DNA from: Tetradesmus obliquus
Taxonomy: Eukaryota > Chlorophyta > Chlorophyceae > Sphaeropleales > Scenedesmaceae
Direction: 5' to 3'
Assembly (NCBI GenBank): GCA_030272155.1
Contig: CP126203.1
Location: forward strand, 4,470,501-4,534,500
Length of the DNA: 64,000 nucleotides
Both the position numbers and the translations under genes were made by a program. Under the pieces are notes generated by a model. The model was not told where the DNA came from and did no database searches. It saw nothing but the letters and a program-made list of their open reading frames with translations. This document shows positions 1 through 64,000 of the stretch, piece by piece; position 1 is the first letter of the stretch; each line of letters begins with the position of its first letter.

Positions 1-1021
1 GTGAGTGACTTTCACACCTGAACCCAGCACTCCTTGTGACGTTGCTTGTAGTTTGCTTGAGCCGCAGGCCGTTTGATTTCTGAAGTATGTGTACCGTGAC
101 GCTACAGCTTGATGACTCAAGGAACCCACGAGGCTGTACAGTACAGCAGGTCAAAGCTGGATCACCCAGCACAGTCATGACCAGGCCCTCTACACGTGCT
201 AAGCAACAGCTACGACAGCCAGCAGCTCACTGATGTAAGAAACAGGAGCTGCTTAGCCCTACAGAGCAGCAGGCAGAACCGCAGCAACCATGAGCAGCAG
301 CAGGCCTATCGCAGTGTCCCTCAAGGCTAGGGGCCTGTCAGTTTTTGACAGGCCGCCCTTGCAGGGCGGACTGCGGCGCCTGGGACACCATATGGCAGCA
401 GAAACAGTAGACCTGGGCGTTTCTATAGCAACCAACGTTGTGCTGCTGACTGGGTGAGCATCCAGGACTAATCAGGCTGGCCTGATGTAGTGAGGCAAGC
501 AGGCAGTAGCACAGTTGCTGTTAGCAGCGCCAGCACAGCCGCACAGCTCCTGCAGCAAACAGAGCTGTGCCTGCATAACACCAGTGTACAAGCAGCGCCA
601 GCCTGAGCACCTGTAGACACATCAGGTGCCGGTCAGAGGGGCACTGCATGTAGGCCTGCAGGCATGCGCTTGCAGGAGAGTTGTGCAGCGCGCGCAAACA
701 TCTATGCAAGCTGCATGCACAGCAGGGCTGCGGTGCCTCCAAGCAGTGCGTCCATGGTATGCCTAGCCCAGCTGTCTTCTAGCCGGTGTTGCAGCTTGCT
801 TGCTGGAGGTTGCGTCAGGCCCCTCTGTGATGAATCCCAGTTGAAACCCCACCGCTGCCACAGAAGGGCTGCAGGCTTTCAACTGAAACAGCACCTACAG
901 CAGCATCAACAATAGAACAACTGCTTCTTGCAGCCCAGCTGAGTGCTGTATTGTTTCCTGCAAGCCTGCTGCTTTCGTTACAAAGCCGTACGCGCATCCT
1001 GCTGCACGTCCCTGCTTGCAG

Positions 1022-4000
1022 GAGCACCTGGTTCAGTGTGGTGCTGCAGATCCTCAGCCTCTGCTTCTACGCCTTCTTCCAGAATGGCAGGGTGGCACGC
1101 GACGGGTTCATGCTCATACCCATCGCATTCCTTGTATACTTACCTACGCTGCTGCTCGCATACATGGTGAGCAGCTGCTGCAGTGGAGTCCTCAGTTGCT
1201 TTATGCGGCAGTGGATGTTCTGGTAGCAGCAGCAGGGCAGAGACGGCTCAATCTGCTGCAGTATCCAGCAGTTGCGAGGGACACAAGTGCCAAGTTGCTG
1301 GCCAGCTGCTGGCGGCACAACTAGACGCAGCATGCAGGCCCAGCCGCTGGTACCAGCCAAGCGCTGTGAGAACATATGCAGACAGCAGCACAATGTAAAG
1401 CCTGCAGCGTCTGCGGCACCTTCAAAATTTGCTGCAACTGCTGCCCTGCTGCAGACTACTTGCAGGAGGCTGCAGGCAGCACGGCACTTGGAAGCAGGTG
1501 GGCACTTGCAGCAGGTCAAACAGCTACAATGACCGTTGACTAGCCAGGCGGCAGCACTGCCATGCAGCTGTGGCTTTGTAGCTTGAGTGCGAGTGCGGCT
1601 GTATTGATAGCAATCAACCAGTGCAACTGTCCAACACAACGTCAGTTCCTTACATGGGTGCTTATGCCTTATCATGCCATCATGAACCATCACGACATAC
1701 AGTTTGAAGGCAGTCAAACACCAACTGCAGTTTGACAGTCCAGGGTTGCGAGACGCCCGCAACAACCAAGCAAGCAGCTGCTGTTTTTCCACTGCTCTTC
1801 TGCCTCCGTTGCTCACCTGTCACGCTGTTTGAAACTGTGTTACTTTGTTACGTCCAGTCCAGAGCCAGGTGCTGGGCATGTACGTGCTGCACAGCAGCAT
1901 GAGCAGCTGCGGCGCGCCACAGCTGCTGGTGCAGCTGGATGATGCCATCAGTGATGCAATGGGTGAGGCGCCAGCACGTCATTATCATTAGCATTGTAGT
2001 GTTATTGCTAAGTCTTGTTTGGTGATTTGATGATGATGAGGCACCAGTACTGCTGGGTTACAGCTGATGAGGACACCTGCAGAGCGTACGGTGTTGGGGC
2101 TGCTGCACAGTGCCCTCGTGGCCTTTCATCATGAGCCTGATTGTTTTGCTTCGATGACAAACAGCACATATGATGGATTGAACCTAGAATGCCTGGTTGC
2201 TGCTGGCATTATTGTGAAGGCTGCACCAGACTGTGCAGCAGATGCTCTCCATGCAGCTTACAGCACGACAACTCCGCTTGGACCCTCACATACCAATGCA
2301 GTCTCTCTGTCAACAAGACAACTTGTGCTGTGCTGCGTGGGCGCAGTGCAGCTGCAGGGCTATCTGGCTCACCCTCGGCCGCTCAGCGCCCGCCATATCA
2401 GCGCCAGCATCCTGCGCGCAGAGAACCTGCCAACCAACAGCAGGCTGGTGAGCGTTGCAATGTTGTTGTTATGACAGCAGACGCTGCAGCGGCGTTGCGC
2501 AGCCAAGCTGCAGCCAGTTTGCTTGCATTGTGCCACATGAGCGCCAGCATCCTGCGTGCTGAGAACCTGCCCACCAACAGCAGGCTGGTGAGCGCTGCCC
2601 AAATGTTGGTATGACAGCAGAGGCTGCAGCGGTATTGCGCAGCCAAGCTGCAGCCGATTTGCTTGCATTGTGCCACATCAGCGCCAGCATACTGCGCGCT
2701 GAGAACCTGCTCACCAACAGCAGGCTGGTGAGTTTCCTGCAGCCACTGCATGCAGCGCACTGCACTGTGCTCCCTGTCAGTGCAGCTTATATACAGTGGC
2801 TTGCTATGGCTTGTTTGGCATCACTGTGATTACCAAGCAACCCACACAGACACATAGCGCACTATGCTGTGCTCCCTGCTTGTGCAGCTGGCACAGACGC
2901 AGACCTACACGATAGGCAGTCCTGCAAGGTTGCTCGTCAAGCCTGCTCCAGTGCAGAAAATGTGCTGGACTGCCTGCTATTGATGGGGTTACAGCAGAGA
3001 TGCTGCAGCCCCCTGCAACCATACTGCAGAAATTGCATGCAACGACGCATTACGCATGGCCCAGCAGCATCTCAGCAACAGCGCCTGCTGTTTTCACTGC
3101 GTCTATCACCATGCTTATTATGCGCCATCGTCGTGTCACCGACCAAACCTGTGTGTGTATGCCTGCATGCCTGCAGTTCCTGCTGGGCCGGGACATAGGG
3201 CAGCGGCTGCGGCGGCTGCAGCGCTGCTTGAGGCGGCTGGCTGCTGCAGCTGCTGAGCTGCTGGAGCACTGCAGCAGCCCACGCAGCAGCGGCCAGCACT
3301 GCACGCAGCAGGTGCGCTAAAGCTGCAGGAATGCCGTGTGGCTGCTAACCTCCCTCTTGCCAGCAGCAGCAGCAGCAGCTGTTCACTCGTCACTACTGAC
3401 TAGTCATTGGCTTGGCACAGCGGTTCCAGCAGATCCCAGCCTTGCACTTGCTGCAGCACCTGCGCATGCGCCCCAGGCCAGTATCACAACTCGTCAGCAG
3501 ATCAGATGGCAACTGGTCCTGCATGCGCTGGCCCAAACTGTTGCAGGCCTGCCTGCAGGGCACTGCCATGTCGGCAGCATAGAAGATAGTTGTATATCTT
3601 GCTTCATAAGGCCTGGCTGGCTCTTCCAAAGTTTTAGTGCCAGTCATGCCTGTGGCAGCTAGCTAGCTAACCAAAAGCAGCATGACCAACTGCAGCCGTG
3701 CTGCATTGCTGCAGGCACTCGCGCTGCTGCAGCAGCTCGTGGCGCTGGATGCCTCCATTGCAGCCCTAGTATCGCTCAAGGAGCTGCGAAGCCCGCTGCT
3801 GCTGCGCTGCTGCCTGCGCGTGGGCTGCGTGCTGCTGGCACCACTGGTCACTGGCAGCTGGCTCGCAGGCCTGGCTGGGGCGGGGCTGCTGCGGCAGCGT
3901 GCGGGCGCAACTGGCATGGTGTTCGCTATTGTCATCGGCAGCATCGTGAGTTGCCACATCCTGTGCTGAGTGTATGATTATCTTGTGGCAGGTAGCAGCT

Positions 4001-5595
4001 GCATTGAGCACACAAAAAACTGCCGCTGAGCATGTATGGCGCCACTGGTCACTGGCAGCTGGCTGGCTGGGCTCGTCGGGGCAGGGCTGCTGCGGCAGCG
4101 TGCGGGCGCAACCGGCATGGTCTTAGCTATCGTCATCGGCAGCATCGTGAGTTTGGCTGATTTGTGCTGCAAATGCTTCGTATGGTGCGCTTGGCTGTCA
4201 TCTCTTGTGGTGGGCTGTGGCTGAATTATGGAATAAGCGGGTGCTTGGGCAATTGATGACAATGGTATTGGTTATTTTTCAACCCGGCATCTTCTGACCA
4301 ACTGGCAGCTGGCTGGCTGGGCTGGCTGGGGCGGGGGATGCTGCGGTGGCGCGCGAGCACAACGGTGGTGTTTGCAATCGTCATTGGCAGCATTGTGAGT
4401 TGGTGCGGGTCACGCGGCTTGATTGCGCCTGTGCTGTGTATTGACAAAATCAGTTGCTATTGTAGGGGCATGGTGTTTGCCTCGTTGTCAGCAGGATGCT
4501 GCCGATCATCGCAAGGCAGCCATGTACGTTGAGGTCACTATGCGCATAGTGACCTTAATGTACATGGCTGCCTTGTGATAATGCACGGTCTGCATGCAGC
4601 AGGTTTTGAAATGACAAAGTTACACAGTAGATGCATGGTTGCACACCTCATATGATATGAGCAGCTGCTGCTGCTCCTGCTGCTTCTCTTGCTGTCCGCA
4701 AGGCGGTGTGTGTTAGCATGCAATTCTGGGGCTGCCCTGCGGCTGCCCTGTACTGTGTGCTGTACTGACCTGGCTGTTTGCATGCTGCTGCTGTTGCTGC
4801 TGCAGCTGCAGGTGCTGCTGATGAGCTTGCTGAGCCTGGGGCTGACTCTATACTGCCTGCTGTACTGTTGTATGCTGCATGGTGCAATGCTGCCGCAGCT
4901 GCAGGTGCTGCTGATGAGCTTGCTGAGCCTGGGGCTGACTCTATACTGCCTGCTGTCCTGCTGTATGTTGCGCTGCTGCTGCTGCTGCGGCTGCTGCTGC
5001 CGCAGCTGCAGGTGCTGCTAATGAGCCTGCTAAGCCTGGGGTTGCAGCTGGAGGACCCTTTTGACACAGGGCCAGCAGCAGCACCTGACACGATCAGCCT
5101 GCTGGAGTTCAACCACACACTGAGCTACGTGAGTGACAGCAACTTATTCACCTTTTGAACTTGCCTTCTGACAAGGACGATTTTACACGGCTTCTGGATT
5201 TTAAGGACCAGGAGCCGCTGACTAGACCTCAGCGTGGCGTGGGGATGAAGCAGGGACAGCCAGCAGTGCTGTGCTGGCAGACAGAAGTATTCATGTGCAT
5301 GTGTCACCAATGGTGTGAGCAGTGTGTTGCTGCCTAGATGTGCATGTCACCAGCTGCTGCAGCATGCATCCACTGGACGGCATTTGGTGCATCTATGTCT
5401 AATGCGGGCGTGCCTTTCAGGGCGTGCAACAGCCGTGTTGCACAATGCGTGCTGCTGCTGCTCCTGCTCCTGTTGCCTGCAGCTGACTGCCCCTCCAGAT
5501 GCGGAGGATGAGCCTCCAGGAGATGAGGATGCAGAGCAGGAGCAGCAGCTGCCTGCCAGTGTGAAATACCAGCAGGACATCCAGGGGTTTGTTGC

Positions 5596-5631
<36 letters not shown>

Positions 5632-6073
5632 CGTGCCTGCTGCGGCTGCCCCGGCCGCTACAATGCAGTATGCAGGCTCGGACTTTGCACACCAAAGTGG
5701 AGGCTTGGCACAGCAGCATGCACAAGAGCAGCGTGCCACATCAGCAGGGACTGCAGGCACTTGGGGTGCTCAGCTACCATCAAATACCTCAAGTATATCA
5801 GGACAGCCAGCTGCTGCTGCTGATGTGGCTGCTGGGCAGTTGGGTAGTGCTGCTGCCAGTTCTATGATGAGTGCTGCTGCAGCTGCAGCAGCAGCAGCAG
5901 CAGCTGGAAGTGCAGCTACAGCTGTTAGGCCAGGCAGTCCCGGCAGCCAATCGAAGTTGCGGCAGCGGGCATCAGCAAGCTTGGGTGGCCCAGCAGCAGC
6001 AGGCCAGCCGCAGCAGCAGCAGCAGCGTGACCCCTCAGGCTTGGCTGAGGTGCATGTAGCTGTGGAGGGTTGA
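1022..6073 (+). CDS. Polytopic membrane protein of unknown function (5' partial)
   Basis: I do not recognise the family. Proposed exons are 1022-1166, 1863-1962, 2358-2447, 3177-3311, 3715-3945, 5012-5128 and 5483-6073 (stop). The last five join in phase 0. The step from 1863-1962 to 2358-2447 does not match in phase, so at least one small exon is missing or mis-set there. The first exon encodes two hydrophobic helices (around FSVVLQILSLCFYAFF and FMLIPIAFLVYLPTLLLAYM). The exon at 3715-3945 encodes an Ala/Leu-rich helix and further membrane segments (VLLAPLVTGSWLAGLAGAG, MVFAIVIGSI). The exon at 5012 gives another segment followed by LEDPFD and an acidic turn. The last exon is a soluble tail rich in Q, A and S with a (CAG)n poly-Q run near 5599. 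The first visible exon enters in phase 2, so the gene starts upstream; the window itself opens with a donor-like GTGAGT. Product and start are unknown. Confidence 0.55.
2538..2728 (+). repeat. Two tail echoes of the exon ending at 2447
   Basis: Copies of the last ~50 nt of exon 2358-2447 (ISASILRAENLPTNSRL plus the GTGAG donor) recur at about 2538-2588 and 2680-2728. The period is about 141 bp and the copies carry a few substitutions. Both lie downstream of the real exon. Confidence 0.85.
4036..4395 (+). repeat. Two tail echoes of the exon ending at 3945
   Basis: The segment coding VTGSWLAGLAGAGLL...IVIGSI plus its GTGAG donor recurs at about 4036-4149 (close copy) and 4290-4395 (more decayed). 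Confidence 0.85.
4511..4576 (+). other. Near-perfect 33-bp-arm palindrome in an intron
   Basis: The sequence is an inverted repeat centred between 4543 and 4544 (core TATGCGCATA), with arms 4511-4543 and 4544-4576. The three mismatches that I see between the arms become G:U pairs in the sense transcript, so the RNA could fold into an almost uninterrupted hairpin. It lies in the intron between exons 3715-3945 and 5012-5128. It could be a tiny inverted-repeat element, a miRNA-like hairpin or a cruciform. Confidence 0.8.
4799..4965 (+). repeat. Two head echoes of the exon starting at 5012
   Basis: The acceptor region and exon head (CTGCAG followed by coding for VLLMSLLSLGL) occur at about 4799-4860 and 4895-4965 before the functional copy at 5003-5045. 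Both copies lie upstream of the exon they duplicate. Confidence 0.85.
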
Positions 6074-6221
6074 GCCACGAGCACAGCTGCTGTCAGCGTG
6101 TGATGCTGCTGGTCCAACCGTGGCAACCAGCAGCAACATCTGAGCTCCAGCTGCATCGCTCCAGAGGTTGTGGTCACATGCACTTTATATCTTATTCAAG
6201 ATTTATAAATCTTTTGCGAAT

Positions 6222-6226
6222 TGTAA
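6222..6226 (+). other. Putative TGTAA polyadenylation signal
   Basis: TGTAA lies about 150 nt after the stop at 6073 and before the next gene's start at 6679. This is the usual chlorophyte signal. It is a short motif, so position is the only support. Confidence 0.45.
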
Positions 6227-6678
6227 GCGCGTGCAGCGTCGTTACGGCTGAGTGTGTGGCACCGGTCCGGAGCATGCCGAGCTTGCCGAACTTCTTCTGC
6301 CACCCCGGGCACTTCTCATGTTCCCAGCCCTTGCACCTGTTCTTCAAGCTGGATGTTCAAAAGCTGCATCTAATTACATTGCGGTGTGGTTGGCGGGCAG
6401 GAACTACAGCAAACCGGTCACACAGAAACCCTCAGGAACATGTCACCCGCCTGAGGAACGGCTACCATGTTGATCGCCAATGAGTAGCACTGACATGTGC
6501 AAAGCGTATTCTCTCACACCATTGGAGCACATCTCGCCTACATGCATTGATTTGTTCACTGTGTTGTGTTCGGGTGTTGTTCCGTTCACACCAGCCGTCT
6601 TCATACAGCATTATGACGATGAACAGCCAATAGGACCACATGAAAGTGGTTCACGGAGCTCGCAGCAGGTCGGCGGAG

Positions 6679-8277
6679 ATGCGGGCCCTGCAAACATGGG
6701 CTACTTGCATCTGGCTGATCCTGTTGCTGCAAGTGCAAACAGGTAATCATTGATCGATGCTTTCATGACTTTTGAGCTCCGCAACACGGCAGCAGATCAC
6801 ACACATCGGAAAGTCCGGGCACACTCCACACATATTCACCATTGCTCCGCAGGCGTCGAAGCTGTCGAGTCTACTCGATCATGTGGTGCCCAAGTGCAGC
6901 GAATAAACTGCTTCTATGACCGCGCCAGGACCGCTATTGTGGGTGTGGAGTACACACTGCGGGGCAGCAGTCACAAAAGGAGCATTTGCAACACAGCAGC
7001 ACCTTCTAGGGAAACGTTATACATCAAAAGGGGAATAGGAGTGAGCAAGCTCACAGTCAGCAGCATATCCAGCTGGGTAGTGGGCTTGGACTTCCACCTG
7101 ACAGATGGCAGGCTAGCCAGCTGCAGAGCCAGCACATACAGTCTGGCCTCCAACAGCAGCAGCACTGCCGGCAGCAGCAGCGGCAGCAGCAGCACCAGCA
7201 GAGACGACTTGACCCTTGTAACAGTGCCGCGGCCGGTCACTGGCAACGTGGATAGCCTCATCACAGCAGAGTCTGCTGCAGTAGCAGCAGCAGCAGCAGC
7301 GCCAGGTGCAGCAGCAGGGGCCATGAGTATAGAGGAACTGATGGTGAACATGCCTGGCACAATCAGCAGCAGGCCCCGCTGCTACCCTGGCTGCCGGCCG
7401 TCGGTCTGCGGGCCCCGCTGTGATCAGACAGCAGCGCGGCGTGCCTACATAAGCCCTGATGCCCGGCACGTGCTTGGTGCCATCAGCGGAGTGTGCATGT
7501 CAGGGCCGGGCTATTACAAAGATAGCCTGCAACAGCTGATACGGCCCTGCTGGGTGCGGACAGGTGAGCTGCCAGTCACTGCAACGTCAAGGCAGAGTTT
7601 GAGGTTATGCAATGACCGTGCAGTACGGTTTCCTTTGGCAAGTGGTGTGTGTAACAGTGAAACACAGCAACAGGGCTGGAGCAGCAACGGGATTGTGCTA
7701 GCAGGCAGTGTGGCTGTGTTGCAGAAGTTGCAACGCATGCAGCACATGCGACACATGCAGCATATTCAGCACATGCACATGCAGCAGTTTCAGCAGCAAC
7801 AGCAGCAACAGCAGCAGCAGAGCGCTGCAAGGGCATGCACCTGGCTTCACATATCATGCCTTTGCAAGGCACAAACAAGCTGGCCTAGTGCATTTGAGCA
7901 GCAAGCAGCGGAACAGCAAGCACGACAGTTATACTCAGCCACCCATGACATTGTGTTGCTGCCCTGCCCTGTGCTGCTACCATTGTCATAACAAAACAAT
8001 AACAACGTAACAACAGCGAGCGTATCGCCCTCGCCAGTACCACCTCAGCCGTCACCCTCCCCCAGGCCCCCCACCCCACCACCATCACCCTCACCACCTC
8101 GCCCAAGCAGCCCTAGCCCCAGCCCAAGGCCCCCTGCTGCATCACCATCACCTGCCCCTAAGCCAGCCTCACCATCACCCCGGCCTGTGTCACCCAGCCC
8201 GGTACCGCAGCCATCGCCGTCACCACGTGTGAGTCCGTCACCAAGCCCTGTGCCAAGGTGAGACGGCCTGCTGTGCG

Positions 8278-8354
<77 letters not shown>

Positions 8355-8477
8355 CAAGTGTGCGAGTGCTGTGCCAAGGATGCTCAGCAGTCACACAACA
8401 GGGCACAAGCGAGACGTGTTACGCGATTGCATTGAATCATCTAACCACCGACAACTGTGACTGACAACATCTTACAT

Positions 8478-8510
<33 letters not shown>

Positions 8511-9016
8511 CTGCAGTCCCTCCCCCCGGCCCTCTCCATCGCCCTCCCCACCACCCGGCATTGATGGCAGCATTGCAGTGACGCTTTATTCCCGTGGCCA
8601 AGCCGCATGCAGTGGAGAGCTGCCTGCAGCAGCAGCAGACGGCCTTGCAGGATACTTGAGTGAGCAGCTGCAGCTGCTGCAGCTGGGAGGCTTTGTGGCT
8701 AGGAGGAGCGCTGGCAGCAGCAGCTGCAGCTGCAGCATGAGCCAGGTAGGACAAGGTTTGCAGGGGAAACGGTGCCGAGATTCTTTTCAGCGGGCATTTT
8801 TTTAGCGGCCTTTTTATCCGAAGTGTCCAGAGCACTAATGTGGTCTGACTGGAGTGCAGATGCATTGGCCACTGCAATTTGTATGACGGCAAGGTTCTGT
8901 GTCTTGCTTGTTGCTGTGTTTTTGGCCTGTCAATGAATGTCTGATGCGTTGATGCATGCTCGGCCCTTGCGTCTCAAGCAGTGCCTTGAGGACTGCAGCT
9001 AACAATGCATGACATG

Positions 9017-9051
<35 letters not shown>

Positions 9052-10696
9052 GCAGGGCCTACCTATGTACGCCTGTAAGCTCACTGTGTCAGGCCCCACC
9101 AGCAACACCTGGGATGGGCCAACAGCAGCAGCCTACCTAGCACGCTCAGTCACAGTCAGCGGCGGCGCACTCTGCAGCAGCACAGCCAGCAACACCGCCA
9201 GCTTCTGTGGGGGGCCCCAAGGAACAACTGCCCTCTGCGCTGCCTCCCCTGCTGCAGCAGCAGCAGATGCGCCGCTTGTTTGTGCTGTGCCAGCAGCGCC
9301 AGCACCGGTACAAATGGCGCTGACGTTGGCAGCGAATGCAGCGATGTGCAATGCGACGAGTTTGAGTGATGCTGGTGCGGCGTCGCTGGCGGCGTATGTT
9401 GGGGCGCTGCTGCCGGGCTTTTCAGTGAGCCTGCCTGCATGGAGCGGCAGGTCGCTGAACTGCACACGCAGTCAGGTGAGATAATGAAAAATGACAATAT
9501 GGGGCTACCTGATTGTAGGGGAGAGATGCAGGCATGGTTTAATGTCTGTTGAAGAAGAGCACCGCTTGGTGGGTTCAACTTCGCGCTGCAGCACGATGCA
9601 TTAAATGAGGCAAGGTTGAAGTTCCAAAACCATGCTAATTATCCACTTGCTGCTGCTGCTGCTGCTGCTGCAACTGCTTGGCACCCGCAGGGCAACGCGT
9701 ACTTCCGCGTACCAGCGCTGACGATCGCAGCAGGCAGCAACGCCGACGTACGCGCAGCAGCGCAATTCGCGGCAGCCGCGCTCAACGCCAACCAGCTGTC
9801 GCCCTGCCGCGCCGCCAGCAGCAGCGGCGGCCCTCCCGCCTTCTGCGGGGACTTTGCTGCTGCTCTCGGCCAACAGCCGGTTGTGTGCGGCACACCGACA
9901 TTTGCATCACTCGTCGAGCCCATCTTCCAGTGCTCTGGGGCGGGTGGGGTGTTCGAGGTCGTGTTTTCAAATCCAGGCGACAGCTGCCAGTCAGGAAACC
10001 CGCCGGCCGTAAGCCTCGGGGCGAGTTTAGATCCTTGGTGGAGGTTCCAGCTGGATCAGTTGTCGGATGGCAAGCTGGTTGGCAAGCAGTTCAATGGGAC
10101 CACGCTGCTGCCGGGGAGCGCCGTGTCACCTGCGGTGAGCTGGGTTGGTTTTGGGGGTGCCTGGTTGGGTGCGCAGAGGACAGCCCATAACATACCATGG
10201 AGATCTGCCACAGCAGCCACAACATCACCAGCAGCAGGGCGTTGCAAGGGGAGCTGCCGACCTTCGCTTGCAAATCTAGGACTCAGCATGCTGTTGTGCA
10301 TAAACTTTGCACCCTGATTAAAGGCATATAATTGCAGTAAACGACTCAGCCTGGTGATCGAACCATGTCCTGGCTTATGCAACACACTCGCTCAGTCACT
10401 CACACCGTCACTTGACTGCTGTGTTCCCCTGTCACTCCATATTTCTGTCACTCTGCCAGGGCTCGGGCTACTGCAACTACCGCCTCCAAGTCCTTGTCAC
10501 CGGCCCCCTCAAGTTTACAGCAGCAGACATGGCGAACATGGCCAACACCCTCATGAGCAGCACCCTCATGTACAGGCCGGTTCCCTGCAGCCAGTGGGGC
10601 AGCTTGGCCTTCTGCAAGAGCCCGCAGTTTGCTGCAGCAACGGTGTGCGCGCAGTACCCGTACACCCCAGAATTCCCGGCGACCTGCAGGCCGTGA
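6679..10696 (+). CDS. Secreted cell-wall/matrix glycoprotein with Ser-Pro rod
   Basis: Exons 6679-6742, 6853-7563, 8017-8257, 8517-8745, 9056-9475, 9691-10134 and 10460-10696 join in frame to 781 aa. The start at 6679 was chosen because it gives a signal peptide: a short basic start, a hydrophobic WLILLLQ core and a small-residue end at about residue 21. The next ~110 residues resemble a jacalin-like beta-prism (pattern AIVGVEYTLRG ... VVGLDFHLTDG), followed by an Ala/Ser-rich linker and a Cys-rich stretch (CYPGC, CGPRC). Exon 3 is almost pure SP/PSP repeats, a hydroxyproline-type rod. Exons 4-7 hold Cys-bearing modules of related layout (Tyr/Leu-rich strand, GP or GID start, Ala-rich helix, paired Cys). 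This is the architecture of volvocine-type extracellular matrix proteins such as pherophorins, although I cannot match the pherophorin domain itself. Likely role: structural or lectin-like wall protein. Several acceptors are preceded by CTG repeats. Confidence 0.78.
8481..8508 (+). repeat. (CTG)n tract just before a 3' splice site
   Basis: A run of CTG triplets ends a few bases before the acceptor at 8516. Similar runs precede the acceptors at 9055 (9018-9050) and 9690 (9650-9671) of the same gene. They stand where a polypyrimidine tract would be expected. Confidence 0.9.
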
Positions 10697-10754
10697 TGAG
10701 TCAAGCTGGCGACTTGTCAGCGACGCAGCTGGGCTTGTTTGGGCTGCTGCGTTG

Positions 10755-11242
10755 GCAGTTGGGTTTGCTGCAGCAACGGTGTGCGCACAGTACCCGTACA
10801 CACCGGAGTTCCCCGCAACCTGCAGGCCGTGATGAATCAAGCTGGCGATTCGTCAGCGACGCAGCTGGGCTTGTTGGGCTGCTGCGTTGGCAGTTGGGTT
10901 TGCTGCAGCAACGGTGTGCGCACAGTACCCGTACACTCCGGAGTTCCCCGCAACCTGCAGGCCGTGATGGACCATGTGAATGGACCCCAGCCTCAGACCC
11001 CTTGCTTCATCAGCGCTGCCAGCGCATGCTCTCAGTACATGCAAGCTGCAGCGGCAGGCGGGCTGGAGCCTGTTGTTGCGGTGCAGGCAGCAGCAGGTTT
11101 GTCAGCGCTGCCAAGCGCTAAGCCAGCTTGCTGTATGCCGTGCAAGCTAGCGGTATGCCAGAAACCGCACTTTATAGCGGCTATTTTGTGCGCGCAGTAC
11201 CCGTACACTCCACAATTTTCGGCAAGCTGCAGGCCGTGATGC
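10755..11242 (+). repeat. Terminal-exon tail echoes beyond the stop of the matrix gene
   Basis: The end of the last exon (coding FAAATVCAQYPYTPEF...CRP and the TGA) is repeated after the true stop, starting near 10763, 10899 and 11171, against 10628 for the functional copy. The spacings are 135, 136 and 272 bp. The last gap is two periods, and a decayed copy (ISAASACSQYMQ in translation, near 11006) lies inside it. All are 3' of the stop codon. Confidence 0.85.
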
Positions 11243-11909
11243 TGTTGTTGTGAGCCATGTGAGCGGCTGTGCAGACAGCTGGCTGGCTGGGTGGATCGGA
11301 GCTGCCGATCCATACGCAGCCTGCATGCTGCCGCAGAGGCTGGTTGGTGGGTGCTGCTGCTGGGGGTGTGCATGCTGTTTGATGTGTGCTGCTGGTGCAT
11401 TGCCGACAGCAGCACTTTTGCCACTGCCAAACGCTACGGCAAGCTGCCAGGGTGATGTACCTACCTGTAGCAGCAGGAACGCAGCTCACGAGCTGCAAGG
11501 TGTGGTGCAGCTGCAGCGGTTGGCCACTGCTTGGTGGGTGATGTGTGGTCGGTGCTGTGCAGGAGGGGACCTTTAAACGGTGCGTTCATGGTTGCAAATG
11601 GTGCCTGTATGAGAGGGAGTGCTGTGGCTCGTGGGGTGGCCCTTTGGTTCTTCGTGAGTCATTGCTGGGAGGTGATGTGTATGGTGTGTGCCACTGTCAG
11701 CTGCTCTGGCTGTGCTTGCGGGATTTTTTTTCGAGCGCCAGTTCATGGACACGTTGTGGGGAATGTGCAGGTTGTGCTGTGTGCAGTGAAGCCGCAAGGC
11801 TTTGCAGCGCTGCTGTGTACATGCGCTATGCAGCTGCAACACCTGCGGCTATCCTTCACCTGTTTATTGTACTTGACAAACCAACCAGGCTAGCTACAAC
11901 TGTGCACGT
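11243..11909. other. No gene recognised
   Basis: Short open frames occur on both strands, but none shows splice-compatible coding structure or family similarity. It may contain 3' flank of the matrix gene. Confidence 0.5.
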
Positions 11910-12600
11910 TGGCTGCGTCAGCAGGCAGCATGCTCTTGTCGCTCCCCTCCTTGCTTGGAACTGTTGGGCTTGGTATTTGCGTCAGTGTTGTGTCTGTGCT
12001 CTCACGCATATACAGCCCGTACTACGTAGTTCATGTGTGCCCCGGTGGGCACATAGAAACTGACTTTGTTGCACTTTGAAAATGTGCACCGCAGCGCTTG
12101 GGGACGGCTGGATGGAGTCCACCGCAGAGTGTACAATTGCTTCTAGGCACCCTGCAACATGGGTAGCCCTGTCACTTGGTGTTAGAAGCCTGAGATAGAT
12201 CTGTTACGAGATTTTATGGAAAGCAGGCAAACCCCTGCTGTCAATCCTAAGCATACCTGTGGCGAAAATCTATGTGGTACATACTCTATCTCAAATCATT
12301 TGGCTCTTGGTGCTACTGACTGCTGAGGCAATGGCAGCACCTGCTAATATCGCGAGCGCCGGGGCTGTATGTACAGTCACAGCGTACAGGGTCGTCCCAG
12401 GTTTGTTAGTTTGTTACTTGCATCTGCACGGTGTCTCATTAAGATCATGGTGGTACGCGTCGGCTGATCGGCCAGCAGGCGGCCACTGTTGCGGCAGCTT
12501 TTCTGCTCATTGGAGAGCCACCCCGGGACATATGTACAATGGGCAATTGGAGCACCTTTGGCCGTTGGGTCAGCTTGCGTGGTTCGGCCAGGGCTGAGGT
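11910..12600 (+). repeat. Dispersed repeat, copy A (~690 bp)
   Basis: This segment aligns co-linearly with 18340-19030. Shared blocks include CTTCTAGGCACCCTGCAACA (12149 and 18533 areas), ACAGTCACAGCGTACAGG, and GCTTGCGTGG near the right end. Divergence is appreciable with small indels. There is no convincing ORF and no terminal repeats that I can see. It could be a fossil mobile element or a duplicated 3' flank; the second copy begins about 130-280 bp after the end of the LRR pseudogene. Confidence 0.75.
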
Positions 12601-14050
12601 GAATCAATGGCCCAGTGGGTGATGCTGTGTTGAGCGCACAGAAGTCGCTCTTCCCAAAGTATCCTACTTTTACTCAATGGTTGAGTCAGAGCTGGGTGCA
12701 ACACATTCTACCTCATTCCACAGTTCCCTGTGTCACAATGTGTGGGTTACCTACTGTTCTGCATCTTCTCCCACCTGCTGCTGCTGCTGCGCACTCGCAG
12801 TGCTGGCCGTGGATCTCTTGTTGGACTTGCGGCTAACTGCCACCACAGGCATGCAGTTGACCTGAGTTGAACCTCGTTTGACTGTGTGCGCCTTTTGGCT
12901 GTTGGCAGCAGGTTTACAACAACCGCTGTTTGCGGGATTTGTCGTCCAGGTGCCTGCATGCAGATGTGTGTGCCACCAGCCAACAACAGCAGCAGGCAGT
13001 GCTGTGTACAGCATATATGCAAACCTCATGCAGAGCTGACTCCTGGATTTGAAATAAATGGCCATGTATCGAGTCACGTCGTATGTAAGCTAGCACAGGG
13101 TGTGGTATAACAGTAACCTTGGCCCAGGGGGCATAAAACCCACCACGTGGTGTCAGGCAGGCAGCCCAGCGTTTCTCCTGCAATCCGAAAGAATGCCAAT
13201 ATCTACTCGTAACAGCTGCTTCTACTGCATTAGGTTCTGCTTATGAATCCAGTCAAGAGGTTGAGACACGGCACGGGGATTCAGGCTGCAGTGGGAAGCT
13301 TGCAAGGGCAGAACTGCCACTGACCTTGCTTGCTAGGTAAGTTGTGCGGTTGCACGTGGTGACTGGCTGCTGCACGGCATTTGCGTCCCAGTGGCCCGTG
13401 CTGTTCGTGCTGTACTGCCTACTCGTCAGGCAGCACCCTGTTCTCGGCTGCTGAGCCCTAGAAAGGGATCGTTCCGGCAGCATAAGGATAAATATATACT
13501 GTAGTGAATACTTACATGGCAAGCAAAACAGCTTACAGCGCCCGGTGCAACAGCAGCACAGCAGTGCCTAGCAAAGGCTAGCTAGCCATAGCTGCAGCAG
13601 CATTGAGGAGGTCATGTAGCAGCTGCTCAGCAGATGGGTGATGCACCCACCTGGTTTTGACTACAGCAGCGATGAACAATTGGACTCACCTTGGACTTGT
13701 TGCTGTTGTGTGCTAGGTGGATTCAAAAGCGCGCCTTGGGCTTGGCTTGCACCTGAACACAGGGCAGGATGGAGGACATGACAGAGAACCGTGAAGAGAA
13801 TGAAGGTACATATCATGTGATGATAGGCTGCTATTGCGTGCAGGAGTTAAAGAGGGACACCACCACTGCAGCAGCTGTCAGCTGTTGTGCATGCACGTCA
13901 CACATGGTTCTCCAATCTGCACAGGTGTGCATTGCAGCCACATGTACAAAGAACAGCAGTGGGATCGCAGGATCCAGCAGTAGCATCAGCCCTCCTTTGT
14001 TCACAGACTCGCCATATGTTGTGTGCCGCCTGTTTCTGTGGTTGCTGTAG
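12601..14050. other. No gene recognised
   Basis: I see no supported exons. Some stretches near 13330-13450 are hydrophobic in one forward frame, but no splice pattern or family could be assigned. The 3' half may include 5' parts of the LRR pseudogene. Confidence 0.45.
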
Positions 14051-14392
14051 GCGGGTTGTATGCTATTGTTGGAGCCCTGCTGCAAAACAACACAGTCACA
14101 CCAGCAGCCCTGCAGCAGGTAGCTTCCAGGCTTGCAGCAACCAACAGCCAGGTTGCGTCAAGCTGTCCGCAAGTACTGCAGGGGCAGGCTGCAGGTGACA
14201 GCGCCAATCTCCAGCGCACAGAGGATCAGCAACAATCCAGAAGCAGCTAGAAGCAACAGCAGGTTTTGCAGAGTGGCTCAGCGCCAACGCCTCGCTGCTT
14301 GAAAGCCTGGAAGTGCAGTTTGTCCGTGGGCTGCTGCACCCACGCCCATAAGACTGGAGCGCAGACGCGGCTTGCATAGCTGCGTCACTCCA

Positions 14393-14432
<40 letters not shown>

Positions 14433-17400
14433 CATGATGCAGCAGCAGCACCAGCAGCAAGTGCAGCGGCAGCAGTGGCCCCTGCTGCAGGAGCAGCAGC
14501 AGCAGCAGCAGCGGCTCCTGCAGCAGCAGCAGCAGCAGCAGCAGCAACGGCGCACTTGCTGCCGCTGCAGGCGCTGTCACTGTCTGGTTGGTTTGGAGAT
14601 GGCATAGCAGTTGCAGTTACCAGCCACAGCAGTATGTTCCCGCAGCTCACCCGGATGCAGTTGCAGCCAGCCTCAGACCTTTGCATACAGAAGCTGGCGC
14701 AGCTGACTACACTGCGCAGCTGACTACACCGCGCAGCTGACTACACTGCGCAGCTGACTACACCGCGCAGCTGACTACACTGCGCAGCTGACTACACTGC
14801 GCAGCTGACTACACTGCGCAGCTGACTACACTGCGCAGCTGACTACACTGCGCAGCTGACTACACTGCGCAGCTGACTACACTGCGCAGCTGACTACACC
14901 GCGCAGCTGACTACACCGCGCAGCTGACTACACTGCGCAGCTGACTACACCGCGCAGCTGACTACACTGCGCAGCTGACTACACTGCGCAGCTGACTACA
15001 CCGCGCAGCTGACTACACTGCGCAGCTGACTACACCGCGCAGCTGACTACACTGCGCAGCTGACTACACCGCGCAGCTGACTACACTGCGCAGGTGACTA
15101 CACTGCGCAGCTGACTACACCGCGCAGCTGACTACACTGCGCAGCTGACTACACTGCGCAGCTGACTACACTGCGCAGCTGACTACACTGCGCAGCTGAC
15201 TACACCGCGCAGCTGACTACACCGCGCAGCTGACTACACTGCGCAGCTGACTACACCGCGCAGCTGACTACACTGCGCAGCTGACTACACTGCGCAGCTG
15301 ACTACACTGCGCAGCTGACTACACCGCGCAGCTGACTACACCGCGCAGCTGACTACACTGCGCAGCTGACTACACTGCGCAGCTGACTACACAGCGCAGC
15401 TGACTACACCGCGCAGCTGACTACACTGCGCAGCTGACTACACTGCGCAGCTGACTACACTGCGCAGCTGACTACACCGCGCAGCTGACTACACTGCGCA
15501 GCTGACTACACTGCGCAGCTGACTACACTGCGCAGCTGACTACACTGCGCAGCTGACTACACTGCGCAGCTGACTACACTGCGCAGCTGACTACACTGCG
15601 CAGCTGACTACACCGCGCAGCTGACTACACCGCGCAGCTGACTACACTGCGCAGCTGACTACACCGCGCAGCTGACTACACTGCGCAGCTGACTACACCG
15701 CGCAGCTGACTACACTGCGCAGCTGACTACACTGCGCAGCTGACTACACCGCGCAGCTGACTACACTGCGCAGCTGACTACACTGCGCAGCTGACTACAC
15801 CGCGCAGCTGACTACACTGCGCAGCTGACTACACCGCGCAGCTGACTACACTGCGCAGGTGACTACACTGCGCAGCTGACTACACCGCGCAGCTGACTAC
15901 ACCGCGCAGCTGACTACACCGCGCAGCTGACTACACCGCGCAGCTGACTACACCGCGCAGCTGACTACACCGCGCAGCTGACTACACTGCGCAGCTGACT
16001 ACACCGCGTAGCTGACTACACTGCGCAGCTGACTACACTGCGCAGCTGACTACACCGCGCAGCTGACTACACTGCGCAGCTGACTACACCGCGCAGCTGA
16101 CTACACCGCGCAGCTGACTACACTGCGCAGCTGACTACACCGCGCAGCTGACTACACTGCGCAGCTGACTACACCGCGCAGCTGACTACACCGCGCAGCT
16201 GACTACACCGCGCAGCTGACTTCACTGCGCAGCTGACTACACTGCGCAGCTGACTACACCGCGCAGCTGACTACACCGCGCAGCTGACTACACCGCGCAG
16301 CTGACTACACTGCGCAGCTGACTACACCGCGCAGCTGACTACACTGCGCAGCCGACTACACCGCGCAGCTGACTACACTGCGCAGCTGACTACACCGCGC
16401 AGCTGACTACACTGCGCAGTCTCTCTCTGAACCTTGCGCCAGATGCGTTGCCAGGAGGTCGAGTCCCTGACAAGGAGCAATTCCCAACCAATGCGCTGAT
16501 CTCGGACACTCTGGCACCACTTTCAGAGCTGCAGCTGCTCACAGAGCTGAGCGTAGGGCCAGTCGTGCCAGAGCAGCTGCAGGATGTTTTTTTTGGAGGC
16601 AGCCTGCAGCAGCTGCACCTTCAGGTGCATGTAGGTGGGGACCTGCTGCGGCTGCAGGCTTTTGCTGATTGGCTGCAGCAGCAGCGAAACAGCAGCGTGG
16701 TGCGCAGTATAGAAGTGATGGCATACCAGGAATGCGATGGCGGTCATGATATGTGGCTAGTGGCTGTCGAGACCCTGGCTAGCTCACTGCGCATAGCAGC
16801 AGCGACAACAGCAGCCCCGGCTGCGGCGGCAGCAGCAATTGAGTCGGCATCACACTCAGCAGGCGGTGCGACGGCCACTTCCTTCCTGAAGGATGTTGCG
16901 GCACGTTATGCCGTGTCTGAAGCCGAAGCAGAACAAGCAGTGCTGGCAGCCGCAGAATGTGCAGCAGCAGCAGCAGCAGAGGCTGCGGTATGGGCTGCAA
17001 CAGCACACTCAGGAGGTGTGGCGCGCCTGCGCTGCAGTCGCTGCAGCTGCCATTCCTGCCGGCGTTTGTATCAGGGGCATCTGTCGGAGCGCTGCTGCGC
17101 AGTCTTGCAGACATGACCACAGGTCTGACACGCTTGGAACTGCCAGAGTTGATGGAGCCCAACACACAGCTTTCAGCACTGGGTCTGCTCACCAGCCTGC
17201 GCTGCTTAAAGCTGTTTATCACGGATGAAGGCGTTGTACATGTCCAAGATGAGGAGCAACAGCAGCAGCAGTGTGAGTGGCAGCAGCAATGCTTAAATGC
17301 GCTGCAGCAGTTGCCGCAGCTGCAGCAGCTGGACATCAGGTGGCCAAGAGCAGCTGCTGCAGCGGCAGTGACGTGGCAGATGACGTCACTCAGCCGCCTC

Positions 17401-18210
17401 ACAAGGCTGGGGTTTTATGGGCAGCGAGCAATTGTGCAGGATGATCAGCTGCCTTGCAACTTAGTAGAGCTTGCATGCTGTGCCAACAGCATGGAGCCAG
17501 TGCTGCCGTTGACCGAACTGACGCAGCTCAGGGTCACTCTTGAGCAAGGCAGCCAAGGATTGAGCACCCTCAGCACTTTGAGCAAGCTGCAGCAGCTCAC
17601 CTGTTGCATGCCCTTCAGCAGCGACGCGCAGTTGGAAGAGGATCTGCTGACAGGGCTGCAGCATCTAACACAGCTCACGCAGCTCGACCTACAGCTCTGC
17701 AGCGAGTTTTCCTGCAAGCAGCTGCCTGCACGGCTCGTTGGGGTGGTTGCAGGAACACCACTGTGCAGCTTGTCTCTTTCGTCTTCGCGCGGCACTGTGG
17801 AGCTTGTGGCTGTGAGCACGCTCAGGTAACACGGCTCTCGCTGCACCTGACGGGTCGCCCTCAGGTGCATATGCAGCGGCTGGGAGTGGGCTTGGGCAGT
17901 TTAAAGTGCCTGCAGAGCTTTGAAATTGCGGTTGACGCAGCACTGGCTGTGGCAGATCACGTCCAAGGATTTGTGGAGGCTGTCGTGCTCAGGCAACCCC
18001 CGCTGGGCTTTGTTGATGTGAGGCTAGCAGGGGTTGCGGGTGATGCAGGTGTGGTGGAGTAGGCTGGTTGCATGCAGCAGCATTGGAGGCAGCTGCTGCG
18101 TGCGCAGTGGCAGTGGCAGGAGCACCATGTGCACATGGCAGCAGTTACCTGGTCAGAGGGTGTGCTTTTGGTTGGGCTTGGTGAGGACGAAGATTTCGTT
18201 GAGGAGGTAT
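14051..18210 (+). pseudogene. Leucine-rich-repeat protein gene, disrupted
   Basis: Forward frames encode LRR-type text: LPLQALSLSGWFG and QKLAQLTTL before the 17-bp array, then LSLNLAP, LLTELSVGP, LTRLELPEL, LQQLDIRW, LTQLRVTLEQG and LTQLDLQLCS after it. This resembles cytosolic algal LRR proteins. The damage is: an in-frame TAA at 14349-14351 inside an otherwise continuous segment (LLHPRP then DWSADAA); an insertion of 100 extra 17-bp units that shifts frame and adds stops; a frame change near 17826; and a TAG at 18060 followed by more plausible coding to 18210. A 50-nt GT-AG intron (16988-17037) can explain one other frame change. Deleting the array would rejoin QLTTLRS with LSLNLAP as a perfect repeat. 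Either the allele is dead or unusual RNA processing removes the array. The upstream start was not found. Confidence 0.6.
14703..16419 (+). repeat. 17-bp minisatellite, exactly 101 units
   Basis: The unit is CTGACTACACYGCGCAG, and 1717 bp = 101 x 17 with no indels. Position 11 is mostly T or C (one A, at unit 41). Rare variants are: G at position 1 in units 24 and 69, a GCGTAG near 16007, TGACTTC near 16219 and CCGAC near 16352. A run of seven T units followed by CCTCT occurs at units 5-15 and again at 47-57, and the two G variants are 45 units apart, so blocks of units were amplified. The first unit is the LRR coding segment LTTLRS itself. Confidence 0.97.
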
Positions 18211-18339
18211 GACGCAGTTGCATACAGCTGCCTTGACTGAAGATGTGTGTTGACTGACCTGTACAGTGTGCCATGCGGCGATGGCCATGCGTTTGACATG
18301 TTGGGTGCACATTATTGCAGCCATTGACTGGCACCAGCC

Positions 18340-19030
18340 ACATGCAAGCGCCAGCAAGCAGCATGTTAATGCTGCTCCGCTCTTGCTCGGACATTTCTTG
18401 GTTGTTTGTGCGCTCACGCTTGTGCAGCCTGTACATGTTGAGTGAGCTGCGCAATGAAACTGATTTGTTGCACTTATATTGTGCACTGCAGCGCTGGGGT
18501 TGGCTTGATGGGGTTTACTGCAGCGCGTACATGCTTCTAGGCACCCTGCAACATGGGTGGCCCTGCCACTTGGTGTTTGAGGCCTGAAATCAATCATATT
18601 GAGATGTCACAAAAGCAGGCACCCCCTGCTGTCAACCTTAGCATAGTTGTGGCGCAAGTTGATGCGTGTACATAGCCAGTTTCTCGTATCCGTTGGCTCT
18701 TGGTTCTATTGGCTGCTGCAGCGTTGGCAGCACCTGAAAATATCGCAGGCGCTGGGGCTGCGTTTACAGTCACAGCGTACAGGGCAATTTCTAGTTTTTG
18801 AGTTTGTTACCTGCATCTGCATTAGTGGTTGTCATGCATACCATGGTGGTGCGCATCGGCTGATCGGCTGACAGGCAGCCGCTGCTGCAGCAGCTTTGCT
18901 GTTTTTCTGAAGAGCCTCCCCAGTATATGCGTGTATAGTGTGCAGTCAAATCACCTGTGGCTGTTGGGCCAGCTTGCGTGGCTTTGTCAGGGTTGGGTTG
19001 AGTCGTGGGTAACCAGTTTGCTGTATAAGA
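18340..19030 (+). repeat. Dispersed repeat, copy B (~690 bp)
   Basis: Partner of 11910-12600 in the same orientation; see copy A. It begins shortly after the LRR pseudogene. Microscale differences are substitutions and short indels throughout, so the duplication is not recent. Confidence 0.75.
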
Positions 19031-20511
19031 ACGAACTCAGACACCCACTGCTTGCTTTGTAGAGCGCTTGATGGCCATCAACGCACCCATGGTCGCGTCC
19101 CCAAAGACATCAGGGGTTGCGTGCTACTACACACAAACTGCGCATACAGTCACTGCACGGTGGTTCACTGTGAACAGGTGGGCCACTGTCCTCTTGCTGC
19201 TTGGAACAAGTTACAGCAAATAATCAGCAGCACTAGGACAGTATACCACGAGGCACTTGCTGTACAAGAGTTCCAGGCGATGAACAGGAAAGATCAAGGA
19301 AAGGCCGCTTTGCAGCCTGTCGAGCAAGCACAAAAAGATAGCTGACGGCTGTTCATAACGATTCACGGCTTGCAAGCAGAACACAGCCCCAACACAAACT
19401 CTGCAGGGCTGGCACAATCGCACCACCGTGTGACAGAGTGCGACAGCAACTGGCACTGTTGTACACGCCTCACGACACAGACACAGGGTAGCAGCCGCAA
19501 GTCAAGTATGAACTCCGTCACCCAGACATACAGCTGGCGCAGACCATGATGAAAATACAAGCAGCACTGTGACTCACTGTGACAGGCAAGCAGGGCATCC
19601 AAAAGAGCAGCGCAGTTTGGCATGGCCGTGACTGCTGCAATCCTTGGCTAACAGAGAGCCTGGATCGCCATACACTATAGCACCATTGCAAGTACACATA
19701 CACATTGTAAAGCACATCTGGAGACTGAGTATCTGCGTTGTCACTGTGAGATGATGGTTTTGGGCTGCCTACGTCCCCAAACTGATAAAATATGTTGTGC
19801 CAATCTCCTTGCCGGCAATGGCAGCAGCGATAGGCACATGCATTAAGTACAGCGCGTACACACAATCAAATCAAGTGGCGCATCTTGCTGGACCACCTGC
19901 CCTCTAACCCAGAGGCTTTGATGAGAACGGCAGTGAGTAAAATAATGCCATGGCTGCATGGCTACATGTCAAAAGCAGTAATGAAATTCCCTCTTCGGAC
20001 AGTGTGAACTTCAGGGTTTGCCCCAAAGGATGGCAACCACACTGCACAATGCCCCAGACGGAACAGCTTGGTTGCACAACACAAACTGCAGTATGCCAGC
20101 GTAGCAAGTATGTATCCTGGTAGCAGCGCATGTGTACCAGTGATTTTGATTTGGTATGGAATCAACAAATTAATATGAAAGTTCTTGGTGCTGGATCTGC
20201 TTCTTGGGCTCTTCTCTTCAGCAGCAGATCAATGAACAACCCCATTGTACACCAGGGGGTCACTTCTGAAAATATCAAATCACTTTCAAAAACCTACAGT
20301 CTGCCAGTGCTTCAGACAATACAACAGTCCTGTCAGTTGCATAAAGACCAGACACTGCTGAGCATCGAGGTGCTTGAGGGCGGATCACAGATAGAGAACA
20401 TGCTCCGTCCCAAAGCAAGCTTCAACAGCAGCATCAACTGTTCTACATGTGCTGCCTTAACTAGCAGCAGCTATGTTACAGCCTGTAACCTGTAGCACGG
20501 TGCTGTTTTGC
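19031..20511. other. No gene recognised
   Basis: Only short shadow frames occur. A 121-codon forward frame at 20130-20495 has no recognisable domain and lies in the likely 3' UTR/flank of the hydrolase gene on the other strand. Confidence 0.5.
20476..20480 (-). other. Putative TGTAA polyadenylation signal
   Basis: On the minus strand TGTAA lies 32 nt after the hydrolase stop codon. That is a short but possible 3' UTR; other signals further away are equally possible. Confidence 0.35.
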
Positions 20512-21912
20512 TTAGTTGGTGGCTGCTGCAGGCTCCAGCACACTGCACATCTGCTTCTTAAGCGCAACAGCAGCAGCAGCAGCAGCAGCAGCAACTGCCG
20601 GCTCTGGTGACGCCACACCAGGGCTCTCACTCTTTTTTGCTCCTGGCCTCTCACTCCATTCTGACACATCCACTGCCAGGTCATCTGTTGACGCTGACTC
20701 AGCAAGTGATGAGTCAGCATCTGAGCAGTACAATGCCAGCTCACCAGAGGCGGTACAGCTGCTGGCGGCTGCAGTACCAATGTACTGCCCGCTGCTGCTG
20801 CTGCTGCTGCTAGCCCTGCTGTGCAGGGGACTGTCAGAGAGCTGCAGGGACAGCAGGGACTTGCCAGCCTGCAGAGCAGCACACAAAATAACATGTGTTA
20901 CGTCACCACAATGAGAATTGACACTGCAACGTGCAACTCAAATTAAAATTGCAAGCACATGCATTTCCCAGAGAAGCGCTAGTCTGTGCCACCAGCGCTG
21001 TCCTGCTGCAGCACCACCCGTGACGTACCAGCAATTCAAACCTCAACCATCTTGTCTGGAACCCTACAGCCTCTTCCAAACAATCAATAAATCACATAAC
21101 CCCCGCTCACCTGCGCCGCCACCACTGCCTTACTGACGCGCCAGTCGCGCGCCGCCTGGCTCTGCTGCAGCTGGCGCAGCGCAGCCCCTGCCGCAAAGTG
21201 CTCCAGCAACATGCTGTGGAAGCGGTGCGCCCAGGGCAGCATGCCCATGTGGCCTGCAGGGGCACAACATATGACTGTTATACACACAATGACTGTTATG
21301 CACACAATGCGCACACAACAACGTGTTGTTCTATATTTGCAAAGCTCCATGTGGGCAGGTCCATGTGGCCTGCGGGTGCGAAACACATACACTTCACATT
21401 TGCCAGCAGACAGAACCAAGATCTACTCCTGCACAGTTCCAAACAGTGCTCCAGCATCATGCTATGGTAGCGGTGCGCCCAGGGCAGCATGCCCATGTGG
21501 CCTGCAGGGGCACAGCAAATGCATACACATGACTGCCATGCACACCATGCGCACACAACAACTTGTTGTTTGATATCTGCCAAGCTCAGTGCGGGCAGGG
21601 CGGCAGCGCCATGTGACCAGCAGGTGCAGACACACAGCATGCATGATATCATACAGCTGTATCCATTTGCATACATACGTCAGTCTTGGACAGGTCAGCT
21701 TTGTTGTGGCAACTGCAGCTGTCTGCAGATCCCCACGCTGCAGTGAGCGCTTTGGAACCGCTGCACGTCGTTAATCAGTGTGGAACACAACCGCAACAAC
21801 AGCAGAAGGCGACCCACCTGTTGGGAAGGTGACTGTCTTTGCGTGCAGCTTGTCAGCCAGCTCAAACTGCATCGCTGGAGGGATGAGGTGGTCGCGCGTC
21901 GAAAGCTGCGCC

Positions 21913-21957
<45 letters not shown>

Positions 21958-24900
21958 CTGTACCAGTGATCTGCTGAACAACTGTTTGGAGTTCTGCACA
22001 TAACAGAGGGCATGCTGTTGCAAGCACAGCCCTGCCAAGTGAAAGACACAGGTAGCTGCTAAACGCAGGCAAAACTACTAAGCCATACTGTGGCATATTA
22101 TAGTTTGTTCCACATGGCACATGATGCAATTCATGCTAAACCAAGCTTACACTGCACCCACCTGGCACAGGATAGGCACGCCGCTTTCCCTCAGCACGCT
22201 GATGTGGCGCTCGCTCAAGTGTCACCACAAGTGTATGGCAACCCAAAGCCCTACGCTACGCGTCACCCACCTGGCAGAGGATTGGGACACCACTGTCCCT
22301 CAGCACGCTGATCTCTCGCTCGCTCAAGTAGTGCGTGAGCACCGCGTGGCAGGCACCCGCAATCATTGCTGAGATCTAAACCCTGCACCACACCCACCTG
22401 GCAGAGGATGGGCACGCCGCTATCCCTCAGCACGCTGATCTGTCGCTCGCTCAGGTAGTGCGTGAGCACCACGCACGCATGGCAGGCGCCTGTGGTGTGG
22501 TCCCCACTGCCAAACGTCCACCACTGCTCAAACGTCTTGCTCCACTGGCGGAAGTACACCTGCGGAATGAATGCGAAATGGAGCAAGGGCGGCGTCACGC
22601 AGTACTGACCAGTGCCAACGGCCAGAAGAAGCAGGCGCAAAAGTCTGCTGAGCACCAGCTAGCTGCTAAACCCAATCCATTGCATGCAATACAGTGCGCG
22701 GGCTGACCAGAGGGTTGGCAGGCAAGCAGCGATCAACAGCAAAATTACCAGGCACCTCCGCGTATTTCTCGCCACTGGGGTGGACGCTGTCAAGCATCCC
22801 TCAATCCAGCGCCAGCCGCATCAGCCGCCGCACAATGACCTAAAGTGACACTCCAAGTCACAAAGTAACAGAAAAGTAACACATACCTCCTCGTACTTCT
22901 CCTTGCTGGGGTGCACGGCATCAAGCAGCCCCTGGTACAGCACCAGCCGCATCAGCCGCCACATAATGACTTGACAAGGACACTCCAAGTGACAGACTAA
23001 CAGGAAAGTAGCACGCACCTTTTTCTTTTTGTCGCCCCGCTCGGGTGCACGGCATCAAGCAACGCCCTATCCAGCACCAGCCGCATCAGCTGCTACACAA
23101 TGACACAAAGTAACACACCAGGTGACAAACCAACAGAAAAGTAACACGCACCTCCTCGTACTTCTCCCCGCTGGGGTGCACACTGTCAAGCAGCCCCCGG
23201 TCCAGCACCAGCCGCATCAGCCGCCGCACCAGCGCAGGCTTGCTGTCCCAGTACCATGCCTGCAGCAGCGGCCTCAGGAGCTGCAGAAGCAAGAAAGCAG
23301 CACAGGAATGGCAGCAGGATCAGCAGCAGCAGCAGGATTAGCATCAGGATCAGCACCAGCAGGATCAGCAATAACAGAAAGCAGCAGCACCAGTGTCGGC
23401 TTGCTGTCCCAGTGCCACGCCTGCAGCAGCGGCCTCAGGAGCTGCAGTAGCAAGACAGCAGCAACATCAGGCGCAGGAAGCAACAGGCCTTTAGTGCCAC
23501 TTGCTGCTGCTGCAGCTGAGTTTTCTACACCAAACCCTTGCTCCAACCCTACCCAATGCAAGCTGCAACGCAGAGTGAGGAGGTCAAGTAGCAAAACATA
23601 CTCTCAACCACTTTCTTGGTCCAGATCATAAAAATTTCCAGATGATCGTACAGATCAAACCGATTCACCCACCTGCGGCTTGATGAGTGGCCCCAGCAGT
23701 CCCCCCAGCGGCTGCAGCCCCCTGCATGTCACTGCCAGGCCCAGAGACACAAGGCGGCCCTGCGGCAGCAGCAGCAGCGCCAGCTGCTGCGCAACCATGC
23801 CACCCATGGAGGCCCTGCACAGCACAACACACATAGCCGCGGTTGAAAACCAACTATGCATCATAGTGAAAGCAGCTAAGTGATGTGTTGCACTTGCGAA
23901 GCATGTGTTGCGCCGACTAGCGGGTCAGTCACCTCAGGCGCCGCGTCTGCGTGTTTTGGTGGTCAACATGCAGCTGCTGCAGCTGCTTACCCGAGCGCAT
24001 GCAGGGCGTGGCACCCATCTCCATGGCACTGGCCATGCCATGCACATATGTTACGGTGTCACCAGCCAGCTGTGTGTCAACATCTGCTGTAAATTATGCA
24101 ATGATCACATGTGTGCAAGCGCTCACCCGTACATATGCACAAGCGTGCTGCTGCCCCACACAACATCCAGCAGTGCCAGTGTTTTTTGATTACCTAACAA
24201 GCACTCACACATACGTGTGCAAGCACTGACCCGTAAACATTGCCGCTGTAACTGCATGCAAAACGCGGTGCGTGTGCAGACACTCACCCGTACACGTGCA
24301 CAGGCATGCTGCTGCCCCACACGACATCAAGCAGCGCCACTTGATTGGTCATTAGTAATGTAATTGTCACTTGGTATTGTAAAGTTCAAAGCACTCACCC
24401 GTACACGTGCACAGGTGTGCTGCAGCCCCACACGCCATCCAGCAGTGCCACTGCGTCAGCCGCCAGCATGGCAGAGGTCTGCTGCTCCATGCGGGGTGGC
24501 CCGCTCTTCACCACACCCCTGTGGTCGTACATGAGCACCTGCAGAAGCAGTACAGGGCCGCAAGGTCAAGGTTGCTTGTGATGCATAGTGCAGAGTTGGG
24601 ACCATGTGGGCTGGGCCGCTCTCCACCACGCCCCTGTGGTCGTACATGAGCACCTGTGCAGCGACAAAAAGCAGTGCAGGGTCGTAAGGTCAAGGTTGAT
24701 GCGCAATGCAGAATTGGGTCCACAATATGGCCACATGCAGCACAGACTGGGGCAGGGGCCGTCTATTGTAGATTACTAAAGCTGTTCAACAACCACCAAA
24801 CACCAAAAAACAGGTAGATTGCTGGCTTGGCTGCAGCAGTTTACTTCACAGGCTACTCGTGATAAGACCCTAAGCAGCCATGGCCGGGTGCTGGCAGTGA

Positions 24901-25356
24901 CCTAGGTCACCGCTGAGTCAGCAACTGCCGGGGCTGCTGTTATGTGTCACCTCGTAGCCGTTGTCGGCCAGGTGGCGTGCTGCGCTGCCAAAGTGGTCCT
25001 TGCAGGCAAAAGCGCCCATCACCACAAGCACCTGCGAGGGTGAGAAATAGTGCAGGGTGTCAGCCGGTGACACTGCTGGTGACGCTGCACTGTTGTCCAG
25101 CTAGCATACCATAGCGCCCTGCAACTACTTTCCGTTGATAAGGATGGATCATACATGACAGAATGCGCACTGCGCTGCTGCAGGAAGTGCAGCACCCTCA
25201 GGTGAAGCCATTGACAATTTGGTTTGCAGAAATTTGTACCTTGCCCTTGCTGCAGCTCATGTCCCGGGGGTGAAACAGCTCGAAGTGCAGCCTGACACCG
25301 TCGCTTAGCTGCATGTGAGCCGAAAAATCTGGTGTTACTTCTAGTGCGGGGTCCAT
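20512..25356 (-). CDS. Alpha/beta hydrolase fold protein
   Basis: Nine minus-strand exons: 25356-25240, 25031-24951, 24538-24399, 23814-23673, 23280-23152, 22559-22398, 21905-21818, 21253-21111 and 20868-20512. They join without frame breaks to 452 aa. Family landmarks are in order: LSDGVRLHFELF at the N-terminus, VLVVMGAF with GYEVLMYDHRG (oxyanion strand region), the nucleophile elbow GASMGG (Ser ~115, codon split between exons 3 and 4), a helical cap, then GVPILCQLSTRDHLIPP (Asp ~262) and FPTGHMG (His ~288). The triad is therefore complete. The ~118-residue C-terminal extension is low-complexity Ser/Ala-rich and probably disordered. The ATG at 25356 is the first in frame; there is no clear transit peptide. 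The substrate cannot be told; the order fits soluble esterase, lipase or epoxide-hydrolase-like enzymes. Most introns contain junction echoes. Confidence 0.9.
21430..21505 (-). repeat. Head echo of hydrolase exon 8
   Basis: A copy of the acceptor and first ~75 nt of exon 8 (GHMGMLPWAHRxHSM) lies 5' of it in the transcript. The intron flank is copied too, with a unit length of about 247 bp (the shared ACAACAxxxTGTTGTT block). Confidence 0.85.
21917..21957 (-). repeat. (CTG)n tract before hydrolase exon 7
   Basis: (CAG)n on the plus strand, so CTG in the sense of the gene, ending about 10 nt before the acceptor of exon 7. Confidence 0.9.
22155..22345 (-). repeat. Two tail echoes of hydrolase exon 6
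   Basis: Copies of LSERxISVLRxSGVPILCQ plus the GTGGGT-type donor lie at about 22262-22345 and 22155-22225, 3' of exon 6 in the transcript. Related intron sequence separates them. Confidence 0.85.
22755..23095 (-). repeat. Three tail echoes of hydrolase exon 5
   Basis: The exon 5 end (LMRLVLDRGLLDSVHPSGEK) is repeated at about 23022-23095, 22888-22975 and 22755-22845 at a period of ~130 bp, each with a donor-like end or its decayed form. Confidence 0.85.
23395..23450 (-). repeat. Head echo of hydrolase exon 5
   Basis: CTGCAG followed by LLRPLLQAWHWDSKP lies ~170 bp upstream (in transcript sense) of the true exon start at 23280. It is followed by intronic CAG-rich sequence. Confidence 0.85.
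24000..24345 (-). repeat. Three tail echoes of hydrolase exon 3
   Basis: Copies of LLDxVWGxSxxVHxYG with the GTGAGTG donor lie near 24280-24345, 24118-24180 and (decayed) 24000-24065, all 3' of exon 3. Confidence 0.8.
24603..24660 (-). repeat. Head echo of hydrolase exon 3
   Basis: A copy of the acceptor plus VLMYDHRGVVxSGP lies ~118 bp before the functional exon start at 24538. Confidence 0.9.
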
Positions 25357-26093
25357 TGTGGCGATGTGCTCGATGCGACAGCCAATCAACGGGCAGCAGA
25401 TAGGTTGGGCAAAAACTGGTTACGACGTGGTTGCTGAGGCTGCAGGAGGACACTAAACAATTTGAATGAATACGATGAATTTGATGGTGATCAGCATCAG
25501 GCAATGCGTTTTTGTATGCCGAGCCAAGCAATGTGATGGAGTTGGTGAGAACTATGATGATGGTGTGGTGAGGAGCAGGTAATTTTGCGGTTTTGCTCTT
25601 AATTTCTGTGCTGTGATCGGTCACTACGCAGCTTTGCTGCTGCTGACTGTGCCGCAGCACAATAGTAACTGTTGTTACTGTCACTTTCTGGTGGGCGCCT
25701 GCAGGCTATCTGCAGGCTTTCAAAATGTTTAACGAATGAAGATTTGGTTTCAATCGACCTCTGGAATCACATAAGGGCGTCAGACTGCCAGTATCGGTTT
25801 TGGCAAGACTTGCGCGAAGCCATCAGTCAACCACATCAGACAGGAGCATCTGTATTAGCAGCTTTGTAAGCCGGGACTGTGTTTCATGTCTGAGTCTAAG
25901 GTACGACTTATCAGCGGGGCAGCACAGCACAGCAGGACGAGGAGCATAAGCTGACAGGCTGGCCGTAAGGTTCCTGGCCTGCAGCACTCCTCGCAACACG
26001 TGCATGGCAACACACCACATCATGCACAGCCTTTGAAACCACGCGTTGCAGTGCTTGCAGCCCTAGCAGCCGGCCAGCAGCGGTTTGGGCAGC
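25357..26093. promoter_or_regulatory. Divergent intergenic region, hydrolase / BBIP1
   Basis: This ~740-bp region separates the hydrolase ATG (minus) from the BBIP1 start (plus), so it should hold both promoters and 5' UTRs. I see no diagnostic elements. A non-coding first exon of BBIP1 may lie here. Confidence 0.4.
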
Positions 26094-26571
26094 ATGGTCA
26101 GGCCACACTGCTCTGTGCATGCCCTATACTACTGCATGCAGAAGCGGGCACCCCTGCAGGAGGTGCTGCCAAAGTCAGGCCTGGTTGTTTCAGAAAAGGG
26201 TGGCCTGTCAGAGCTGCTGTGCAAGCCCAAGCTGCTGCCGCTGAAGTCCATCACACTGCAGAAACTAGAAGAGATGGAGGTCAGCCTGAGCAGCAGCAAT
26301 CGCGTGGTTGATGGTCTCACATCAGCAGCAGCATGCGCGTCAGCAACAGCTGAAAAAACAGCACAGCATCACATCAGTGCTGTATAGGAGGAGCAGTTGC
26401 TGCATGTCGTGGTCCTGGTGCAGCTGCCATGTGGTGTTGACCGCCTCTCCCTTGCCGCACTGCTGCCCCTGTGTGCCGCTTGCCTTGCAGGCACAAGTAG
26501 CAGCTTTGAACCAGCAGCAGCAGGCAGCCAACAGGCCACAGACCAGCGCAGCACGGTTTGCCAGCCAGTAG
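26094..26571 (+). CDS. BBIP1: BBSome-interacting protein 1 (BBIP10/BBS18)
   Basis: Two exons, 26094-26279 and 26491-26571, give about 88 aa; starting instead at the ATG at 26136 gives 74 aa. The core EVLPKSG ... LLCKPKLLPLKS, then ITLQKLEEME, is the diagnostic BBIP1 signature. The family is usually 70-90 aa, so the size fits. The second exon adds a Gln-rich helix (AQVAALNQQQQAANRPQ) like the helical C-terminus of animal BBIP1. BBIP1 is a small subunit needed to assemble the BBSome, which moves membrane proteins out of cilia with intraflagellar transport. Its presence implies that this alga retains BBSome, and thus probably cilium, biology. The stop lies only 144 bp before the BUD23 start codon. 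Confidence 0.88.
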
Positions 26572-26715
26572 CACCAGCAGCAGCTGAGCGTCTGGCACAA
26601 CAGCCAGGGACACACAAGACTGCATCGGGGCCTAGGCAGCACATAGCAAGAACAAACACACAGCATCGTGGGATATCTGCCGCCCTTGCGAGCAGCAGCA
26701 GCAGCAGCAGCAGCC

Positions 26716-29700
26716 ATGGGCAAGAGTGAGCGGCCGGAACACACTGCTCCGCCTGACATATTCTACAATGAAGATGAGGCGCGCAAGTACACCAGCAACA
26801 CACGCATGATAGCCATCCAGGAAAAGCTGACGCAGGTGAGCACCGCAAGCGCCGCCAGCAGTGGCAGCGCAAATGGTGGCAGCAGCAACTGCGGTGGCCG
26901 CAACAGCCGCAGCAAGTGACAAGAGGGTTTCATGTCGGCATGCACACACATATCTTGCAGGAGAGGCCGACAGGCTCTTGGGCGTTGTTGGCGCACTGCT
27001 TGCACGTTCTGCATCAGCTTCAGCAGCAGCAGCAGCAGCGGCGGTAGCATGCGCAGCGGCAATAGCAACAGTAACACCTGGTGGAGACCCAGCATTGCTT
27101 GTCTTATGTGCCTCGCCCTTCGGCCCCGCAACGTATGCTGGAGCTGCTGGCGCTGCGGCCACTATATACACACAACTAACAAAGTCACTGTCAACCACTT
27201 GCCGCATCCGCCTGCGCGTGTTTGCCCCGCCTTGCGCAGCGTGCACTGGAGCTGCTGGCGCTGCCGCCTGACCGCCCAGGCAATATTGAACAATGAACAA
27301 CATTTTGCTGCATGCGTGCCTGCTTTTCTGTGCCGCAGCGTGCGCTGGAGCTGCTGGCGCTGCCACCTGACGGCACGCCGCGCCTGCTGCTGGACATCGG
27401 CTGCGGCAGCGGCCTCAGCGGCGAGGCGCTCACTGAGGCGGGCCACGCCTGGCTGGGCCTGGACATCAGCGAAGCCATGCTTGATGTGGCGGTGGAGCGC
27501 GAGGTAAGCTTACATGAATTGGTTTAGGCCGTAGCATGAAGTATGTGTTGCCGCGCAGCAGCGGCCTCAACCGGCAGGCGCTCACTGAGGCAGGCCATGC
27601 ATGGGTAGGCCTGGACATCAGCGAAGCTATGCTGGACGTGGCAGTCGAGCGCGAGGTACGGTTGTAACAGTGATTAACATGACAATTTTGTAACAGTGTG
27701 TGAACAGTGCTGATTGATGTGGGCTTCAGCGAAGCCATACTGGACGTGGCAGTGGAGCGCGAGGCCAGTTCATCACAGTGTGTTGACACGCCTGGCTGGG
27801 AGTGGACGTCAGCGCAGCGATGTTACTTCATCACATTTCATGTGTCAGTGCCATGCTGGTGGAGGGTGGTAATGCTACTGGGCGACATGGGCCAGGGCTG
27901 CAGCGCAGATTCTAGCACTGTGGTGACGTTATGTGTGTTATGGGCTTTTGATGCAACCCAACTCAACGTTGATTGTCAACAACTTGCTGCAGGTGGAGGG
28001 TGACGTGCTGCTGGGCGACATGGGGCAGGGTGTGCCGCGAATGGCCATTTGTTGGGAATTCGTGCTGCAATTCGTTGACCTTGCGGTGTCTGCTAATGTT
28101 TTGCAGGTGGAGGGTTAACAGTAACATCACAGTGTATCACCAGCATAAACTCATTTTGTGCTGCAATCTGCTGCAGGTGGAGGGCGACGTGCTGCTGGGC
28201 GACATGGGCCAGGGCGTGCCGCTGCGCCAGGGCGTGTTTGACGGCGCCATCAGCATCTCTGCGGTGCAGTGGCTGTGCAACGCGGACCGCAGCAGCCACG
28301 AGCCCCGCAAGCGGCTCAAGGCCTTCTTTGAGAGCCTGTACCGCTGCCTGGCGCGCGGCGCGCGCGCAGTGCTGCAGGTGTATCCGGAGAATGCGACGCA
28401 GGCGGAGATGATGGTGGCAGCAGCAATGAAGGTGAGCCTTGCGGCTGCTGCAGGAGCTGATCGTAGCTGCTGGCATGTGACTGTTGCTGTGACGCATTTC
28501 TTTGCACATGTGCTCATGCAGCTCAGACCCCGTGCTTCAGCTGGGCTTGGTTGGTGACTGGTGTAGTAACTGCACCAGCAACAGACGCATGCCGTGCAGT
28601 GTTTATAACTGGGTTTCACCGGGCTTGGTGACTGGTGTAGTTAGTAAGCGCACCAGCAACAGACGTGTGCTGTGCAGTGGTCACTTGTGATGTGTTTGGG
28701 TGGCTGTGATGATCCCTGTTGCGCCTGCATCTGCCGCAAACCCTGCAGATGGGCTTGTTTGGGGCCTTCGTGAGCTACTCTTTACGTGGACCCATCTTTC
28801 ATGACTTTGCTACGCTGCCTTCTAAGCCGCAGGTGGGCTTCTCCGGCGGTTTGGCGGTGGACTACCCCCAGTCCATGCACGGGCGGTGGTTCTTTGTTAT
28901 GCGTTTGTGATGCGTTGGCTGACGACTGCGGCTGCGCCTGCCACACTGTTAACTTCAGGTGGGCTTCTCCGGTGGTCTGGTGGTGGACTATCCCCACTCC
29001 AATTGTATATCGCTGGCGACATATGATGTCCTTGGATGGCTTCAATGATGGCTGTACTGTAATCTGCTGCGCCTGCACTTGCCGTCAACGCTGCAGGTGG
29101 GCTTCTCCGGTGGTTTGGTGGTGGACTACCCCCACTCCACACGCGCCAAGAAGTTTTTCCTGGTGCTCATGGTGGGGCCCAGCAGCTATGCACCGCAGGC
29201 GAAAGGGCTGGATGGCGCAGGTGCGGCGCGACACAACAGTTTGAGTACTGTAACCAGAGGATTGTGTCTAATTGTTGCGTCGTCATGTCATTGGTGCTCA
29301 TGGTGGGGCGCAGCAGCTATGCACCGCAGGCGAAAGGGCTGGACAGCGCAGGTGTGGCCTGATACAACAGATTGTGTTATGGTTGAATGCTTGCGTGTGC
29401 TGTTGTTCTGCATGCCATTGGTGCTCATGGTGAGGCCCAGCAGCTATGCAGCGCAGGCGAAAGGGCTGGACGGTGCAGGTGCGGTGCGGGTCAATGGTTT
29501 GTGTGATGGTTAGGGGCTTGCGTGGGCTGTTGTTCTGCATGCCATTGATGATCATGGTGCAGCCCTTCAGCTATGCACCGCAGGCGGAAGGGCTGGACGG
29601 CGCAGGTGCGGGGCGACACAACAGTTTGAGTACTATAACTAGAGGATTGTGTGTGATTGTTGCGTCGGATGTCATTGGTGCTCATGGTGGGGCCCAGCAG

Positions 29701-31054
29701 CTATGCACCGCAGGCGAAAGGGCTGGACGGCGCAGGTGCGGCGCAAGACACTAATCTGTGTAATGGGGTTTGGATCTTGATTTTGAATGTTGTAAACCAC
29801 GTCATTGGTGCTCATGGTGGGGCCCAGCAGCTAGGCTCCACAGGCGAAAGGGCTTGACGGCGCAGGTGCAGCGCGACACAGCTGCTTGTGTAATGGTTTA
29901 GGCGCTTGCATGTGCTGTTGTTCTGCATGCCATTGGTGCTCTTGGTGGGCCCAGCAGCTATGCACCGCAGGCGAAAGGGCTGGACGGCGCAGGTGTGGCC
30001 TAATACACTAATCTGTGTCATGGAGTTTGGAGCTTGTCTTTACATGTTTTATCTCATGCCATTGGTGCTCATGGTGGGCGCAGCAGCTATGCACCGCAGG
30101 CGAAAGGGCTTGACGGCGCAGGTGCGGCGCGACACCACAGTTGGAGTACTGTAACCAGGGGATCGTGTGTGAATGCTGCGTTGCATGTCATTGGTGCTGA
30201 TGGTGCGGCCCTTCAGCTATGCACCGCAGGAGAAAGTGCTGGACAGCGCAGACGAGGGTGGTGTGTCGGGCGTATGTGTTGCTTAGCCATGATGCTGGGC
30301 TGCTGGTGCTGGGCTTGTGGAGGAGCTGGTGGCACATGCGTGCCAAGCACTGGCCAGAGCAGATGGGCTTACTTTGCTGTTGTTGGACTCGGGGCGGTGC
30401 ATGAAGTGGTTGTCTTGCATGCCCCTGACTTGCTGCTGCTGCTGCTGCTGATGCTGATGCTGATGCTGATGCTGCTGCCGCCGCCTGCAGACGAGCCCAT
30501 GTCAGAGGATGAAGACGTCGACATGGGAGAGGGCGGCCAGGTGGGCACCTTGCTGCTGCCTTGTCATGGTTGCGGTTAGGATGTGAACTATATTGTTTCA
30601 TTTCATATTCTGCACAGTATCGTCAGGCAGCCTTGACGGTGAGCCTTGTGGCCCTGCAAGGCTGAGCTGGGGCGCGTCTGGTTTGCAGATGCGCCGCAGC
30701 CGGCCTGCCGCGGCTTGCACTTTTGATGCGGGTGGCGCCGCTGCCCAGTCATGTGCAATCATGCTGTTGGTGGACCTGCCTTGCTGCTTGCTGCTAGCTG
30801 CTTGCTGCTGGAAGTTCAATGCACCTGTGTGGCGCCGGTGGCAGCATGATGCCTACTGTGTGTGGATGCAGGTGCGGAATGAGGGCCGGCAGCGCAAGCG
30901 GCACGGCAAGCCCAAGGGCAGCAGCAAGAGCGGCGCGCAGCTCAAGTCCAAGAGCTGGGTGCTCAAGAAGAAGGCGCAGATGCGCGGCAAGGGCTACACA
31001 GCCATCCCTGTGGACACCAAGTACACTGCACGCAAGCGGAAAAAGGGCTTCTGA
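26716..31054 (+). CDS. BUD23: 18S rRNA (guanine-N7)-methyltransferase BUD23
   Basis: Six exons, 26716-26835, 27339-27503, 28177-28431, 29097-29220, 30491-30540 and 30872-31054, join in frame to 298 aa (yeast and human proteins are ~275-281 aa). Landmarks: N-terminal [23 protein letters not shown] motif [11 protein letters not shown] (~59-68); motif [21 protein letters not shown] (~101-110); [34 protein letters not shown]; and the basic C-terminal domain ending in TARKRKKGF. With TRM112 the enzyme methylates N7 of a conserved guanine in 18S rRNA and helps 40S export and maturation; it acts in nucleolus and nucleus. The acidic insert ([12 protein letters not shown]) is carried by the 50-nt exon 5. 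The introns are packed with echoes: heads before exons 2, 3 and 4; tails after exons 2, 4 and 6. Confidence 0.95.
27115..27280 (+). repeat. Two head echoes of BUD23 exon 2
   Basis: CGCAG-type acceptor plus R(M/A)LELLAL coding occurs near 27119-27150 and 27233-27280, before the real exon start at 27339. The spacing is ~110 bp. Confidence 0.85.
27556..27775 (+). repeat. Two tail echoes of BUD23 exon 2
   Basis: [19 protein letters not shown] plus donor GTACGG at 27556-27655, and a shorter [13 protein letters not shown] copy at 27724-27765. Both follow the real exon end at 27503. Confidence 0.9.
27855..28120 (+). repeat. Head echoes of BUD23 exon 3
   Basis: GTGGAGG(G)...CTGGGCGACATGGG blocks lie near 27857-27905 and 27991-28040, with a minimal remnant (TTGCAGGTGGAGGG) near 28103. 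All are upstream of the functional start at 28177. Confidence 0.85.
28745..29005 (+). repeat. Head echoes of BUD23 exon 4
   Basis: CAGGTGGGCTTCTCCGG copies lie near 28831-28880 and 28958-29005, and a weaker CTGCAGATGGGCTTG remnant at 28744. The functional acceptor is at 29096. Confidence 0.85.
29285..30260 (+). repeat. Eight-copy tail-echo array of BUD23 exon 4
   Basis: The last ~60 nt of exon 4 ([20 protein letters not shown]) with the GTGCGGCG donor recurs with GGTGCTCATGG-type starts near 29293, 29420, 29547, 29677, 29807, 29935, 30064 and 30193 (functional copy 29162). Spacing is 127-131 bp. The intronic part of the unit is copied too. Copies differ by substitutions, for example a damaged CACCGCAGG at 29828. 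Confidence 0.95.
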
Positions 31055-31099
31055 GTGCAGCAGCTGCAGCTGCAGGCATCATGGTGTGCAGCAGGGCGG

Positions 31100-31415
31100 A
31101 CCAGCTGCAATACACTGCGCGCAAGCAGGAGCAGGGACGCTGAGAAGCCGCCTGATGGGACCGAGCAGTACTAGGGCAGTTGCTGCAGGGCGGCCCAGCA
31201 GCGTTTGGCTTTACATGCAGTGCTTGGCGCTAAACAAGAAGGCGCAGATGCGCGGCCACCTCTGTGGACACCAAATACACCGTACGCAAGCGGAAAAAGG
31301 GCTTTTGATCAGGGCACCTGTGATGCTGGGAGGGGGCCTGCGGCACCAGCGCATCTGCAGCAGAACAGCCCACCTGCAGCGCAGTGTTCCGCGCTAGCGG
31401 AAGCAGGGCTTCTGC
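31100..31415 (+). repeat. Tail echoes of the BUD23 terminal exon in the 3' flank
   Basis: Past the stop at 31054, the coding end recurs near 31109-31143 (YTARKQEQG-stop), 31215-31308 (KKAQMRG ... CGCAAGCGGAAAAAGGGCTT) and weakly at 31380-31412. Confidence 0.85.
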
Positions 31416-32057
31416 AGGGACGGCAGCAGTGACAGCAGCTGCGGCATGGGCAGCAGAGCGGCCCTGCAGCACACAATGTGCATGTGCCACATGGCCAGTG
31501 GCAGCCGGTGCGGGCGCATGCTGCAATGATCACAGGTTTGCTGGCAGGCATGTGGCTTCAATAAGATGAGTTGCATCAACATGTTACATGACTGCGCCAC
31601 AGCCAGGCAACTGCGTAAAGTGGAGGCTGTTGTCTTTTGGCAGCAGCCCACTGCAGCAGTGTATGGCTGGTGCTCAGCAGCAGTGGCTGCTGGCAGCAGC
31701 TAATGATGCACCATGGCATACACCTGGCAGCCATGCTCTGCGCCAGCACATGCTCTTGGCGCACTTTCTGAGGGCGGAATGAGCATGGGGGCTGTCATGT
31801 GTTTGCACATAAGGTGTTTTGCATGCTGACGCACACCAACAGCTGTCTGTCGTCACACCAAGTTGGCTGCGCCAACAGGTTGTGCCAGCCAGCGGCTGCA
31901 TGTGTCATAGCTGTAGCATGATTGTCTGCTCCAAGCCATCTCATGCTTGTAGTTTACGGCGTGTTGCTTGTGCAGGTATCACTGACAGGCACACAGTGCA
32001 GCAGGATGTATTGGAAGGGTGGCTGTTTGTCGTGTGCAGTGCACACTGTGCACAAAG
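31416..32057. other. No gene recognised
   Basis: BUD23 3' flank. I see no supported coding structure on either strand. Confidence 0.5.
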
Positions 32058-32125
32058 AAGGGGGTGGTGACTACACTGAGTACATGTCACACGGGTGAAG
32101 GCGGGCATGTAGCCCTGTGTACTCA
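32058..32125 (+). repeat. Left terminal inverted repeat
   Basis: Begins AAGGGGGTGGTGACTACACT and continues through GTACATGTCACACGGGTGAA to CCCTGTGTACT. It matches the reverse complement of 33583-33650 with a few mismatches. Confidence 0.85.
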
Positions 32126-32580
32126 AGAGTTGTGACTGCGCCATTCTATAGTTTTAAATATGCTGATTCTAATTCTAAAGAGCAGGTACAACGTGTACTC
32201 CGGGGTACGCACGAGTACAAAGTACAAGCACGGCGGCCAAGACAGGTGAACATGAGGTACAAGGTACGCCTGATGAGTGCCGATGTGTACTTGAGTGTAC
32301 TTAAACCCTGTCAAGGGTCAAGGTGCCTGGTATGTCTCATATGTAGCTTGGCGCAGCGTAAGACCTTCAGTTTTAGGGAAAGTTACATCAACTAAACTAG
32401 ACTACTGCTAGCCTAGTAGGCACAGTAACAGTACTGGGCACCGCGCAGTGCTGCATGCAGCATTGCGATCATGCAGCTAAGAGACTATGAACAGGTACCT
32501 GGTTGAAAATATATAGAAGTGAAAATCAAATGGACAGGCTCTCTGTCCCAAAATGTTTGATGCCAAAATCAACACAACCT

Positions 32581-33048
32581 CTACAAATCTGCCAAGCGGC
32601 GGGATGGCCGAGGAACACGACCCAAGGCCGTTGGCGCACATGCTGCAGGGCTTGCACGGTCTCCTCCAGCGCCCGTTTCTGCACCTGTTGTTCTGGCCGC
32701 GCTCTGGCCTGTCCTGCCTCGAGGCAGCGCTTGTGCAGCTGCATGCTGGCCTCTGCCCTTCCCCTCCCTTGCTGCTGCTGCTGATGTTGCTGCTGCTGCT
32801 GGTGGTGGTGCTGCTGCTGCTGGTGGTGGTGGTGCTGCTGCTGCTGCTGGTGGTGGTGCTGCTGCTGCTGCTGCTGCTGCTGCTGTAATGTCTGCTGTCG
32901 CTGCTGCTGTGGCCGCCGTCTTAGCGCTCTTGTGCTTCTTGGCAGGGCGGCTTGACAGGCTCTGCCCTGAGGTTCGCTGCTGCGTTGCACCCAACAGAGA
33001 TGCGATTGCTGCAGCAGATGCTGCGTCAGCCACCATTGGCCCATCCAC
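32581..33048 (-). CDS. Low-complexity Ala/Pro (or Gln/His) ORF inside the TIR element
   Basis: A minus-strand ATG at 33048 opens 155 codons: a short normal N-terminus (MDGPMVADAASAAAIASLLG), a basic PAKKHKSAK patch that could be a nuclear localisation signal, then Ala/Pro repeats from (CAG)n-type DNA. The same repeats read as Gln/His in the next frame, whose 3' end gives a helix-like KRALEETVQALQHVRQRPW. Because two frames are open, the correct one is unclear and a repeat-length frameshift is possible. No domain was recognised. It may be a captured exon or a fortuitous ORF. Confidence 0.25.
   Translation of the reverse strand: MDGPMVADAASAAAIASLLGATQQRTSGQSLSSRPAKKHKSAKTAATAAATADITAAAAAAAAAPPPAAAAAPPPPAAAAPPPAAAATSAAAAREGKGRGQHAAAQALPRGRTGQSAARTTGAETGAGGDRASPAACAPTALGRVPRPSRRLADL
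32769..32885 (-). repeat. Interrupted CTG/CAG repeat
   Basis: About 115 bp of CTG triplets on the plus strand, interrupted by GTGGTG blocks. It codes poly-Gln/His or poly-Ala/Pro in the ORF on the other strand. Confidence 0.95.
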
Positions 33049-33582
33049 ACCTCACACCACGCTGACCTCACACTTGACGTTAGTGGCTACCACGCCACTC
33101 ACATCCTGCTAGCACAGCACTCATCATCTTCATTAGAATCCTCTCCTGTGCCTAAGAACTCATCAGCAGTAGTGTACTCACAGCAAGGCAACCACAGGTG
33201 AACCTCCTTGCCAACTGCTTGACACCAAAGGTGCACTGTCACGACGTTGTGCTGATGCATAAGGGTGGCACTCATACATTGCCGTGGGATTTGCAACAAT
33301 CAAAATTTACATATGATGACAATGTTCTGGTCTTATAGCTCCACCCAAAGTGTGCCTAGAAACACCTAAGTACGTGGTGGAGCTACGCTTGGTGTAGCTA
33401 AGCCAGAGCCCTGAGTACACAGAGGTACAGAGTACAGCAACTTTGCGCTGTTCAGCACTGGGGGAAGTACAAAATACAGGCCTATAAGGCCAAATTTTGC
33501 AGGGCTACGGTTTTTTGGTGTAGCCAAGCTGGGTTTAGTGTAAGTGCCCTATGCCAAGTATATCTGCCGTGCCAGATCCCTG

Positions 33583-33650
33583 AAGTACACAGGGTTACAT
33601 GCCTGCCTTCACCCGTGTGACATGTACTCAGTGTAGTCACCACCCCCTTG
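33583..33650 (-). repeat. Right terminal inverted repeat
   Basis: Reverse complement of the left terminal repeat. The outer edge is at 33650, followed by GCATAAAG, the partner of GCACAAAG on the left flank. Confidence 0.85.
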
Positions 33651-33658
33651 CATAAAGC

Positions 33659-34162
33659 CAGCAGCAGCATGTGGCGCAGGCCACCTGCCCTGGCAAAGCA
33701 GCGAAGACTGCTAGGGTAATGCTGGTTATGTCTTCCCCATGAAACCATACTTGAATGTGGCGTGGTGGGTAGGGGCCGTGACCGTTGCGTTGCACCCTGT
33801 GAATTGGCCAGATGGGGTAGACCTAGACCCTAGTCCTGCAAGTGACACAGTTTGACCGTCAGCATGCCGTCCGTGCAATTGATCCCAAGCAGCTGACAAG
33901 CATAAGATCGGGATACGCTGCAAGTTATCTTTGCTTGGCGCTTCTCTCGTCCGAATTCCATGTTTCGTTGTTGTGCTCTGCCATCAAGCTACGCTGCATG
34001 CTGCTTAACGAGATTTGAAAAAGAGCAATAAATGTTTGCGCTGCTTACGAGTGTCATTCCGCCTGGTTGAGCTATGTGTGCTCGGCGTGAAGGTCACTGG
34101 CACAGCTACTGCTATCCAGCTCGACAGCTTTGATCGAGAGTGGCAGCAGGAGCTTGAAACCC
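33659..34162. promoter_or_regulatory. Upstream region of the PATROL1-like gene
   Basis: No gene recognised between the TIR element and the ATG at 34163. A forward open frame at 34015-34209 runs through the start but is in another frame. The region should hold promoter and 5' UTR; no motif could be assigned. Confidence 0.4.
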
Positions 34163-36380
34163 ATGGGGCATGTCTCTCGGGAGCGGGACTGGCAGGTCTT
34201 GCAGGATGAGCGCAGGCGGATGCTGGAGCATGTGCTGGAGGTTGGTACTGCTGCATGCAAGCCAGCAACCACCAACAGCGGCAGCTTCCCTGCCTGACTG
34301 CAGCCAACATCCATTAGCAGTGGCAGCAAGGGTCCATCAAATGCCTTGATGATGGCTACTGTACTTTTTACATAAAATCCAGCAGCGGGAACAACGACAC
34401 AAGGATGTTGCATGTAGTCCCGTTTCTGCCAGCGGATGCTCCATATGCTGCTGTGTGTTTGCCAACAAACAAGCTGCAGCACACGCTTACAGCATGAAGC
34501 TGGTCAACAACACATCTTCTCTTTCACAACATCAAGCTCAGCTATGAACTGTGTCAGCACATCAGCCAATCGCCTGCAATGTGTGACACTGCCTGTGCTG
34601 TCGCACCCAGTCGCACAAAGCGCGCGGCGGCAAGGTGCAGCTGCCTATCGGCATGAACACAGCAGAGCCGTGGCTGCTGGATGCAGTGGATGTGCAGGCG
34701 CTGCTGGCAGGTGGGCAGTGATGGCCTGCAGTTGGTGTGCGGATGGCTTGCAGATGATTTCTTGCAGCCGCTGAATGGTGCTGCAAACAGCACAGGGCAG
34801 CTGCAGCAGCTGCAGCAGCAGGCTCAGCATTCAGAGCGGCAGCAGCAGATGGCATCGCTGCAGGTTGTCAGTTCCCCTCACTATGCTGCTGAGCGGAAGC
34901 TTTGTTGAGTGTACACTCAGCTGCCAGCCACGCCCACCTGCAACATGCCATGGGGTTGCGCCACACTTGCCTTGCAGTTGTTTGTGTGTGTTGTGCAATT
35001 TAAAGCGCGTGTTGTGTTGTTTGCTTGCAGGACTGCACCACAACGCCAAAGGCAACCTGGACCTTCTGCAGTACTGCAGGAGGGCAACCAGGTGCGGCTG
35101 ACTGGGGAGGCTTTTGGATAGAAAGTGCTGCTGATCAGCAGCTGCTGCAGCCACAACAGCTGTGGCAGCAGCTGAGGCGAATCACAGCAGGCAGCACCGC
35201 AGTCGCAGTTCACGTGGCTGCAGAATATCACCGGTAAAAAGCGTACTCGGGACAAAATATGCAACAGCAGTTGCTCAGGCAGCCCGTCTGTGCAGTGACA
35301 AGCAGCAGCAGCAGCAGCAGTAGTGGCATGAGCGTCACAACACCTGCTGGACATGTCAGCCCTGGTGGCGTGTCACTGCGCAAGCACCTGATACACGCCA
35401 GCCAGCAGACTGCAACCCCATCATCAGCAGATGCTCAACAGCGTGGACCCACACTACACACTGCTTTCAAACCCTAGACATCAAACCCTGCTTGCAGGAC
35501 GATGCCTGCAGCCAACTAGATGGACAGCAGGGGCCGCAGCTTGACTGATGTCGGCCACCTCACTGCAGCAGGGGGCTGGAGCAGTGCAGGCGGCGCTGAC
35601 GACGATGATGCAGCTGATCCATCCAACGCAAAGCATTTGATTTGCGCTTGTAATTGCTTGCAGGACGCTGTCTGCAGCCAACAGCAGGGGCAGGAGCTTG
35701 ACAGACGCCGGTTGGAGCGCAGCAGGCGGTGCTGATGGCGATGATTCAGCAGAGCGGGAGGCGCCGCTGCTGCACCTGCCGCAGCTTAACACGGGCCTGT
35801 CGGAGGCTGAGGTGAAGGACCTGGCCTACCTGGTGTTTGCTTCCAATTGCGGCAGCAGCACTGATGGTGAGCGAGCGTTGATTGGGGTATGCTCTGCTGC
35901 TAAGGGATTGGGGAGCAGCCCCGCCAGCCATTCACAAAAACCTGCCCTGTGCCGTGCTGCAGCATGCACTGCATCTTGAGCATAGGCTGCTTTGCATGCT
36001 GTGACACGGGCCTCTCTGAGGCTGAGGTGAAGGACTTGGCCTACCTGGTGTTTGCTGCATATTGTGGCAGCAGCACTGATGGTGAGTGGCAGCCTGGAGG
36101 AAACTTTTGCTGCCTGCAGGAAACTTAGCAGTTGCTGTGCGCAGCCAGCTGGACGTTGACGAGGCGTGGGCAGGCGATGTAGCGCGGCCGCGTGCACAGT
36201 ACACATAATACAACTGTTGCGTATGTTGTCTGTCTGCCTGCAGAGGAGTTGGCAGTGACTGTGCGCAGTCAGCTGGACGTTGACGAGGCGCGGGCGGGCG
36301 AGGTGGCGCGGCTGCTGGCGCTGGTCAGCAGCACGCTGCACAAGATGCGCGACGCCACGGGTGAGCCGAAGAAACAGCAA

Positions 36381-36412
<32 letters not shown>

Positions 36413-36775
36413 CGGGCAACAGCAGCAGCAGCAGCAGTTGACAAGCATGGTGCATATGGGGCGTGCACGCCTGACGTTGTGTTATTCGGGCGAAAATGCA
36501 GCGTGCATTTGCACGCAGCACTTGCAGCTGGCAGCACCTACGGACTTTTTGGCAGTTCTGCTGCAATGTGCCGAGGCTAATTGTGCGCAGTGCTGCCATG
36601 ATTGTTGTGTGCTGTGCTGCGGGCTCGCCGCCTGTGAGTGAGCTGAATTACTGCATGTCGTGCCATGTCATGCCATGCAGGCTCGCTGCCAGTAAGTGAG
36701 CTGTGGACTGCCAACCTGGAGCTGCCGGTGTGCCTGCTGGGTGTGGTGCTGCCCAAGGACTTCAACAGGTGCGGC

Positions 36776-36814
<39 letters not shown>

Positions 36815-39800
36815 ATGAAAACACCTGGTGCCGGCATTGTGTGCTAAGTAATCCTGTTTTGCAATGGAAGTTTTCCGGTAGGCGTGGTACTTGTGCTGCA
36901 CAATGGGGCTGGGCCCAGTACAGCTTCGACATACCTGCACATTTCTGCTGCTGATGGTGCTGATGCGCCTTGCTGCCACAGGTTCCGCAGCTTTGTGGTG
37001 TGGCGCGACACGCTGAGCTATGTGCTGCCGTGTGCGGCCACTACTGCTGCTGCATCTACAGCTTGACCTGCTGCTGCCATCGTGTGCCATGTCCAGCTGC
37101 TGCTGTAACAGAGGATGTTCTGCGCATGTGCGGGCCTCATCTACGTGTTGACACATTTGGTCCCGCAGGTTCCGCAGCTTTGTGGTGTGGCGCGACACAC
37201 TGAGCCATGTGCTGCTGTCAACGCTGGCAGCCAGCGTGCGCGACGGCTGGCAGCAGCAGCACCAGCAGCAGGGCGGGGGCAGCAGCTCGCCAAGCGCGCA
37301 GCAGTTGATGGCCAGGTGAGAACGGCAGCCAGCACACATGCTACTGTTGCTGCTGCTGCAACCTACGCATGGCATAGCTTATGGGCTTGCTGCTGCTGCT
37401 GCAACCCAGCGCATGATGTAGCGCTGCTGCGACCCACGCATGGCGCAGCTGGCGGGCTTGCTGCGGCAGTGCCTCCGTGCATTCCAAAAGTTCACCCTAC
37501 TGCTGCTGCTGCTGCCGCTCTCACTGCGCCTCCTGCCGTGACAATGCATTGCTGCTGCCACTGCTGCTGTCGTTCCGCCACTGCCATCCCTTTGCTGCCG
37601 CTGCTGCTGCTGCCAGGCTGAAGGCCTCGCTGCGGTGCTGTGATGTGCGTGACGCTGACGACTTTGATGAGGAGGAGTACAGGGCAGCCAGCAGGGCGGT
37701 AGGGGAGCACGCGTACGCCATCATACAGGTGCGATGCGGAGATATCAGCAGTGCGCCAGTACAAAGAGAGATTGGCTGTTGTGTCGGGCGGTACCATGCA
37801 TGGGAGCACGCGTACGCTACTCTGCATGTGCAATGGGGGGCAGCAGCGGGGTGTGGGGAGTGGTGTGAGGATTATAACTGCTGAGTGCTGTGGCTGTTTT
37901 GGGTGGGGTGGTGGGGTGTGCGTAATGCTGACGGCTTTGATGAGGAGCAGTACAGGGCCGCCAGCAGGGCAGTTGGGGAGCACGCGTACGCCATAATACA
38001 GGTGCGATGCGGGGAATCAGCAGTGCTACAACACAACATACAGGGGATCTTGCTGTTGTATCTTGAATGAGAACACGCATGAAAGCACGCGTACGCTAGT
38101 CTGCACGTGCAAGTGGGGGCAGCAGTGTGATGTGGGGAGAAGTGTGGGGGTTGGTACTGCTGTGGCTGTTGTGGGTGGGGTGGTGTCATGTGCGTGACGC
38201 TGACGACTTTGATGAGGAGCAGTACCGGGCAGCCAGCAGGGCAGTGGGGGAGCAGGCGTACGCCATCATACAGGTGCGAGTGGGAGGGGCTCAGCAGTGC
38301 GACACTGAGGGGCAGCAGTGCGGGTGGGGTGGGGTCATGTGCGTGACGCTGTCGACTTTGATGAGGACGAGTACAGGGCCGCCATCAGAGCGGTGGGAGA
38401 GCACGCGTACCGCCATCATACAGGTGCGGTTAGGAGGGGCAGCAGGGCTACAGGCGGCAACAGCGTGGGCAGCTGCGTCGTAGCTTATGTGTGCAAGGTG
38501 TGAGATGTTGCTGCTCTAACAGTCTGCTGCTGCTGCCGCTGCTGCTGCTGCCGCTGCTGCTGCTGCAGTGCGTATCTGCCGGCTGGTCCTTTCCGTGGGG
38601 TTTGCGTGTGCGGCTGTGTGAGATGCTGCTTCGGGGCGTGTTTGACACGCTGGATGAAGCAGCATACATTGAGGGCGCTGATGCATACCTGCAGCTGCTG
38701 CAGGTGAGCTGCTGCAGCACCTGCAACATGTGTTTGTTGGCAGCATACAAAGTGTGTTTGACACGCTTTATGAGGCAGCTTACATTGAGGACGGCGATGC
38801 ATACCTGCAGCTGCTGCAGGTGAGGTGCTTGGGTGACGGCATGCATATGTTTCCTTCTTTCTGCAAGCGAGAGTGCAAAGAGCGCAACACTGCACGAGGA
38901 GCAGCAGTCTTTGTGCGCTACTGGCGGCTGCAGCACAGCTGTTTCATGCCCAGCAAGCCGTGCATGCTCCCTAGCTGCTGCAGCCAAAACGGCCTTAGCT
39001 CAGCTGTGCTGTCTTGTGCTTGGGTGTTGTCCGGCCGTCACACAATAGCAATTTATAGGATATGATTGCATTTCAAATGCTGAGCGCAGGCGCGGCTGTG
39101 GCCGCTGCTGGGTGTCTCCCCCTCCATGCACAACGCGGGCTTTGCCTGGGTGCACTTCCGCCAGTTTGTGCTCACGCGGCACCCGGGATTGGTGGCAAAG
39201 ACCAAGGCGCTGCTGAAAAGGCTAGCGCTGCTGGCACGGCAGCACAGCCGCGGCAACAGCGGCGGCGGGAGCGGGTGAGCAGTGCAACTGTTCTGTGGTT
39301 GTTTCTGTGCTTTTTGCGCTGCATGCTCGCTTTCGCATCTGCTGAAATAGCTTGCCTGGCCTCAACCCAAGCGTGGCGGTAAAAGCAGGGAAGTTGAGTG
39401 GTGCATGCCTTGTGTGAACACGGATACGGACAAAGCATGTAATTTGTGCTCACGCGGCACCCGGGGCTGGTGGCAAAGAGCCAAGGCGCTGCTGAAAAGG
39501 CTAGCAATGCTGGCAAGGCAGCACAGCCGCGGCAGCAGCAGCTGCGGCGGCAGTGGCAGCGGGTGAGCAAAAGCCGCTTGTGTCAGAGTTGTCGCTGTTT
39601 ACGCTGCATGCTCACTTGCACGCCTGCTGCGCTGGGTTTTCTTGCTCTGGCGGTGGTTACCTCAAGCATCCTTTGCTCAAGCTGGGGGCGGATCTGCAAA
39701 GACACGGCATGTGGAGTGCCCTTGCAACAACTTGCACAGATGACACAGGTGCATGTTTGCAGCAACCAAGCACCTAATCCTCTTGCTGTGCAGCAAACTC

Positions 39801-42800
39801 GACTGGCAGCTGGCAAATAACCCACAGACAATCCAGCGCTTCCCTGCATTGGTGAGCGTACAGGTGGGTCACTGCGGCCTTTGCTCATGCTCATATCAGC
39901 TGAAGAGTCACCCCTCATCCCCTGGCACTGCAGAGCAGGTGCTGCTGGCGGCAGCAGCACAGCAAATGGCATCAGCAGCAGCAGCGCGCCTGGTGAATCC
40001 TCGGAGGATGCAGCGCTCACGCGTGGCGTTGGCGCTGCTGTCATCGACTGGATTGCGGAGCGGCTCGCAGACTACCACGCGCGGTGAGCAGCAGCAGCAG
40101 CAAGCTGCCGTGCGTGGTGCGCAGCAGTAGCAGCAAACTAGTGTGCGCCGGGAGCAGCAGCGGCAGCAAGCTGGCGTGCGTGGTGCTGCATGTCACTGCA
40201 TGGGCAGCGCCGCGACATAGTCAGGCTGTGCAGCGTGCAGAAAATCAGCAAGGCTGCCAGCGCTGCGCCCGCACATGCAGCACTCGACCTCATCAGCCCC
40301 TTGCTTGAGTTGGAGATAGAGTGCCTCTGTGACATGCCCACAACCACTTCCTGGCCTGGCTTGCCTGTGTATGTGCATCATATGTGGCAGTGTTACTCTC
40401 AAGCGTGTGTGTTGTGCTGCGCATTGATGGACACCAATAGTACCGATCATATTCCATGAGTGTGCAAGCTGTCTGGCGTGGTAGGGCCTGACGCGCTGCC
40501 AAACCTGGTTGGTCATGTGTGCATTTGAAAACCACCAAAAATAGCAGCATCAACAGTGTTGATATATTTGAACAATAAAACATGATGTTACTTGTGCGTG
40601 CAGGCTGTCAGGCGTTGGTGGGCCTGAGGCGCTGCCCAACCTGGTTGACGTAATGGCCTTTGCAGCGCTAGCGCGCGGGGCTAGCCAGCAGGAGGTGGGC
40701 GACATGCTGGCGGCAGCCATCCGCAGCAGCGTGGAGAAAGGTGAGTACCATGGGTGGCGAGTAGTGATGTTGATTATGTATTTGCCAGCTTGATTGCATG
40801 CACACTGCCTTGTTGCCTGGCATCCTGGTGCACTTTGGCATGCAGACATGCGCACCGACAAAGCTGGTTACCACCTGCGTGGAGCTGACAATGCACAATC
40901 GTGTTTAGAGTAAACGCAATGCTTGCACTGCCTGCCTTCACGCATCCTGCCTGCAGAGCTGCAGCGCCGCCTGGCTGCTGCCGGCTCTGTGCAGGGCTGA
41001 CAAAGCACCCTTCTGTTGTGCTAAGAACAAATGCCTGCGCTGCCTGCCATCTTGCATCGTGCCTGCAGAGCTGCAGCGCCGCCTAGCTGCTGCTGATTCG
41101 CCTGAGGACGAGGCTGAGGCCTGCAGCAGCATGTGCAGCATTGTGAAGGAGCTGGCACGGGAGCAAATGAACAGCTGGGCCAGGTGGGTGGCTGCAGCGC
41201 ACACTGAAGATATATTTTATTGCATGTCTGTCTCTCGTTTTAGGTTGTTGTTGGGGCGGCAGCCGGCCTGCAGCAGCATGTGTAGCATAGTAAAGGAGCT
41301 GGCATGCGAGCAGATGAAGAGCTGGGCTAGGTGAGGCGCCTCAATGCAGCTGCTGCACCTACAGCTGTACTGCACAGCCTGCCGGCGGCTGCGCACTCAA
41401 TGGCGAGTGCACTGCTTGATTTTTAACGCGCTTGAACCCCTGCTACCCCAACTGAACATCAAACCACTGCTGTTGGTTCACTCCGATTATGCTCCTGTCT
41501 TATGTCTTCTCTGCATATGTTCAAACATCTGTTCTGCACCACCTGCAGTGGCTTCAGCGGGCAGCTGCCGGAGGCGGTGCCGCTGGCGCTGGCGGTGCTG
41601 CTGCTTGATTCAATACACCAATACCTAACGTGCTGGGCTGTTGAACCTAAAGTAATTCTGATGGGTGCTGCTGCACCTGGTGTTGTTTGCAGCGGCTTCA
41701 GTGGGCTGTTTGTTCAAATTTATTATCCTCCTGTCTTACGTGTTGCAAACGCGTTGTATGCTGCACCTCGTCATGTCTGCAGCGGCTTCAGCGGGCAGCT
41801 GCCTGAGGCGGTGCCGCTGGCGCTGGCGGTGCTGCTGCTTGATTCATTATACAAGCACCTAACGTGCTGGCCTCACCAACCTAAAGCAATGCTGATGGAT
41901 GCTGCTGCACCTGGTGTTGTTTGCAGCGGCTTCAGTGGGCTGTTTGTTTACACTGACTATCCTCGTACCTTACGTGTTTCAAACGCGTTGTATGCTGCAC
42001 CTCATTCTATCTGCAGCGGCTTCAGCGGGCAGCTGCCAGAGGCAGTGCCGCTGTCGCTGGCGGTGCTGCACGGCGCTGCAGGGGCGCGGCTGCTGCCGTG
42101 GCTGAGCAGCATCAGCAGCTTAGACGAAGAGACCTGCGAGGTGCGGGCTGCAGGATGGTACTGAGTTGTTGGTGCAGTGCTGTGTCTGCAACGTTTAGCA
42201 GTGGGCCGTGGCTGGGCAGCATCAGCAGCGTGGATAAAGAAACCTGCGAGGTAGAGCAAGCTCGGGGAGGGATGATTGCTGGTGCAGCAATCTGGTGCAG
42301 CAATCTGTTTTTGATTGTGATGCTACTGGCTGCAGTTGTACTACCATCACATGTTGCATGTGACAGTGCTCGTGGTTCGGGTGAAGGGTACTGCGCTGCT
42401 AATTTCACCAGCTTCCGGCTGGTACATACTTGTGTGTTGTGTTGAGGGCTTGTGAACACCCGTTGCACTCTTCATCGGGCTTCGGCACAGCACCTGCGCC
42501 AAGCTCTTGTCTTCTGAAGCTATCCTTGAATTGCGTACTGCTGCAGGCGCTGCGTGCTGCCATGGAGCTGGAGCCGCTGCTGCTGGGGCCTATCACAGCA
42601 GCAGCAGCAGCAGGCTGCCAGCACCCTGCCACACGCCGTGCGCTAGGTGGGTGATTCAGTACGGATGTGTTGTGGCTGGCACGTGTGTTGCAAGATCATG
42701 CGTTGGGTCCATCAATTGACGGAGGCTTTGACCATGCACTGTGACCCCAACTTGCAGAGTTCTTTCGCATACGCTGCTGCCTTTTGACACCTTTGTTGTG

Positions 42801-45800
42801 TGCCTGCAGAGGCCGCAAGCGCATGGGATGTGCCCACGCAGCTGCAGCCGGTGCTGGCGGCCTGGGTGCACAAACAGATCTCGGGCTTTGAGTTGTGGGT
42901 GGCGCGGCAGCTGCAGCAGGAGAGCTGGCAGCCGCTGGCGCCAGGGCAGGTGCGGGACTGTGGGCATTCAACCGCAGCTGCAGCGCAGCGACACATGTAT
43001 TCACCAGGAGATATGCACTTTGACCTACGGGGATGTTATGCCACCAATAGAAATTGCATGGTGCCAGCTGCAGCAGCAGAGCTGGCAGCCGCTGGCGCCA
43101 ATGCGGGGCGGCTCAGTGTAACGAAGCTGCAGTAACAGTTGCATTTGAACACTGCACCTGAAAGCGTGCGTAAGCTCCCACAATTTGAATGATTTTGCTG
43201 GCAGCTGCAGCTGGCGAGCTGGCAGCCGCTCGCGTGAGGGCAGGCGTGTGCATATGTTTCACGTCATATTATGCCTGCAACTGCGCGCCGCATGTCTTGT
43301 CTGCAGCCGCACTCTGCCAGTGCGCGCGAGCTGCGGCGCATTGTGATGGAGTCGCTTGACGCGCTGTTTGAGCTGGGGCTGCCGCTGCCTGCAGCCGTGG
43401 TGGGCATGCACATGGAGGGCGTGGACGGCATGATGCAGCGGTGAGACATCTGGCTGATGAGTGCTGCATGCTGCACGGTGCGCAGCTCAAGGCCACGGCT
43501 TGCACATAAAAGCCCTGTATGGCTTGATGCAGCGGTGACCAAGGATGGCGCGCAGGGTGTCCAGGATATGCATGTGCTGGTGACCAGGCGCTGAACTATG
43601 CGTCACTTGGGCATGTGGCCGTTATGCACAAGTGTGAGTGGTCATTTGCGTTTGCACTCCAGTTTGGTGTCACTGGACCCAGCCTAGCATGTTTGCAAGC
43701 AACCTTTCTCTGCCTGATGCTCCAACTGCTGCGCTCCTGCTGGCATAATCATGCACCTGGCAAGCTATCTTGGAGCGCCTGGGCCCCTGGGCAGCAAAGT
43801 TACCATGTTGGCGAACCACCTAACTTCTGGCTGCTGCTGTTCCGGCCATCAGGTACCTTGCGGGCATCCTGGAGAGGCTGGGGCCTTGGGCTGCGCTGGT
43901 GCCGCAAGCGATATATCTCTGCTTGATGCTCCTGCTGCTCCGCTCCTGCTGACTTCTTGTCCCTCATCAGGTACCTTGCAGGCATCCTGGAGCGGCTAGG
44001 CCCCTGGGCTGCGCTGGTGCCGCCGCTGCCTGCACTCACGCGATACAAACGGGAGGTGGCTGTGAAGCAGGTGCGTGCGCAGCTGCTGCTGCTGCTGCTG
44101 CACGGCTGCATCTGCGGCCGAGCAAAAGCTGATGCAAAGCATGCCTGTGTGGGGGCCGGCAAGCGTCTGTAGATGAGCTAGTGCAGGCAGGTAGCGGCAT
44201 GACACCCTCAGGTGCCCTGACACACTGCTATAATGCTGCCAGCCTACTTGTCTGCTGCTGCTGCTGCTGCTGCTGCTTCAGGAGGAGGCTGAGTCAGGCA
44301 TGCCTGGCCTGCCTGAGGCGCTGCCCCCGCCAGGCACCGCCAGCAAAAAGGGGCTGCCTTTCCTGGAGTGTGTGAGGCGCACGCAGCAGGAGTGAGTGGG
44401 CAGTGCAGGCATTCATGATGTGCTGCTGAGCCTTGCAGCACGTTCAACAGCTTACAGCAGACAGGAAGCGCCACAGTGCATTGAGCACCTTTGTGCTAAG
44501 TCGCTGTCGTTGTAGTGGGGCTTGGTCTGCTGCCAGTATGTTGCAGTGCTGTCCTGCATGAACACCGTGCTGCTGCTGCCGCTGCTGCTGCTGCAGGCCG
44601 CATGCTGAGCGCGTTGAGGCCCTCAGCCCCGAGGTGCTTGCGCTGCTGCTGCTGGCTGCATGCTGAACGTGTTTGAAGGGGCTAAGGTGCTGCTGCTTCT
44701 GCTGCTGCTGCTGCAGGCCGCATGCTGAGCGCATCGAAGCCCTGAGCCCCGAGGTGCTGGTAGTGATGATGGCCAGCCTGGGCTACCTGCTGGACACACT
44801 GCAGGTGAGGGCCTTGCAGGCAAGCAGCTTGGGGATGCTCGGCTTGCAGGAAATCATGGCACTCGCGTACAATCTCTAGTCTAGGGGCTGCAACTTGCAG
44901 TAAAGCAGGAGATGCGTTTGGATGCATGCCCTAGCCCATGATCTGTCAGGCACCAGTAATGGTGATGATGGCCAGCATGGGGTACCTGCTGGACAGTCTG
45001 CAGGTGAGGGCGCTTGCAGTCAAGCAGGGAAGGAGCTTGCAGGAAAGCAGCGAAGCAGCTTGCAGGAAAGCAGAGAAGGGGGCTTGCCATAAGGCAGGAC
45101 AGCAGCTGGCAGGAAAGGGTGGGGGGCAGCTTGCAGGAACACTCAAAGTCAGCTTGCAGGGAGGCAGCATAGAATCCTGAAAGGAAACTGGAAGGGAACT
45201 TGCATACATGCCCTTGCCTAGGGTTTGCCAGTGCCAGTGGAGGTTGTCGTTATGCTATTCAGCACAGAAGGGACAAGGGCAGCCTGGCACTGGTCTAATG
45301 GTTTGTTACCCTCATAGCACTGCATTCGCTGCGCCCCGATCCAGCACCGGCCACCTGAACCTGCTGCTGCGCTGCGCCGCTGTGTACATTGTTGGGTTGC
45401 CACGCTAATCCCTGCTACAGCCCATTGCCAACACAGTGGCAGAGAAGTGGCAGGAAGAGTGCAGGCGCACCAGCAGCGCAGCGGGCAGCGGCAGAGTCAC
45501 AGCAGACGGCAGCGGCAGCGGCGGCGGCGGCGGCGCCCGCAATCCCTTCCTCAGCCCCAGCCCTGAACCCCACCCTAACGGTTATAACAGTCATAACAAC
45601 ATCCGGGGAGAGCCGCCAGGCGTGTCAGAATCCTGGGGCGGTGGCTGGGGCCTATCATCGGCTGGCAACGGCGGCGGTTTAGCAGCAGCAGCAGCAGGGT
45701 TTGGCGGCAGGGGTTCAGGTTTAGGCCCTGCAGGGTTTGGTGGCGCCAGCAGTGCCGGGTTGCAGCGCGCAGAGGAGCACTTTGGCTCCATGCTGGAGGC

Positions 45801-48800
45801 AGCTGGTCAGGCGCTGCGGGGTGGTGTTGCTGTGGTGACCAAGTGGCTGGCGGTGCGCGTGGTGTGGTGGCAGCAGCGCGCCGGCTGGTGCGAGCTGCTG
45901 TACAGGTGAGCGCGTAACTCGGCTATAAACAGCATGCTTGCGCAAATGATGTACGTGCAGTGGCTGTCTGGGAAGTGTTCCTGCTGTTGTCGTGCGAGCT
46001 GGACAGGTGAGCCTGCAGCTTTTTGGAGCGCTGTTGGTTCATCTGCTTATGTGAGCTCACGTGAGCTGGTTCCATGAAATCCTGCAAGTGCATTGGATGA
46101 ACATGGTTCACCGGCATGCTGCGGTAGTGTTGCGGGTGCATCTGTTCCTCGTCCACACCAAAATTCCACATACGTAATTGGCATATCCGCTACTACAGGC
46201 ACCGCGTGACGAGCTGCCGCATCGACTGGCTGCTAAGGCCTGGCTGATGTGCTGGGTGGGCCCAGCAATACAGACCTCATACAACCAATGCATGCGCCGT
46301 GTGCTGCACTGCTGCAGGCACCGCGTGACCAGCTGCCGCATTGACTGGCTGCTGGAGGGCTTAGCAGATGTGCTGGGCGGGCCGGTGGGGCTGCACAACA
46401 AGAACGTGCACTGCAGGCACCATGCATGCATGCATATTATGATCTGAATTGGTGCTGCACCGCTGCAGGCACCGCGTGACCAGCTGCCGCATTGACTGGC
46501 TCCTCGAGGGCCTGGCTGATGTGCTGGGCGGGCCAGTAGGGCTGCTGCCGCGGCAGCCGCGGCTGCAAGTGGCGGCTGCGCTGCTGCAGGAGGCAGCATT
46601 AGGGCTGGAGCGCGCGCTGCTGGACGGCGGGCCCTGCAAATGGTGAGTCAACGGTGGAGCTGTCCTTGAAAGAACACTTTATTTCTTACAAGGGTTGTGC
46701 GCAACCTTGATCGATGAAGAGGAAGAGGTCTGAGCTGCTGCCCCGGCAGCCACGGCTGGATGTGGCGGCGGCGCTGCTGCAGGAAGCAGCGCTGGGGCTG
46801 GAGCGGGCGCTGCTGGATGGGGGACCCTGCAAGTGGTGAGTCGGAGGGGGAGCTTGCTTTTGACGTGCATCTGATTTTGAAGGGTGGTGCGCAATTTCGA
46901 TCGCTCAAGAGGCTCGGGGTGCGTCTGGATGGCTTGACCACTGCTGGCGTCCGCAAGAGGTGGGGCTGCTGCCGCGGCAGCTGCGGCTGGATCTGGCGGC
47001 TGCGCTGCTGCAGGAGGCAGCGCTGGGGCTGGAGCGGGCACTGCTGGACGGCGGGCCCTGCAAATGGTGAGTCACCGGTGGAGCTTCCCTTTGCAACGGT
47101 GAATAACACTGTATGTACAAGGATTGTGCGCAACCTTGATCGATGAAGAGGAAGAGGTCTGCTTGGGTGTTCTTAAGTGGGCTTGGGTCGGTCACTGTTG
47201 GCCTGAGCAAGAGGTGGGGCTGCTGCCCCGGCAGCCGCGGCTGGATGTGGCGGCTGCGCTGCTGCAGGAAGCAGCATTGGGGCTGGAGCGGGCATTACTA
47301 GATGGCGGGCCCTGCAAGTGGTGAGTTGCGGGGGGAGCTTGCTGTGAACCACACCTTATTGAAAAGGGTTGTGCGCAGTCTCGATCGCCCAAGAGGCTCG
47401 CGGTGCGTTTGATTGGCTTGGATTGGCCACTGCTGGCCTCTGCAAGAGGTGGGGCTGCTGCCCCGGCAGCCGCGGCTGGATGTGGCGGCTGCGCTGCTGC
47501 AGGAGGCAGCATTGGGGCTGGAACGGGCACTGCTGGACGGCGGGCCCTGCAAGCGGTGAGTGCAGGCGACAGGGACGGGGGGAGGGGTGGTGGTGGATTG
47601 TAAGTCTGCAGCTGACTAGGCGGATGGAGGTCGAGGGTGCGGCGGCTGCGCTGCTGCAGGAGGCAGCGCTGGGGCTGGTGCGGGCATTACTAGATGGCGG
47701 GCCCTGCAAGTGGTGAGTTAGAGAGGGTTCAAAATGCAGGTTTCAGCTGACTGGCAGGGTGGGGTTGGGTGGATGTGGCTGCTGCAGGATGCAGCGTTGG
47801 GGCTGGAGCGGGCGAGTGTGGCCCCTCTGCTGGACAGCGGGCCCTGCAAGTGTTGAGTTGGACGGCGGCTATAATGTTTGTTTGCAGCTGACTGGGCGGA
47901 TGGAGGCCAGGGGGATGTGGCGGCTGCGCTGCTGCAAGAGGCAGTATTGGGGCTGGAGCGCGCGCTGCTGGACGGCGGGCCCTGCAACTGGTGAACTGGA
48001 GGGTTGAAGTGTAACTTGGCAGCTGACTGCCCACCTGCCAATGACACAGCGCTGCTGCTGCCTGCACCTGCAAATCTTTGATTGCAGGTTCATCCCTGCT
48101 GATGCCGCGCACATCAAGGATGACATGGACGCCCTCACACGCCTCTTCTTCGCAGAGGGGGACGGCCTGCCTATGCAGGTGGGCAACGGTTTAGGGTTCC
48201 GCAAAGCCCAGCTGCAGCAGCAGCAGCGCTGTGTGTGTCATTGGTGCAACACGCCTGCGTGTGATTAGATGGGCTTGCCTTATCTCCTAGTGCATGCAGC
48301 AGTGCTGTGTTTGTGTGTTACTGCACCATGTGAGTGCTGGATTACCCACTGATGGCGTTGGTCTAACTTCATCACTGCAAATTCTGAGAAGTTGTTTTAC
48401 TACACTCACTGTGTACTTCCTGCCTGTCTGCTGGGCATCAGCAAGACGCTTGCCAGGCGCGATGTTAATGCTTGCAGCAACTACGTGCTGCCTGCAAGGC
48501 TTGGCGTGTAATCATCTGCCAGCCTTCCTGCCTGCCTGCCTGCTTGGCGTCTGATCATCTTCCAGCCTGCCTGCCTGCCTGCCTGCCTGCTTGGCGTCTG
48601 ATCATCTGCCTACCTGCCTGCCTGCCTACCTGCCTGCCTGCCTGCCTGAATTCCTGCCTGCCTGATTTCCTGCCTGCCTGCCTGAATTCCTGCCTGCCTG
48701 CCTGCCTGCCTGAATTCCTGCCTGCCTGATTTCCTGCCTGCCTGCCTGCCTGCAGGACATCAGCAAGACCCTCGCAGGCCTCAATGCGCTGCTGAAGCTG

Positions 48801-48881
48801 CTGCAGCGGCCCACAGGCCCCCTCAGAGAGGAGCACCGCACAGCACGCAGAGCAGCACTACTGGCGGGAGTAGGCGGCAGC

Positions 48882-48913
<32 letters not shown>

Positions 48914-49909
48914 GTCAGGCTATGCGTCTCCAGCAGCTGGCAACACAGGAGCCAGCTTAAAGCAGCAGCAGCTGGGGCCACTAGCAGCATCACGGCTAAC
49001 TGGCGGCGGCGTGGCGGCAGCAGCAGCAGCAGCTGGGCCGACTGGCAGCAGCATATACAGTGTGCAGGTGACAGGTGGCGGCACTGGTGGTAACAGCCCC
49101 AGGGGTGGAGGCAACAGCCCGAGGGGCAGTGGAGGCGGCAAGGCAGCGGCAGCAGTGGTGCAGCAGACGGCGTATGCCATTGCTGCTGCCGGCGGCGATG
49201 TGTGCGGCGCTGAGCATGTGCTGCTGAAGGTGCTGTGCCACAGGTGGGTGGGAGGTGTGGGGGTGGGGTGGGGGGTGGGTGGGTGGGGGGGGGGGGGGCG
49301 GATTGACGATTTGTTGCTGTTTTTTTGTGATTTTCAAAAGCTGCTGGCTGCATGTGCTGCTGAAGGTTCTGTGCCACAGGTGAGACGGGTGTGCGTGGTG
49401 CCAGGCAGACAACACGCTTCGCACACTAACGTGACATCATAGCATCATCATGGTAACATGATGATGATGGCTAGCGTGCTGCATGGCATCCTCTCGGCAG
49501 CCCATTGCATGCTGCCAACAGCTGCTGAGTGAGCATGTGCTGCTGACGGTGCTGTGCCACGGGTGAGAAGGCACGGCAGCGGTGGTGTTGCTGCTGTTTG
49601 TTTTGAGGTTAACCAGCTGCTGGCTGGATGCTGCTGGAGCGTGTATCAGCTACACGTTTTTGTGTCACACTCAGGGCTCTGTCATGGGCTGCAAGTGCGC
49701 CAGCTGCCACTGCTCCTTGCTCTTTACGAGCTGTGCTGACTGGGGTGTTGCAGCAAGCGGTCAAATCATAGCACTGCATCACTACTCTGCACGTGCAGTG
49801 CAACACACGCTGCACACTAGCGCGCTGCAACTCGTACCTTGGCGCTCCCCAAACATGGTTGCATCCTGCTCGCACGTTCTGGCTCCTCATGTTGATTATG
49901 TATTGCGTG

Positions 49910-49949
<40 letters not shown>

Positions 49950-50179
49950 GAGGCCGCTGCTGCTGCTGCTGCTGCTGCTGCCGCAGGGCTGACCACGCTG
50001 CCAGCAGGTACCGGAAGGAGCAGATTAGGATGCCCCTACCGCGGCTACTGCTGACCTGGGCTATTGCTGCTGCTGCTGCTGTTGCTGTTGCTGCTGCTGC
50101 AGGGCTGACCACGCTGCCAGCAAGTACCTGAAGGAGCAGATCAAGGTGCCCCTACCGCGGCTACTGCTGACCTGGGCTA

Positions 50180-50245
<66 letters not shown>

Positions 50246-50485
50246 CTGCTGCTGCAGGGCTGACCACGCTGCCAGCAAGTACCTGAAGGAGCAGATCAAG
50301 GTGCCCCTGCTGTTGCCACTGCTGACCTGGGCTATTGCTTTTGCTGCTGCTGCTGCTCTTGCTGCTGCTGCAGGGCCGACCACGCTGCTAGCAAGTACCT
50401 GAAGGAGCAGATCAAGGTGCCCAAGGCGCGAGATGCCACCATAGGGGAGACCTTTGGGCGCCTCACAAGGCTCACGCGGCTGTAG
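34163..50485 (+). CDS. PATROL1: PATROL1-like DUF810 (Munc13/MHD-type) membrane-trafficking protein
   Basis: Twenty-five exons: 34163-34240, 34611-34710, 35031-35091, 35664-35866, 36244-36360, 36681-36768, 37169-37315, 37617-37728, 38569-38703, 39090-39274, 39934-40083, 40604-40740, 41069-41183, 42017-42140, 42547-42646, 42810-42949, 43307-43440, 43971-44070, 44282-44391, 44717-44804, 45421-45905, 46469-46642, 48088-48178, 48756-49243 and 50374-50485. Phases agree at all junctions and the total is 3774 nt (1257 aa; Arabidopsis PATROL1 is ~1100). Shared landmarks: N-terminal helix RERDWQVLQDERRRMLEHVL; LNTGLSEAEVKDLAYLVF; VRLCEMLLRGVFDTLDE; FAWVHFRQFVLT; WIAERLADYH; LWVARQLQQESWQPL; LVPPLPALTRYKREVAVK; LLDGGP; LFFAEGDGLP; and LCHRADHAASKYLKEQ at the end. 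In plants the protein tethers exocytic vesicles (for example delivery of a plasma-membrane proton pump). Gly/Ser and poly-Ala inserts in exons 21 and 24 are lineage-specific. Only 23% of the locus is coding; almost every intron holds echoes. Confidence 0.92.
35495..36085 (+). repeat. Head and tail echoes around PATROL1-like exon 4
   Basis: Upstream head copy at ~35495-35610 (GACGATGCCTGCAGCCAAC... with an internal stop); the real exon is 35664-35866. Downstream tail copy at ~36003-36085 (TGLSEAEVKDLAYLVFAAYCGSSTD with a GTGAGT donor). Confidence 0.9.
36116..36185 (+). repeat. Head echo of PATROL1-like exon 5
   Basis: LAVAVRSQLDVDEAWAGDVAR-type coding after TGCAG lies ~125 bp before the functional exon start at 36244. 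Confidence 0.85.
36778..36815 (+). repeat. (CTG)n tract downstream of exon 6
   Basis: A CTG run of about 12 triplets begins some 10 nt after the exon 6 donor at 36769. It is a counter-example to the usual position just before acceptors. Confidence 0.9.
36980..37035 (+). repeat. Head echo of PATROL1-like exon 7
   Basis: CACAGGTTCCGCAGC... coding RFRSFVVWRDTLSYVLP duplicates the start of exon 7 (37169). It lies ~187 bp upstream. Confidence 0.9.
37779..38430 (+). repeat. Four tail echoes of PATROL1-like exon 8
   Basis: GTGCGTGACGCTGACGAC...ATCATACAGGTGCG blocks lie at ~37917-38003, 38190-38275 and 38338-38425. A reduced one at ~37785-37820 preserves only the GGGAGCACGCGTACGC core. Each ends in the donor or its relic. 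Confidence 0.9.
38750..38824 (+). repeat. Tail echo of PATROL1-like exon 9
   Basis: VFDTLYEAAYIEDGDAYLQLLQ with donor GTGAGG, 117 bp after the real end at 38703. Confidence 0.9.
39446..39570 (+). repeat. Tail echo of PATROL1-like exon 10
   Basis: FVLTRHPGLVAK then a one-frame-shifted copy of the remaining exon, ending in a GTGAGC donor. Confidence 0.9.
40464..40514 (+). repeat. Head echo of PATROL1-like exon 12
   Basis: CTGTCTGGCGTGGTAGGGCC...AACCTGGTTGG repeats the exon 12 start (40604) about 137 bp upstream. The acceptor itself is decayed. Confidence 0.85.
40950..41332 (+). repeat. Head and tail echoes of PATROL1-like exon 13
   Basis: Head copy at ~40952-41000 (CTGCAGAGCTGCAGCGCCGCC); tail copy at ~41268-41332 (ACSSMCSIVKELACEQMKSW, GTGAGG donor). 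The functional exon 41069-41183 lies between them. Confidence 0.9.
41546..41948 (+). repeat. Four head echoes of PATROL1-like exon 14
   Basis: CTGCAG(T/C)GGCTTCAG(C/T)GGGC units at ~41546, 41688, 41779 and 41923 precede the functional acceptor at 42016. Long (~80 nt) and short (~25 nt) copies alternate, so a two-part unit of ~234 bp was itself duplicated. Confidence 0.9.
42195..42252 (+). repeat. Tail echo of PATROL1-like exon 14
   Basis: CCGTGGCTGGGCAGCATCAG...ACCTGCGAG with a GTAGAG donor, after the true end at 42140. Confidence 0.85.
43058..43240 (+). repeat. Two tail echoes of PATROL1-like exon 16
   Basis: CAGCTGCAGC...GAGAGCTGGCAGCCGCTGGCG-like blocks at ~43065-43110 and 43200-43240, following exon end 42949. 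Confidence 0.8.
43738..43912 (+). repeat. Two head echoes of PATROL1-like exon 18
   Basis: Copies of YLAGILERLGPWAALVP coding lie at ~43848-43912 (close) and ~43745-43800 (decayed) before the functional exon at 43971. Confidence 0.9.
44590..44680 (+). repeat. Two head echoes of PATROL1-like exon 20
   Basis: GGCCGCATGCTGAGCGCG...CCCGAGGTGCTTG at ~44596-44640 and a decayed GGCTGCATGCTGAACGTG at ~44655, before the real start at 44717. CTG repeats accompany each copy. Confidence 0.85.
44945..45010 (+). repeat. Tail echo of PATROL1-like exon 20
   Basis: GTGATGATGGCCAGCATGGG...CTGCAG plus GTGAGG, about 200 bp after the exon end at 44804. Confidence 0.85.
46195..46400 (+). repeat. Two head echoes of PATROL1-like exon 22
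   Basis: CAGGCACCGCGTGACNAGCTG units at ~46197-46262 and ~46316-46400 precede the functional acceptor at 46468. Confidence 0.9.
46735..47995 (+). repeat. Seven-copy tail-echo array of PATROL1-like exon 22
   Basis: The exon end (LLPRQPRL.VAAALLQEAALGLERALLDGGPCKW in whole or part) with its GTGAGT donor recurs at ~46739-46838, 46968-47068, 47218-47321, 47455-47556, 47635-47715, 47775-47854 and 47915-47992. The first four units also share intronic text, such as GTTGTGCGCA and CTCGATCG-like stretches. Later units are shorter. Confidence 0.93.
48523..48755 (+). repeat. (CCTG)n tetranucleotide tract before exon 24
   Basis: Runs of CCTG/TGCC are broken by TTGGCGTCTGATCATC, CCTGAATT and CCTGATTT spacers. 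They end directly in the acceptor (CTGCAG) of exon 24 and take the place of a polypyrimidine tract. Confidence 0.95.
49247..49300 (+). repeat. G-rich tract at the exon 24 donor
   Basis: A chain of G runs (GGGTGGG, GGGGGTGGGG, then about 13-14 consecutive G) starts within a few nt of the donor at 49244. G-quadruplex formation in DNA or intron RNA is possible. Confidence 0.9.
49335..49570 (+). repeat. Two tail echoes of PATROL1-like exon 24
   Basis: GTGCTGCTGA(A/C)GGT(T/G)CTGTGCCAC plus GTGAG(A) at ~49350-49385 and ~49535-49568, after the real end at 49243. Confidence 0.9.
49910..50315 (+). repeat. Three head echoes of PATROL1-like exon 25 with CTG tracts
   Basis: Units of (CTG)n followed by CTGCAGGGCTGACCACGCTG (CCGCAGGG in the first) and coding AASKYLKEQIKVP lie at ~49913-50065, 50066-50180 and 50181-50335, before the functional exon at 50374. 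The CTG tract is part of the duplicated unit and differs in length between copies. Confidence 0.92.
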
Positions 50486-50514
50486 CACGCTATGTCTGAA
50501 CAGTGATCTGTGTT

Positions 50515-50519
50515 TGTAA
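50515..50519 (+). other. Putative TGTAA polyadenylation signal
   Basis: 30 nt past the PATROL1-like stop. A second TGTAA follows at 50709-50713, beyond the terminal-exon echo. Confidence 0.4.
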
Positions 50520-50539
50520 CTGTGATGGGTGTTTCAAGC

Positions 50540-50598
50540 AGCCATGCCACCATACAGGAGACCTTTGGGCGCTTCACGCGGCTCACGCGGCTGTAGCA
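50540..50598 (+). repeat. Terminal-exon tail echo with stop codon (PATROL1-like)
   Basis: GCCACCATACAGGAGACCTT ... CTCACGCGGCTGTAG repeats the last ~55 nt including TAG, about 113 bp after the functional stop. Confidence 0.92.
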
Positions 50599-52076
50599 CA
50601 AGGAAAAGTGTTTTTTGCGGGTGGATATACCAGAATTTGTAGTGCTTCATATCACCTGTTGCATTGTTCCACAGCATGGCTGGTGCTCTCTGCGTAGCTT
50701 CCAGTGTTTGTAACACTTTCAAACAGTCCTCATGCCAGCACAGATCACTGTCGTGGTGTGAGCCATGCAGGCAGCGCCCATGCAGCTCTGCAGCCGGCAG
50801 CGCAGCTGCAGGCTTTTCTGCTGCCGGCAGGTGTTGGGACTGCCGTGGTATGGAGCCAACTCCACCATTGATGCAGCGGCTGTGCTGTTAGCGCCAGCAG
50901 CTGTGACCAGTTAGAAAAGCAGCTGAGATTGCTGCAGCCAAAAACTAGTATCTATCTGATATGATTCTTGCATGCACCAGCCAACTTCCAGTGACGAGGT
51001 GCAGTAGCCTACTGGTCTGATGTTTGTGGGTTGCGGGTGCATCGCGGGCTGACCCGGCAACGCAAAGCTGTTTGTGAGGCAGCACGACAAATGCAGTGCA
51101 GCAGCAGGTCATGGCACTAGTGCCATTATTACTGAGCCAGAAAGTTGCACAGATTCTTATTTGCAATGCACGTGGTGCATGCTGTGTTGCCGAAGAAGCT
51201 GCCCGGCTGGGGGCTTATTGCTTTGTCAGGCACGTGGCTACGTGTACCTGCCACGTGGTCCTTCAAATGCTCGGGGGCCAAGCAGGGATTTGCATGTTGG
51301 CTGATAGGTTAACTGCTGACTATCATGGTCGTGATGGCCTTATTCATGCCCGCACTCATTGCAAGGCTTGCAAGCACTAGTACTGTACAGCAGCCTGAGC
51401 ACTTTTCATCCTTCAGCCCTACTGGGGTGCAGAGCTGTTCGGCATGCATTGCCTGATGCATCGGCATGCATTGCCCGATGCATCAACATATGTTGCCATG
51501 ACTGCAGTAATAACTCGATGATCGTGCAACGTTACAAGAGGTGGGCTGCACACCACGGCGACAGCTGCAGCTGTCTCTAGAGACCCAGATCTGGGTAACC
51601 TTGTTGGCAGCTGTACTGCTCGCAGTACCGCCAATCCTTCACCACACGGAATTTGAACTGCCCCACACAACACAAAATCCTGACCGATGTCTTCCGCTGC
51701 ATGTTGAGTTGCCCACACCCACAAATACCCCCACCTACAGGGCAACACAGGCCCAGTACTGAGCCTAGCTACGGAAAGACACCCAGCCATCCTGCACCTA
51801 CCCTGCCAGTCCGTCACAACAAAAGTCCACCTAGACGTGGTCACACAAGTCATCACAAGCTGCGGTCATATGCCTCCCGCTGTTCCAATAACTCTGCAGC
51901 CCGTCTTGACCTAACTTGCATCCTAGATCAAGGCGGCAGCCACTGCTGCATCCTGGCACGTGCATCAGCCCTGCACGCGCCTCCTACACATGCAAGGTGC
52001 GACAGCCGCACAGCTGCGACTCCTCAGGACAGCGCCGCTGCCCTGTACATCAGCTGCTGCTGCTGCTGCTGCCTGC
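50599..52076. other. No gene recognised
   Basis: Convergent 3' flanks of the PATROL1-like gene (+) and APS kinase (-). A minus-strand TGTAA at 51536-51532 could end the APS kinase transcript. Near 51435-51485 there is a short local repeat (GGCATGCATTGCC(C/T)GATGCATC). Confidence 0.5.
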
Positions 52077-54880
<2,804 letters not shown>

Positions 54881-55222
54881 CGTGTCTGTGTCGATAGACG
54901 TTGCAGCTGCTACAAAAACTTTCACAAAAACTTCGGTACAGAGAAGGTGACGCAATCTGGGGAAGAGCGCGAGGGCGACGTGCGTGTACCAGGCAGCGGT
55001 ACAAGCCCTGGCGGTTCACAGGTGACACGGCCACGATCCCAGCCTTTCTGAAAGCCAGATGTTCTTGGAACTAAGCTTGGCAACATTGATTCGAGCCCGA
55101 GTGGATCTTGTGCTGTTCACTCAGCACTAGTGTTGCTGCTGCCCTGACAGTACGTCTCACTCTCAATTACAAACAGCTGATGCACAGCTGCAGCGGCATT
55201 ATTGAAGCCCTACACCACCATC
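54881..55222. promoter_or_regulatory. Compact divergent promoter region, APS kinase / INTS4
   Basis: About 340 bp separate the two start codons, so regulatory sequence for both genes must be shared or adjacent. No motif could be assigned. Upstream non-coding exons cannot be excluded. Confidence 0.4.
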
Positions 55223-55426
55223 ATGCTGCATCAGCTGCAGCTAGTGGGGCTGCACCTGCGCTATGCTGATCCTGCAGCTCCTGCAGCTGATGACTGGCAG
55301 GCTGCTTCTGCTCTGATCAGCCATGCAGCACCAGAGATGCGGCTAGCAGCAGTGCAACTGCTCGCAGAGCTCTGTAGAGCAGCTGCACCTCCCGATCAAA
55401 CTTCAGCAGCAGGACCAGACAAAGAT

Positions 55427-55458
<32 letters not shown>

Positions 55459-57623
55459 TGGACAAGATATCAGTGTGGCCACTGTAGAATACTCTGAAGT
55501 TGTGTCTGGATCAACGCTGTCCGCAGTGCAGCAGGCACGCGTGGATGCAGCGTTTCTGAGCCTGTGCAGTGCAGTCAGCACAGACACAGTAGCAGCAATC
55601 AGGCTGGAGGCGCTGCTAGCACTGGCAGGTGGGCGCCACTCACAGCAGCTGTTTGCTTGCATACACAGTATCTGCTGCACATGCAACTGCACGTAATATG
55701 GCTAGCAGAGCAGCGCTCACCTTTTGGTCCATTGTTAAACGATAGTTTTGCAAGATAACAGCTTTTGGCAGCAACCATGGTGTCTTTCTCAAGTTCCCTC
55801 CGGAGCCCAGACAGGATGATGATGTGTCACATGCTGTTCATTGCACAACAGCTGCATCGTCTGCGCAAGCCCATCTTCTGCCAGGCCGAAGCCGTAAACA
55901 GACTTTTTGTTGCTGCTGTTGACCCCACTGCTGCAGGCATGCACCATGCCAGCAGAGCCGTCAAGCAGCAGGCACTCAGCAAGCGCGCAATGCTGCGCAT
56001 GCCAGGCGCTGCAGCGGCAGCAGCAGCAGCTGGGCAGCCTGGCGCCACAGAAGCAGCAGCAGCAGCAGGTGCTGCAGATGGCAGCCTGCTTGACAGTGCC
56101 ACTGGCGCTTTTGTGCATGGTGTAGAAGATGATGTGGTGCAGGTGGGTGATGAAGGTGACACAACAAATGATGTTAGTTGTCGCAGCGAAAACACCAGCA
56201 TGCGCTACACTGATGTCTATCTTGACAGTGCCATTGGTGCGTTGGTGCGTGGCATCACAGCACAGTGGTGCTGGTTTGGTGTGCGTGTGCATGGGGATCA
56301 GGTGCATGACAGCCTGAAGTTGCAGCTGTGCATGCCCCAGCAGCAGCGCTGCAGGCTGCTGCAGTACAGCCGCATCTTCATGCCTACTCCCACTATTTTC
56401 TTGCATCGCTGCAGTTGGCCTGCAAGGGCCTTGCTTGCTGTCAAATGCACTGTACACCCATGCTGACTGCTGCCTGCAACTCTCTGCCTGCGCAGGTGCG
56501 CGTTGCTGCTGTGTCAGCCATGCTGTCACTAGGCTCCCGGGATGCCCAGCTGGCAGATGAGGCTGCTGAGCTGCTGGCTGAGCTGGCAGCTGATGAGCTG
56601 CTGCCTGTGAGGCTGGCTGCGCTGAGGGGGTTGGTGGGCTGGGCTGGCCAGCATAGGCAGCGGCAGGCGGCAGCAAAGCAGCAGCAGCAGCAGCGGGAGG
56701 GTCAAGAGCAGCAGGGGGAGGGCCAGGAGAAGGGGCAGCAGATGGAGGTAGATCCTGCGCCAGCTGCACAGCAGCAGCAGCAGCAGCAGCAGCAGGAGGA
56801 TCAGGCAGCAGTAGAAGCAGATGATGGCAGTGACGGGGAGGACGATGAAGCAGGGCTGAGTAATGGAGATACAAAGATGCCTCAGGCTGCTGATGATATA
56901 CAGCGTCATGGCAACCAGCAGCAACAGCTGCAGGACCAGCCGGACCAAGTTAGCACACCAGCAACACCAGCAGGCCACAATGTCACCGCCAGTGCAAAGA
57001 GCGCTGCTTCACCTGCAGCACCAGCAGCCGCCAAAAAGGCAGCCAAGCCAAGCAAGAAGCGAAAGGGGGACCTGCCCCCATGGGGCACTGACGGCGTTGC
57101 TGCAGGCATCGCTGCACTACGTGACAGCCACGTGCAAGTGCGCAGCCTAGCACTGCAGCTACTGGTGCTGCTGCCTCCTGCAAGCATGCAGGCCATCATT
57201 AGTCTGCTGCAGGCCTTGATACGCTGCTGCGAGCAGCACCAGCAGCAGCACCGGCAGGCAGCGCTGGCAGTGGTGCACCAGCTGGCTCAGCAGCGCAAAG
57301 CAATGGTGGCCAAGTCCTGCCAGAACATATGCAAGCTGCTGGCGGCAGCGGTGCAAGGGCCTGTATCGTCTGCCAGCACAGTAATGACAGCACAGCAGCA
57401 CCAGGGGCTAGTAGTCGCAGCGCACTGGCCAGTTGCCCTGGAGCTGCTGTCAGAGCTGATACTGGCAACTGCCAAGCTAAAGGCCAGCATGCTGCCTGCG
57501 CTGCAGCAGCAGATGGAAAAGCAGGGCCTGCTGCAGGCGGCGCCGCTGCAGCCGCTGCTAGCACAATTGGAGGCGATGCGGCAGCAGCGCATGGCAGTAC
57601 AGCAGCAGCAGCAAGAATGCTGA
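55223..57623 (+). CDS. INTS4: Integrator complex subunit 4 (HEAT-repeat), C-terminally short
   Basis: Exons 55223-55628, 55937-56142 and 56496-57623 give ~579 aa. HEAT repeats run through the protein. The diagnostic stretch is SLLDSATGAFVHGVEDDVVQ joined to VRVAAVSAMLSLG, which matches the GAFVHGLEDEMYEVRIAAVEAL segment of animal INTS4. Before it, QQALSKRAML fits the basic helix. After it come LADEAAELLAELAADELLPVR and DGVAAGIAALRDSHVQVRSLA. INTS4 is a scaffold of the Integrator cleavage module, which processes snRNA 3' ends and attenuates transcription in the nucleus. Oddities: a ~150-residue insert rich in Gln, acidic residues and a KKAAKPSKKRK basic patch between HEAT repeats, and a stop soon after the HEAT region, whereas animal INTS4 (~960 aa) has a further C-terminal domain. 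The first ATG of the open frame is used; an upstream exon is possible. Confidence 0.82.
56205..56265 (+). repeat. Tail echo of INTS4 exon 2
   Basis: CTTGACAGTGCCATTGGTGC...GTGCGTGGCATC resembles the LDSATGAFVHGVE end of exon 2 (ends 56142) and lies ~120 bp downstream, more diverged than most echoes. Confidence 0.75.
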
Positions 57624-57899
57624 TGGTCACGCCGCAAAGACATCGTTGAATGGTGCTGGCTGTGCTGCTGGCGTCACGTTGTGTTTGTTTTTGTGAGAGG
57701 CGCTCTAGGGTGGCATTACGCCCGTCATGAGGTACACTCCCAAGGTGCCAGCTTAGCAGCAGCAATGGACAGTGTCCTGAGCTGCAGCGAGCTTGCTTAG
57801 CGGCCTTGTGCAAGTGCTTGTATGGCACGAATATACACGGTGTTGGCAGCATCTGGGTTGCATGCTACAGCGTCCGATGTTGCCATACGGCACATATGT

Positions 57900-57904
57900 T
57901 GTAA
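57900..57904 (+). other. Putative TGTAA polyadenylation signal
   Basis: 277 nt after the INTS4 stop codon; positional evidence only. Confidence 0.4.
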
Positions 57905-58182
57905 GCAGCTCGCATCTGCACGTTTCCAGTTACATGTTGTGCAGAGCGTGCTGCATTTGTGTTGGGGTTGGTTCTTATGTGCCGGGTAGCTTATGCATGT
58001 TGGGCTGCAGGTCATAATCAGGTCAGTCCAGCTGCTGTCACTAGTCGGTGACCTTCGGAACGTCACCTTCGTGACAGGAAGGATGACACGATTGATTACT
58101 GAGCTGCGGTGCAATAGTAAGCTCGCCAACCCTAGTGTCTGCTTTGTCAGCGTGTCCACACTGAATTTGACAGAGCCTCAAG

Positions 58183-61100
58183 ATGCAGGAGGTACTCATT
58201 CATCTCAACGTCATCAGAGGGCTGCAGCTACCGAAGACGGAGCTGACGTCGAAGATAGATGCGTATGTGAAGGTTAAAGCCGGATCGTTCTCTTCCAAGA
58301 CGAAGATAAAGGTGCTGCTGCCATCATGGCATGTTTGACCTGAGGGTGGTCAAAATGCTTGCTGTACAGTGGCAGCACTCTCATGCTTGTCTGATTCGTG
58401 AAAGGCGGATAATTAGATCCATAGTTTGTCAAACTATCGATGATCACAGCGGGCCCTTCAGCACCGGCAACAGCAGCAACAAAGGCAGCAACAACAGTAG
58501 CAGCATGCCTGTGACAGCAGGCATTGCGGCACAGGCCAGTGGCAGCATCAGCGGCAGCAGAACCAGTGCACGCACGCATGTGTCACACAAAGATGCACGA
58601 TGAGCAATGTTGGCAGCGACGCATTTCAACGATGGATACATCATCTGTGCTGCATGGGGGTGCAAATTTGCTTGCAGGATGATGACGACAATCCTGTGTG
58701 GGATGCCAGCTTTTTCTTCACGGTGCCCATGTCAGCCAGCAAAAGCCCCGCTGGTGTCATAACACTGGAGCTGTGGGACAGCAACACGTTCAAGGTCTGA
58801 AGCACTAGTTGAGCTGAGATGTGCCAGTTTGCGCAGAGCAAGCAGCAACTGCTGGATGGTGCTGTTCCATCCCGGTGCTTGTAATGCAGCTAGCGGCACA
58901 CTGCACAGCGGCTGCATTTGCTACATGTCGCTTCATGGCCTTGCCTGGGTCAATTATATGCAGCTGCAAAGCAGGCGCAGCACAAGCGTCCTGTCTACAC
59001 TTTCTCCAGGTAAAGTAACGTAGCATCTCTTATGCATGCGCTTGGGGGACACACACGCGGGCACTGCCAGGCTGGACCTGTCCACACTGCCGGCCTCTCA
59101 GCTGGGGTACACCAGTGTTGTGACATCACATGTCCTTGTGTTATGTTGTTGCTTGCAGGACACGCATGTGGGCACTGTCAGGCTGGACCTGTCTGCGCTG
59201 CAGCCCTCACAGCTAGGCTACACCAGTGATGTGACATCACATGTCCTTGTGTTATGTTGTTGCTTGCAGGACACGCATGTGGGAACTGCCAGGCTGGACC
59301 TGTCTGCGCTGCAGCTCTCACAGCTAGGCTACACCAGTGCTGGTACATCACATGTCCTTGTGTTGTTGCTTGCAGGACACACATGTGGGCACTGCCAGGC
59401 TGGACCTGTCAGCGCTGCAGCCGTCGCAGCTGGGCTACATTGAGCTGCCACTGGCTTGGGAGAAGGACAAGTATGGCGAGCAGGGGCGGCAGAGCAGGTG
59501 CGTGTTGGTAATCTATAGAGTAGCAACCTCTCTGCAGCTAAGTGTATCCCCTCTAGAGCCATCTTGATAAGTTGAGCTGCCCCTGGCTTGAAAGAAGGAC
59601 AAGTACAACGAGCAGGGCAGGTGCGCAACAACCATTGTGTATGCACAGCTGCAACATAGGTTGCATAGCCAATGTTCGACGTCATGTTGCTGCTGAATGA
59701 TGTGCAATCGAAAGAGATAAACCTTTCGGCTGCTGCACTGCTGCTGCAGGCTGGTTGTGGGTGTGCCTGGCTGGATCGCCAGCTTTGGCACGCTGATGTC
59801 AGCACTGCACCAAGTGCCAGGTGGGCATGCAGCTGCAGGTGTTGCTGAGATCAGCTGCCGCTGCAGTTGCGGCTACAGCAGCATGCAGCAGCTGCAGCGC
59901 AGTCACGCTTGCCACAGCTGCAGTGTAGCTGGGTAAGCATTTCAACGCTAGGGTCCAGCAGCAGGCTGGCTGGCGGGGTGTCTGGCACCTGTGCAAGCAG
60001 CGCAACAGCTGGTCCAGCAAACATGCAGCAGACTTACCGCCGCAGCATCTTGCCTCATCACGCCGCTAACAGTGTTCATTGCGTGGGCACCCAACACGCA
60101 TGTTGGTGCTTCGCGCTGCGCTCCCTCAACCGCACTGCGCCAGGCGCATTGTTCAACACCGTTGACAGGCGCGCGTACGTGCCGCTGCCTCACCCCAGCC
60201 TGCCCCATGGGCTGCTGTACCTGGGCTGCGAGTACGAAGCTGATGCAGTTGACTTCAAGGTGTTTGTGACGCAGCCCAATGCGCCGCTGTTTGTGGACCT
60301 GGCTATGGCAGGCCGGCAGCACACGAAGGTGGGAAGGATGCAACACAACACCATACAGCACAGTACCTTACAGTATGAAAGTGACGCAATGCAATGCTGT
60401 ACGAATGGTTGCAGGCGTTTATTCAAGCTTTGCTTAGCACACGTTTGGCGGCGCTTGTACAGTGCCGACTACAACGTGCAGCTCAGCTGAAGGCTTTTGA
60501 AGAGATCAACTGTCAAGCCTAATGACGTCCCACCTCATCTGCTGCCGCCGATGCTGCTGCTGCTGGCGCCGATGCTGCTGCTGCTGCAGGTGCGGCGGCG
60601 CGTGTACCGCGATGGGTTCAAAGTGCTGCCCGGCCTGATTGTGTTTGAGGAGACCAAGCTGGATGACGTGCCGCTGAGCACTGACCTGCGGCAGCTGATG
60701 GTGCTGGCTTTTGACAAGGCGCTGCTGTGGAGCCTCAATGCAGACCAGGTGCGCTGCGCTGCAAGAGACTCTACTAGACGTGATGTTGTAGATAGCATGT
60801 TGCACTGCGGCAGCTGATGGTGCTGGCATTCGACAAGGCGCTGCTGTGGACGCTGAATGCAGACCAGGTGCGCTGCGATGTGCAAGATTCTCTTTTGTCT
60901 AAAGCATGTTGCACTGCGGCAGCTGATGGCGCTGGCATTTGACAAGGCGCTGCTGTGGACGCTGAATGCAGACCAGGTGCGTGTGCTGTGGTGTGCATTG
61001 TCTTCTTCGGGTTCCGTCAGAGTGGCTGTTGGTGCTGGCATTGGACAAGACACTGCTATGGACGCAGAATGCAGACCAGGTGCGCAGCGCTGCGCTGTGA

Positions 61101-62001
61101 TCTCCTTTGCGTTATGTCAATTGTGTTGCTGCGGCCCCTAATAAACGAATATGGAAACTGATCAGCAAACAACAAAATGAGCAGTCCATGTTACATGTCA
61201 ACATGGGCTGTGGCAGTTCTTGAAGACCTACAGTTTGGTAGCTGCACTGCAGGCAGCACAGACAGCTGTGGGCATGGCATCGCCTGCATCACATATGTGC
61301 TGCTGACTGCCCTGGATGCTTGCTGCGCAGGTCGTGTCATCTCACGGCTGGCGCGGAGCACTAGGGTTTGCAGAAGCATGCAGGTGAGCGCAGCACTGTT
61401 GGCAGTGTATGTGGCTTGCAGGAACCTTTGCCCTTTGGGCAGGGTACTTGCTAAGGCAGCGATTGCTGCATGCCTGTTCAGGCATGTATGGGTGGCCAGC
61501 AACACCGGCATGCCACACTATTCGCAGCCTTACTGTTGAAATCAGTATCTTGCGGGGTATCAAATTGAATGCAAGTTGCTGCTGCTGCTGCTGCTGCTTG
61601 CAGGACGCTGCACGGCGTTGATGTTGACCATAAGGAGCAGGAGATCTTCATGAGCCTGCCAAATGACGTGCCCGGGGTGCCGCCTGAGGCAATGCTGCTG
61701 GTTGATTATGACAAGAACGACGTGGGTGAGTGTGCAGCAAGCAGCAGTTGCCTGATTTCCTCGCTGTCATGCTGCGCTCTGTCGCTGTGCTGCGCTTGGT
61801 TGCCCAGCTCCAGGTGGGTTGTGAACAGTTGTGGTGGACTGCAAATAGTGTGTTCAATTTGGAGCCTTACAGAGCACGCAGGAGGCTGATCGTTAACAGA
61901 TGAACACGTTGTTGTTATGATGCTGCCTGCAGACATCAAGCTTGCGGTGCTGTCCACGCCCAGTGCCATGGACAAGGGCTACGACATCCCTCACTGCTGA
62001 A

Positions 62002-62034
<33 letters not shown>

Positions 62035-62584
62035 ATGATGCTGCATGCAGACATCAAGCTTGCGGTGCTGTCCACGCCCTCAGCCATGGACAAGGGATAT
62101 GACATCACGCTGCACTCAGGGCAGCCCATCAAGAAGACCAGCGAGGTGGGTGCACTGGAAACTGGATACAGCAAGTAGGGGTGCACACGGCACACTTTGT
62201 GGCAATCACATGTGAATTTGTCAGTTCCCTTTGTCGCCGATCCACGCAATGGCTGGATCCACAGCTGGGCACTGCTTCCGGCTGTGTTTTAGATCACGCT
62301 GCACTCAGGGCAGCCCATCAATAGAAGACCAGCGAGGTGGGCGAGATGCATTATGTCTGGACCACAGCCGAGCACTGGTGCAAGCTGTCGTGTGGATCGC
62401 GCTGCACTCAAGGGCTTATCACAACCAGCCAGCAAAAGTGGGCTTATGCACTCGCCGGGGCGGTTTATTGGTTTGTTCTGTCTTGTGGTTCGCAGTCACG
62501 GAGCCAAATTGACTTGCATGTACCTTGCACCTCTCTGTTGGACCGTGCCGCATGCTGCAACAGAAAGGATCATTGCCAATTGCA

Positions 62585-62616
<32 letters not shown>

Positions 62617-63246
62617 GGCTTGTCTGTGTCTGCCACTGCTGCTGCCAGATCTTCCTGCCGCCCAAGTCAAAGATCGAGGGCAGGTACCAGGTGGCGCGCA
62701 TCTACGAGCTGGACGATGTGGCTTATGTGAGTACTCTGTGACCGTTATGGCATTATAGCTGTGGCTTAATTGGCAAGTGAATGATGATCGCACCACTCAT
62801 CGTGCACTGTGCAATAGGCAACGCTTGCCGGCAAGTGCCGGACAGCTGCTGTGGTTGTTGCCTATATGTGTGGCGAAGCATGTAGCATACGTGAGTGCGC
62901 TGCGCAATAGGCGTCTGTTGCAAGCAACTGCCGCGCAGCTGAGACACTTGTCGCCACATGCTGTTGTTACCTGCCTGCCAGCGCTTGCTGCAGTGTTACA
63001 TGACGCAAACCCACAGATCACAAAGTTTGGACTGCATTGCTTATCTGTGTGTATGTGCGTCCCCGCTACATGCCTCTCCTTGGCTCCTGATCGGGCCTCC
63101 CACTCGTTGTGGGATGGAGTTTGTAGATAATGTATGTGTTTCTTTGTCACCAGCAGGGCACCAGCTTCTGCGACATCCTGCTGCACAAGTTCCAGCTCAG
63201 CAGCCAGCGCCAGTGGGAGGTGGCGGCGCTGCTGCCGCTAAGGTAG
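58183..63246 (+). CDS. C2-domain protein of unknown function
   Basis: Exons 58183-58311, 58678-58794, 59376-59497, 59750-59820, 60144-60328, 60590-60748, 61331-61383, 61604-61725, 62051-62145, 62649-62726 and 63157-63246 join in frame to 406 aa. Residues 1-~125 read as a C2 domain: LIHLNVIRGLQLPKTELTSK, DAYVKVKAG, DNPVWDASFFFTVP, ITLELWDSNTFK, HVGTARLDLS. These are the strand order and NPVW motif of Ca2+/lipid-binding C2 domains. Some acidic loop residues are present (SKIDAYVK, DDDDNPVW, WDSN). The rest (FKVFVTQPNAPLFVDLA; LRQLMVLAFDKALLWSLNADQ; DHKEQEIFMSLPNDVPGVPPEAM; IFLPPKSKIEGRYQVARIYELDD) belongs to no family that I recognise. It is probably a membrane-associated cytosolic protein. The short exon 61331-61383 rests mainly on phase and splice sites. 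An open segment near 62340-62390 (EMHYVWTTAEHWCKLS) might be a further exon. Confidence 0.72.
59041..59345 (+). repeat. Three head echoes of C2-gene exon 3
   Basis: GGACACNCATGTGGG...CAGCT(G/A)GG(G/C)TACACCAGTG units begin near 59046, 59158 and 59270, before the functional copy at 59376 (period 106-112 bp). The intronic GTGACATCACATGTCCTTGT is part of each unit. Confidence 0.95.
59572..59625 (+). repeat. Tail echo of C2-gene exon 3
   Basis: GAGCTGCCCCTGGCTTG...GACAAGTACAACGAGCAGGG with a GTGCGC donor, after exon end 59497. Confidence 0.88.
60800..61085 (+). repeat. Three tail echoes of C2-gene exon 6
   Basis: CTGCGGCAGCTGATGGNGCT...AATGCAGACCAGGTGCG units at ~60805-60870, 60914-60980 and 61025-61082 (the last more decayed), following exon end 60748 at a ~110-bp period. 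Confidence 0.93.
61931..62034 (+). repeat. Head echo of C2-gene exon 9 followed by a CTG tract
   Basis: CTGCAGACATCAAGCTTGCGGTGCTG at 61927-61997 duplicates the exon 9 start (62051). A (CTG)n tract at 62004-62034 lies between the two copies, just before the functional acceptor. Confidence 0.93.
62290..62420 (+). repeat. Tail echoes of C2-gene exon 9
   Basis: ATCACGCTGCACTCAGGGCA...GACCAGCGAGGTGGGCG at ~62291-62345 and a short CGCTGCACTCAAGGGC remnant at ~62398. Confidence 0.85.
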
Positions 63247-63269
63247 TCACTGCCTTCACTATGCTCTGC

Positions 63270-63690
63270 CAGCACCAGCGCCAGTGGAAGGCTCAAGTAA
63301 CCACAATGCCGCTGTGGGAGGCGGCACTGCTGCCGCTCAAGGAGCAGCCACGGCGCCAGTGGGAGGCGGCGGCACTGCTGCCACTCAAGTAGCATTGCAG
63401 CACCAATGGGAGGCGGCAGCTGTGCTGCCGCTCAAGTAGCAGCCTCCGCGCTATTGAACAGTGGCGGCATCGCTGCCGGCCAAGTAGTCACTACTTGCAT
63501 TGCGCTCTTTCAGCGTCAGTGGGAGGTGGCAGCAGTGCTGCCGCTGAAGTAACCGCACTGCCGCTGTGGGAGGAAGCAGCAGTGCTGCCGCTCAAGTAAC
63601 CGCACTGCTGCTGTGGGGGGCGGCGGCACAGCTGCCGGTCTAGCAGCAGCCACCGCGCTAGTGAGAGGCGGTGGCAGCGCTGCCGCAGGT
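63270..63690 (+). repeat. Tail-echo array of the C2-gene terminal exon, 3' of the stop
   Basis: About eight degenerate copies of CAGCGCCAGTGGGAGGYGGC...CTGCTGCCGCTCAAGTAG follow the stop at 63246 (near 63282, 63316, 63354, 63400, 63460, 63512, 63563 and 63612-63690). Most keep TGGGAGGCGGC and CTGCCGCTCAAGTA(A/G). Spacing is short and irregular (~35-55 bp). Confidence 0.88.
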
Positions 63691-64000
63691 GACTGCTCGG
63701 GTTGGCCACTGTGAGTTGAACAGCATGTTGCTTACGCATCATGTTTGATATTGCTCATGGCAAGCACTGGCCTGGCTGGATGTGTAAGTTGAAGATGATG
63801 AAGCATTGGCTTGATATATCAACAGTAGCAAGCCACGCCTGGCAGGCAAAGGGGCCATTGGAAGTTGTCGTTGCAATTTTGATGTTTTCATCATGTTACC
63901 ATTTGAGCAGAATATGCCGTAATGGTCGCCCAGTTAGGCCAGGCTGTGTGTCATACTGTATGTATGCTAAGCAGCTCATCAATATGAAATGCACACTCCT
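63691..64000. other. No gene recognised
   Basis: 3' flank of the C2 gene to the window end. TGTAA at 63783-63787 may be a polyadenylation signal. Confidence 0.45.

Follow-up and report, generated by a model that had tools for sequence, protein, structure and literature searches.

Polarised partial copies of coding-sequence edges in introns and 3' flanks of a Tetradesmus obliquus genome region

Introduction

Tandem duplication of genomic DNA inside genes is already well described and can include splice signals (Hellsten 2011; Ma, Lan and Niu 2016, PMC4974935; Yenerall and Zhou 2012, PMC3443670). In a published potato case an intron-exon boundary was copied, and the same paper mentions a further duplication, of 83 bp, within an intron. 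The copies described here, which we call echoes, resemble such intragenic duplications in being local and in including splice signals. In the published duplications, as those papers describe the events, a new intron arises between the copies, whereas here existing introns and 3' flanks lengthen; echoes need no new intron and involve gene ends as well, and of 533 exon edges 140 have at least one copy.

Internal gene duplication and tandem exon duplication, reportedly treated by Gao and Lynch in 2009, are likewise within-gene duplications covering exon and intron, but echoes are partial and polarised, and whole-exon copies are nearly absent (none in the curated window, six overlaps on HMM exons). 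In minisatellites and other cases of concerted evolution, arrays of units grow in register and their blocks are kept alike. Echo arrays share the in-register growth (41 of 73 pairs with a common inner boundary) and the alikeness of blocks; they differ in that one unit is a working exon edge, in that selection fixes one end of the array, and in that the limit between block and spacer coincides with the limit of coding sequence. Plant tandem duplications are said to arise from adjacent single-strand breaks (work attributed to Schiml et al. in 2016), which would give direct duplications of about 100 bp, as here, but would explain neither block maintenance nor the association with exons. Introners (PMC9860276) are similar in changing intron content genome-wide, but no dispersed family was found for echoes: both spacers that we searched are unique in the genome.

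An earlier note on this DNA had claimed that copies of exon starts always lie 5' of their exon and copies of exon ends always 3', and knew of no description of such a system; we likewise found none in searches of one open-access library. Here we follow up that note in the window, by which we mean the whole stretch of 64,000 nucleotides, and in a comparison sample from the same genome.

Materials and methods

The window covers positions 4470501-4534500 of its contig, in a genome of 104,662,953 bases on 17 contigs, and has a GC content of 0.573. The comparison sample consists of 280 kb of random genome, and window and sample together make up 344 kb in 15 stretches. Exons were called with a purpose-written gene-finding HMM trained on the window plus the 280-kb sample (288 exons in the final training round). 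For the window we also curated eight gene models with 76 exons and 68 introns, chosen by frame and splice signal. The reading frame is continuous throughout the BUD23, APS kinase and HEAT-repeat gene models and over the first ten exons of PATROL1; genes A, B and C2 and the remainder of PATROL1 are supported exon by exon. Mean intron length on the curated exons is 455 bp, beside a figure of 462 bp given for T. obliquus in PMC5966456.

We use head echo for a copy of an exon start with its acceptor and tail echo for a copy of an exon end with its donor. In the curated set the exon is the copy joined to the exon body, chosen by reading frame, and the curated polarity test is therefore not wholly independent of analyst judgement; the HMM exons and four further kinase loci provide more mechanical tests. 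Self-BLAST of the window used a cut-off of E<=1e-4. The codon-position count (window and sample) used 112 of 178 records, leaving out 66 with weak frame support; the splice-edge identity profile left out one tail and one head; the comparison of neighbouring copies left out pairs with spacers <25 bp; and the flank test on nearest copies (n=93) excluded copies >400 bp away, terminal copies and all but the nearest. Complete duplications are those with a period of 85-450 bp and an identity >=78%. The simulations were simple, took few parameter values and modelled no population. Neither a gene B paralogue nor, in a kinase search, a usable paralogue pair was found for calibrating intron against synonymous divergence.

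Results

Copies are direct and polarised

Pfam searches placed several families in the window: BUD23 (WBS_methylT, 5.3e-16; Methyltransf_11, 7.3e-12; six curated exons in one frame), an APS kinase, an alpha/beta hydrolase on the minus strand (Hydrolase_4, 8.3e-15), a PATROL1-like gene (TPR_PATROL1, 2.4e-46) and a C2-domain gene (C2, 9e-16). The sole match of the HEAT-repeat gene, which we take to be INTS4-like, is HEAT at 6e-05, just under the cut-off. The two remaining models are called genes A and B. An intron of gene A contains a 39-bp palindrome (4505-4582) with a perfect centre and 90% complementarity.

Self-BLAST of the window gave 150 pairs, 143 direct and 7 inverted, with 138 of the direct pairs <=2 kb apart; at least 26 of these near direct pairs come from one 17-bp minisatellite at 14697-16419 (about 101 copies, 95% match). 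Across window and sample, pairs <=3 kb apart comprised 545 direct against 25 inverted, in line with the earlier proposal of tandem duplication across exon edges. The window also holds a 77-bp inverted repeat (32058-32134 and 33573-33649), with arms that are 1,438 bp apart and 91% complementary and may mark the termini of a short mobile element.

On the curated exons, 87 overlaps paired an exonic with a non-exonic copy. All 31 exon-start copies lay on the 5' side and all 55 exon-end copies on the 3' side, the latter comprising 46 internal exon ends and 9 gene ends with a stop codon; one of the 87 overlaps was internal, none lay on the wrong side and none had both copies exonic. On HMM exons from window and sample, exon ends were copied 3' in 75 of 77 overlaps and exon starts 5' in 68 of 70, so that 143 of 147 splice-edge overlaps obeyed the rule, as did all seven stop-codon ends (3') and all three ATG starts (5'). 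Among the four exceptions, that at 38718-38819 results from a wrong HMM call, as comparison with the in-frame curated exon 38569-38703 shows. Outside this scheme fell 27 internal and the 6 whole-exon overlaps, as well as 240 that the HMM called exonic in both copies; these were set aside, and because of them some genes may have both copies exonic.

Two further searches bear on the rule. With 60-bp edge queries and no repeat masking, 41 of 127 edges in the window had a match on the right side, 6 on the wrong side and 3 antisense; the sample was noisier, with 107 of 376, 53 and 20. We provisionally attribute the wrong-side matches to CAG-rich low complexity and HMM errors. Four further loci from a Pfam kinase search, with HMM edges, gave 19 direct pairs: 11 crossed an exon edge, all 11 obeying the rule, while 1 was internal, 1 was exonic in both copies and 6 touched no predicted exon. 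Kinase locus L030 had no direct pairs, and one 20-kb stretch (L025) had no repeat pair. Together, the echo observation is confirmed.

Echo arrays in individual genes

The arrays discussed below are, in window coordinates:

2532..2732, + strand: two tail echoes of gene A exon 2358-2447, with a homologous spacer on the inside and an unrelated outermost flank
10763..11241, + strand: three 3'-flank echoes of the gene B end (stop codon near 10694-10696), of which the first has a homologous flank and the outer two do not
22734..23130, - strand (gene runs right to left): tail echoes of hydrolase exon 23152-23280
24111..24341, - strand: two tail echoes of hydrolase exon 24399-24538
27555..27764, + strand: two tail echoes of BUD23 exon 2 (27339-27503)
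29097..29220, + strand: BUD23 exon 4, functional copy, from the one-frame curated exons and Pfam
29292..30251, + strand: eight tail echoes of BUD23 exon 4; spacing 127-131 bp, common inner boundary
31219..31308, + strand: 3'-flank echo of the BUD23 gene end including the stop codon, at which similarity ends
37904..38452, + strand: three tail echoes of PATROL1 exon 37617-37728; common inner boundary
41543..41940, + strand: head echoes of PATROL1 exon 14 (42017-42140), two long and two short (41669-41706 and 41903-41940)
42205..42252, + strand: tail echo of PATROL1 exon 14
46190..46394, + strand: two head echoes of PATROL1 exon 22 (46469-46642)
46734..48003, + strand: seven tail echoes of PATROL1 exon 22
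49983..50306, + strand: three head echoes of the last PATROL1 exon (50374-50485)
50544..50599, + strand: PATROL1 gene-end echo with stop codon, similar up to 3 bp beyond it
59040..59333, + strand: three head echoes of C2-gene exon 3 (59376-59497); outermost flank unrelated to the others
60805..61099, + strand: three tail echoes of C2-gene exon 60590-60748

The four cases that the earlier note had singled out are all recovered: the eight tails of BUD23 exon 4, the two heads and seven tails of PATROL1 exon 22, the four heads and one tail of PATROL1 exon 14, and C2-gene exon 3 as a clear case. The BUD23 exon 4 unit consists of 60 bp of exon end, a donor-like GT and a spacer of about 62 bp; between neighbouring echoes, exonic identity is 0.84-0.95 and spacer identity 0.52-0.77. 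An origin of the BUD23 echoes from a paralogue elsewhere was rejected, the sole other match in the genome being 74% over 112 bases of exon 3 on contig C5 (C5:126728-126838), possibly a distant relative or a fragment.

An artefact of assembly or of the gene models is very improbable. Although the exon models were built within the present analysis, Pfam matches span echo-bearing introns in BUD23, the APS kinase and other models, and the pattern recurs at random places on many contigs. The copies also diverge by varied amounts and their spacers are unique, which supports the same argument as made in the earlier note.

Similarity stops at the limit of coding sequence

Gene ends with their stop codon are echoed downstream in BUD23, PATROL1, gene B, the C2 model and two sample genes (14 copies aligned). 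Similarity stops 0-3 bp past the stop in BUD23, PATROL1, sample gene L007 and the outer gene B copies, placing the limit at that of coding sequence; it continues past the stop in the first gene B copy and in one copy each of the C2 model and L010. The earlier claim that splice junctions are the substrate is thus not supported as it stands, since 9 of the 55 exon-end overlaps are gene ends, and the polarity is most readily understood as selection filtering duplications that cross a coding edge of any kind.

On the exon side of splice edges, identity runs at about 0.85-0.95, and the donor GTGxG and acceptor GCAG persist; from about 6 bp into the intron it drops to 0.5 and then to 0.3-0.4 (control 0.25-0.3). 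Flank similarity is bimodal: among nearest copies, the claim that the flanking intron piece is copied too clearly held for 37 of 93 (z>5) and failed for 36 of 93 without flank similarity (z<2). Block identity and flank identity are uncorrelated (0.06). Echoes keep the GT in 75 of 86 cases and the AG in 63 of 73 (91 of 123 and 86 of 117 in a wider edge search), at a per-base identity similar to the rest of the block, and we saw neither preferential loss nor preferential retention of echo splice sites.

Blocks outlast spacers

Inner boundaries agree within 4 bp in 41 of the 73 neighbouring pairs, and 24 of these also match in spacer length within 15%, which indicates that many arrays grew as whole units, in register. 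Homologous flanks (z>5) were found in 43 of 92 comparisons of inner copies, and in 9 of 55 (multi-copy families) and 19 of 81 (single-copy families) outermost comparisons. Between echoes, where neither copy is functional, block identity was 0.834 against 0.593 for flanks (shuffled 0.506), and 52 of 57 families had the higher value in the block; among the 24 clear unit pairs, blocks reached 0.891 and spacers 0.735. The exon-derived blocks thus stay about 85-90% alike as spacers drift apart, and in old copies similarity consequently stops at the coding limit.

The earlier note's model, random tandem duplication with purifying selection only and a neutral detached copy, is unlikely. It accounts for direct orientation, polarity and unit structure, and where flanks are homologous the divergence between echoes is indeed equal in block and flank (0.120 and 0.115), so that no maintenance is visible there. 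Plain repeated duplication does not suffice, however: it predicts equal decay of block and spacer rather than 0.834 against 0.593, and a neutral simulation left 1% of spacers saturated, where 36 of 93 lacked flank similarity and about 40% were unrelated. All 15 complete duplications in the window touch exons, again against the neutral model; 12 intron-only and 4 intergenic duplications in the sample, 5 of 14 checked lying away from exons, speak for it.

Copies could instead have been bounded by the coding edge from birth, through templated insertion confined to exon sequence and splice signal, or through a template switch onto a diverged haplotype with unalignable introns. We judge this improbable. 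The bimodal flanks, the lack of correlation between block and flank, the stop within about 6 bp of the splice site and the coding-like divergence (0.211 at 4-fold and 0.056 at 0-fold sites) all speak for it, and the near-equal block divergence with and without homologous flanks (0.102 and 0.110) also suits copies born flankless. Yet copies with a common breakpoint and spacer length, hence unit copies, also show decayed spacers beside conserved blocks, and RNA processing offers no reason for a limit at the stop codon. Spacers as inserted elements were rejected: each of the two searched occurs once in the genome, with no inserted repeat family.

Codon-position pattern

Between exon and echo, mismatch by codon position was 0.072, 0.057 and 0.189 (third-position ratio 2.9); in the window alone it was 0.068, 0.040 and 0.193 (ratio 3.6). 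Mutational bias was rejected as a source of this excess, since composition predicts near-equal values (0.184, 0.197, 0.179) and the excess persists at non-CpG sites (0.054, 0.042, 0.121). In 16 families with at least two echoes, we counted, for first, second and third codon positions, 2, 2 and 24 sites at which all echoes agreed against the exon, with 25, 28 and 52 changes private to an echo; the exon lineage thus evolves as coding sequence, and echo changes are less skewed. Mismatches cluster within pairs (z 3.6).

Echoes probably do not serve as exons now, since most gaps shift the frame (37 of 48 are not multiples of 3) and the inner end of head echoes shows no enrichment in donor signals (0.43 per 100 bp against 0.42). 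Standalone mini-exons were rejected for this lack of donors and because an acceptor excess on the tail side (2.48 against 1.13 per 100 bp) is not above the value of 3.21 within the block, where exon sequence is itself rich in CAG.

Simulations of the neutral model gave a codon ratio of 2.2, which the observed ratios exceed, and those of conversion and exchange 1.0-1.9. Exon-to-echo conversion produced 69-80% saturated spacers with block divergence near that observed; it thus matches the spacers while missing the ratio, and exchange matches neither of the two.

The main alternative is that the echoes are constrained in their own right. Here the blocks would have a nucleotide-level function, such as that of splice-site decoys or enhancers, and be kept by purifying selection that eliminates most changes, which we consider distinctly unlikely. 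Among the values tried, a uniform 70% block constraint fitted ratio and spacers best: it gave 0.059 for first and second positions, 0.206 for third, a ratio of 3.5 and 38% saturated spacers, where we observed 0.064, 0.189, 2.9 and 36-40 of 93. Retention of GT (75 of 86) and AG (63 of 73) would fit as well, but these sites are kept no better than the block, and fall to 91 of 123 and 86 of 117 in the wider search; gene-end echoes have no splice site, and most gaps are frameshifting. Such constraint also predicts slower blocks already in young pairs, which the data do not clearly show, block and spacer being equally diverged in the least diverged unit pairs.

Extent and contribution to introns

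The window edge search found 73 copies at 39 edges, below the earlier count of 90-100. That almost every multi-exon gene carries echoes holds only in part: they are present in introns of six of the eight curated genes (none of 2 in the HEAT-repeat gene, none of 6 in gene B and 1 of 6 in the APS kinase). Of the 68 curated introns, 36 contain echoes, and 9,712 of 30,911 intron bases lie in aligned copies (31%; family spans, 12,927). Introns with echoes average 588 bp against 305 bp without, and the process could therefore account for much of the difference in intron length. A continuing process, also suggested earlier, is plausible from sequence, given copies of 94-97% identity.

The association with exons is strong in the window and weaker in the sample. 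Complete duplications touch exons in 15 of 15 cases in the window, with none confined to its 31 kb of intron or 20 kb of intergenic DNA, and in 22 of 38 in the sample, the rest being the 12 intron-only and 4 intergenic ones. Under a laxer, low-penalty exon call, 9 of 14 non-exonic sample duplications re-examined abut or overlap an exon and 5 do not. Against random placement, families touching exons numbered 44 of 51 (about 16 expected) in the window and 86 of 131 (about 37 expected) in the sample, an excess that is overstated because families of two or more copies are compared with single placements. Nearest junction-to-junction spacing was never <90 bp and peaked at 110-120 bp (25 of 136 families from unrelated genes, window and sample); in the commonest class of duplication it is about 95-160 bp. 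Other repeats in the sample include a tandem gene array across two adjacent 10-kb stretches (L004), with a 451-codon open frame every 3,667 bp (3491, 7158, 10825, 14492, 18159), and intergenic tandem repeats of about 300 bp at L002 13925-18217, 90-96% identical.

Discussion

Direct short duplications concentrate at the donor, acceptor and stop-codon edges of coding sequence, with the partial copies almost always on the side that leaves the protein unaltered. This points to a recurrent local process of duplication by which introns lengthen. Our preferred reading, held tentatively at somewhat less than an even chance, is that selection filters edge duplications, that these multiply as units and that exchange with the selected exon keeps them alike. 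Duplications inside exons would be removed by selection and edge-crossing ones survive, and this by itself would yield the head/tail rule. Of the two copies, that attached to the exon body would keep working and the detached one turn noncoding; the polarity supports the earlier explanation along these lines. Many arrays have then grown as whole units, as the common inner boundaries indicate. Recurrent exchange or gene conversion with the exon may keep the blocks alike: with the exon sequence fixed by selection, one selected copy would keep the array able to recombine, and this would also explain the concentration of arrays at exons. That blocks outlast spacers and mismatches cluster is consistent with homogenisation, but the third-position ratio (2.9, or 3.6 in the window) exceeds the 1.0-1.9 of the conversion and exchange simulations, and exchange alone does not so far account for the codon-position pattern.

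A broader claim, possible but doubtful in our judgement, is that selection on one exon edge keeps a whole noncoding array alike, whether by exchange or by a need for the echoes, and that coding edges genome-wide seed self-sustaining arrays that are a main source of intron growth. In its stronger form, the echoes would be nucleotide-level functional elements under purifying selection.

Echoes provide a dated, sequence-readable record of intron lengthening. Every unit contains a clear internal control, a block that comes from constrained sequence beside one that comes from unconstrained sequence. If exchange with the exon does keep the blocks alike, then purifying selection acting on a single copy shapes the noncoding DNA next to it, and gene prediction, conservation scans and tests of the dN/dS kind would be misled. 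Should the echoes be under selection in their own right, they would be a new class of gene-internal element.
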